Positions 1 through 64,000 of a stretch of DNA of 64,000 nt are shown here, in pieces. Position 1 is the stretch's first letter. Each line of letters opens with the position of its first letter. A model generated the notes under the pieces. It made no database searches. It saw only the letters and a list, made by a program, of their open reading frames with translations, and was not told the DNA's origin. The stretch lies in contig OY754469.1 of NCBI GenBank assembly GCA_963575645.1, forward strand, positions 25,500,001 to 25,564,000. The letters run 5' to 3'. The translations under genes were made by a program, and so were the position numbers. This DNA is from Xanthostigma xanthostigma (Eukaryota > Arthropoda > Insecta > Raphidioptera > Raphidiidae).

Positions 1-165
1 CGCATACAAGCAGTTTTTACATGCTTTATGACAACTAGGGGCGAATGAGTCCATATAGGCAAAATTGCTTTATTTAATGAAGGTAAGTCTATTTACACTA
101 TAACATTTAGGTTTGGATCATTCTCTCATAAGAAAATGCAAACTGCATATTAACCATTATTTTAA
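1..165 (+). repeat. Reference monomer and its anatomy (variant a)
   Basis: This first full unit sets the numbering used here. Fairly constant segments are 8-24 (aagcag, T5, acatgct) and 120-150 (cattctctcataagaaaatg followed by caaactgcatat). Variable segments are 3-6, 25-42 (ttatg, ttacg, tcacg or acacg, followed by aggtg, ggggc or gcgtg), 71-82 ('tttcatgaggg' or 'tttacaaagg') and 84-116. Within the unit are the dyad ATGCA-AAC-TGCAT at 136-148, a second short dyad GCAA-AA-TTGC at 59-68, and 'ggtaagt' near 82-88. This copy has the variant a marks: 'cgcatac', 'acaactagggg' and 'gcgaatgagtccatat'. Variant a recurs at 4788, 12050, 13700, 18648, 20463, 25579, 27724, 29704, 34490, 43566 and 45216, and it is a convenient start point for the HOR. 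Confidence 0.95.
136..148. other. Conserved dyad ATGCA-AAC-TGCAT (example)
   Basis: Positions 136-148 of nearly every monomer read ATGCA, AAC, TGCAT: a perfect 5-bp inverted repeat around 3 bp, flanked by 'gaaa' and 'atta'. It sits inside the best conserved part of the monomer. Rare broken copies are 'atgtaatttgcat' before h, 'attgcaaagtgcat' in aa, 'actgaatatt' before z, and the insertion at about 62008. A role as protein-binding site or cruciform-prone element is inference. Confidence 0.75.
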
Positions 166-1301
166 CGCAAACAAGCAGTTTTTACATGCTTCACGACAAT
201 TGCGTGCAAATGAGTCCTTATAGGCAAAAATGCTTTATTTTACAAAGGTAAGTCTATTTACACTATAACATTCAGGTTTGGATCATTCTCTCATAAGAAA
301 ATGCAAACTGCATATTAACCATTATTTAAACGCAGACAAGCAGTTTTTACATGCTTTACGACAATTAGGTGCAAATGAGTCCTTATAAGCAAAATTGTTT
401 TATTTCATGAGGGTTAGTCTATTTACACTATAACATTTAGGTTTGGATCATTCTCTCATAAGAAAATGCAAACTGCATATTAACCATTATTTAAACGCAG
501 ACAAGCAGTTTTTACATGCTTTACGACAATTAGGTGCAAATGAGTCTTTATAAGCAAAATTGCTTTATTTCATGAGGATAAGTCTATTTACACTAGAACA
601 TTCAGGTTTGGATCAATCTTTCATAAGAAAATGCAAACTGCATATTAACCATTATTTTAACGCAGACAAGCAGTTTTTACATGCTACACGACAATTGCGT
701 GCAAATGAGTCCTTATAGGCAAAATTGCTTTATTTTACAAAAGTAAGTCTATTTTTACTATAACATTCAGGTTTTGATCATTCTCTCATAAGAAAATGCA
801 AACTGCATATTAACCATTATTTTAACGCTGACAAGCAGTTTTTACATGCTTTACGACAATTAGGTGCAAATAAGTCCTTATAGGCAAAATTGCTTTATTT
901 TACAAAGGTAAGTTTACTTAAACTATAACATTCAGGTTTAGATCATTCTCTCATAAGAAAATGCAAACTGCATATTAACTATTATTTTAACGCATACAAG
1001 CAGTTTTTACATGCTTTATGACAATTAGGTGCAAATGAGTCTTTATAGGCAAAATTGCTTTTTTTCATGAGGGTAAGTCTATTTACACTATAACATTCAG
1101 GTTTGGATCATTCTCTCATAAGAAAATGCAAACTGCATATTTACTATCATTTTAACGCATACAAGCAGTTTTTACATGCTTTAGGACAATTAGGTGCAAA
1201 TAAGTCCTTATAGGCAAAATTGCTTTATTTTACAAAGGTAAGTTTACTTAAACTATAACATTCAGGTTTAGATCATTCTCTCATAAGAAAATGCAAACTG
1301 C

Positions 1302-1309
1302 ATAAATTA
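1302..1309. other. +2-bp junction 'ataaatta' before variant k (example)
   Basis: The usual 'gcatattaac' reads 'gcataaattaac' here, which makes this unit 167 bp. The same junction is seen at 6419, 9721, 15331, 22094, 31005, 36121, 41237 and 46847. It always precedes k, so it is a single ancient event spread by block duplication and a useful tag for aligning HOR copies. Confidence 0.9.
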
Positions 1310-1652
1310 ACTATTATTTTAACGCATACAAGCAGTTTTTACATGCTTTATGACAATTAGGTGCAAATGAGTCTTTATAGGCAAAATTGCTTTATTTCAT
1401 GAGGGTTAGTCTATTTACACTATAACATTCAGGTTTGGATCATTCTCTCATAAGAAAATGCAAACTGCATATTTACTATCATTTTAACGCATACAAGCAG
1501 TTTTTACATGCTTTATGACAATTAGGTGCAAATGAGTCTTTATAAGCAAAATTGCTTTATTTCATGAGGGTAAGTCTATTTACACTATAACATTCAGGTT
1601 TGGATCATTCTTTCATAAGAAAATGCAAACTGCATATTAACCATTATTTTAA

Positions 1653-4292
1653 CGCAGACAAGCAGTTTTTACATGCTACACGACAATTGCGTGCAAATGA
1701 GTCCTTATAGGCAAAATTGCTTTATTTTACAAAAGTAAGTCTATTTTTACTATAACATTCAGGTTTGGATCATTCTCTCATAAGAAAATGCAAACTGCAT
1801 ATTAACCATTATTTTAACTCATACAAGCAGTTTTTACATGCTTTATGACAATTAGGGTCAAATGAGTCCTTATAGGCAAAATTGCTTTATTTCATGAAGG
1901 TAAGTCTATTTACACTATACCATTCAATTTTGGATCATTCTCTCATAAGAAAATGCAAACTGCATATTAACCATTATTTTAACGCATACAAGCAGTTTTT
2001 ACATGCTTTATGACAATTAGGGTCAAATGAGTCCTTATAGGCAAAATTGCTTTATTTCATGAAGGTAAGTCTATTTACACTATACCATTCAATTTTGGAT
2101 CATTCTCTCATAAGAAAATGCAAACTGCAAATTAACCATTATTTTAACGCTGACAAGCAGTTTTTACATGCTTTATGACAATTAGGGGCAAATAAGTCCT
2201 TATAGGCAAAATTGCTTTATTTCATGAAGGTAAGTCTATTTACACTATGACATTCAGGTTTGGATCATTCTCTCATAAGAAAATGCAAACTGCATATTAA
2301 CCATTATTTAAACGCAGACAAGCAGTTTTACATGCTTTACGACAATTAGGTGCAAATGAGTCCTTATAAGCAAAATTGCTTTATTTCATGAGGGTTAGTC
2401 TATTTACACTATAACATTTAGGTTTGGATCATTCTCTCATCAGAAAATGCAAACTGCATATTAACCATTATTTAAACGCAGACAAGCAGTTTTTACATGC
2501 TTTACGACAATTAGGTGCAAATGAGTCTTTATAGGCAAAATTGCTTTATTTCATGAGGATAAGTCAATTTACGCTATACCATTCAGGTTTGGATCAATCT
2601 TTCATAAGAAAATGCAAACTGCATATTAACCATTATTTTAACGCAGACAAGCAGTTTTTACATGCTTTATGACAATTAGGTGCAAATGAGTCTTTATAGG
2701 CAAAATTGCTTTATTTCATGAGGGTTAGTCTATTTACACTATAACATTTAGGTTTTTGATCCTTCTCTAATAAGAAAATGCAAACTGCATATTTACTATC
2801 ATTTTCACGCAGATAAGCAGTTTTTACATGCTTCACGACAATTTCGTGCAAATGAGTCCTTATAGGCAAAATTGCTTTATTTTACAAAGGTAAGTCTATT
2901 TACACTATAACATTCAGGTTTGGATCATTCTCTCATAAGAAAATGCAAACTGCATATTAACCATTATTTTAACGCAGACAAGCAGTTTTTACATGCTACA
3001 CGACAATTGCGTGCAAATGAGTCCTTATAGGCAAAATTGCTTTATTTTACAAAAGTAAGTCTATTTTTACTATAACATTCAGGTTTGGATCATTCTCTCA
3101 TAAGAAAATGCAAACTGCATATTAACCATTATTTTAACGCATACAAGCAGTTTTTACATGCTTTATGACAATTAGGGTCAAATGAGTCCTTATAGGCAAA
3201 ATTGCTTTATTTCATGAAGGTAAGTCTATTTACACTATACCATTCAATTTTGGATCATTCTCTCATAAGAAAATGCAAACTGCATATTAACCATTATTTT
3301 AACGCATACAAGCAGTTTTTACATGCTTTATGACAATTAGGGTCAAATGAGTCCTTATAGGCAAAATTGCTTTATTTCATGAAGGTAAGTCTATTTACAC
3401 TATACCATTCAATTTTGGATCATTCTCTCATAAGAAAATGCAAACTGCAAATTAACCATTATTTTAACGCTGACAAGCAGTTTTTACATGCTTTATGACA
3501 ATTAGGGGCAAATAAGTCCTTATAGGCAAAATTGCTTTATTTCATGAAGGTAAGTCTATTTACACTATGACATTCAGGTTTGGATCATTCTCTCATAAGA
3601 AAATGCAAACTGCATATTAACCATTATTTAAACGCAGACAAGCAGTTTTTACATGCTTTACGACAATTAGGTGCAAATGAGTCCTTATAAGCAAAATTGC
3701 TTTATTTCATGAGGGTTAGTCTATTTACACTATACCATTTAGGTTTGGATCATTCTCTCATCAGAAAATGCAAACTGCATATTAACCATTATTTAAACGC
3801 AGACAAGCAGTTTTTACATGCTTTACGACAATTAGGTGCAAATGAGTCTTTATAGGCAAAATTGCTTTATTTCATGAGGATAAGTCTATTTACGTTATAC
3901 CATTCAGGTTTGGATCAATCTTTCATAAGAAAATGCAAACTGCATATTAACCATTATTTTAACGCAGACAAGCAGTTTTTACATGCTTTATGACAATTAG
4001 GTGCAAATGAGTCTTTATAGGCAAAATTGCTTTATTTCATGAAGGTTAGTCTATTTACACTATAACATTTAGGTTTGGATCCTTCTCTCATAAGAAAATG
4101 CAAACTGCATATTTACTATCATTTTCACGCAGATAAGCAGTTTTTACATGCTTCACGACAATTTCGTGCAAATGAGTCCTTATAGGCAAAATTGCTTTAT
4201 TTTACAAAGGTAAGTCTATTTACACTATAACATTCAGGTTTGGATCATTCTCTCATAAGAAAATGCAAACTGCATATTAACCATTATTTTAA
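1653..4292. repeat. Tandem duplication of an 8-monomer block (m-t)
   Basis: Units m n o p q r s t at 1653-2972 are followed at once by the same eight at 2973-4292. The offset is 1,320 bp. The 'gcaaattaacc' mark of p lies near 2127 and again near 3447. The copies are almost identical. The first has one fewer T in q ('gcagttttaca'), an extra T in s ('ggtttttgatcc') and 'ctaataag' instead of 'ctcataag'. The second has 'tacgttatacc' where the first has 'tacgctatacc'. The near identity suggests a recent local event. Confidence 0.9.
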
Positions 4293-4477
4293 CGCATACA
4301 AGCAGTTTTTATATGCTTTATGACAATTAGGGGCAAATGAGTCTATATAGGCAAAATTGCTTTATTTTACAAAGGTAAGTTTTTTTTAACTATAACATTC
4401 AGGTTTAGATCATTCTCTCATAAGAAAATGCAAACTGCATATTAACTATTATTTTAACGCATACAATCAGTTTTTAC

Positions 4478-4483
4478 AAGCTT
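4478..4483. other. HindIII-type site AAGCTT marking variant v
   Basis: A change of 'acatgcttta' to 'acaagcttta' at monomer positions 21-26 makes AAGCTT in variant v only, as far as I could see. The v units start at 4458, 6935, 18318, 25249, 27394, 34160, 37957, 48023 and 53466. The site therefore marks the HOR and not the monomer. The spacing between 34160 and 37957 is 3,797 bp, one canonical HOR. Confidence 0.85.
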
Positions 4484-4787
4484 TATGACAATTAGGTGCA
4501 AATGAGTCCTTACAGGCAAAATTGCTTTATTTCATGAGTGTAAGTCTATTTACACTATAACATTCAGGTTTAGATCATTCTCTCATAAGAAAATGTAAAC
4601 TGCATATTAACCAATATTTTAACGCAGACAAGCAGTTTTTACATGCTTCACGACAATTGCGTGCAAATGAGTCCTTATAGGCAAAATTGCTTTATTTTAC
4701 AAAGGTAAGTCTATTTTTACTATAACAATCAGGTTTAGATCATTCTCTCATAAGAAAATGCATACTGCATATTAACCATTATTTTAA

Positions 4788-7264
4788 CGCATACAAGCAG
4801 TTTTTACATGCTTTATGACAACTAGGGGCGAATGAGTCCATATAGGCAAAATTGCTTTATTTCATGAAGGTAAGTCTATTTACACTATAACATTTAGGTT
4901 TGGATCATTCTCTCATAAGAAAATGCAAACTGCATATTAACCATTATTTATACGCAAACAAGCAGTTTTTACATGCTTCACGACAATTGCGTGCAAATGA
5001 GTCCTTATAGGCAAAAATGCTTTATTTTACAAAGGTAAGTCTACTTACACTATAACATTCAGGTTTGGATTATTCTCTCATAAGAAAATGCAAACTGCAT
5101 ATTAACCATTATTTAAACGCAGACAAGCAGTTTTTACATGCTTTACGACAATTAGGTGCAAATGAGTCTTTATAAGCAAAATTGCTTTATTTCATGAGGA
5201 TAAGTCTATTTACACTAGAACATTCAGGTTTGGATCAATCTTTCATAAGAAAATGCAAACTGCATATTAACCATTATTTTAACGCAGACAAGCAGTTTTT
5301 ACATGCTACACGACAATTAGGTGCAAATGAGTCTTTATAAGCAAAATTGCTTTATTTCATGAGGATAAGTCTATTTACACTAGAACATTCAGGTTTGGAT
5401 CAATCTTTCATAAGAAAATGCAAACTGCATATTAACCATTATTTTAACGCAGACAAGCAGTTTTTACATGCTACACGACAATTGCGTGCAAATGAGTCCT
5501 TATAGGCAAAATTGCTTTATTTTACAAAAGTAAGTCTATTTTTACTATAACATTCAGGTTTTGATCATTCTCTCATAAGAAAATGCAAACTGCATATTAC
5601 CCATTATTTTAACGCTGACAAGCAGTTTTTACATGCTTTATGACAATTAGGGGCAAATAGGTCCTTATAGGCAAAATTGCTTTATTTCATGAGGGTTAGT
5701 CTATTTACACTATAACATTTAGGTTTGGATCATTCTATCATAAGAAAATGCAAACTGCATATTAACCATTATTTTAACGCAGACAAGCAGTTTTTACATG
5801 CTTTATGACAATTAGATGCAAATGAGTCCTTATAGGCAAAATTGCTTTATTTCATGAAGGTATAACTATTTACACTATAACATTCAGGTTTGGATCATTC
5901 TCTCATAAGAAAATGTAATTTGCATATTATCCATTATTTTAACGCAGACAAACAGTTTTTACATGCTTTACGACAATTAGGTGCAAATAAGTCCTTATAG
6001 GCAAAATTGCTTTATTTTACAAAGGTAAGTTTACTTAAACTATAACATTCAGGTTTAGATCATTCTCTCATAAGAAAATGCAAACTGCATGTTAACTATT
6101 ATTTTAACGCATACAAGCAGTTTTTACATGCTTTATGACAATTAGGTGCAAATGAGTCTTTATAGGCAAAATTGCTTTTTTTCATGAGGGTAAGTCTATT
6201 TACACTATAACATTCAGGTTTGGATCATTCTCTCATAAGAAAATGCAAACTACATATTTACTATCATTTTAACGCATACAAGCAGTTTTTACATGCTTTA
6301 GGACAATTAGGTGCAAATAAGTCCTTATAGGCAAAATTGCTTTATTTTACAAAGGTAAGTTTACTTAAACTATAACATTCAGGTTTAGATCATTCTCTCA
6401 TAAGAAAATGCAAACTGCATAAATTAACTATTATTTTAACGCATACAAGCAGTTTTTACATGCTTTATGACAATTAGGTGCAAATGAGTCTTTATAGGCA
6501 AAATTGCTTTATTTCATGAGGGTAAGTCTATTTACACTATAACATTCAGGTTTGGATCATTCTCTCATAAGAAAATGCAAACTGCATATTTACTATCATT
6601 TTAACGCATACAAGCAGTTTTTACATGCTTCACGACAATTTTGTGCAAATGAGTCCTTATAGGCAAAATTGCTTTATTTTACAAAGGTAAGTCTATTTAC
6701 ACTATAACATTCATGTTTGGATCATTCTCTCATAAGAAAATGCAAACTGCATATTAACCATTATTTTAACGCATACAAGCAGTTTTTATATGCTTTATGA
6801 CAATTAGGGGCAAATGAGTCTATATAGGCAAAATTGCTTTATTTTACAAAGGTAAGTTTTTTTTAACTATAACATTCAGGTTTAGATCATTCTCTCATAA
6901 GAAAATGCAAACTGCATATTAACTATTATTTTAACGCATACAATCAGTTTTTACAAGCTTTATGACAATTAGGTGCAAATGAGTCCTTACAGGCAAAATT
7001 GCTTTATTTCATGAGTGTAAGTCTATTTACACTATAACATTCAGGTTTAGATCATTCTCTCATAAGAAAATGTAAACTGCATATTAACCAATATTTTAAC
7101 GCAGACAAGCAGTTTTTACATGCTTCACGACAATTGCGTGCAAATGAGTCCTTATAGGCAAAATTGCGTTATTTTACAAAGGTAAGTCTATTTTCACTAT
7201 AACATTCAGGTTTGGATCATTCTCTCATAAGAAAATGCAAACTGCATATTATACATTATGTTAA
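4788..7264. repeat. Shortened HOR copy (a-w lacking c and l-s)
   Basis: The order is a b d, a hybrid e/d at 5283, e f g h i j k, then a jump to t u v w. The hybrid starts 'gctacacg' like e but continues 'attaggtgcaaatgagtcttt', 'ataagc' and 'cactagaac' like d, so the switch lies inside the monomer near position 30-35. After k, the unit at 6605 starts 'cgcatac' but has 'cttcacgacaattttgtgc' and 'ttacaaagg' like t. Monomers l to s are therefore absent as a block. Confidence 0.82.
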
Positions 7265-8089
7265 CGCATAAAAGCAGTTTTTACATGCTTTATGACAATT
7301 AGGGGCAAATGAGTCCTTATAGGAAAAATTGCTTTATTTCATGAAGGTAAGTCTATTTACACTAGAACATTCAGGTTTGGATCATTCTCTCATAAGAAAA
7401 TGCAAACTGCATATTAACCATTATTTTAACGCTGACAAGCAGTTTTTACATGCTTTATGACAATTAGAAGCAAATGAGTCTTTATAGACAAAATTGCTTT
7501 ATTTCATGAAGGTAAGTCTATTTACACTATAACAATCAGGTTTGGATCATTCTCTCATAAGAAAATGCAAACTGAATATTAACCATTATTTTAACGCTGA
7601 CAAGCAGTTTTTACATGCTTTACGACAATTAGGTGCAAATGAGTCCTTATAGGCAAAAGTGCTTTATTTCATGAGGGTAAGTCTATTTACACTATAACAT
7701 TCAGGTTTGGATCATTCTCTCATAAGAAAATGCAAACTGCATATTTACTATCATTTTCACGCAGACAAGCAGTTTTCACATGTTTTACGACAATTAGGTG
7801 GAAATAAGTCCTTAAAGGCAAAATTGTTTTATTTCACAAAGGTAAGTCTACTTTCACTATAACATTCAGGTTTGGATAATTCTCTCATTAGAAATTGCAA
7901 AGTGCATATTAACCTTTATTTTAACGCAGACAAGCAGTTTTTACATGCTTCACGACAATTGCGTGCAAATGAGTCCTTATAGGCAAAATTGCTTTATTTT
8001 ACAAAAGTAAGTCTATTTTTACTATAACATTCAGGTTTTGATCATTCTCTCATAAGAAAATGCAAACTGCATATTAACCATTATTTTAA
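7265..8089. repeat. Accessory monomer block x-y-z-aa-bb
   Basis: Five units not found in the canonical HOR follow w: x (preceded by 'tatacattatgttaacg', with 'taggaaaaattg'), y ('tagaagcaaatg', 'atagacaaa', 'ataacaatc'), z (preceded by 'ctgaatatt', 'caaaagtgc'), aa ('ttttcacatgttttacg', 'gtggaaataag', 'cttaaagg', 'aaattgcaaagtgc') and a bb/e hybrid (after 'aacctttatttt'). The same order recurs at 53796-54621. Parts of it recur at 10402-11061, 41918-42577, 51322-51816 and 57590-57919. Confidence 0.85.
7760..7924. repeat. Most divergent monomer type (aa)
   Basis: This unit differs from the consensus at more sites than any other type I read: 'ttttcacatgttttacg' for 'tttttacatgctttacg', 'gtggaaataagtccttaaagg', 'gttttatttcacaaagg', 'tctactttcac', 'ggataattctctcattag' and 'aaattgcaaagtgc'. 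The last change breaks the left arm of the conserved dyad. Further aa copies start at 10732, 42248, 51487, 54291 (one extra A, 'caagcaagtttt') and 57590, each followed by bb ('aacctttatttt' or 'aacatttatttt'). Confidence 0.88.
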
Positions 8090-11000
8090 CGCTGACAAGC
8101 AGTTTTTACATGCTTTATGACAATTAGGGGCAAATAGGTCCTTATAGGCAAAATTGCTTTACTTCATGAGGGTTAGTCTATTTACACTATAACATTTAGG
8201 TTTGGATCATTCTCTCATAAGAAAATGCAAACTGCATATTAACCATTATTTTAACGCAGACAAGCAGTTTTTACATGCTTTATGACAATTAGGGGCAAAT
8301 GAGTCCTTATAGGCAAAATTGCTTTATTTCATGAAGGTATAACTATTTACACTATAACATTCAGGTTTGGATCATTCTCTCATAAGAAAATGTAATTTGC
8401 ATATTATCCATTATTTTAACGCAGACAAGCAGTTTTTACATGCTTTACGACAATTAGGTGCAAATAAGTCCTTATAGGCAAAATTGCTTTATTTTACAAA
8501 GGTAAGTTTACTTAAACTATAACATTCAGGTTTAGATCATTCTCTCATAAGAAAATGCAAACTGCATATTAACTATTATTTTAACGCATACAAGCAGTTT
8601 TTACATGCTTTATGACAATTAGGTGCAAATAAGTCCTTATAGGCAAAATTGCTTTATTTTACAAAGGTAAGTTTACTTAAACTATAACATTCAGGTTTAG
8701 ATCATTCTCTCATAAGAAAATGCAAACTGCATATTAACTATTATTTTAACGCAGACAAGCAGTTTTTACATGCTACACGACAATTGCGTGCAAATGAGTC
8801 CTTATAGGCAAAATTGCTTTATTTTACAAAAGTAAGTCTATTTTTACTATAACATTCAGGTTTTGATCATTCTCTCATAAGAAAATGCAAACTGCATATT
8901 AACCATTATTTTAACGCTGACAAGCAGTTTTTACATGCTTTATGACAATTAGGGGCAAATAGGTCCTTATAGGCAAAATTGCTTTACTTCATGAGGGTTA
9001 GTCTATTTACACTATAACATTTAGGTTTGGATCATTCTCTCATAAGAAAATGCAAACTGCATATTAACCATTATTTTAACGCAGACAAGCAGTTTTTACA
9101 TGCTTTATGACAATTAGGGGCAAATGAGTCCTTATAGGCAAAATTGCTTTATTTCATGAAGGTATAACTATTTACACTATAACATTCAGGTTTGGATCAT
9201 TCTCTCATAAGAAAATGTAATTTGCATATTATCCATTATTTTAACGCAGACAAGCAGTTTTTACATGCTTTACGACAATTAGGTGCAAATAAGTCCTTAT
9301 AGGCAAAATTGCTTTATTTTACAAAGGTAAGTTTACTTAAACTATAACATTCAGGTTTAGATCATTCTCTCATAAGAAAATGCAAACTGCATATTAACTA
9401 TTATTTTAACGCATACAAGCAGTTTTTACATGCTTTATGACAATTAGGTGCAAATGAGTCTTTATAGGCAAAATTGCTTTTTTTCATGAGGGTAAGTCTA
9501 TTTACACTATAACATTCAGGTTTGGATCATTCTCTCATAAGAAAATGCAAACTGCATATTTACTATCATTTTAACGCATACAAGCAGTTTTTACATGCTT
9601 TAGGACAATTAGGTGCAAATAAGTCCTTATAGGCAAAATTGCTTTATTTTACAAAGGTAAGTTTACTTAAACTATAACATTCAGGTTTAGATCATTCTCT
9701 CATAAGAAAATGCAAACTGCATAAATTAACTATTATTTTAACGCATACAAGCAGTTTTTACATGCTTTATGACAATTAGGTGCAAATGAGTCTTTATAGG
9801 CAAAATTGCTTTATTTCATGAGGGTAAGTCTATTTACACTATAACATTCAGGTTTGGATCATTCTCTCATAAGAAAATGCAAACTGCATATTTACTATCA
9901 TTTTAACGCATACAAGCAGTTTTTACATGCTTTATGACAATTAGGTGCAAATGAGTCTTTATAAGCAAAATTGCTTAATTTCATGAGGGTAAGTCTATTT
10001 ACACTATAACATTCAGGTTTGGATCATTCTTTCATAAGAAAATGCAAACTGCATATTAACCATTATTTTAACGCAGACAAGCAGTTTTTACATGCTACAC
10101 GACAATTGCGTGCAAATGAGTCCTTATAGGCAAAATTGCTTTATTTTACAAAAGTAAGTCTATTTTTACTATAACATTCAGGTTTGGATCATTCTCTCAT
10201 AAGAAAATGCAAACTGCATATTAACCATTATTTTAACGCAGACAAGCAGTTTTTACATGCTACACGACAATTGCGTGCAAATGAGTCCTTATAGGCAAAA
10301 TTGCTTTATTTTACAAAAGTAAGTCTATTTTTACTATAACATTCAGGTTTTGATCATTCTCTCATAAGAAAATGCAAACTGCATATTAACCATTATTTTA
10401 ACGCTGACAAGCAGTTTTTACATTCTTTATGACAATTAGGGGCAAATACGTCCTTATAGACAAAATTGCTTTATTTCATGAAGGTAAGTCTATTTACACT
10501 ATAACAATCAGGTTTGGATCATTCTCTCATAAGAAAATGCAAACTGAATATTAACTATTATTTTAACGCTGACAAGCAGTTTTTACATGCTTTGCGACAA
10601 TTAGGTGCAAATGAGTCCTTATAGGCAAAAGTGCTTTATTTCATGAGGGTTAGTCTATTTACACTATAACATTCAGGTTTGGATCATTCTCTCATAAGAA
10701 AATGCAAACTGCATATTTACTATCATTTTCACGCAGACAAGCAGTTTTCACATGTTTTACGACAATTAGGTGGAAATAAGTCCTTAAAGGCAAAATTGTT
10801 TTATTTCACAAAGGTAAGTCTACTTTCACTATAACATTCAGGTTTGGATAATTCTCTCATTAGAAATTGCAAAGTGCATATTAACCTTTATTTTAACGCA
10901 GACAAGCAGTTTTTACATGCTTCACGACAATTGCGTGCAAAAGAGTCCTTATAGGCAAAATTGCTTTATTTTACAAAGGTAAGTCTATTTACACTATAAC

Positions 11001-12049
11001 ATTCAGGTTTGGATCATTCTCTCATAAGAAAATGCAAACTGCATATTAACCATTATTTTAACGCAGACAAGCAGTTTTTACATGCTTTATGACAATTAGG
11101 GGCAAATGAGTCCTTATAGGCAAAATTGCTTTATTTCATGAAGGTATAACTATTTACACTATAACATTCAGGTTTGGATCATTCTCTCATAAGAAAATGC
11201 AAACTGCATATTATCCATTATTTTAACGCAGACAAGCAGTTTTTACATGCTTTACGACAATTAGGTGCAAATAAGTCCTTATAGGCAAAATTGCCTAATT
11301 TTACAAAGGTAGTTTACTTAAACTATAACATTCAGGTTTAGATCATTCTCTCATAAGAAAATGCAAACTGCATATTAACTATTATTTTAACGCATACAAG
11401 CAGTTTTTACATGCTTTATGACAATTAGGGGCAAATAAGTCCTTATAGGCAAAATTGCTTTATTTCATGAAGGTAAGTCTATTTACACTATGACATTCAG
11501 GTTTGGATCATTCTCTCATAAGAAAATGCAAACTGCATATTAACCATTATTTAAACGCAGACAAGCAGTTTTTACATGCTTTACGACAATTAGGTGCAAA
11601 TGAGTCCTTATAAGCAAAATTGCTTTATTTCATGAGGGTTAGTCTATTTACACTATAACATTTAGGTTTGGATCATTCTCTCATCAGAAAATGCAAACTG
11701 CATATTAACCATTATTTAAACGCAGACAAGCAGTTTTTACATGCTTTACGACAATTAGGTGCAAATAAGTCCTTATAGGCAAAATTGCTTAATTTTACAA
11801 AGGTAGTTTACTTAAACTATAACATTCAGGTTTAGATCATTCTCTCATAAGAAAATGCAAACTGCATATTAACTATTATTTTAACGCATACAAGCAGTTT
11901 TTACATGCTTTATGACAATTAGGTGCAAATGAGTCTTTATAGGCAAAATTGCTTTATTTCATGAGGGTAAGTCTATTTACACTATAACATTCAGGTTTGG
12001 ATCATTCTCTCATAAGAAAATGCAAACTGCATATTAACCATTATTTTAA
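8090..12049. repeat. Mosaic satellite segment
   Basis: The monomer order is f g h, an i/j fusion at 8585, e f g h i j k l m e, an f/y hybrid at 10402 ('acattctttatg', 'aaatacgtcc', then 'atagacaaa' and 'ataacaatc'), z aa bb g h p q h k. Two h-type units (11227 and 11721) share an uncommon loss of one A, giving 'aaaggtagtttactta', and have 'gcctaatttt' or 'gcttaatttt'. The part from 8915 has a close relative about 31.5 kb downstream. Confidence 0.8.
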
Positions 12050-13699
12050 CGCATACAAGCAGTTTTTACATGCTTTATGACAACTAGGGGCGAATGAGTC
12101 CATATAGGCAAAATTGCTTTATTTCATGAAGGTAAGTCTATTTACACTATAACATTTAGGTTTGGATCATTCTCTCATAAGAAAATGCAAACTGCATATT
12201 AACCATTATTTTAACGCAAACAAGCAGTTTTTACATGGTTCACGACAATTGCGTGCAAATGAGTCCTTATAGGCAAAAATGCTTTATTTTACAAAGGTAA
12301 GTCTATTTACACTATAACATTCAGGTTTGGATCATTCTCTCATAAGAAAATGCAAACTGCATATTAACCATTATTTTAACGCTGACAAGCAGTTTTTACA
12401 TGCTTTACGACAATTAGGTGCAAATGAGTCCTTATAAGCAAAATTGTTTTATTTCATGAGGGTTAGTCTATTTACACTATAACATTTAGGTTTGGATCAT
12501 TCTCTCATAAGAAAATGCAAACTGCATATTAACCATTATTTAAACGCAGACAAGCAGTTTTTACATGCTTTACGACAATTAGGTGCAAATGAGTCTTTAT
12601 AAGCAAAATTGCTTTATTTCATGAGGATAAGTCTATTTACACTAGAACATTCAGGTTTGGATCAATCTTTCATAAGAAAATGCAAACTGCATATTAACCA
12701 TTATTTTAACGCAGACAAGCAGTTTTTACATGCTACACGACAATTGCGTGCAAATGAGTCCTTATAGGCAAAATTGCTTTATTTTACAAAAGTAAGTCTA
12801 TTTTTACTATAACATTCAGGTTTTGATCATTCTCTCATAAGAAAATGCAAACTGCATATTAACCATTATTTTAACGCTGACAAGCAGTTTTTACATGCTT
12901 TATGACAATTAGGGGCAAATAGGTCCTTATAGGCAAAATTGCTTTACTTCATGAGGGTTAGTCTATTTACACTATAACATTTAGGTTTGGATCATTCTCT
13001 CATAAGAAAATGCAAACTGCATATTAACCATTATTTTAACGCAGACAAGCAGTTTTTACATGCTTTATGACAATTAGGGGCAAATGAGTCCTTATAGGCA
13101 AAATTGCTTTATTTCATGAAGGTATAACTATTTACACTATAACATTCAGGTTTGGATCATTCTCTCATAAGAAAATGTAATTTGCATATTATCCATTATT
13201 TTAACGCAGACAAGCAGTTTTTACATGCTTTATGACAATTAGGGGCAAATAGGTCCTTATAGGCAAAATTGCTTTACTTCATGAGGGTAAGTCTATTTAC
13301 ACTATAACATTTACGTTTGGATCATTCTCTCATAAGAAAATGCAAACTGCATATTAACCATTATTTTAACGCTGACAAGCAGTTTTTACATGCTTTATGA
13401 CAATTAGGGGCAAATAGGTCCTTATAGGCAAAATTGCTTTACTTCATGAGGGTTAGTCTATTTACACTATAACATTTAGGTTTGGATCATTCTCTCATAA
13501 GAAAATGCAAACTGCATATTAACCATTATTTTAACGCAGACAAGCAGTTTTTACATGCTTTATGACAATTAGGGGCAAATGAGTCTTTATAGGCAAAATT
13601 GCTTTATTTCATTAGGGGAAGTCTATTTACACTATAACATTCAGGTTTGGATCATTCTCTCATAAGAAAATGCAAACTGCATATTAACCATTATTTTAA
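12050..13699. repeat. 10-monomer sub-HOR block (a b c d e f g f f s')
   Basis: These 1,650 bp are exactly ten monomers. The first seven follow the canonical order; then f occurs twice more and is followed by a unit with 'ggggcaaatgagtcttt' and 'cattaggggaag', here called s'. The next copy starts with variant a at 13700. Private marks are 'acatggttcacg' in b (near 12235) and 'catttacgtttgg' in the eighth unit (near 13311). Both recur in the block at 45216-46700. Confidence 0.87.
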
Positions 13700-16600
13700 C
13701 GCATACAAGCAGTTTTTACATGCTTTATGACAACTAGGGGCGAATGAGTCCATATAGGCAAAATTGCTTTATTTCATGAAGGTAAGTCTATTTACACTAT
13801 AACATTTAGGTTTGGATCATTCTCTCATAAGAAAATGCAAACTGCATATTAACCATTATTTTAACGCAAACAAGCAGTTTTTACATGCTTCACGACAATT
13901 GCGTGCAAATGAGTCCTTATAGGCAAAAATGCTTTATTTTACAAAGGTAAGTCTATTTACACTATAACATTCAGGTTTGGATCATTCTCTCATAAGAAAA
14001 TGCAAACTGCATATTAACCATTATTTAAACGCAGACAAGCAGTTTTTACATGCTTTACGACAATTAGGTGCAAATGAGTCCTTATAAGCAAAATTGTTTT
14101 ATTTCATGAGGGTTAGTCTATTTACACTATAACATTTAGGTTTGGATCATTCTCTCATAAGAAAATGCAAACTGCATATTAACCATTATTTAAACGCAGA
14201 CAAGCAGTTTTTACATGCTTTACGACAATTAGGTGCAAATGAGTCTTTATAAGCAAAATTGCTTTATTTCATGAGGATAAGTCTATTTACACTAGAACAT
14301 TCAGGTTTGGATCAATCTTTCATAAGAAAATGCAAACTGCATATTAACCATTATTTTAACGCAGACAAGCAGTTTTTACATGCTACACGACAATTGCGTG
14401 CAAATGAGTCCTTATAGGCAAAATTGCTTTATTTTACAAAAGTAAGTCTATTTTTACTATAACATTCAGGTTTTGATCATTCTCTCATAAGAAAATGCAA
14501 ACTGCATATTAACCATTATTTTAACGCTGACAAGCAGTTTTTACATGCTTTATGACAATTAGGGGCAAATAGGTCCTTATAGGCAAAATTGCTTTACTTC
14601 ATGAGGGTTAGTCTATTTACACTATAACATTTAGGTTTGGATCATTCTCTCATAAGAAAATGCAAACTGCATATTAACCATTATTTTAACGCAGACAAGC
14701 AGTTTTTACATGCTTTATGACAATTAGGGGCAAATGAGTCCTTATAGGCAAAATTGCTTTATTTCATGAAGGTATAACTATTTACACTATAACATTCAGG
14801 TTTGGATCATTCTCTCATAAGAAAATGTAATTTGCATATTATCCATTATTTTAACGCAGACAAGCAGTTTTTACATGCTTTACGACAATTAGGTGCAAAT
14901 AAGTCCTTATAGGCAAAATTGCTTTATTTTACAAAGGTAAGTTTACTTAAACTATAACATTCAGGTTTAGATCATTCTCTCATAAGAAAATGCAAACTGC
15001 ATATTAACTATTATTTTAACGCATACAAGCAGTTTTTACATGCTTTATGACAATTAGGTGCAAATGAGTCTTTATAGGCAAAATTGCTTTTTTTCATGAG
15101 GGTAAGTCTATTTACACTATAACATTCAGGTTTGGATCATTCTCTCATAAGAAAATGCAAACTGCATATTTACTATCATTTTAACGCATACAAGCAGTTT
15201 TTACATGCTTTAGGACAATTAGGTGCAAATAAGTCCTTTTAGGCAAAATTGCTTTATTTTACAAAGGTAAGTTTACTTAAACTATAACATTCAGGTTTAG
15301 ATCATTCTCTCATAAGAAAATGCAAACTGCATAAATTAACTATTATTTTAACGCATACAAGCAGTTTTTACATGCTTTATGACAATTAGGTGCAAATGAG
15401 TCTTTATAGGCAAAATTGCTTTATTTCATGAGGGTAAGTCTATTTACACTATAACATTCAGGTTTGCATCATTCTCTCATAAGAAAATGCAAACTGCATA
15501 TTTACTATCATTTTAACGCATACAAGCAGTTTTTACATGCTTTATGACAATTAGGTGCAAATGAGTCTTTATAGGCAAAATTGCTTTATTTCATGAGGGT
15601 TAGTCTATTTACACTATAACATTTAGGTTTGGATCATTCTCTCATTAGAAAATGCAAACTGCATATTAACCATTATTTAAACGCAGACAAGCAGTTTTTA
15701 CATGCTTTACGACAATTAGGTGCAAATGAGTCTTTATAGGCAAAATTGCTTTATTTCATGAGGATAAGTCTATTTACGCTATACCATTCAGGTTTGGATC
15801 AATCTTTCATAAGAAAATGCAAACTGCATATTAACCATTATTTTAACGCAGACAAGCAGTTTTTACATGCTTTATGACAATTAGGTGCAAATGAGTCTTT
15901 ATAGGCAAAATTGCTTTATTTCATGAGGGTAAGTCTATTTACACTATAACATTCAGGTTTGCATCATTCTCTCATAAGAAAATGCAAACTGCATATTTAC
16001 TATCATTTTAACGCATACAAGCAGTTTTTACATGATTTATGACAATTAGGTGCAAATGAGTCTTTATAAGCAAAATTGCTTTATTTCATGAGGGTAAGTC
16101 TATTTACACTATAACATTCAGGTTTGGATCATTCTTTCATAAGAAAATGCAAACTGCATATTAACCATTATTTTAACGCAGACAAGCAGTTTTTACATGC
16201 TACACGACAATTGCGTGCAAATGAGTCCTTATAGGCAAAATTGCTTTATTTTACAAAAGTAAGTCTATTTTTACTATAACATTCAGGTTTGGATCATTCT
16301 CTCATAAGAAAATGCAAACTGCATATTAACCATTATTTTAACGCATACAAGCAGTTTTTACATGCTTTATGACAATTAGGGTCAAATGAGTCCTTATAGG
16401 CAAAATTGCTTTATTTCATGAAGGTAAGTCTATTTACACTATACCATTCAATTTTGGATCATTCTCTCATAAGAAAATGCAAACTGCATATTAACCATTA
16501 TTTTAACGCATACAAGCAGTTTTTACATGCTTTATGACAATTAGGGTCAAATGAGTCCTTATAGGCAAAATTGCTTTATTTCATGAAGGTAAGTCTATTT

Positions 16601-18647
16601 ACACTATACCATTCAATTTTGGATCATTCTCTCATAAGAAAATGCAAACTGCAAATTAACCATTATTTTAACGCTGACAAGCAGTTTTTACATGCTTTAT
16701 GACAATTAGGGGCAAATAAGTCCTTATAGGCAAAATTGCTTTATTTCATGAAGGTAAGTCTATTTACACTATGACATTCAGGTTTGGATCATTCTCTCAT
16801 AAGAAAATGCAAACTGCATATTAACCATTATTTAAACGCAGACAAGCAGTTTTACATGCTTTACGACAATTAGGTGCAAATGAGTCCTTATAAGCAAAAT
16901 TGCTTTATTTCATGAGGGTTAGTCTATTTACACTATAACATTTAGGTTTGGATCATTCTCTCATCAGAAAATGCAAACTGCATATTAACCATTATTTAAA
17001 CGCAGACAAGCAGTTTTTACATGCTTTACGACAATTAGGTGCAAATGAGTCTTTATAGGCAAAATTGCTTTATTTCATGAGGATAAGTCTATTTACGCTA
17101 TACCATTCAGGTTTGGATCAATCTTTCATAAGAAAATGCAAACTGCATATTAACCATTATTTTAACGCAGACAAGCAGTTTTTACATGCTTTATGACAAT
17201 TAGGTGCAAATGAGTCTTTATAGGCAAAATTGCTTTATTTCATGAGGGTTAGTCTATTTACACTATAACATTTAGGTTTGGATCCTTCTCTCATAAGAAA
17301 ATGCAAACTGCATATTAACCATTATTTTAACGCATACAAGCAGTTTTTACATGCTTTATGACAATTAGGGTCAAATGAGTCATTATAGGCAAAATTGCTT
17401 TATTTCATGAAGGTTAGTCTATTTACACTATACCATTCAATTTTGGATCATTCTCTCATAAGAAAATGCAAACTGCATATTAACCATTATTTAAACGCAG
17501 ACAAGCAGTTTTTACATGCTTTACAATTAGGTGCAAATGAGTCCTTATAAGCAAAATTGCTTTATTTCATGAGGGTTAGTCTATTTACACTATAACATTT
17601 AGGTTTGGATCATTCTCTCATCAGAAAATGCAAACTGCATATTAACCATTATTTAAACGCAGACAAGCAGTTTTTACATGCTTTACGACAATTAGGTGCA
17701 AATGAGTCTTTATAGGCAAAATTGCTTTATTTCATGAGGATAAGTCTATTTACGCTATACCATTTAGGTTTGGATCAATCTTTCATAAGAAAATGCAAAC
17801 TGCATATTAACCATTATTTTAACGCAGACAAGCAGTTTTTACATGCTTTATGACAATTAGGTGCAAATGAGTCTTTATAGGCAAAATTGCTTTATTTCAT
17901 GAGGGTTAGTCTATTTACACTATAACATTTAGGTTTGGATCCTTCTCTCATAAGAAAATGCAAACTGCATATTTACTATCATTTTCACGCAGATAAGCAG
18001 TTTTTACATGCTTCACGACAATTTCGTGCAAATGAGTCCTTATAGGCAAAATTGCTTTATTTTACAAAGGTAAGTCTATTTACACTATAACATTCAGGTT
18101 TGGATCATTCTCTCATAAGAAAATGCAAACTGCATATTAACCATTATTTTAACGCATACAAGCAGTTTTTATATGCTTTATGACAATTAGGGGCAAATGA
18201 GTCTATATAGGCAAAATTGCTTTATTTTACAAAGGTAAGTTTTTCTTAACTATAACATTCAGGTTTAGATCATTCTCTCATAAGAAAATGCAAACTGCAT
18301 ATTAACTATTATTTTAACGCATACAATCAGTTTTTACAAGCTTTATGACAATTAGGTGCAAATGAGTCCTTACAGGCAAAATTGCTTTATTTCATGAGTG
18401 TAAGTCTATTTACACTATAACATTCAGGTTTAGATCATTCTCTCATAAGAAAATGTAAACTGCATATTAACCAATATTTTAACGCAGACAAGCAGTTTTT
18501 ACATGCTTCACGACAATTACGTGCAAATGAGTCCTTATAGGCAAAATTGCTTTATTTTACAAAGGTAAGTCTATTTTTACTATAACAATCAGGTTTAGAT
18601 CATTCTCTCATAAGAAAATGCAAACTGCATATTAACCATTATTTTAA
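13700..18647. repeat. Expanded HOR copy, 30 monomers
   Basis: The order is a to k, then three hybrid or extra units (15517 k/q, 15682 r, 15847 s/k with 'gcatcattc'), l m n o p q r s, then n q r s, then t u v w. Its 4,948 bp equal 30 x 165 - 2. The second q (17496) has a 3-base loss, 'tttacaattagg' for 'tttacgacaattagg'. All 23 canonical types are present, plus seven extra units made by local re-duplication. Confidence 0.83.
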
Positions 18648-20462
18648 CGCATACAAGCAGTTTTTACATGCTTTATGACAACTAGGGGCGAATGAGTCCA
18701 TATAGGCAAAATTGCTTTATTTTATGAAGGTAAGTCTATTTACACTATAACATTTAGGTTTGGATCATTCTCTCATAAGAAAATGCAAACTGCATATTAA
18801 CCATTATTTTAACGCAAACAAGCAGTTTTTACATGCTTCACGACAATTGCGTGCAAATGAGTCCTTATAGGCAAAAATGCTTTATTTTACAAAGGTAAGT
18901 CTATTTACACTATAACATTCAGGTTTGGATCATTCTCTCATAAGAAAATGCAAACTGCATATTAACCATTATTTAAACGCAGACAAGCAGTTTTTACATG
19001 CTTTACGACAATTAGGTGCAAATGAGTCCTTATATGCAAAATTGTTTTATTTCATGAGGGTTAGTCTATTTACACTATAACATTTAGGTTTGGATCATTC
19101 TCTCATAAGAAAATGCAAACTGCATATTAACCATTATTTAAACGCAGACAAGCAGTTTTTACATGCTTTACGACAATTAGGTGCAAATGAGTCTTTATAA
19201 GCAAAATTGCTTTATTTCATGAGGATAAGTCTATTTACACTAGAACATTCAGGTTTGGATCAATCTTTCATAAGAAAATGCAAACTGCATATTAACCATT
19301 ATTTTAACGCAGACAAGCAGTTTTTACATGCTACACGACAATTGCGTGCAAATGAGTCCTTATAGGCAAAAATGCTTTATTTTACAAAGGTAAGTCTATT
19401 TACACTATAACATTCAGGTTTGGATCATTCTCTCATAAGAAAATGCAAACTGCATATTAACCATTATTTTAACGCTGACAAGCAGTTTTTACATGCTTTA
19501 CGACAATTAGGTGCAAATGAGTCCTTATAAGCAAAATTGTTTTATTTCATGAGGGTTAGTCTATTTACACTATAACATTTAGGTTTGGATCATTCTCTCA
19601 TAAGAAAATGCAAACTGCATATTAACCATTATTTAAACGCAGACAAGCAGTTTTTACATGCTTTACGACAATTAGGTGCAAATGAGTCTTTATAAGCAAA
19701 ATTGCTTTATTTCATGAGGATAAGTCTATTTACACTAGAACATTCAGGTTTGGATCAATCTTTCATAAGAAAATGCAAACTGCATATTAACCATTATTTT
19801 AACGCAGACAAGCAGTTTTTACATGCTACACGACAATTGCGTGCAAATGAGTCCTTATAGGCAAAATTGCTTTATTTTACAAAAGTAAGTCTATTTTTAC
19901 TATAACATTCAGGTTTTGATCATTCTCTCATAAGAAAATGCAAACTGCATATTAACCATTATTTTAACGCTGACAAGCAGTTTTTACATGCTTTATGACA
20001 ATTAGGGGCAAATAGGTCCTTATAGGCAAAATTGCTTTACTTCATGAGGGTTAGTCTATTTACACTATAACATTTAGGTTTGGATCATTCTCTCATAAGA
20101 AAATGCAAACTGCATATTAACCATTATTTTAACGCAGACAAGCAGTTTTTACATGCTTTATGACAATGAGGGGCAAATGAGTCCTTATAGGCAAAATTGC
20201 TTTATTTCATGAAGGTATAACTATTTACACTATAACATTCAGGTTTGGATCATTCTCTCATAAGAAAATGTAATTTGCATATTATCCATTATTTTAACGC
20301 AGACAAGCAGTTTTTACATGCTTTATGACAATTAGGGGCAAATAGGTCCTTATAGGCAAAATTGCTTTACTTCATGAGGGTTAGTCTATTTACACTATAA
20401 CATTCAGGTTTGGATCATTCTCTCATAAGAAAATGCAAACTGCATATTAACCATTATTTTAA
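18648..20462. repeat. 11-monomer a-led block in copy I
   Basis: The order is a b c d, an e/b hybrid (19308), c d e f g f. The hybrid starts 'gctacacg' like e but has 'caaaaatgctttattttac' and 'aaaggtaag' like b. The internal c d e repetition indicates a three-to-four-monomer local duplication. The last unit begins like f and ends with 'cattcagg', consistent with fusion of f and s'. The corresponding block in copy II (27724-29703) keeps both units and has 12 monomers. Confidence 0.82.
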
Positions 20463-23400
20463 CGCATACAAGCAGTTTTTACATGCTTTATGACAACTAG
20501 GGGCGAATGAGTCCATATAGGCAAAATTGCTTTATTTCATGAAGGTAAGTCTATTTACACTATAACATTTAGGTTTGGATCATTCTCTCATAAGAAAATG
20601 CAAACTGCATATTAACCATTATTTTAACGCAAACAAGCAGTTTTTACATGCTTCACGACAATTGCGTGCAAATGAGTCTTTATAGGCAAAAATGCTTTAT
20701 TTTACAAAGGTAAGTCTATTTACACTATAACATTCAGGTTTGGATCATTCTCTCATAAGAAAATGCAAACTGCATATTAACCATTATTTAAACGCAGACA
20801 AGCAGTTTTTACATGCTTTACGACAATTAGGTGCAAATGAGTCCTTATAAGCAAAATTGTTTTATTTCATGAGGGTTAGTCTATTTACACTATAACATTT
20901 AGGTTTGGATCATTCTCTCATAAGAAAATGCAAACTGCATATTAACCATTATTTAAACGCAGACAAGCAGTTTTTACATGCTTTACGACAATTAGGTGCA
21001 AATGAGTCTTTATAAGCAAAATTGCTTTATTTCATGAGGATAAGTCTATTTACACTAGAACATTCAGGTTTGGATCAATCTTTCATAAGAAAATGCAAAC
21101 TGCATATTAACCATTATTTTAACGCAGACAAGCAGTTTTTACATGCTACACGACAATTGCGTGCAAATGAGTCCTTATAGGCAAAATTGCTTTATTTTAC
21201 AAAAGTAAGTCTATTTTTACTATAACATTCAGGTTTTGATCATTCTCTCATAAGAAAATGCAAACTGCATATTAACCATTATTTTAACGCTGACAAGCAG
21301 TTTTTACATGCTTTATGACAATTAGGGGCAAATAGGTCCTTATAGGCAAAATTGCTTTACTTCATGAGGGTTAGTCTATTTACACTATAACATTTAGGTT
21401 TGGATCATTCTCTCATAAGAAAATGCAAACTGCATATTAACCATTATTTTAACGCAGACAAGCAGTTTTTACATGCTTTATGACAATTAGGGGCAAATGA
21501 GTCCTTATAGGCAAAATTGCTTTATTTCATGAAGGTATAACTATTTACACTATAACATTCAGGTTTGGATCATTCTCTCATAAGAAAATGTAATTTGCAT
21601 ATTATCCATTATTTTAACGCAGACAAGCAGTTTTTACATGCTTTACGACAATTAGGTGCAAATAAGTCCTTATAGGCAAAATTGCTTTATTTTACAAAGG
21701 TAAGTTTACTTAAACTATAACATTCAGGTTTAGATCATTCTCTCATAAGAAAATGCAAACTGCATATTAACTATTATTTTAACGCATACAAGCAGTTTTT
21801 ACATGCTTTATGACAATTAGGTGCAAATGAGTCTTTATAGGCAAAATTGCTTTTTTTCATGAGGGTAAGTCTATTTACACTATAACATTCAGGTTTGGAT
21901 CATTCTCTCATAAGAAAAAGCAAACTGCATATTTACTATCATTTTAACGCATACAAGCAGTTTTTACATGCTTTAGGACAATTAGGTGCAAATAAGTCCT
22001 TATAGGCAAAATTGCTTTATTTTACAAAGGTAAGTTTACTTAAACTATAACATTCAGGTTTAGATCATTCTCTCATAAGAAAATGCAAACTGCATAAATT
22101 AACTATTATTTTAACGCATACAAGCAGTTTTTACATGCTTTATGACAATTAGGTGCAAATGAGTCTTTATAGGCAAAATTGCTTTATTTCATGAGGGTAA
22201 GTCTATTTACACTATAACATTCAGGTTTGCATCATTCTCTCATAAGAAAATGCAAACTGCATATTTACTATCATTTTAACGCATACAAGCAGTTTTTACA
22301 TGCTTTATGACAATTAGGTGCAAATGAGTCTTTATAGGCAAAATTGCTTTATTTCATGAGGGTTAGTCTATTTACACTATAACATTTAGGTTTGGATCAT
22401 TCTCTCATCAGAAAATGCAAACTGCATATTAACCATTATTTAAACGCAGACAAGCAGTTTTTACATGCTTTACGACAATTAGGTGCAAATGAGTCTTTAT
22501 AGGCAAAATTGCTTTATTTCATGAGGATAAATCTATTTACGCTATACCATTCAGGTTTGGATCAATCTTTCATAAGAAAATGCAAACTGCATATTAACCA
22601 TTATTTTAACGCAGACAAGCAGTTTTTACATGCTTTATGACAATTAGGTGCAAATGAGTCTTTATAGGCAAAATTGCTTTATTTCATGAGGGTAAGTCTA
22701 TTTACACTATAACATTCAGGTTTGCATCATTCTCTCATAAGTAATTGCAAACTGCATATTTACTATCATTTTAACGCATACAAGCAGTTTTTACATGATT
22801 TATGACAATTAGGTGCAAATGAGTCTTTATAAGCAAAATTGCTTTATTTCATGAGGGTAAGTCTATTTACACTATAACATTCAGGTTTGGATCATTCTTT
22901 CATAAGAAAATGCAAACTGCATATTAACCATTATTTTAACGCAGACAAGCAGTTTTTACATGCTACACGACAATTGCGTGCAAATGAGTCCTTATAGGCA
23001 AAATTGCTTTATTTTACAAAAGTAAGTCCATTTTTACTATAACATTCAGGTTTGGATCATTCTCTCATAAGAAAATGCAAACTGCATATTAACCATTATT
23101 TTAACGCATACAAGCAGTTTTTACATGCTTTATGACAATTAGGGTCAAATGAGTCCTTATAGGCAAAATTGCTTTATTTCATGAAGGTAAGTCTATTTAC
23201 ACTATACCATTCAATTTTGGATCATTCTCTCATAAGAAAATGCAAACTGCATATTAACCATTATTTTAACGCATACAAGCAGTTTTTACATGCTTTATGA
23301 CAATTAGGGTCAAATGAGTCCTTATAGGCAAAATTGCTTTATTTCATGAAGGTAAGTCTATTTACACTATACCATTCAATTTTGGATCATTCTCTCATAA

Positions 23401-25578
23401 GAAAATGCAAACTGCAAATTAACCATTATTTTAACGCTGACAAGCAGTTTTTACATGCTTTATGACAATTAGGGGCAAATAAGTCCTTATAGGCAAAATT
23501 GCTTTATTTCATGAAGGTAAGTCTATTTACACTATGACATTCAGGTTTGGATCATTCTCTCATAAGAAAATGCAAACTGCATATTAACCATTATTTAAAC
23601 GCAGACAAGCAGTTTTACATGCTTTACGACAATTAGGTGCAAATGAGTCCTTATAAGCAAAATTGCTTTATTTCATGAGGGTTAGTCTATTTACACTATA
23701 ACATTTAGGTTTGGAACATTCTCTCATCAGAAAATGCAAACTGCATATTAACCATTATTTAAACGCAGACAAGCAGTTTTTACATGCTTTACGACAATTA
23801 GGTGCAAATGAGTCTTTATAGGCAAAATTGCTTTATTTCATGAGGATAAGTCTATTTACGCTATACCATTCAGGTTTGGATCAATCTTTCATAAGAAAAT
23901 GCAAACTGCATATTAACCATTATTTTAACGCAGACAAGCAGTTTTTACATGCTTTATGACAATTAGGTGCAAATGAGTCTTTATAGGCAAAATTGCTTTA
24001 TTTCATGAGGGTTAGTCTATTTACACTATAACATTTAGGTTTGGATCCTTCTCTCATAAGAAAATGCAAACTGCATATTAACCATTATTTTAACGCATAC
24101 AAGCAGTTTTTACATGCTTTATGACAATTAGGGTCAAATGAGTCATTATAGGCAAAATTGCTTTATTTCATGAAGGTTAGTCTATTTACACTATACCATT
24201 CAATTTTGGATCATTCTCTCATAAGAAAATGCAAACTGCATATTAACCATTATTTTAACGCATACAAGCAGTTTTTACTTGCTTTATGACAACTAGGGTC
24301 AAATGAGTCCTTATAGGCAAAATTGCTTTATTTCATGAAGGTAAGTCTATTTACACTATACCATTCAATTTTGGATCATTCTCTCATAAGAAAATGCAAA
24401 CTGCAAATTAACCATTATTTTAACGCTGACAAGCAGTTTTTACATGCTTTATGACAATTAGGGGCAAATAAGTCCTTATAGGCAAAATTGCATTATTTCA
24501 TGAAGGTAAGTCTATTTACACTATGACATTCAGGTTTGGATCATTCTCTCATAAGAAAATGCAAACTGCATATTAACCATTATTTAAACGCAGACAAGCA
24601 GTTTTTACATGCTTTACGACAATTAGGTGCAAATGAGTCCTTATAAGCAAAATTGCTTTATTTCATGAGGGTTAGTCTATTTACACTATAACATTTAGGT
24701 TTGGATCATTCTCTCATCAGAAAATGCAAACTGCATATTAACCATTATTTAAACGCAGACAAGCAGTTTTTACATGCTTTACGACAATTAGGTGCAAATG
24801 AGTCTTTATAGGCAAAATTGCTTTATTTCATGAGGATAAGTCTATTTACGCTATACCATTTAGGTTTGGATCAATCTTTCATAAGAAAATGCAAACTGCA
24901 TATTAACCATTATTTTAACGCAGACAAGCAGTTTTTACATGCTTTATGACAATTAGGTGCAAATGAGTCTTTATAGGCAAAATTGCTTTATTTCATGAGG
25001 GTTAGTCTATTTACACTATAACATTTAGGTTTGGATCCTTCTCTCATAAGAAAATGCAAACTGCATATTTACTATCATTTTCACGCAGATAAGCAGTTTT
25101 TACATGCTTCACGACAATTTCGTGCAAATGAGTCCTTATAGGCAAAATTGCTTTATTTTACAAAGGTAAGTCTATTTACACTATACTATTCAGGTTTGGA
25201 TCATTCTCTCATAAGAAAATGCAAACTGCATATTAACCATTATTTTAACGCATACAATCAGTTTTTACAAGCTTTATGACAATTAGGTGCAAATGAGTCC
25301 TTACAGGCAAAATTGCTTTATTTCATGAGTGTAAGTCTATTTACACTATAACATTCAGGTTTAGATCATTCTCTCATAAGAAAATGTAAACTGCATATTA
25401 ACCAATATTTTAACGCAGACAAGCAGTTTTTACATGCTTCACGACAATTACGTGCAAATGAGTCCTTATAGGCAAAATTGCTTTATTTTACAAAGGTAAG
25501 TCTATTTTTACTATAACAATCAGGTTTAGATCATTCTCTCATAAGAAAATGCAAACTGCATATTAACCATTATTTTAA
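20463..25578. repeat. 31-monomer HOR copy lacking u
   Basis: The order is a to k, k/q, r, s/k, l to s, then n n p q r s, then t v w. Compared with 13700-18647 it keeps an n and a p that the other lost, and it lacks u. Oddities include 'gtaattgc' for 'gaaaatgc' near 22742, which alters the conserved dyad, and 'catgattta' in l. Confidence 0.82.
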
Positions 25579-27723
25579 CGCATACAAGCAGTTTTTACAT
25601 GCTTTATGACAACTAGGGGCGAATGAGTTCATATAGGCAAAATTGCTTTATTTTATGAAGGTAAGTCTATTTACACTATAACATTTAGGTTTGGATCATT
25701 CTCTCATAAGAAAATGCAAACTGCATATTAACCATTATTTTAACGCAAACAAGCAGTTTTTACATGCTTCACGACAATTGCGTGCAAATGAGTCCTTATA
25801 GGCAAAAATGCTTTATTTTACAAAGGTAAGTCTATTTACACTATAACATTCAGGTTTGGATCATTCTCTCATAAGAAAATGCAAACTGCATATTAACCAT
25901 TATTTAAACGCAGACAAGCAGTTTTTACATGCTTTACGACAATTAGGTGCAAATGAGTCCTTATAAGCAAAATTGTTTTATTTCATGAGGGTTAGTCTAT
26001 TTACACTATAACATTTAGGTTTGGATCATTCTCTCATAAGAAAATGCAAACTGCATATTAACCATTATTTAAACGCAGACAAGCAGTTTTTACATGCTTT
26101 ACGACAATTAGGTGCAAATGAGTCTTTATAAGCAAAATTGCTTTATTTCATGAGGATAAATCTATTTACACTAGAACATTCAGGTTTGGATCAATCTTTC
26201 ATAAGAAAATGCAAACTGCATATTAACCATTATTTTAACGCAGACAAGCAGTTTTTACATGCTACACGACAATTGCGTGCAAATGAGTCCTTATAGGCAA
26301 AATTGCTTTATTTTACAAAAGTAAGTCTATTTTTACTATAACATTCAGGTTTTGATCATTCTCTCATAAGAAAATGCAAACTGCATATTAACCATTATTT
26401 TAACGCTGACAAGCAGTTTTTACATGCTTTATGACAATTAGGGGCAAATAGGTCCTTATAGGCAAAATTGCTTTATTTCATGAGGGTTAGTCTATTTACA
26501 CTATAACATTTAGGTTTGGATCATTCTCTCATAAGAAAATGCAAACTGCATATTAACCATTATTTTAACGCAGACAAGCAGTTTTTACATGCTTTATGAC
26601 AATTAGATGCAAATGAGTCCTTATAGGCAAAATTGCTTTATTTCATGAAGGTATAACTATTTACACTATAACATTCAGGTTTGGATCATTCTCTCATAAG
26701 AAAATGTAATTTGCATATTATCCATTATTTTAACGCAGACAAACAGTTTTTACATGCTTTACGACAATTAGGTGCAAATAAGTCCTTATAGGCAAAATGG
26801 CTTTATTTTACAAAGGTATGTTTACTTAAACTATAACATTCAGGTTTAGATCATTCTCTCATAAGAAAATGCAAACTGCATGTTAACTATTATTTTAACG
26901 CATACAAGCAGTTTTTACATGCTTTATGACAATTAGGTGCAAATGAGTCTTTATAGGCAAAATTGCTTTATTTCATGAGGGTTAGTCTATTTACACTATA
27001 ACATTTAGGTTTGGATCCTTCTCTCATAAGAAAATGCAAACTGCATATTTACTATCATTTTCACGCAGATAAGCAGTTTTTACATGCTTCACGACAATTT
27101 CGTGCAAATGAGTCCTTATAGGCAAAATTGCTTTATTTTACAAAGGTAAGTCTATTTACACTATAACATTCAGGTTTGGATCATTCTCTCATAAGAAAAT
27201 GCAAACTGCATATTAACCATTATTTTAACGCATACAAGCAGTTTTTATATGCTTTATGACAATTAGGGGCAAATGAGTCTATATAGGCAAAATTGCTTTA
27301 TTTTACAAAGGTAAGTTTTTCTTAACTATAACATTCAGGTTTAGATCATTCTCTCATAAGAAAATGCAAACTGCATATTAACTATTATTTTAACGCATAC
27401 AATCAGTTTTTACAAGCTTTATGACAATTAGGTGCAAATGAGTCCTTACAGGCAAAATTGCTTTATTTCATGAGTGTAAGTCTATTTACACTATAACATT
27501 CAGGTTTAGATCATTCTCTCATAAGAAAATGTAAACTGCATATTAACCAATATTTTAACGCAGACAAGCAGTTTTTACATGCTTCACGACAATTACGTGC
27601 AAATGAGTCCTTATAGGCAAAATTGCTTTATTTTACAAAGGTAAGTCTATTTTTACTATAACAATCAGGTTTAGATCATTCTCTCATAAGAAAATGCAAA
27701 CTGCATATTAACCATTATTTTAA
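25579..27723. repeat. 13-monomer block spanning the duplication junction
   Basis: The order is a b c d e f g h, an i/s hybrid at 26900, t u v w. The hybrid begins with the 'tgttaactatt' and 'cgcatac' of i and ends with 'catgagggttag' and 'ggatccttc' of s. The switch lies in the shared middle of the monomer. This is the junction between the two 9.08-kb units. Confidence 0.85.
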
Positions 27724-30700
27724 CGCATACAAGCAGTTTTTACATGCTTTATGACAACTAGGGGCGAATGAGTCCATATAGGCAAAATTGCTTTATTTTA
27801 TGAAGGTAAGTCTATTTACACTATAACATTTAGGTTTGGATCATTCTCTCATAAGAAAATGCAAACTGCATATTAACCATTATTTTAACGCAAACAAGCA
27901 GTTTTTACATGCTTCACGACAATTGCGTGCAAATGAGTCCTTATAGGCAAAAATGCTTTATTTTACAAAGGTAAGTCTATTTACACTATAACATTCAGGT
28001 TTGGATCATTCTCTCATAAGAAAATGCAAACTGCATATTAACCATTATTTAAACGCAGACAAGCAGTTTTTACATGCTTTACGACAATTAGGTGCAAATG
28101 AGTCCTTATAAGCAAAATTGTTTTATTTCATGAGGGTTAGTCTATTTACACTATAACATTTAGGTTTGGATCATTCTCTCATAAGAAAATGTAAACTGCA
28201 TATTAACCATTATTTAAACGCAGACAAGCAGTTTTTACATGCTTTACGACAATTAGGTGCAAATGAGTCTTTATAAGCAAAATTGCTTTATTTCATGAGG
28301 ATAAGTCTATTTACACTAGAACATTCAGGTTTGGATCAATCTTTCATAAGAAAATGCAAACTGCATATTAACCATTATTTTAACGCAGACAAGCAGTTTT
28401 TACATGCTACACGACAATTGCGTGCAAATGAGTCCTTATAGGCAAAAATGCTTTATTTTACAAAGGTAAGTCTATTTATACTATAACATTCAGGTTTGGA
28501 TCATTCTCTCATAAGAAAATGCAAACTGCATATTAACCATTATTTTAACGCTGACAAGCAGTTTTTACATGCTTTACGACAATTAGGTGCAAATGAGTCC
28601 TTATAAGCAAAATTGTTTTATTTCATGAGGGTTAGTCTATTTACACTATAACATTTAGGTTTGGATCATTCTCTCATAAGAAAATGCAAACTGCATATTA
28701 ACCATTATTTAAACGCAGACAAGCAGTTTTTACATGCTTTACGACAATTAGGTGCAAATGAGTCTTTATAAGCAAAATTCCTTTATTTCATGAGGATAAG
28801 TCTATTTACACTAGAACATTCAGGTTTGGATCAATCTTTCATAAGAAAATGCAAACTGCATATTAACCATTATTTTAACGCAGACAAGCAGTTTTTACAT
28901 GCTACACGACAATTGCGTGCAAATGAGTCCTTATAGGCAAAATTGCTTTATTTTACAAAAGTAAGTCTATTTTTACTATAACATTCAGGTTTTGATCATT
29001 CTCTCATAAGAAAATGCAAACTGCATATTAACCATTATTTTAACGCTGACAAGCAGTTTTTACATGCTTTATGACAATTAGGGGCAAATAGGTCCTTATA
29101 GGCAAAATTGCTTTACTTCATGAGGGTTAGTCTATTTACACTATAACATTTAGGTTTGGATCATTCTCTCATAAGAAAATGCAAACTGCATATTAACCAT
29201 TATTTTAACGCAGACAAGCAGTTTTTACATGCTTTATGACAATTAGGGGCAAATGAGTCCTTATAGGCAAAATTGCTTTATTTCATGAAGGTATAACTAT
29301 TTACACTATAACATTCAGGTTTGGATCATTCTCTCATTAGAAAATGTAATTTGCATATTATCCATTATTTTAACGCAGACAAGCAGTTTTTACATGCTTT
29401 ATGACAATTAGGGGCAAATAGGTCCTTATAGGCAAAATTGCTTTACTTCATGAGGGTTAGTCTATTTACACTATAACATTTAGGTTTGGATCATTCTCTC
29501 ATAAGAAAATGCAAACTGCATATTAACCATTATTTTAACGCAGACAAGCAGTTTTTACATGCTTTATGACAATTAGGGGCAAATGAGTCTTTATAGGCAA
29601 AATTGCTTTATTTCATTAGGGGAAGTCTATTTACACTATAACATTCAGGTTTGGATCATTCTCTCATAAGAAAATGCAAACTGCATATTAACCATTATTT
29701 TAACGCATACAAGCAGTTTTTACATGCTTTATGACAACTAGGGGCGAATGAGTCCATATAGGCAAAATTGCTTTATTTCATGAAGGTAAGTCTATTTACA
29801 CTATAACATTTAGGTTTGGATCATTCTCTCATAAGAAAATGCAAACTGCATATTAACCATTATTTTAACGCAAACAAGCAGTTTTTACATGCTTCACGAC
29901 AATTGCGTGCAAATGAGTCCTTATAGGCAAAAATGCTTTATTTTACAAAGGTAAGTCTATTTACACTATAACATTCAGGTTTGGATCATTCTATCATAAG
30001 AAAATGCAAACTGCATATTAACCATTATTTAAACGCAGACAAGCAGTTTTTACATGCTTTACGACAATTAGGTGCAAATGAGTCCTTATAAGCAAAATTG
30101 TTTTATTTCATGAGGGTTAGTCTATTTACACTATAACATTTAGGTTTGGATCATTCTCTCATAAGAAAATGCAAACTGCATATTAACCATTATTTAAACG
30201 CAGACAAGCAGTTTTTACATGCTTTACGACAATTAGGTGCAAATGAGTCTTTATAAGCAAAATTGCTTTATTTCATGAGGATAAGTCTATTTACACTAGA
30301 ACATTCAGGTTTGGATCAATCTTTCATAAGAAAATGCAAACTGCATATTAACCATTATTTTAACGCAGACAAGCAGTTTTTACATGCTACACGACAATTG
30401 CGTGCAAATGAGTCCTTATAGGCAAAATTGCTTTATTTTACAAAAGTAAGTCTATTTTTACTATAACATTCAGGTTTTGATCATTCTCTCATAAGAAAAT
30501 GCAAACTGCATATTAACCATTATTTTAACGCTGACAAGCAGTTTTTACATGCTTTATGACAATTAGGGGCAAATAGGTCCTTATAGGCAAAATTGCTTTA
30601 CTTCATGAGGGTTAGTCTATTTACACTATAACATTTAGGTTTGGATCATTCTCTCATAAGAAAATGCAAACTGCATATTAACCATTATTTTAACGCAGAC

Positions 30701-33700
30701 AAGCAGTTTTTACATGCTTTATGACAATTAGGGGCAAATGAGTCCTTATAGGCAAAATTGCTTTATTTCATGAAGGTATAACTATTTACACTATAACATT
30801 CAGGTTTGGATCATTCTCTCATAAGAAAATGTAATTTGCATATTATCCATTATTTTAACGCAGACAAGCAGTTTTTACATGCTTTACGACAATTAGGTGC
30901 AAATAAGTCCTTATAGGCAAAATTGCTTTATTTTACAAAGGTAAGTTTACTTAAACTATAACATTCAGGTTTAGATCATTCTCTCATAAGAAAATGCAAA
31001 CTGCATAAATTAACTATTATTTTAACGCATACAAGCAGTTTTTACATGCTTTATGACAATTAGGTGCAAATGAGTCTTTATAGGCAAAATTGCTTTATTT
31101 CATGAGGGTAAGTCTATTTACACTATAACATTCAGGTTTGCATCATTCTCTCATAAGAAAATGCAAACTGCATATTTACTATCATTTTAACGCATACAAG
31201 CAGTTTTTACATGCTTTATGACAATTAGGTGCAAATGAGTCTTTATAGGCAAAATTGCTTTATTTCATGAGGGTTAGTCTATTTACACTATAACATTTAG
31301 GTTTGGATCATTCTCTCATCAGAAAATGCAAACTGCATATTAACCATTATTTAAACGCAGACAAGCAGTTTTTACATGCTTTACGACAATTAGGTGCAAA
31401 TGAGTCTTTATAGGCAAAATTGCTTTATTTCATGAGGATAAGTCTATTTACGCTATACCATTCAGGTTTGGATCAATCTTTCATAAGAAAATGCAAACTG
31501 CATATTAACCATTATTTTAACGCAGACAAGCAGTTTTTACATGCTTTATGACAATTAGGTGCAAATGAGTCTTTATAGGCAAAATTGCTTTATTTCATGA
31601 GGGTAAGTCTATTTACACTATAACATTCAGGTTTGCATCATTCTCTCATAAGAAAATGCAAACTGCATATTTACTATCATTTTAACGCATACAAGCAGTT
31701 TTTACATGATTTATGACAATTAGGTGCAAATGAGTCTTTATAAGCAAAATTGCTTTATTTCATGAGGGTAAGTCTATTTACACTATAACATTCAGGTTTG
31801 GATCATTCTTTCATAAGAAAATGCAAACTGCATATTAACCATTATTTTAACGCAGACAAGCAGTTTTTACATGCTACACGACAATTGCGTGCAAATGAGT
31901 CCTTATAGGCAAAATTGCTTTATTTTACAAAAGTAAGTCCATTTTTACTATAACATTCAGGTTTGGATCATTCTCTCATAAGAAAATGCAAACTGCATAT
32001 TAACCATTATTTTAACGCATACAAGCAGTTTTTACATGCTTTATGACAATTAGGGTCAAATGAGTCCTTATAGGCAAAATTGCTTTATTTCATGAAGGTA
32101 AGTCTATTTACACTATACCATTCAATTTTGGATCATTCTCTCATAAGAAAATGCAAACTGCATATTAACCATTATTTTAACGCATACAAGCAGTTTTTAC
32201 ATGCTTTATGACAATTAGGGTCAAATGAGTCCTTATAGGCAAAATTGCTTTATTTCATGAAGGTAAGTCTATTTACACTATACCATTCAATTTTGGATCA
32301 TTCTCTCATAAGAAAATGCAAACTGCAAATTAACCATTATTTTAACGCTGACAAGCAGTTTTTACATGCTTTATGACAATTAGGGGCAAATAAGTCCTTA
32401 TAGGCAAAATTGCTTTATTTCATGAAGGTAAGTCTATTTACACTATGACATTCAGGTTTGGATCATTCTCTCATAAGAAAATGCAAACTGCATATTAACC
32501 ATTATTTAAACGCAGACAAGCAGTTTTACATGCTTTACGACAATTAGGTGCAAATGAGTCCTTATAAGCAAAATTGCTTTATTTCATGAGGGTTAGTCTA
32601 TTTACACTATAACATTTAGGTTTGGATCATTCTCTCATCAGAAAATGCAAACTGCATATTAACCATTATTTAAACGCAGACAAGCAGTTTTTACATGCTT
32701 TACGACAATTAGGTGCAAATGAGTCTTTATAGGCAAAATTGCTTTATTTCATGAGGATAAGTCTATTTACGCTATACCATTCAGGTTTGGATCAATCTTT
32801 CATAAGAAAATGCAAACTGCATATTAACCATTATTTTAACGCAGACAAGCAGTTTTTACATGCTTTATGACAATTAGGTGCAAATGAGTCTTTATAGGCA
32901 AAATTGCTTTATTTCATGAGGGTTAGTCTATTTACACTATAACATTTAGGTTTGGATCCTTCTCTCATAAGAAAATGCAAACTGCATATTAACCATTATT
33001 TTAACGCATACAAGCAGTTTTTACATGCTTTATGACAATTAGGGTCAAATGAGTCATTATAGGCAAAATTGCTTTATTTCATGAAGGTTAGTCTATTTAC
33101 ACTATACCATTCAATTTTGGATCATTCTCTCATAAGAAAATGCAAACTGCATATTAACCATTATTTTAACGCATACAAGCAGTTTTTACTTGCTTTATGA
33201 CAACTAGGGTCAAATGAGTCCTTATAGGCAAAATTGCTTTATTTCATGAAGGTAAGTCTATTTACACTATACCATTCAATTTTGGATCATTCTCTCATAA
33301 GAAAATGCAAACTGCAAATTAACCATTATTTTAACGCTGACAAGCAGTTTTTACATGCTTTATGACAATTAGGGGCAAATAAGTCCTTATAGGCAAAATT
33401 GCATTATTTCATGAAGGTAAGTCTATTTACACTATGACATTCAGGTTTGGATCATTCTCTCATAAGAAAATGCAAACTGCATATTAACCATTATTTAAAC
33501 GCAGACAAGCAGTTTTTACATGCTTTACGACAATTAGGTGCAAATGAGTCCTTATAAGCAAAATTGCTTTATTTCATGAGGGTTAGTCTATTTACACTAT
33601 AACATTTAGGTTTGGATCATTCTCTCATCAGAAAATGCAAACTGCATATTAACCATTATTTAAACGCAGACAAGCAGTTTTTACATGCTTTACGACAATT

Positions 33701-35811
33701 AGGTGCAAATGAGTCTTTATAGGCAAAATTGCTTTATTTCATGAGGATAAGTCTATTTACGCTATACCATTTAGGTTTGGATCAATCTTTCATAAGAAAA
33801 TGCAAACTGCATATTAACCATTATTTTAACGCAGACAAGCAGTTTTTACATGCTTTATGACAATTAGGTGCAAATGAGTCTTTATAGGCAAAATTGCTTT
33901 ATTTCATGAGGGTTAGTCTATTTACACTATAACATTTAGGTTTGGATCCTTCTCTCATAAGAAAATGCAAACTGCATATTTACTATCATTTTCACGCAGA
34001 TAAGCAGTTTTTACATGCTTCACGACAATTTCGTGCAAATGAGTCCTTATAGGCAAAATTGCTTTATTTTACAAAGGTAAGTCTATTTACACTATAACAT
34101 TCAGGTTTGGATCATTCTCTCATAAGAAAATGCAAACTGCATATTAACCATTATTTTAACGCATACAATCAGTTTTTACAAGCTTTATGACAATTAGGTG
34201 CAAATGAGTCCTTACAGGCAAAATTGCTTTATTTCATGAGTGTAAGTCTATTTACACTATAACATTCAGGTTTAGATCATTCTCTCATAAGAAAATGTAA
34301 ACTGCATATTAACCAATATTTTAACGCAGACAAGCAGTTTTTACATGCTTCACGACAATTACGTGCAAATGAGTCCTTATAGGCAAAATTGCTTTATTTT
34401 ACAAAGGTAAGTCTATTTTTACTATAACAATCAGGTTTAGATCATTCTCTCATAAGAAAATGCAAACTGCATATTAACCATTATTTTAACGCATACAAGC
34501 AGTTTTTACATGCTTTATGACAACTAGGGGCGAATGAGTTCATATAGGCAAAATTGCTTTATTTTATGAAGGTAAGTCTATTTACACTATAACATTTAGG
34601 TTTGGATCATTCTCTCATAAGAAAATGCAAACTGCATATTAACCATTATTTTAACGCAAACAAGCAGTTTTTACATGCTTCACGACAATTGCGTGCAAAT
34701 GAGTCCTTATAGGCAAAAATGCTTTATTTTACAAAGGTAAGTCTATTTACACTATAACATTCAGGTTTGGATCATTCTCTCATAAGAAAATGCAAACTGC
34801 ATATTAACCATTATTTAAACGCAGACAAGCAGTTTTTACATGCTTTACGACAATTAGGTGCAAATGAGTCCTTATAAGCAAAATTGTTTTATTTCATGAG
34901 GGTTAGTCTATTTACACTATAACATTTAGGTTTGGATCATTCTCTCATAAGAAAATGCAAACTGCATATTAACCATTATTTAAACGCAGACAAGCAGTTT
35001 TTACATGCTTTACGACAATTAGGTGCAAATGAGTCTTTATAAGCAAAATTGCTTTATTTCATGAGGATAAGTCTATTTACACTAGAACATTCAGGTTTGG
35101 ATCAATCTTTCATAAGAAAATGCAAACTGCATATTAACCATTATTTTAACGCAGACAAGCAGTTTTTACATGCTACACGACAATTGCGTGCAAATGAGTC
35201 CTTATAGGCAAAATTGCTTTATTTTACAAAAGTAAGTCTATTTTTACTATAACATTCAGGTTTTGATCATTCTCTCATAAGAAAATGCAAACTGCATATT
35301 AACCATTATTTTAACGCTGACAAGCAGTTTTTACATGCTTTATGACAATTAGGGGCAAATAGGTCCTTATAGGCAAAATTGCTTTATTTCATGAGGGTTA
35401 GTCTATTTACACTATAACATTTAGGTTTGGATCATTCTCTCATAAGAAAATGCAAACTGCATATTAACCATTATTTTAACGCAGACAAGCAGTTTTTACA
35501 TGCTTTATGACAATTAGATGCAAATGAGTCCTTATAGGCAAAATTGCTTTATTTCATGAAGGTATAACTATTTACACTATAACATTCAGGTTTGGATCAT
35601 TCTCTCATAAGAAAATGTAATTTGCATATTATCCATTATTTTAACGCAGACAAACAGTTTTTACATGCTTTACGACAATTAGGTGCAAATAAGTCCTTAT
35701 AGGCAAAATGGCTTTATTTTACAAAGGTATGTTTACTTAAACTATAACATTCAGGTTTAGATCATTCTCTCATAAGAAAATGCAAACTGCATGTTAACTA
35801 TTATTTTAACG
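26900..35811. repeat. 9.08-kb segmental unit, copy II
   Basis: This copy directly follows copy I and repeats its monomer order over 8,912 bp. The offset to copy I is about 9,077 bp at the left end, 9,241 bp from 29704 on, and 8,911 bp from 31005 on. The first change is one extra monomer at 29539 (s' with 'cattagggg'). The second is loss of i and j after h at 30860, so h runs straight into the 'cataaattaac' junction of k. Both changes are whole monomers. The rest is close to identical by eye, with scattered single-base differences such as 'ggaacattc' at about 23714 against 'ggatcattc' in copy II. Confidence 0.88.
29704..34489. repeat. 29-monomer HOR copy lacking i, j and u
   Basis: The order is a to h, k, k/q, r, s/k, l to s, n n p q r s, t v w. 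It matches 20463-25578 apart from the missing i and j. Types h and j share 'aaataag', 'ttacaaagg' and 'tttacttaaac', so a register slip between those two like monomers would delete exactly 330 bp and leave the hybrid seen here. Confidence 0.83.
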
Positions 35812-38286
35812 CATACAAGCAGTTTTTACATGCTTTATGACAATTAGGTGCAAATGAGTCTTTATAGGCAAAATTGCTTTTTTTCATGAGGGTAAGTCTA
35901 TTTACACTATAACATTCAGGTTTGGATCATTCTCTCATAAGAAAAAGCAAACTACATATTTACTATCATTTTAACGCTTACAAGCAGTTTTTACATGCTT
36001 TAGGACAATTAGGTGCAAATAAGTCCTTATAGGCAAAATTGCTTTATTTTACAAAGGTAAGTTTACTTAAACTATAACATTCAGGTTTAGATCATTCTCT
36101 CATAAGAAAATGCAAACTGCATAAATTAACTATTATTTTAACGCATACAAGCAGTTTTTACATGCTTTATGACAATTAGGTGCAAATGAGTCTTTATAGG
36201 CAAAAATGCTTTATTTCATGAGGGTAAGTCTATTTACACTATAACATTCAGGTTTGGATCATTCTCTCATAAGAAAATGCAAACTGCATATTTACTATCA
36301 TTTTAACGCATACAAGCAGTTTTTACATGCTTTATGACAATTAGGTGCAAATGAGTCTTTATAAGCAAAATTGCTTTATTTCATGAGGGTAAGTCTATTT
36401 ACACTATAACATTCAGGTTTGGATTATTCTTTCATAAGAAAATGCAAACTGCATATTAACCATTATTTTAACGCAGACAAGCAGTTTTTACATGTTACAC
36501 GACAATTGCGTGCAAATGAGTCCTTATAGGCAAAATTGCTTTATTTTACAAAAGTATGTCTATTTTTACTATAACATTCAGGTTTGGATCATTCTCTCAT
36601 AAGAAAATGCAAACTGCATATTAACCATTATTTTAACGCATACAAGCAGTTTTTACATGCTTTATGACAATTAGGGTCAAATGAGTCCTTATAGGCAAAA
36701 TTGCTTTATTTCATGAAGGTAAGTCTATTTACACTATACCATTCAATTTTGGATCATTCTCTCATAAGAAAATGCAAACTGCATATTAACCATTATTTAA
36801 ACGCATACAAGCAGTTTTTACATGCTTTATGACAATTAGGGTCAAATGAGTCCTTATAGGCAAAATTGCTTTATTTCATGAAGGTAAGTCTATTTACACT
36901 ATACCATTCAATTTTGGATCATTCTCTCATAAGAAAATGCAAACTGCAAATTAACCATTATTTTAACGCTGACAAGCAGTTTTTACATGCTTTATGACAA
37001 TTAGGGGCAAATAAGTCCTTATAGGCAAAATTGCTTTATTTCATGAAGGTAAGTCTATTTACACTATGACATTCAGGTTTGGATCATTCTCTCATAAGAA
37101 AATGCAAACTGCATATTAACCATTATTTAAACGCAGACAAGCAGTTTTTACATGCTTTACGACAATTAGGTGCAAATGAGTCCTTATAAGCAAAATTGCT
37201 TTATTTCATGAGGGTTAGTCTATTTACACTATAACATTTAGGTTTGGATCATTCTCTCATCAGAAAATGCAAACTGCATATTAACCATTATTTAAACGCA
37301 GACAAGCAGTTTTTACATGCTTTACGACAATTAGGTGCAAATGAATCTTTATAGGCAAAATTGCTTTATTTCATGAGGATAAGTCTATTTACGCTATACC
37401 ATTCAGGTTTGGATCAATCTTTCATAAGAAAATGCAAACTGCGTATTAACCATTATTTTAACGCAGACAAGCAGTTTTTACATGCTTTATGACAATTAGG
37501 TGCAAATGAGTCTTTATAGGCAAAATTGCTTTATTTCATGAGGGTTAGTCTATTTACACTATAACATTTAGGTTTGGATCATTCTCTCATAAGAAAATGC
37601 AAACTGCATATTTACTATCATTTTCACGCAGACAAGCAGTTTTTACATGCTTCACGACAATTTCGTGCAAATGAGTCCTTATAGGCAAAATTGCTTTATT
37701 TTACAAAGGTAAGTCTATTTACACTATAACATTCAGGTTTGGATCATTCTCTCATAAGAAAATGCAAACTGCATATTAACCATTATTTTAACTCATACAA
37801 GCAGTTTTTATATGCTTTATGACAATTAGGGGCAAATGAGTCTATATAGGCAAAATTGCTATATTTTACAAAGGTAAGTTTTTTTTAACTATAACATTCA
37901 GGTTTAGATCATTCTCTCATAAGAAAATGCAAACTGCATATTAACTATTATTTTAACGCATACAATCAGTTTTTACAAGCTTTATGATAATTAGGTGCAA
38001 ATGAGTCCTTACAGGCAAAATTGCTTTATTTCATGAGTGTAAGTCTATTTACACTATAACATTCAGGTTTAGATCATTCTCTCATAAGAAAATGTAAACT
38101 GCATATTAACCAATATTTTAACGCAGACAAGCAGTTTTTACATGCTTCACGACAATTGCGTGCAAATGAGTCCTTATAGGCAAAATTGCGTTATTTTACA
38201 AAGGTAAGTCTATTTTCACTATAACATTCAGGTTTGGATCATTCTCTCATAAGAAAATGCAAACTGCATATTAACCATTATTTTAA
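34490..38286. repeat. Complete canonical 23-monomer higher-order repeat (a-w)
   Basis: These 3,797 bp hold 23 distinct monomers (23 x 165 + 2) in the order shared by the other copies. Marks: a 'gcgaatgag'; b 'cgcaaac', 'aaaatgcttta'; c 'attgttttatttc'; d 'cactagaac'; e 'gctacacg', 'ttttgatc'; f 'cgctgac', 'aaataggtcc'; g 'gaaggtataac'; h preceded by 'tgtaatttgcatattatcc'; i 'gcttttttt'; j 'tttaggac'; k preceded by 'cataaattaac'; l 'cattctttc'; m 'acacg', 'tttggatc'; n and o 'agggtcaaatg', 'caattttgg'; p preceded by 'gcaaattaacc', 'cactatgac'; q 'tcatcag'; r 'tacgctatacc'; s 'catgagggttag'; t preceded by 'cattttcac', 'atttcgtg'; u 'gtctatatagg'; v 'acaagctttatg'; w preceded by 'ccaatatttt'. 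It is the only copy I traced with all 23 once each. It is followed directly by A' of the second family at 38287. Confidence 0.88.
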
Positions 38287-41200
38287 CGCATACAAGCAGT
38301 TTTTAAATGCTTTATGACAATTAGGGGAAATGAGTCCTTATAGACAAAATTGCTTTATTTCATGAAGGTAAGTCTATTTACACTATGACATTTAGGTTTG
38401 GATCTTACTCTCATAAGAAAATGCAAACGGCATATTAACCATTATTTAAACGCAGACAAGCAGTTTTTACATGCTTTACGACAATTAGGTGCAAATGAGT
38501 CTTTATAGGCAAAATTGCTTTATTTTATGAAAGTAAGTCTATTTACACTATAACATTCAGGTTTGGATCAATTTCTCATAAGAAAATGCAAACTGCATAT
38601 TAACCATTATTTTAACGCTGACAAGCAGTTTTTACATGCTTTATGACAATTAGAAGCAAATAAGTCTTTATAGACAAAATTGCTTTATTTCATGAAGGTA
38701 AGTCTATTTACACTATAACAATCAGGTTTGGATCATTCTCTCATAAGAAAATGCAAACTGAATATTAACCATTATTTTAACGCTGACAAGCAGTTTTTAC
38801 ATGCTTTACGACAATTAGGTGCAAATGAGTCCTTATAAGCAAAATTGTTTTATTTCATGAGGGTTAGTCTATTTACACTATAACATTTAGGTTTGGATCA
38901 TTCTCTCATAAGAAAATGCAAACTGCATATTAACCATTATTTAAACGCAGACAAGCAGTTTTTACATGCTTTACGACAATTAGGTGCAAATGAGTCTTTA
39001 TAAGCAAAATTGCTTTATTTCATGAGGATAAGTCTATTTACACTAGAACATTCAGGTTTGGATCAATCTTTCATAAGAAAATGCAAACTGCATATTAACC
39101 ATTATTTTAACGCAGACAAGCAGTTTTTACATGCTACACGACAATTGCGTGCAAATGAGTCCTTATAGGCAAAATTGCTTTATTTTACAAAAGTAAGTCT
39201 ATTTTTACTATAACATTCAGGTTTTGATCATTCTCTCATAAGAAAATGCAAACTGCATATTAACCATTATTTTAACGCTGACAAGCAGTTTTTACATGCT
39301 TTATGACAATTAGGGGCAAATAGGTCCTTATAGGCAAAATTGCTTTACTTCATGAGGGTTAGTCTATTTACACTATAACATTTAGGTTTGGATCATTCTC
39401 TCATAAGAAAATGCAAACTGCATATTAACCATTATTTTAACGCAGACAAGCAGTTTTTACATGCTTTATGACAATTAGGGGCAAATGAGTCCTTATAGGC
39501 AAAATTGCTTTATTTCATGAAGGTATAACTATTTACACTATAACATTCAGGTTTGGATCATTCTCTCATAAGAAAATGTAATTTGCATATTATCCATTAT
39601 TTTAACGCAGACAAGCAGTTTTTACATGCTTTATGACAATTAGGGGCAAATAGGTCCTTATAGGCAAAATTGCTTTACTTCATGAGGGTTAGTCTATTTA
39701 CACTATAACATTTAGGTTTGGATCATTCTCTCATAAGAAAATGCAAACTGCATATTAACCATTATTTTAACGCTGACAAGCAGTTTTTACATGCTTTATG
39801 ACAATTAGGGGCAAATAGGTCCTTATAGGCAAAATTGCTTTACTTCATGAGGGTTAGTCTATTTACACTATAACATTTAGGTTTGGATCATTCTCTCATA
39901 AGAAAATGCAAACTGCATATTAACCATTATTTTAACGCAGACAAGCAGTTTTTACATGCTTTATGACAATTAGGGGCAAATGAGTCTTTATAGGCAAAAT
40001 TGCTTTATTTCATGAGGGTAAGTCTATTTACACTATAACATTCAGGTTTGGATCATTCTCTCATAAAAAAATGCAAACTGCATATTAACCATTATTTTAA
40101 CGCAGACAAGCAGTTTTTACATGCTTTACGACAATTAGGTGCAAATGAGTCTTTATAGGCAAAATTGCTTTATTTCATGAGGATAAGTCTATTTACACTA
40201 GAACATTCAGGTTTGGATCAATCTTTCATAAGAAAATGCAAACTGCATATTAACCATTATTTTAACGCAGACAAGCAGTTTTTACATGCTTCACGACAAT
40301 TGCGTGCAAATGAGTCCTTATAGGCAAAATTGCTTTATTTTACAAAAGTAAGTCTATTTTTACTATAACATTCAGGTTTTGATCATTCTCTCATAAGAAA
40401 ATGCAAACTGCATATTAACCATTATTTTAACGCTGACAAGCAGTTTTTACATGCTTTATGACAATTAGGGGCAAATAGGTCCTTATAGGCAAAATTGCTT
40501 TACTTCATGAGGGTTAGTCTATTTACACTATAACATTTAGGTTTGGATCATTCTCTCATAAGAAAATGCAAACTGCATATTAACCATTATTTTAACGCAG
40601 ACAAGCAGTTTTTACATGCTTTATGACAATTAGGGGCAAATGAGTCCTTATAGGCAAAATTGCTTTATTTCATGAAGGTATAACTATTTACACTATAACA
40701 TTCAGGTTTGGATCATTCTCTCATAAGAAAATGTAATTTGCATATTATCCATTATTTTAACGCAGACAAGCAGTTTTTACATGCTTTACGACAATTAGGT
40801 GCAAATAAGTCCTTATAGGCAAAATTGCTTTATTTTACAAAGGTAAGTTTACTTAAACTATAACATTCAGGTTTAGATCATTCTCTCATAAGAAAATGCA
40901 AACTGCATATTAACTATTATTTTAACGCATACAAGCAGTTTTTACATGCTTTATGACAATTAGGTGCAAATGAGTCTTTATAGGCAAAATTGCTTTTTTT
41001 CATGAGGGTAAGTCTATTTACACTATAACATTCAGGTTTGGATCATTCTCTCATAAGAAAATGCAAACTGCATATTTACTATCATTTTAACGCATACAAG
41101 CAGTTTTTACATGCTTTAGGACAATTAGGTGCAAATAAGTCCTTATAGGCAAAATTGCTTTATTTTACAAAGGTAAGTTTACTTAAACTATAACATTCAG

Positions 41201-43565
41201 GTTTAGATCATTCTCTCATAAGAAAATGCAAACTGCATAAATTAACTATTATTTTAACGCATACAAGCAGTTTTTACATGCTTTATGACAATTAGGTGCA
41301 AATGAGTCTTTATAGGCAAAATTGCTTTATTTCATGAGGGTAAGTCTATTTACACTATAACATTCAGGTTTGGATCATTCTCTCATAAGAAAATGCAAAC
41401 TGCATATTTACTATCATTTTAACGCATACAAGCAGTTTTTACATGCTTTATGACAATTAGGTGCAAATGAGTCTTTATAAGCAAAATTGCTTTATTTCAT
41501 GAGGGTAAGTCTATTTACACTATAACATTCAGGTTTGGATCATTCTTTCATAAGAAAATGCAAACTGCATATTAACCATTATTTTAACGCAGACAAGCAG
41601 TTTTTACATGCTACACGACAATTGCGTGCAAATGAGTCCTTATAGGCAAAATTGCTTTATTTTACAAAAGTAAGTCTATTTTTACTATAACATTCAGGTT
41701 TGGATCATTCTCTCATAAGAAAATGCAAACTGCATATTAACCATTATTTTAACGCAGACAAGCAGTTTTTACATGCTACACGACAATTGCGTGCAAATGA
41801 GTCCTTATAGGCAAAATTGCTTTATTTTACAAAAGTAAGTCTATTTTTACTATAACATTCAGGTTTTGATCATTCTCTCATAAGAAAATGCAAACTGCAT
41901 ATTAACCATTATTTTAACGCTGACAAGCAGTTTTTACATTCTTTATGACAATTAAGGGCAAATACGTCCTTATAGACAAAATTGCTTTATTTCATGAAGG
42001 TAAGTCTATTTACACTATAACAATCAGGTTTGGATCATTCTCTCATAAGAAAATGCAAACTGAATATTAACCATTATTTTAACGCTGACAAGCAGTTTTT
42101 ACATGCTTTACGACAATTAGGTGCAAATGAGTCCTTATAGGCAAAAGTGCTTTATTTCATGAGGGTTAGTCTATTTACACTATAACATTCAGGTTTGGAT
42201 CATTCTCTCATAAGAAAATGCAAACTGCATATTTACTATCATTTTCACGCAGACAAGCAGTTTTCACATGTTTTACGACAATTAGGTGGAAATAAGTCCT
42301 TAAAGGCAAAATTGTTTTATTTCACAAAGGTAAGTCTACTTTCACTATAACATTCAGGTTTGGATAATTCTCTCATTAGAAATTGCAAAGTGCATATTAA
42401 CATTTATTTTAACGCAGACAAGCAGTTTTTACATGCTTCACGACAATTGCGTGCAAAAGAGTCCTTATAGGCAAAATTGCTTTATTTTACAAAGGTTAGT
42501 CTCTTTACACTATAACATTCAGGTTTGGATCATTCTCTCATAAGAAAATGCAAACTGCATATTAACCATTATTTTAACGCAGACAAGCAGTTTTTACATG
42601 CTTTATGACAATTAGGGGCAAATGAGTCCTTATAGGCAAAATTGCTTTATTTCATGTAGGTATAACTATTTACACTATAACATTCAGGTTTGGATCATTC
42701 TCTCATAAGAAAATGCAAACTGCATATTATCCATTATTTTAACGCAGACAAGCAGTTTTTACATGCTTTACGACAATTAGGTGCAAATAAGTCCTTATAG
42801 GCAAAATTGCCTAATTTTACAAAGGTAGTTTACTTAAACTATAACATTCAGGTTTAGATCATTCTCTCATAAGAAAATGCAAACTGCATATTAACTATTA
42901 TTTTAACGCATACAAGCAGTTTTTACATGCTTTATGACAATTAGGTGCAAATGAGTCTTTATAGGCAAAATTGCTTTATTTCATGAGGGTAAGTCTATTT
43001 ACACTATAACATTCAGGTTTGGATCATTCTCTCATAAGAAAATGCAAACTGAATATTAACCATTATTTTAACGCAGACAAGCAGTTTTTACATGCTTTAT
43101 GACAATTAGGGGCAAATGAGTCCTTATAGGCAAAATTGCTTTATTTCATGAAGGTATAACTATTTACACTATAACATTCAGGTTTGGATCATTCTCTCAT
43201 AAGAAAATGCAAACTGCATATTATCCATTATTTTAACGCAGACAAGCAGTTTTTACATGCTTTACGACAATTAGGTGCAAATAAGTCCTTATAGGCAAAA
43301 TTGCTTAATTTTACAAAGGTAGTTTACTTAAACTATAACATTCAGGTTTAGATCATTCTCTCATAAGAAAATGCAAACTGCATATTAACTATTTTTTTAA
43401 CGCATACAAGCAGTTTTTACATGCTTTATGACAATTAGGTGCAAATGAGTCTTTATAGGCAAAATTGCTTTATTTCATGAGGGTAAGTCTATTTACACTA
43501 TAACATTCAGGTTTGGATCATTCTCTCATAAGAAAATGCAAACTGCATATTAACCATTATTTTAA
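38287..43565. repeat. Mosaic segment related to 8.1-12.0 kb
   Basis: The order is A' B' y c d e f g f f s' d e f g h i j k l m e, an f/y hybrid (41918), z aa bb g h k g h k. A' ('tttttaaatgc', 'ggggaaatg', 'ggatcttactc') and B' belong to the second HOR family, so they sit here ahead of its main territory. An unusual 'cataaaaaaatgc' lies near 40065, in s', and recurs near 50460. From 40431 on it follows 8915 onward at an offset of 31,516 bp. Confidence 0.82.
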
Positions 43566-45215
43566 CGCATACAAGCAGTTTTTACATGCTTTATGACAAC
43601 TAGGGGCGAATGAGTCCATATAGGCAAAATTGCTTTATTTCATGAAGGTAAGTCTATTTACACTATAACATTTAGGTTTGGATCATTCTCTCATAAGAAA
43701 ATGCAAACTGCATATTAACCATTATTTTAACGCAAACAAGCAGTTTTTACATGCTTCACGACAATTGCGTGCAAATGAGTCCTTATAGGCAAAAATGCTT
43801 TATTTTACAAAGGTAAGTCTATTTACACTATAACATTCAGGTTTGGATCATTCTCTCATAAGAAAATGCAAACTGCATATTAACCATTATTTAAACGCAG
43901 ACAAGCAGTTTTTACATGCTTTACGACAATTAGGTGCAAATGAGTCCTTATAAGCAAAATTGTTTTATTTCATGACGGTTAGTCTATTTACACTATAACA
44001 TTTAGGTTTGGATCATTCTCTCATAAGAAAATGCAAACTGCATATTAACCATTATTTAAACGCAGACAAGCAGTTTTTACATGCTTTACGACAATTAGGT
44101 GCAAATGAGTCTTTATAAGCAAAATTGCTTTATTTCATGAGGATAAGTCTATTTACACTAGAACATTCAGGTTTGGATCAATCTTTCATAAGAAAATGCA
44201 AACTGCATATTAACCATTATTTTAACGCAGACAAGCAGTTTTTACATGCTACACGACAATTGCGTGCAAATGAGTCCTTATAGGCAAAATTGCTTTATTT
44301 TACAAAAGTAAGTCTATTTTTACTATAACATTCAGGTTTTGATCATTCTCTCATAAGAAAATGCAAACTGCATATTAACCATTATTTTAACGCTGACAAG
44401 CAGTTTTTACATGCTTTATGACAATTAGGGGCAAATAGGTCCTTATAGGCAAAATTGCTTTACTTCATGAGGGTTAGTCTATTTACACTATAACATTTAG
44501 GTTTGGATCATTCTCTCATAAGAAAATGCAAACTGCATATTAACCATTATTTTAACGCAGACAAGCAGTTTTTACATGCTTTATGACAATTAGGGGCAAA
44601 TGAGTCCTTATAGGCAAAATTGCTTTATTTCATGAAGGTATAACTATTTACACTATAACATTCAGGTTTGGATCATTCTCTCATAAGAAAATGTAATTTG
44701 CATATTATCCATTATTTTAACGCAGACAAGCAGTTTTTACATGCTTTATGACAATTAGGGGCAAATAGGTCCTTATAGGCAAAATTGCTTTACTTTATGA
44801 GGGTTAGTCTATTTACACTATAACATTTAGGTTTGGATCATTCTCTCATAAGAAAATGCAAACTGCATATTAACCATTATTTTAACGCTGACAAGCAGTT
44901 TTTACATGCTTTATGACAATTAGGGGCAAATAGGTCCTTATAGGCAAAATTGCTTTACTTCATGAGGGTTAGTCTATTTACACTATAACATTTAGGTTTG
45001 GATCATTCTCTCATAAGAAAATGCAAACTGCATATTAACCATTATTTTAACGCAGACAAGCAGTTTTTACATGCTTTATGACAATTAGGGGCAAATGAGT
45101 CTTTATAGGCAAAATTGCTTTATTTCATGAGGGTAAGTCTATTTACACTATAACATTCAGGTTTGGATCATTCTCTCATAAGAAAATGCAAACTGCATAT
45201 TAACCATTATTTTAA
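43566..45215. repeat. 10-monomer sub-HOR block, relative of 12050-13699
   Basis: These 1,650 bp have the order a b c d e f g f f s'. The last unit has 'catgagggtaag' rather than 'cattaggggaag'. Small marks are 'catgacggttag' in c (near 43974) and 'tactttatgag' in the eighth unit (near 44790). A second, shorter block follows directly at 45216. Confidence 0.87.
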
Positions 45216-46700
45216 CGCATACAAGCAGTTTTTACATGCTTTATGACAACTAGGGGCGAATGAGTCCATATAGGCAAAATTGCTTTATTTCATGAAGGTA
45301 AGTCTATTTACACTATAACATTTAGGTTTGGATCATTCTCTCATAAGAAAATGCAAACTGCATATTAACCATTATTTTAACGCAAACAAGCAGTTTTTAC
45401 ATGGTTCACGACAATTGCGTGCAAATGAGTCCTTATAGACAAAAATGCTTTATTTTACAAAGGTAAGTCTATTTACACTATAACATTCAGGTTTGGATCA
45501 TTCTCTCATAAGAAAATGCAAACTGCATATTAACCATTATTTTAACGCTGACAAGCAGTTTTTACATGCTTTACGACAATTAGGTGCAAATGAGTCCTTA
45601 TAAGCAAAATTGTTTTATTTCATGAGGGTTAGTCTATTTACACTATAACATTTAGGTTTGGATCATTCTCTCATAAGAAAATGCAAACTGCATATTAACC
45701 ATTATTTAAACGCAGACAAGCAGTTTTTACATGCTTTACGACAATTAGGTGCAAATTAGTCTTTATAAGCAAAATTGCTTTATTTCATGAGGATAAGTCT
45801 ATTTACACTAGAACATTCAGGTTTGGATCAATCTTTCATAAGAAAATGCAAACTGCATATTAACCATTATTTTAACGCAGACAAGCAGTTTTTACATGCT
45901 ACACGACAATTGCGTGCAAATGAGTCCTTATAGGCAAAATTGCTTTATTTTACAAAAGTAAGTCTATTTTTACTATAACATTCAGGTTTTGATCATTCTC
46001 TCATAAGAAAATGCAAACTGCATATTAACCATTATTTTAACGCTGACAAGCAGTTTTTACATGCTTTATGACAATTAGGGGCAAATAGGTCCTTATAGGC
46101 AAAATTGCTTTACTTCATGAGGGTTAGTCTATTTACACTATAACATTTAGGTTTGGATCATTCTCTCATAAGAAAATGCAAACTGCATATTAACCATTAT
46201 TTTAACGCAGACAAGCAGTTTTTACATGCTTTATGACAATTAGGGGCAAATGAGTCCTTATAGGCAAAATTGCTTTATTTCATGAAGGTATAACTATTTA
46301 CACTATAACATTCAGGTTTGGATCATTCTCTCATAAGAAAATGTAATTTGCATATTATCCATTATTTTAACGCAGACAAGCAGTTTTTACATGCTTTATG
46401 ACAATTAGGGGCAAATAGGTCCTTATAGGCAAAATTGCTTTACTTCATGAGGGTAAGTCTATTTACACTATAACATTTACGTTTGGATCATTCTCTCATA
46501 AGAAAATGCAAACTGCATATTAACCATTATTTTAACGCTGACAAGCAGTTTTTACATGCTTTATGACAATTAGGGGCAAATAGGTCCTTATAGGCAAAAT
46601 TGCTTTACTTCATGAGGGTTAGTCTATTTACACTATAACATTTAGGTTTGGATCATTCTCTCATAAGAAAATGCAAACTGCATATTAACCATTATTTTAA
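45216..46700. repeat. 9-monomer sub-HOR block carrying 'atggttcacg'
   Basis: The order is a b c d e f g f f, 1,485 bp. It carries the private marks 'acatggttcacg' (near 45401), c starting 'cgctgac', and 'catttacgtttgg' (near 46477), all shared with 12050-13534 at an offset of 33,166 bp. After it comes an e unit that ends in the 'cataaattaac' junction of k, another in-register fusion. Confidence 0.87.
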
Positions 46701-49700
46701 CGCAGACAAGCAGTTTTTACATGCTACACGACAATTGCGTGCAAATGAGTCCTTATAGGCAAAATTGCTTTATTTTACAAAAGTAAGTCTATTTTTACTA
46801 TAACATTCAGGTTTTGATCATTCTCTCATAAGAAAATGCAAACTGCATAAATTAACTATTATTTTAACGCATACAAGCAGTTTTTACATGCTTTATGACA
46901 ATTAGGTGCAAATGAGTCTTTATAGGCAAAATTGCTTTATTTCATGAGGGTAAGTCTATTTACACTATAACATTCAGGTTTGCATCATTCTCTCATAAGA
47001 AAATGCAAACTGCATATTTACTATCATTTTAACGCATACAAGCAGTTTTTACATGCTTTATGACAATTAGGTGCAAATGAGTCTTTATAGGCAAAATTGC
47101 TTTATTTCATGAGGGTTAGTCTATTTACACTATAACATTTAGGTTTGGATCATTCTCTCATCAGAAAATGCAAACTGCATATTAACCATTATTTAAACGC
47201 AGACAAGCAGTTTTTACATGCTTTACGACAATTAGGTGCAAATGAGTCTTTATAGGCAAAATTGCTTTATTTCATGAGGATAAGTCTATTTACGCTATAC
47301 CATTCAGGTTTGGATCAATCTTTCATAAGAAAATGCAAACTGCATATTAACCATTATTTTAACGCAGACAAGCAGTTTTTACATGCTTTATGACAATTAG
47401 GTGCAAATGAGTCTTTATAGGCAAAATTGCTTTATTTCATGAGGGTAAGTCTATTTACACTATAACATTCAGGTTTGCATCATTCTCTCATAAGAAAATG
47501 CAAACTGCATATTTACTATCATTTTAACGCATACAAGCAGTTTTTACATGCTTTATGACAATTAGGTGCAAATGAGTCTTTATAGGCAAAATTGCTTTAT
47601 TTCATGAGGGTTAGTCTATTTACACTATAACATTTAGGTTTGGATCATTCACTTATAAGAAAATGCAAACTGCATATTTACTATCATTTTCACGCAGACA
47701 AGCAGTTTTTACATGCTTCACGACAATTTCGTGCAAATGAGTCCTTATAGGCAAAATTGCTTTATTTTACAAAGGTAAGTCTATTTACACTATAACATTC
47801 AGGTTTGGATCATTCTCTCATAAGAAAATGCAAACTGCATATTAACCATTATTTTAACTCATACAAGCAGTTTTTATATGCTTTATGACAATTAGGGGCA
47901 AATGAGTCTATATAGGCAAAATTGCTATATTTTACAAAGGTAAGTTTTTATTAACTATAACATTCAGGTTTAGATCATTCTCTCATAAGAAAATGCAAAC
48001 TGCATATTAACTATTATTTTAACGCATACAATCAGTTTTTACAAGCTTTATGATAATTAGGTGCAAATGAGTCCTTACAGGCAAAATTGCTTTATTTCAT
48101 GAGTGTAAGTCTATTTACACTATAACATTCAGGTTTAGATCATTCTCTCATAAGAAAATGTAAACTGCATATTAACCAATATTTTAACGCAGACAAGCAG
48201 TTTTTACATGCTTCACGACAATTGCGTGCAAATGAGTCCTTATAGGCAAAATTGCGTTATTTTACAAAGGTAAGTCTATTTTCACTATAACATTCAGGTT
48301 TGGATCATTCTCTCATAAGAAAATGCAAACTGCATATTAACCATTATTTTAACGCATACAAGCAGTTTTTAAATGCTTTATGACAATTAGGGGAAATGAG
48401 TCCTTATAGACAAAATTGCTTTATTTCATGAAAGTAAGTCTATTTACACTATGACATTCAGGTTTGGATCTTACTCTCATAAGAAAATGCAAACGGCATA
48501 TTAACCATTATTTAAACGCAGACAAGCAGTTTTTACATGCTTTACGACAATTAGGTGCAAATGAGTCTTTATAGGCAAAATTGCTTTATTTTATGAAAGT
48601 AAGTCTATTTACACTATAACATTCAGGTTTGGATCATTCTCTCATAAGAAAATGCAAACTGCATATTAACCATTATTTAAACGCAGACAAGCAGTTTTTA
48701 CATGCTTTACGACAATTAGGTGCAAATGAGTCCTTATAAGCAAAATTGTTTTATTTCATGAGGGTTAGTCTATTTACACTATAACATTCAGGTTTGGATC
48801 ATTCTCTCATAAGAAAATGCAAACTGCATATTAACCATTATTTTAACGCTGACAAGCAGTTTTTACATGCTTTATGACAATTAGAAGCAAATGAGTCTTT
48901 ATAGACAAAATTGCTTTATTTCATGAAGGTAAGTCTATTTACACTATAACAATCAGGTTTGGATCATTCTCTCATAAGAAAATGCAAACTGAATATTAAC
49001 CATTATTTTAACGCTGACAAGCAGTTTTTACATGCTTTACGACAATAAGGTGCAAATGAGTCTTTATAGGCAAAATTGCTTTATTTTATGAAAGTAAGTC
49101 TATTTACACTATAACATTCAGGTTTGGATCATTCTCTCATAAGAAAATGCAAACTGCATATTAACCATTATTTAAACGCAGACAAGCAGTTTTTACATGC
49201 TTTACGACAATTAGGTGCAAATGAGTCCTTATAAGCAAAATTGTTTTATTTCATGAGGGTTAGTCTATTTACACTATAACATTTAGGTTTGGATCATTCT
49301 CTCATAAGAAAATGCAAACTGCATATTAACCATTATTTAAACGCAGACAAGCAGTTTTTACATGCTTTACGACAATTAGGTGCAAATGAGTCTTTATAAG
49401 CAAAATTGCTTTATTTCATGAGGATAAGTCTATTTACACTAGAACATTCAGGTTTGGATCAATCTTTCATAAGAAAATGCAAACTGCATATTAACCATTA
49501 TTTTAACGCAGACAAGCAGTTTTTACATGCTACACGACAATTGCGTGCAAATGAGTCCTTATAGGCAAAATTGCTTTATTTTACAAAAGTAAGTCTATTT
49601 TTACTATAACATTCAGGTTTTGATCATTCTCTCATAAGAAAATGCAAACTGCATATTAACCATTATTTTAACGCTGACAAGCAGTTTTTACATGCTTTAT

Positions 49701-51816
49701 GACAATTAGGGGCAAATAGGTCCTTATAGGCAAAATTGCTTTACTTCATGAGGGTTAGTCTATTTACACTATAACATTTAGGTTTGGATCATTCTCTCAT
49801 AAGAAAATGCAAACTGCATATTAACCATTATTTTAACGCAGACAAGCAGTTTTTACATGCTTTATGACAATTAGGGGCAAATGAGTCCTTATAGGCAAAA
49901 TTGCTTTATTTCATGAAGGTATAACTATTTACACTATAACATTCAGGTTTGGATCATTCTCTCATAAGAAAATGTAATTTGCATATTATCCATTATTTTA
50001 ACGCAGACAAGCAGTTTTTACATGCTTTATGACAATTAGGGGCAAATAGGCCCTTATAGGCAAAATTGCTTTACTTCATGAGGGTTAGTCTATTTACACT
50101 ATAACATTTAGGTTTGGATCATTCTCTCATAAGAAAATGCAAACTGCATATTAACCATTATTTTAACGCTGACAAGCAGTTTTTACATGCTTTATGACAA
50201 TTAGGGGCAAATAGGTCCTTATAGGCAAAATTGCTTTACTTCATGAGGGTTAGTCTATTTACACTATAACATTTAGGTTTGGATCATTCTCTCATAAGAA
50301 AATGCAAACTGCATATTAACCATTATTTTAACGCAAACAAGCAGTTTTTACATGCTTTATGACAATTAGGGGCAAATGAGTCTTTATAGGCTAAATTGCT
50401 TTATTTCATGAGGGTAAGTCTATTTACACTATAACATTCAGGTTTGGATCATTCTCTCATAAAAAAATGCAAACTGCATATTAACCATTATTTTAACGCA
50501 GACAAGCAGTTTTTACATGCTTTACGACAATTAGGTGCAAATGAGTCTTTATAGGCAAAATTGCTTTATTTCATGAGGATAAGTCTATTTACACTAGAAC
50601 ATTCAGGTTTGGATCAATCTTTCATAAGAAAATGCAAACTGCATATTAACCATTATTTTAACGCAGACAAGCAGTTTTTACATGCTACACGACAATTGCG
50701 TGCAAATGAGTCCTTATAGGCAAAATTGCTTTATTTTACAAAAGTAAGTCTATTTTTACTATAACATTCAGGTTTTGATCATTCTCTCATAAGAAAATGC
50801 AAACTGCATATTAACCATTATTTTAACGCTGACAAGCAGTTTTTACATGCTTTATGACAATTAGGGGCAAATAGGTCCTTATAGGCAAAATTGCTTTACT
50901 TCATGAGGGTTAGTCTATTTACACTATAACATTTAGGTTTGGATCATTCTCTCATAAGAAAATGCAAACTGCATATTAACCATTATTTTAACGCAGACAA
51001 GCAGTTTTTACATGCTTTATGACAATTAGGGGCAAATGAGTCTTTATAGGCAAAATTGCTTTACTTCATGAGGGTTAGTCTATTTACACTATAACATTTA
51101 GGTTTGGATCATTCTCTCATAAGAAAATGCAAACTGCATATTAACCATTATTTTAACGCAGACAAGCAGTTTTTACATGCTTTATGACAATTAGGGGCAA
51201 ATGAGTCTTTATAGGCAAAATTGCTTTATTTCATGAGGGTAAGTCTATTTACACTATAACATTCAGGTTTGGATCATTCTCTCATAAGAAAATGCAAACT
51301 GCATATTAACCATTATTTTAACGCTGACAAGCAGTTTTTACATGCTTTATGACAATTAGAAGCAAATGAGTCTTTATAGACAAAATTGCTTTATTTCATG
51401 AAGGTAAGTCTATTTACACTATAACAATCAGGTTTGGATCATTCTCTCATAAGAAAATGCAAACTGCATATTAACCATTATTTAAACGCAGACAAGCAGT
51501 TTTCACATGTTTTACGACAATTAGGTGGAAATAAGTCCTTAAAGGCAAAATTGTTTTATTTCACAAAGGTAAGTCTACTTTCACTATAACATTCAGGTTT
51601 GGATAATTCTCTCATTAGAAATTGCAAAGTGCATATTAACCTTTATTTTAACGCAGAAAAGCAGTTTTTACATGCTTCACGACAATTGCGTGCAAAAGAG
51701 TCCTTATAGGCAAAATTGCTTTATTTTACAAAGGTAAGTCTATTTACACTATAACATTCAGGTTTGGATCATTCTCTCATAAGAAAATGCAAACTGCATA
51801 TTAACCATTATTTTAA
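46701..51816. repeat. Mosaic segment related to 37.6-40.8 kb
   Basis: The order is e/j fusion, k, k/q, r, s/k, s, t u v w, A' B', c y, z/B' hybrid, c d e f g f f s' d e f, s'/f, s', y aa bb. Marks shared with 37.6-40.8 kb are 'tatgataattagg' in v (48050 and 37985), 'gcgttattttac' in w, A' and B', and 'cataaaaaaatgc' in s'. The offset is 10,066 bp on the left and about 10,395 bp on the right; the change is a duplication of two monomers around 48682-49176. Confidence 0.82.
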
Positions 51817-54621
51817 CGCATACAAGCAGTTTTTAAATGCTTTATGACAATTAGGGGAAATGAGTCCTTATAGACAAAATTGCTTTATTTCATGAAGGTA
51901 AGTCTATTTACACTATGACATTCAGGTTTGGATCTTACTCTCATAAGAAAATGCAAACGGCATATTAACCATTATTTAAACGCAGACAAGCAGTTTTTAC
52001 ATGCTTTACGACAATTAGGTGCAAATGAGTCTTTATAGGCAAAATTGCTTTATTTTATGAAAGTAAGTCTATTTACACTATAACATTCAGGTTTGGATCA
52101 TTCTCTCATAAGAAAATGCAAACTGCATATTAACCATTATATTAACGCAGACAAGCAGTTTTTACATGCTTCACGACAATTGCGTGCAAGTGAGTCCTTA
52201 TAGGCAAAATTGCTTTATTTCATGAAGGTAAATCTATTTACACTATAACATTCAGGTTTGGATCATTCTCTCATAAGAAAATGCAAACTGCATATTAACC
52301 ATTATTTAAACGCAGACAAGCAGTTTTTACATGCTTTTCGACAATTAGGTGCAAATAAGTCTTTATAGGCAAAATTGCTTTATTTCATTAGGGTAAGTCT
52401 ATTTACACTATAATATTCAGGTTTGGATCATTCTCTCATAAGAAAATGCAAACTGCATATTTACTATCATTTTCACGCAGACAAGCAGTTTTTACATGCT
52501 TCACGACAATTAGGTGCAAATGAGTCCTTATAGGCAAAATTGCTTTATTTTACAAAGGTAAGTCTATTTACACTATAATATTCAGGTTGGGATCATTCTC
52601 TCATAAGAAAATGCAAACTGCATATTAACCATTATTTTAACGCATACAAGCAGTTTTTACATGCTTTATGACAATTAGGGGGAAATGAGTCCTTATAAGC
52701 AAAATTGCTTTATTTCATGAGGGTTAGTCTATTTACACTATAACATTTAGGTTTGGATCATTCTCTCATCAGAAAATGCAAACTGCATATTAACCATTAT
52801 TTAAACGCAGACAAGCAGTTTTTACATGCTTTACGACAATTAGGTGCAAATGAGTCTTTATAGGCAAAATTGCTTTATTTCATGAGGATAAGTCTATTTA
52901 CGCTATACCATTCAGGTTTGGATCAATCTTTCATAAGAAAATGCAAACTGCGTATTAACCATTATTTTAACGCAGACAAGCAGTTTTTACATGCTTTATG
53001 ACAATTAGGTGCAGATGAGTCTTTATAGGCAAAATTGCTTTATTTCATGAGGGTTAGTCTATTTACACTATAACATTTAGGTTTGGATCATTCTCTCATA
53101 AGAAAATGCAAACTGCATATTTACTATCATTTTCACGCAGACAAGCAGTTTTTACATGCTTCACGACAATTTCGTGCAAATGAGTCCTTATAGGCAAAAT
53201 TGCTTTATTTTACAAAGGTAAGTCTATTTACACTATAACATTCAGGTTTGGATCATTCTCTCATAAGAAAATGCAAACTGCATATTAACCATTATTTTAA
53301 CGCATACAAGCAGTTTTTATATGCTTTATGACAATTAGGGGCAAATGAGTCTATATAGGCAAAATTGCTTTATTTTACAAAGGTAAGTTTTTTTTAACTA
53401 TAACATTCAGGTTTAGATCATTCTCTCATAAGAAAATGCAAACTGCATATTAACTATTATTTTAACGCATACAATCAGTTTTTACAAGCTTTATGACAAT
53501 TAGGTGCAAATGAGTCCTTACAGGCAAAATTGCTTTATTTCATGAGTGTAAGTCTATTTACACTATAACATTCAGGTTTAGATCATTCTCTCATAAGAAA
53601 ATGTAAACTGCATATTAACCAATATTTTAACACAGACAAGCAGTTTTTACATGCTTCACGACAATTGCGTGCAAATGAGTCCTTATAGGCAAAATTGCGT
53701 TATTTTACAAAGGTAAGTCTATTTTCACTATAACATTCAGGTTTGGATCATTCTCTCATAAGAAAATGCAAACTGCATATTATACATTATGTTAACGCAT
53801 ACAAGCAGTTTTTACATGCTTTATGACAATTAGGGGCAAATGAGTCCTTATAGGAAAAATTGCTTTATTTCATGAAGGTAAGTCTATTTACACTAGAACA
53901 TTCAGGTTTAGATCATTCTCTCATAAGAAAATGCAAACTGCATATTAACCATTATTTTAACGCTGACAAGCAGTTTTTACATGCTTTATGACAATTAGAA
54001 GCAAATGAGTCTTTATAGACAAAATTGCTTTATTTCATGAAGGTAAGTCTATTTACACTATAACAATCAGGTTTGGATCATTCTCTCATAAGAAAATGCA
54101 AACTGAATATAAACCATTATTTTAACGCTGACAAGCAGTTTTTACATGCTTTACGACAATTAGGTGCAAATGAGTCCTTATAGGCAAAAGTGCTTTATTT
54201 CATGAGGGTAAGTCTATTTACACTATAACATTCAGGTTTGGATCATTCTCTCATAAGAAAATGCAAACTGCATATTTACTATCATTTTCACGCAGACAAG
54301 CAAGTTTTCACATGTTTTACGACAATTAGGTGGAAATAAGTCCTTAAAGGCAAAATTGTTTTATTTCACAAAGGTAAGTCTACTTTCACTATAACATTCA
54401 GGTTTGGATAATTCTCTCATTAGAAATTGCAAAGTGCATATTAACCTTTATTTTAACGCAGACAAGCAGTTTTTACATGCTTCACGACAATTGCGTGCAA
54501 AAGAGTCCTTATAGGCAAAATTGCTTTATTTTACAAAGGTAAGTCTATTTACACTATAACATTCAGGTTTGGATCATTCTCACATAAGAAAATGCAAACT
54601 GCATATTAACCATTATTTTAA
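51817..54621. repeat. Transition block between the two HOR families
   Basis: Units A' B' C' D' E' of the right-hand family come first. The unit at 52641 then starts like F' ('gggggaaatgag') and ends like q ('ataagc', 'tcatcag'). The order then returns to r s t u v w x y z aa bb before A' again at 54622. This is the last place where a long canonical a-w run (q to w) appears in the window. C' is recognised by 'attatattaacg' and 'gtgcaagtgagtcc'. Confidence 0.83.
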
Positions 54622-56270
54622 CGCATACAAGCAGTTTTTAAATGCTTTATGACAATTAGGGGAAATGAGTCCTTATAGGCAAAATTGCTTTATTTCATGA
54701 AGGTAAGTCTATTTACACTATGACATTCAGGTTTGGATCTTACTCTCATAAGAAAATGCAAACGGCATATTAACCATTATTTAAACGCAGACAAGCAGTT
54801 TTTACATGCTTTACGACAATTAGGTGCAAATGAGTCTTTATAGGCGAAATTGCTTTATTTTATGAAGGTAAGTCTATTTACACTATAACATTCAGGTTTG
54901 AATCATTCTCTCATAAGAAAATGCAAACTGCATATTAACCATTATATTAACGCAGACAAGCAGTTTTTACATGCTTCACGACAATTGCGTGCAAGTGAGT
55001 CCTTATAGGCAAAATTGCTTTATTTCATGAAGGTAAATCTATTTACACTATAACATTCAGGTTTGGATAATTCTCTCATAAGAAAATGCAAACTGCATAT
55101 TAACCATTATTTAAACGCAGACAAGCAGTTTTTACATGCTTTACGACAATTAGGTGCAAATAAGTCTTTATAGGCAAAATTGCTTTATGTCATGAGGGTA
55201 AGTCTATTTACACTATAATATATTTAGGTTTGGATCATTCTCTCATAAGAAAATGCAAACTGCATATTTACTATCATTTTCACGCAGACAAGCAGTTTTT
55301 ACATGCTTCACGACAATTGCGTGCAAATGAGTCCTTATAGGCAAAATTGCTTTATTTTACAAAGGTAAGTCTATTTACACTATAATATTCAGGTTTGGAT
55401 CATTCTCTCATAAGAAAATGCAAACTGCATATTAACCATTATTTTAACGCATACAAGCAGTTTTTACATGCTTTATGACAATTAGGGGGAAATGAGTCCT
55501 TATAGGCAAAATTGCTTTATTTCATGAAGGAAAGTCTATTTACACTATAACATTTAGGTTTGGATCATTCTCTCATAAGAAAATGCAAACTGCATATTAA
55601 CCATTATTTTAACGCAAACAAGCAGTTTTTACATGCTTCACGACAATTGCGTGCAAATGAGTCCTTATAGGCAAAATTGCTTTATTTTACAAAGGTAAGT
55701 CTATTTACACTATAACATTCAGGTTTGGATCATTCTCTCATAAGAAAATGCAAACTGCATATTAACCATTATTTAAACGCAGACAAGCAGTTTTTACATG
55801 CTTTACAAAATTAGGTGCAAATGAGTCCTTATAGGCAAAATTGCTTTATTTATGAGGGTAAGTCTATTTACACTATAACATTTAGGTTTGGATCATTCTC
55901 TCATAAGAAAATGCAAACTGCATATTAACCATTATTTAAACGCAGACAAGCAGTTTTTACATGCTTTACGACAATAAGTAGCAAATGAGTCTTTATAGGT
56001 AAAATTGCTTTATTTCATGAGGGTAAGTCTATTTACACTATAACATTCAGGTTTGGATCATTCTTTCATAAGAAAATGCAAACTGCATATTAACCATTAT
56101 TTTAACGCAGACAAGCAGTTTTTACATGCTTTATGACAATTAGGTGCAAATGAGTCCTTATAGGCAAAATTGCTTTATTTTACAAAGGTAAGTCTATTTA
56201 CACTATAACATTCAGGTTTGGATCATTCTCTCATAAGAAAATGCAAACTGCATATTAACCATTATTTAAA
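54622..56270. repeat. Second-family 10-monomer HOR (A'-J'), copy 1
   Basis: These 1,649 bp contain A' ('tttttaaatgc', 'ggatcttactc', then 'aaacggcat'), B' ('ttttatgaagg'), C' ('gcaagtgag'), D' ('aaataagtcttt', 'ataatat'), E' (after 'cattttcac', 'ttacaaagg'), F' ('gggggaaatgag'), G' ('cgcaaac'), H' ('tttacaaaatt', 'tttatttatgaggg'), I' ('acaataagtagc', 'taggtaaaatt') and J' ('tttatg', 'ttacaaagg'). D' in this copy has an extra 2 bases ('ataatatatttagg'). One-base losses in A' and twice in H' explain the length slightly under 1,650. Confidence 0.88.
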
Positions 56271-57919
56271 CGCAGACAAGCAGTTTTTACATGCTTTACA
56301 AAATTAGGTGCAAATGAGTCTTTATAGGCAAAATTGCTTTATTTCATGAGGGTAAGTCTATTTACACTATAATATTCAGGTTTGGATCATTCTCTCATAA
56401 GAAAATGCAAACTGCATATTAACTATCATTTTCACGCAGACAAGCAGTTTTTACATGCTTCACGACAATTGCGTGCAAATGAGTCCTTATAGGCAAAATT
56501 GCTTTATTTTACAAAGGTAAGTCTATTTACACTATAATATTCAGGTTTGGATCATTCTCTCATAAGAAAATGCAAACTGCATATTAACCATTATTTTAAC
56601 GCATACAAGCAGTTTTTACATGCTTTATGACAATTAGGGGGAAAGGAGTCCTTATAGGCAAAATTGCTTTATTTCGAGAAGGTAAGTCTATTTACACTAT
56701 AACATTTAGGTTTGGATCATTCTCTCATAAGAAAATGCAAACTGCATATTAACCATTATTTAAACGCAGACAAGCAGTTTTTACATGCTTTACGACAATT
56801 AGGTGCAAATGAGTCTTTATAGGCAAAATTGCTTTATTTCATGAGGGTAAGTCTATTTACACTATAATATTCAGGTTTGGATCATTCTCTCATAAGAAAA
56901 TGCAAACTGCATATTAACTATCATTTTCACGCAGACAAGCAGTTTTTACATGCTTCACGACAATTGCGTGCAAATGAGTCCTTATAGGCAAAATTGCTTT
57001 ATTTTACAAAGGTGAGTCTATTTACACTATAATATTCAGGTTTGGATCATTCTCTCATAAGAAAATGCAAACTGCATATTAACCATTATTTTAACGCATA
57101 CAAGCAGTTTTTACATGCTTTATGACAATTAGGGGCAAATGAGTCCTTATAGGCAAAATTGCTTTATTTCGAGAAGGTAAGTCTATTTACACTATAACAT
57201 TTAGGTTTGGATCATTCTCTCATAAGAAAATGCAAACTGCATATTAACTATTATTTAAACGCAGACAAGCAGTTTTTACATGCTTTATGACAATTAGGGG
57301 CAAATGAGTCCTTATAGGCAAAATTGCTTTATTTCATGAAGGTAAGTCTATTTACACTATAACATTTAGGTTTGGATCATTCTCTCATAAGAAAATGCAA
57401 ACTGAATATTAACCATTATTTTAACGCTGACAAGCAGTTTTTACATGCTTTATGACAATTAGGGGCAAATGAGTCCTTATAGGCAAAATTGCTTTATTTC
57501 ATGAAGGTAAGTCTATTTACACTATAACATTCAGGTTTGGATCATTCTCTCATAAGAAAATGCAAACTGCATATTTACTATCATTTTCACGCAGACAAGC
57601 AGTTTTCACATGTTTTACGACAATTAGGTGGAAATAAGTCCTTAAAGGCAAAATTGTTTTATTTCACAAAGGTAAGTCTACTTTCACTATAACATTCAGG
57701 TTTGGATAATTCTCTCATTAGAAATTGCAAAGTGCATATTAACCTTTATTTTAACGCAGACAAGCAGTTTTTACATGCTTCACGACAATTGCGTGCAAAA
57801 GAGTCCTTATAGGCAAAATTGCTTTATTTTACAAAGGTAAGTCTATTTACACTGTAACATTCAGGTTTGGATCATTCTCTCATAAGAAAATGCAAACTGC
57901 ATATTAACCATTATTTTAA
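56271..57919. repeat. Interposed second-family monomers K' E' F' and aa bb
   Basis: The order is K' ('ttacaaaatt' with 'gtcttt'), E', F' ('ggggaaaggag', 'atttcgagaagg'), K'', E', F'' ('tttcgagaagg'), two g- or p-like units, aa, bb. A three-monomer K'-E'-F' step therefore occurs twice (56271 and 56765; 494-bp offset). 'Tttcgagaagg' in place of 'tttcatgaagg' is confined to this region and 61543, which marks a local lineage. Confidence 0.82.
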
Positions 57920-59566
57920 CGCATACAAGCAGTTTTTAAATGCTTTATGACAATTAGGGGAAATGAGTCCTTATAGGCAAAATTGCTTTATTTCATGAAG
58001 GTAAGTCTATTTACACTATGACATTCAGGTTTGGATCTTACTCTCATAAGAAAATGCAAACGGCATATTAACCATTATTTAAACGCAGACAAGCAGTTTT
58101 TACATGCTTTACGACAATTAGGTGCAAATGAGTCTTTATAGGCAAAATTGCTTTATTTTATGAAGGTAAGTCTATTTACACTATAACATTCAGGTTTGGA
58201 TCATTCTCTCATAAGAAAATGCAAACTGCATATTAACCATTATATTAACGCAGACAAGCAGTTTTTACATGCTTCACGACAATTGCGTGCAAGTGAGTCC
58301 TTATAGGCAAAATTGCTTTATTTCATGAAGGTAAATCTATTTACACTATAACATTCAGGTTTGGATAATTCTCTCATAAGAAAATGCAAACTGTATATTA
58401 ACCATTATTTAAACGCAGACAAGCAGTTTTTACATGCTTTACGACAATTAGGTGCAAATAAGTCTTTATAGGCAAAATTGCTTTATTTCATGAGGGTAAG
58501 TCTATTTACACTATAATATTCAGGTTTGGATCATTCTCTCATAAGAAAATGCAAACTGCATATTTACTATCATTTTCACGCAGACAAGCAGTTTTTACAT
58601 GCTTCACGACAATTGCGTGCAAATGAGTCCTTATAGGCAAAATTGCTTTATTTTACAAAGGTAAGTCTATTTACACTATAATATTCAGGTTTGGATCATT
58701 CTCTCATAAGAAAATGCAAACTGCATATTAACCATTATTTTAACGCATACAAGCAGTTTTTACATGCTTTATGACAATTAGGGGGAAATGAGTCCTTATA
58801 GGCAAAATTGCTTTGTTTCATGAAGGTAAGTCTATTTACACTATAACATTTAGGTTTGGATCATTCTCTCATAAGAAAATGCAAACTGCATATTAACCAT
58901 TATTTTAACGCAAACAAGCAGTTTTTACATGCTTCACGACAATTGCGTGCAAATGAGTCCTTATAGGCAAAATTGCTTTATTTTACAAAGGTAAGTCTAT
59001 TTACACTATAACATTCAGGTTTGGATCATTCTCTCATAAGAAAATGCAAACTGCATATTAACCATTATTTAAACGCAGACAAGCAGTTTTTACATGCTTT
59101 ACAAAATTAGGTGCAAATGAGTCCTTATAGGCAAAATTGCTTTATTTATGAGGGTAAGTCTATTTACACTATAACATTTAGGTTTGGATCATTCTCTTAT
59201 AAGAAAATGCAAACTGCATATTAACCATTATTTAAACGCAGACAAGCAGTTTTTACATGATTTACGACAATAAGTAGCAAATGAGTCTTTATAGGTAAAA
59301 TTGCTTTATTTCATGAGGGTAAGTCTATTTACACTATAACATTCAGGTTTGGATCATTCTTTCATAAGAAAATGCAAACTGCATATTAACCATTATTTTA
59401 ACGCAGACAAGCAGTTTTTACATGCTTTATGACAATTAGGTGCAAATGAGTCCTTATAGGCAAAATTGCTTTATTTTACAAAGGTAAGTCTATTTACACT
59501 ATAACATTCAGGTTTGGATCATTCTCTCATAAGAAAATGCAAACTGCATATTAACCATTATTTAAA
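57920..59566. repeat. Second-family 10-monomer HOR, copy 2
   Basis: These 1,647 bp are A' to J' in the same order as at 54622. The next copy follows without a gap. Private differences include 'actgtatatt' in C' (near 58391), 'gctttgtttc' in F' (near 58812), 'ctcttataag' in H' and 'acatgattta' in I' (near 59258). Confidence 0.9.
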
Positions 59567-61213
59567 CGCAGACAAGCAGTTTTTAAATGCTTTATGACAA
59601 TTAGGGGAAATGAGTCCTTATAGGCAAAATTGCTTTATTTCATGAAGGTAAGTCTATTTACACTATGACATTCAGGTTTGGATCTTACTCTCATAAGAAA
59701 ATGCAAACGGCATATTAACCATTATTTAAACGCAGACAAGCAGTTTTTACATGCTTTACGACAATTAGGTGCAAATGAGTCTTTATAGGCAAAATTGCTT
59801 TATTTTATGAAGGTAAGTCTATTTACACTATAACATTCAGGTTTGGATAATTCTCTCATAAGAAAATGCAAACTGCATATTAACCATTATATTAACGCAG
59901 ACAAGCAGTTTTTACATGCTTCACGACAATTGCGTGCAAGTGAGTCCTTATAGGCAAAATTGCTTTATTTCATGAAGGTAAATCTATTTACACTATAACA
60001 TTCAGGTTTGGATAATTCTCTCATAAGGAAATGCAAACTGCATATTAACCATTATTTAAACGCAGACAAGCAGTTTTTACATGCTTTACGACAATTAGGT
60101 GCAAATAAGTCTTTATAGGCAAAATTGCTTTATTTCATGAGGGTAAGTCTATTTACACTATAATATTCAGGTTTGGATCATTCTCCAATAAGAAAATGCA
60201 AACTGCATATTTACTATCATTTTCACGCAGACAAGCAGTTTTTACATGCTTCACGACAATTGCGTGCAAATGAGTCCTTATAGGCAAAATTGCTTTATTT
60301 TACAAAGGTAAGTCTATTTACACTATAATATTCAGGTTTGGATCATTCTCTCATAAGAAAATGCAAACTGCATATTAACCATTATTTTAACGCATACAAG
60401 CAGTTTTTACATGCTTTATGTTAATTAGGGGGAAATGAGTCCTTATAGGCAAAATTGCTTTATTTCATGAAGGTAAGTCTATTTACACTATAACATTTAG
60501 GTTTGGATCATTCTCTCATAAGAAAATGCAAACTGCATATTAACCATTATTTTAACGCAAACAAGCAGTTTTTACATGCTTCACGACAATTGCGTGCAAA
60601 TGAGTCCTTATAGGCAAAATTGCTTTATTTTACAAAGGTAAGTCTATTTACACTATAACATTCAGGTTTGGATCATTCTCTCATAAGAAAATGCAAACTG
60701 CATATTAACCATTATTTAAACGCAGACAAGCAGTTTTTACATGCTTTACAAAATTAGGTGCAAATGAGTCCTTATAGGCAAAATTGCTTTATTTATGAGG
60801 GTAAGTCTATTTACACTATAACATTTAGGTTTGGATCATTCTCTCATAAGAAAATGCAAACTGCATATTAACCATTATTTAAACGCAGACAAGCAGTTTT
60901 TACATGCTTTACGACAATAAGTAGCAAATGAGTCTTTATAGGTAAAATTGCTTTATTTCATGAGGGTAAGTCTATTTACACTATAACATTCAGGTTTGGA
61001 TCATTCTTTCATAATAAAATGCAAACTGCATATTAACCATTATTTTAACGCAGACAAGCAGTTTTTACATGCTTTATGACAATTAGGTGCAAATGAGTCC
61101 TTATAGGCAAAATTGCTTTATTTTACAAAGGTAAGTCTATTTACACTATAACATTCAGGTTTGGATCATTCTCTCATAAGAAAATGCAAACTGCATATTA
61201 ACCATTATTTAAA
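59567..61213. repeat. Second-family 10-monomer HOR, copy 3
   Basis: These 1,647 bp have the same length as copy 2 and lie in direct tandem with it. A' here begins 'cgcagac' instead of 'cgcatac' because it is fused in register to the preceding K'- or B'-like start. Private differences are 'ataaggaaatgc' (near 60025), 'ttctccaataag' (near 60181), 'ttatgttaatt' (near 60416) and 'cataataaaatg' (near 61011). Confidence 0.9.
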
Positions 61214-62202
61214 CGCAGACAAGCAGTTTTTACATGCTTTACAAAATTAGGTGCAAATGAGTCTTTATAGGCAAAATTGCTTTATTTCATGAGGGTAAGT
61301 CTATTTACACTATAATATTCAGGTTTGGATCATTCTCTCATAAGAAAATGCAAACTGCATATTTACTATCATTTTCACGCAGAAAAGCAGTTTTTACATG
61401 CTTCACGACAATTGCGTGCAAATTAGTCCTTATAGGCAAAATTGCTTTATTTTACAAAGGTAAGTCTATTTACACTATAATATTCAGGTTTGGATCATTC
61501 TCTCATAAGAAAATGCAAACTGCATATTAACCATTATTTTAACGCATACAAGCAGTTTTTACATGCTTTATGACAATTAGGGGCAAATGAGTCCTTATAG
61601 GCAAAATTGCATTATTTCGAGAAGGTAAGTCTATTTACACTATAACATTTAGGTTTGGATCATTCTCTCATAAGAAAATGCAAACTGCATATTAACCATT
61701 ATTTAAACGCAGACAAGCAGTTTTTACATGCTTTATGACAATTAGGGGCAAATGAGTCCTTATAGGCAAAATTGCTTTATTTCATGAAGGTAAGTCTATT
61801 TACACTATAACATTTAGGTTTGGATCATTCTCTCATAAGAAAATGCAAACTGCATATTAACCATTATTTTAACGCAAACAAGCAGTTTTTACATGCTTCA
61901 CGACAATTGCGTGCAAATGAGTCCTTATAGGCAAAATTGCTTTATTTTACAAAGGTAAGTCTATTTACACTATAACATTCAGGTTTCGATCATTCTCTCA
62001 TAAGAAAATAAAAAACTGCATATTAACCATTATTTAAACGCAGACAAGCAGTTTTTACATGCTTTACAAAATTAGGTGCAAATGAGTCCTTATAGGCAAA
62101 ATTGCTTTATTTCATGAGGGTAAGTCTATTTACACTATAACATTCAGGTTTGGATCATTCTCTCATAAGAAAATGCAAACTGCATATTAACCATTATATT
62201 AA
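61214..62202. repeat. Interposed K' E' F'' G' H' units
   Basis: The order is K', E', F'' (with 'gcattatttcgagaagg'), a g-like unit, G', H'. The E' at 61378 has 'agaaaagcag' and 'gcaaattagtcc', and the second change removes a stop codon and creates the only long open frame in the window. The G' at 61873 ends 'gaaaataaaaaactgc' instead of 'gaaaatgcaaactgc', an insertion that destroys the left arm of the conserved dyad. Confidence 0.82.
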
Positions 62203-63356
62203 CGCAGACAAGCAGTTTTTACATGCTTCACGACAATTGCGTGCAAGTGAGTCCTTATAGGCAAAATTGCTTTATTTCATTAAGGTAAATCTATTTACAC
62301 TATAACATTCAGGTTTGGATAATTCACTCATAAGAAAATGCAAACTGCATATTAACCATTATTTAAACGCAGACAAGCAGTTTTTACATGCTTTACGACA
62401 ATTAGGTGCAAATAAGTCTTTATAGGCAAAATTGCTTTATTTCATGAGGGTAAGTCTATTTACACTATAATATTCAGGTTTGGATCATTCTCTCATAAGA
62501 AAATGCAAACTGCATATTTACTATCATTTTCACGCAGACAAGCAGTTTTTACATGCTTCACGACAATTGCGTGCAAATGAGTCCTTATAGGCAAAATTGC
62601 TTTATTTTACAAAGGTAAGTCTATTTACACTATAATATTCAGGTTTGGATCATTCTCTCATAAGAAAATGCAAACTGCATATTAACCATTATTTTAACGC
62701 ATACAAGCAGTTTTTACATGCTTTATGACAATTAGGGGGAAATGAGTCCTTATAGGCAAAATTGCTTTATTTCATGAAGGTAAGTCTATTTACACTATAA
62801 CATTTAGATTTGGATCATTCTCTCATAAGAAAATGCAAACTGCATATTAACCATTATTTTAACGCAAACAAGCAGTTTTTACATGCTTCACGACAATTGC
62901 GTGCAAATGAGTCCTTATAGGCAAAATTGCTTTATTTTACAAAGGTAAGTCTATTTACACTATAACATTCAGGTTTCGATCATTCTCTCATAAGAAAATG
63001 CAAACTGAATATTAACCATTATTTAAACGCAGACAAGCAGTTTTTACATGCTTTACAAAATTAGGTGCAAATGAGTCCTTATAGGCAAAATTGCTTTATT
63101 TCATGAGGGTAAGTCTATTTACACTATAACATTTAGGTTTGGATCATTCTCTCATAAGAAAATGCAAACTGCATATTAACCATTATTTAAACGCAGACAA
63201 GCAGTTTTTACATGCTTTACGACAATAAGTAGCAAATGAGTCTTTATAGGTAAAATTGCTTTATTTCATGAGGGTAAGTCTATTTACACTATAACATTCA
63301 GGTTTGGATCATTCTTTCATAAGAAAATGCAAACTGCATATTAACCATTATTTTAA
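62203..63356. repeat. Second-family HOR, partial copy 4 (C'-I')
   Basis: Seven monomers C' D' E' F' G' H' I' run in canonical order over 1,154 bp. A', B' and J' are absent. H' has regained 'tttatttcatgaggg' where the other copies have 'tttatttatgaggg'. Private marks are 'ttcattaagg' in C', 'catttagattt' in F' and 'actgaatatt' at the end of G'. Confidence 0.85.
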
Positions 63357-64000
63357 CGCAGACAAGCAGTTTTTACATGCTTTATGACAATTAGGTGCAA
63401 ATGAGTCTTTATAGGCAAAATTGCTTTATTTCATGAAGGTAAGTCTATTTACACTATAACATTCAGGTTTGGATCATTTTCTCATTAGAAAATGCAAACT
63501 GCATATTATCCATTATTTTAACGCAGACAAGCAGTTTTTACATGCTTTACGACAATTAGGTGCAAATAAGTCCTTATAGGCAAAATTGCTTTATTTTACA
63601 AAGGTAAGTTTACTTAAACTATAACATTCAGGTTTAGATCATTCTCTCATAAGAAAATGCAAACTGCATATTAACTATTATTTTAACGCATACAAGCAGT
63701 TTTTACATGCTTTATGACAATTAGGTGCTAATGAGTCTTTATAGGCAAAATTGCTTTATTTCATGAGGGTAAGTCTATTTACACTATAACATTCAGGTTT
63801 GGATCATTCTCTCATAAGAAAATGCTAACTGCATATTAACCATTATTTTAACGCAGACAAACAGTTTTTTGTACTTCACGATAATTGCGTGCAAATGAGT
63901 CCTTATAGGCAAAATTGCCTTATTTTACAAAGGTAAGTCTATTTTCACTATAACATTCAGGTTTGGATCATTCTCTCATAAGAAAATGCAAACTGCATAT
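63357..64000. repeat. Right-edge monomers, first-family types returning
   Basis: Four units are seen: a J'/g hybrid (63357, 'tttctcattag'), an h type (63522, after 'attatcc', 'tttacttaaac'), an i/k type (63687) and a w-like unit (63852, cut by the window edge). The last one has a local rearrangement, 'acagttttttgtacttcacgata', where other units read 'gcagtttttacatgcttcacgaca', and it has 'gccttattttac'. The array continues beyond the window. Confidence 0.8.

Follow-up and report, generated by a model that had tools for sequence, protein, structure and literature searches.

A block of satellite DNA midway along a 50.9-Mb contig of Xanthostigma xanthostigma (OY754469.1, here C6) raises the question of whether its monomers are arranged in a long higher-order repeat (HOR) and whether such a repeat could belong to a centromere. 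The window analyzed, by which we mean the whole 64,000-nucleotide stretch at C6:25500001–25564000, was found with TRF to be filled by a single head-to-tail array of period 165 bp (1..64000, + strand) in one orientation and with nothing else inside. Monomers were defined by cutting the window at CGC, which gave 387 monomers and a partial end. Exactly 165 bp is the length of 352 of the 387, the full range is 162–167 bp, and indels relative to the consensus are of 1–3 bases. The monomers are 91.7% identical on average in pairwise comparison; 197 are distinct, and 253 of the 387 are matched exactly by one or more others. The window has a G+C content of ∼31% (A+T ∼69%), contains no N bases, and was found to hold no complete open reading frame of at least 100 aa, no tRNA and no Rfam match. 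The longest perfect inverted repeat in the satellite consensus is only 7 bp, and the folding of the DNA of one monomer is unremarkable (z −0.70). The 17-bp motif that we take to be the CENP-B box has no match on either strand, which sets the array outside the CENP-B-box type of alpha satellite; a relaxed scan at 3 mismatches returned 533 and 10 matches and was uninformative. The consensus shows an A/T-step rhythm of 9.7 bp that 9 of 2000 base shuffles reach, which hints at nucleosome phasing and no more. With an observed/expected ratio of 0.46, CpG is depleted, and the CGC at the monomer start (positions 1–3) is retained in 383 of the 387 monomers, while a second CpG at monomer positions 29–30 reads TG in 186 of them. 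Contact with a protein might explain the retained CGC, or recent conversion alone.

The original prediction stated that at least 23 monomer variants recur in a fixed order, designated a to w, and that cutting at CGC, clustering the monomers and looking for a repeated monomer order would be the way to check it. To score the order, a 23-state cyclic model was seeded with the copy at 34490–38286. Within positions 1..51816 (+ strand), 252 of 313 neighbor steps are canonical under this model, as against a mean of 84 and a maximum of 107 in 100 shuffles. Counting only steps outside the template, 228 of 291 are canonical and the maximum in 200 shuffles is 104 of 290. Clustering of the monomers at 2.5 differences yielded 82 groups, and in the resulting string 270 of 385 three-monomer words recur (200 shuffles: mean 2.3, maximum 10), as do 126 of 381 words of seven monomers (none in the shuffles). 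The predicted order is thus found, far above shuffled expectation, and 1..51816 is a domain whose circular, 23-type order is interrupted by numerous insertions and deletions of whole monomers. The circularity follows from monomer w (label 19), which is succeeded by a (label 0) at four of its five sites. Several types are near-duplicates of each other, e/m and n/o being 1 base apart and c/q and i/k 2 bases apart. A complete copy had been placed at 34490..38286 (+ strand; 23 monomers, 3797 bp), and this is indeed the sole run holding all of a to w. The w that ends this run is a variant, 5 bases off the w of the other copies, and is not followed by a. All six of the copy starts given with the prediction (1, 4788, 13700, 20463, 29704 and 34490) are a starts, and six more were found at 12050, 18648, 25579, 27724, 43566 and 45216.

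At the heart of this domain is a contiguous tandem core (13700..38286, + strand) of seven a-starting units of 30, 11, 31, 13, 12, 29 and 23 monomers, sizes which indicate that the repeat has been heavily edited. In the core, monomers with the same letter are 99.0% identical (462 pairs), monomers with different letters 91.4% (10,564 pairs) and adjacent monomers 91.6%. The array therefore has what defines an HOR in two respects: distinct monomers follow a fixed order with copies far more alike than neighbors, and the units are adjacent in tandem. A dominant canonical unit that is mostly complete, as in the arrays described in portions of PMC12428378, was not found here, there being one complete unit. 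Long stretches have also been duplicated. A 23-monomer run (13700..17495, +) is repeated at 20463 with 99.7% identity, and a 30-monomer run (21948..26898, +), the longest unbroken near-identical run in the window, recurs at 30859 at an identity of 99.8%. This second run and the gap between 99.0% and 91.4% in the core support the earlier proposal that the block is homogenized at the multi-kilobase level.

The a–w order is confined to part of a much larger block. The rest of the window (51817..64000, + strand) forms a second domain, in which a separate order of ∼17–20 monomers appears in edited and partial copies: with a template at 54622 and K=20, 67 of 72 steps are canonical, 48 of 53 outside the template, and 200 shuffles reach at most 38. 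Within it, ∼52806–54621 is made of types also present in the first domain. The C6 block measures 2.3–2.6 Mb, with limits at 25.23–25.29 and 27.61–27.80 Mb. All 20 of the 10-kb pieces sampled across 25.29–27.61 Mb contain the satellite, at 54–100%. None was present at 25.15, 25.23 or 27.80 Mb, or at eleven other points within 22–30 Mb. The 23-mer patch occupies C6 ∼25.486–25.552 Mb, ∼0.2–0.3 Mb inside the left edge of the block; the order extends leftward from the window to ∼25.486 Mb and is weaker at 25.4975–25.500. Among the 10-kb samples, monomers at most 3 bases from a window monomer make up 51 of 59 at 25.49 Mb and from 2 of 54 to 42 of 60 elsewhere, and among neighbor pairs of such monomers, those in an order present in the window make up 43 of 55 at 25.48–25.50 Mb and 78 of 162 elsewhere in the sampled block. 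Fragments of the order, such as g-h-k-l, recur across the sampled pieces; the whole order does not. Other samples show best lags of, for example, 12, 14, 22, 28, 29, 31, 35 and 36 monomers, several of them weak. Given these other local orders and the shared fragments, the C6 block is best described as a quilt of which the 23-mer is one patch. Monomer a carries a 30-base marker whose exact copies number 23 in 623 Mb, all of them on the + strand of C6 at 25.493–25.627 Mb (134 kb); the first domain of the window holds 12, and another 2 lie to the left of the window and 9 to the right. For the a-b dimer, 40 full-length matches were scored among 1609 candidates; all scored ones lie on C6, and among them copies of 97–98% were seen at 25.75–26.12 Mb and, reversed, at 27.13–27.29 Mb. 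The block also carries other DNA: a Copia-type retrotransposon with one 1331-aa open frame lies inside the satellite at C6 ∼26.305–26.309 Mb, at most ∼26 kb from an orientation switch, and one sampled piece contains a 4-kb non-satellite insert (L027:2565–6577) with 840-aa and 270-aa open frames, neither matching a Pfam family at E 0.001.

The genome (623 Mb, 28 contigs, 20 of them compared by length) is contained in 13 large contigs of 18–84 Mb but for ∼1.6 Mb. The satellite was read densely on C6, and on the other contigs through exact matches and a few points of 200–300 bases. A 135-base consensus has 58 exact places on 10 of the 13 large contigs (C1 3, C2 4, C3 12, C4 13, C6 10, C7 1, C9 2, C10 2, C11 2, C12 9), and all 58 fall in one interior span per contig, at 40–66% along it and no more than 3.5 Mb wide. 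C5, C8 and C13 have no exact match to it, and six sampled points on C5 were without satellite. A 100-base consensus stretch has 199 places, and among the matches listed (100, on C1–C4) there is again one span per contig. A satellite 21-mer occurs in 104,762 copies, its reversed control in 0; from this count the satellite totals at least 17 Mb, or ∼22 Mb by the window's density. Two 21-mer copies lie outside the main span, at C1 6.90 Mb, among the matches listed (100 of 104,762). On C1, C2 and C4, sampled points within the spans are satellite at 92–96% to the consensus, and two points on C1 lack it, at 41.0 Mb (between matches) and at 40.2 Mb.

With one span per contig on 10 of the 13 large contigs, AT-rich monomers of nucleosome length, no genes and patch-wise homogenization, the window is probably centromere-region satellite made of local patches that were expanded by in-register recombination. 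The location is supported indirectly, by the single interior spans of long consensus matches on 10 of the 13 large contigs. The C6 block would support the kinetochore or its flanking heterochromatin. The original prediction went further in suggesting a functional centromere core. We think the odds slightly favor a patch that is pericentromeric only, with the kinetochore at some other place in the block, such as close to an orientation switch or on another repeat. From the position of the patch ∼0.2–0.3 Mb from the left edge of a 2.3–2.6-Mb block, a flanking or older patch appears a little more likely than an active core, and a proposal for human centromere 8, reviewed in PMC8997354, has newer repeats pushing older ones outward. 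On the other hand, recent duplications of 99.7–99.8% are present in this very patch, and none of the 20 sampled 10-kb pieces is plainly more uniform, the highest mean pairwise identity being 0.931. A pericentromeric patch is in any case a refinement of the centromere-region explanation and not its opposite. The layout of one span on each of these contigs makes the centromere reading directly testable by CenH3 mapping.

At each of the four jump penalties used (4, 6, 10 and 15), a unit length of 23 is a local optimum, and 30 is one at three of them (6, 10 and 15). Under every penalty the model gains no less when it reaches 30 than when it reaches 23, and a 30-monomer unit describes 1–51816 as well as one of 23. 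The 30-mer at 13700 differs from the 23-mer by two insertions, each a repeat of part of the 23-mer. One may ask whether there is any unit of fixed size, or whether the order is a by-product of repeated random segmental duplication and deletion and "23" an arbitrary reading of it. Closed lengths at both 23 and 30 would fit such an origin, as would the presence of one complete unit and the spacing between a starts, which ranges from 10 to 55 monomers. A steady 23-monomer lag is likewise absent, identity at lag 23 (0.9156) being just under the overall mean (0.9168). Against this stand the local optimum at 23 under all four penalties, the fact that the window's five best templates of 23 monomers are all frames of the one copy at 34490–38286, and the return from w to a that closes the circle. 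We regard the reading without a fixed unit as rather unlikely.

The orientation of the satellite along the spans raises a different picture, in which it forms many short-lived local patches in opposed orientations about switch points, and the active core could be marked by these switch points and not by any one repeat. At the places sampled, C6 is + as far as 26.283 Mb, − at both 26.30 and 26.50, + at 26.6–26.8 and − at 26.9–27.6 Mb. C2 is + at 29.5–30.2 Mb and − at 32 Mb, and C4 is + at 25.2–26.25 Mb and − at 27–27.4, both thus + on the left and − on the right. The span of C3 runs +, −, +, −, +. The long matches on C1, however, switch strand many times with no simple layout, and we consider the idea doubtful.

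The first domain falls into 62 ordered segments with 61 order breaks between them, and no monomer is truncated, all 387 being of 162–167 bp. Since these breaks leave no truncated monomer and indels are of only 1–3 bases, exchange was most likely homology-guided and in register. Each of 55 monomers at breaks was compared with the crossover product that its neighbors predict, among 529 parent pairs. The predicted pair has at most 5 strictly better pairs in 36 of the 55, most of these being end-point cases of a trivial sort. An interior hybrid is a better explanation than either parent for at least three kinds of junction (k-l/q-r, r-s/m-n and d-e/b-c); at the l/q junction, two to four other parent pairs fit better than the predicted one. 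Nine of the 55 rank poorly, with more than 200 of the 529 pairs better, and seven of these nine are extra f monomers. Together with the absence of truncated monomers at the 61 breaks, the crossover-like junctions suggest that the edits would arise by homologous in-register exchange or break-induced copying. Unequal exchange and break-induced replication, both given as models in sections of PMC8997354, would each fit, and the data do not separate them. Among 169 duplicated runs, identity is unrelated to lag and copies are spread over all distances. This lack of identity loss with distance argues against simple neighbor-by-neighbor growth. Near-identical arrays are difficult to assemble, and collapsed or chained reads might in principle have made the duplications. 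This is highly improbable, given that scattered base differences separate the duplicated runs (group means 99.4–99.6%), every monomer keeps a length of 162–167 bp and the window is free of N.

Long HORs are best known from primates, in the material drawn on from PMC8997354 and PMC12428378, and units this long or longer occur in apes, including a 34-mer on the human Y and a 58-mer on the orangutan Y (portions of PMC12428378). What the array shares with the cascading and variant HORs of primate alpha satellite, as parts of the same two papers describe them, is divergent monomers in fixed order with near-identical unit copies, as well as whole-monomer indels, internal repeats of types and several unit families per block. 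It differs in its 165-bp monomer, the lack of a CENP-B box and the lack of a majority canonical unit; the orangutan Y array has 258 canonical units of 310 (PMC12428378, in part), in contrast to one complete copy here. As an assembled case of a long HOR with a different monomer, the locus allows one to ask whether recombination rules, patch turnover and the layering of core and edge arise independently. Plant satellites with duplicated blocks are also on record, such as Palv156 of poplar (PMC12046899, in part), with which the array has in common local blocks of duplicated monomers that were analyzed as HORs. A further likeness is that the exact marker of monomer a is restricted to one chromosome, in a comparison of chromosomes at few points; Palv156 has a monomer length other than 165 bp and is set apart by its description, not by sequence.

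Other satellites with a 165-bp monomer share mainly that length, judged from partial accounts of each. TRAYC-like families such as CL68 of Silene share an imperfect 73-bp palindrome, whereas perfect inverted repeats here are of at most 7 bp; BhaSat03-165 of Belontia is 55.8% A+T, compared with ∼69% here; and variant I of StyloSat1 of Stylosanthes was compared by description only. Rice CentO (155/165 bp; excerpts of PMC2543021 and PMC6123737) likewise has a nucleosome-size monomer and one 10-bp string in common with the array. That the satellite is the 165-bp CentO of Oryza punctata, as the equal length and 78 occurrences in the window of the 10-bp insertion TTTATAGGCA reported for it (PMC6123737, in part) might suggest, has next to no chance of being right and was rejected, since two primers published in PMC2543021 (as excerpted) are absent from the window, matching no better than shuffled primers (15/25 and 12/18), and the contig starts examined have no TTTAGGG arrays. 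The satellite was not matched in plasmids, in IMG/VR apart from one exact 23-mer, or in GTDB contigs apart from one exact pattern, all being collections without eukaryote genomes. Six satellite strings were not found in the literature searched, and six shorter ones gave a single occurrence there, a 13-base string in one cattle-genotyping paper. The kind of HOR seems to be one already known, and the 165-bp sequence appears to be without a match in the literature and the non-eukaryote collections searched.

The contig starts have repeats of their own. The first 3000 bases of 10 of the 13 large contigs (C1, C3–C6, C8–C10, C12 and C13) begin with tandem arrays of 21–24 bp, whose motifs differ between contigs and include CCCTTTTTTGGGCCGTTTTTT, a TTTTTTAGCTCC type and an ACGCGC type. 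At the starts examined, there are no TTAGG, TTAGGG or TTTAGGG arrays, and to judge from sequence the 21–24-bp arrays look like a non-canonical telomere. C11 (1–3000) begins inside a frame that is presumably histone H2B-like and also contains the beginning of a linker histone; it is perhaps the edge of a histone cluster, in which case this contig end may be incomplete. Finally, the 204-kb contig C15 opens with the same 165-bp satellite on the minus strand (C15:1–3000).
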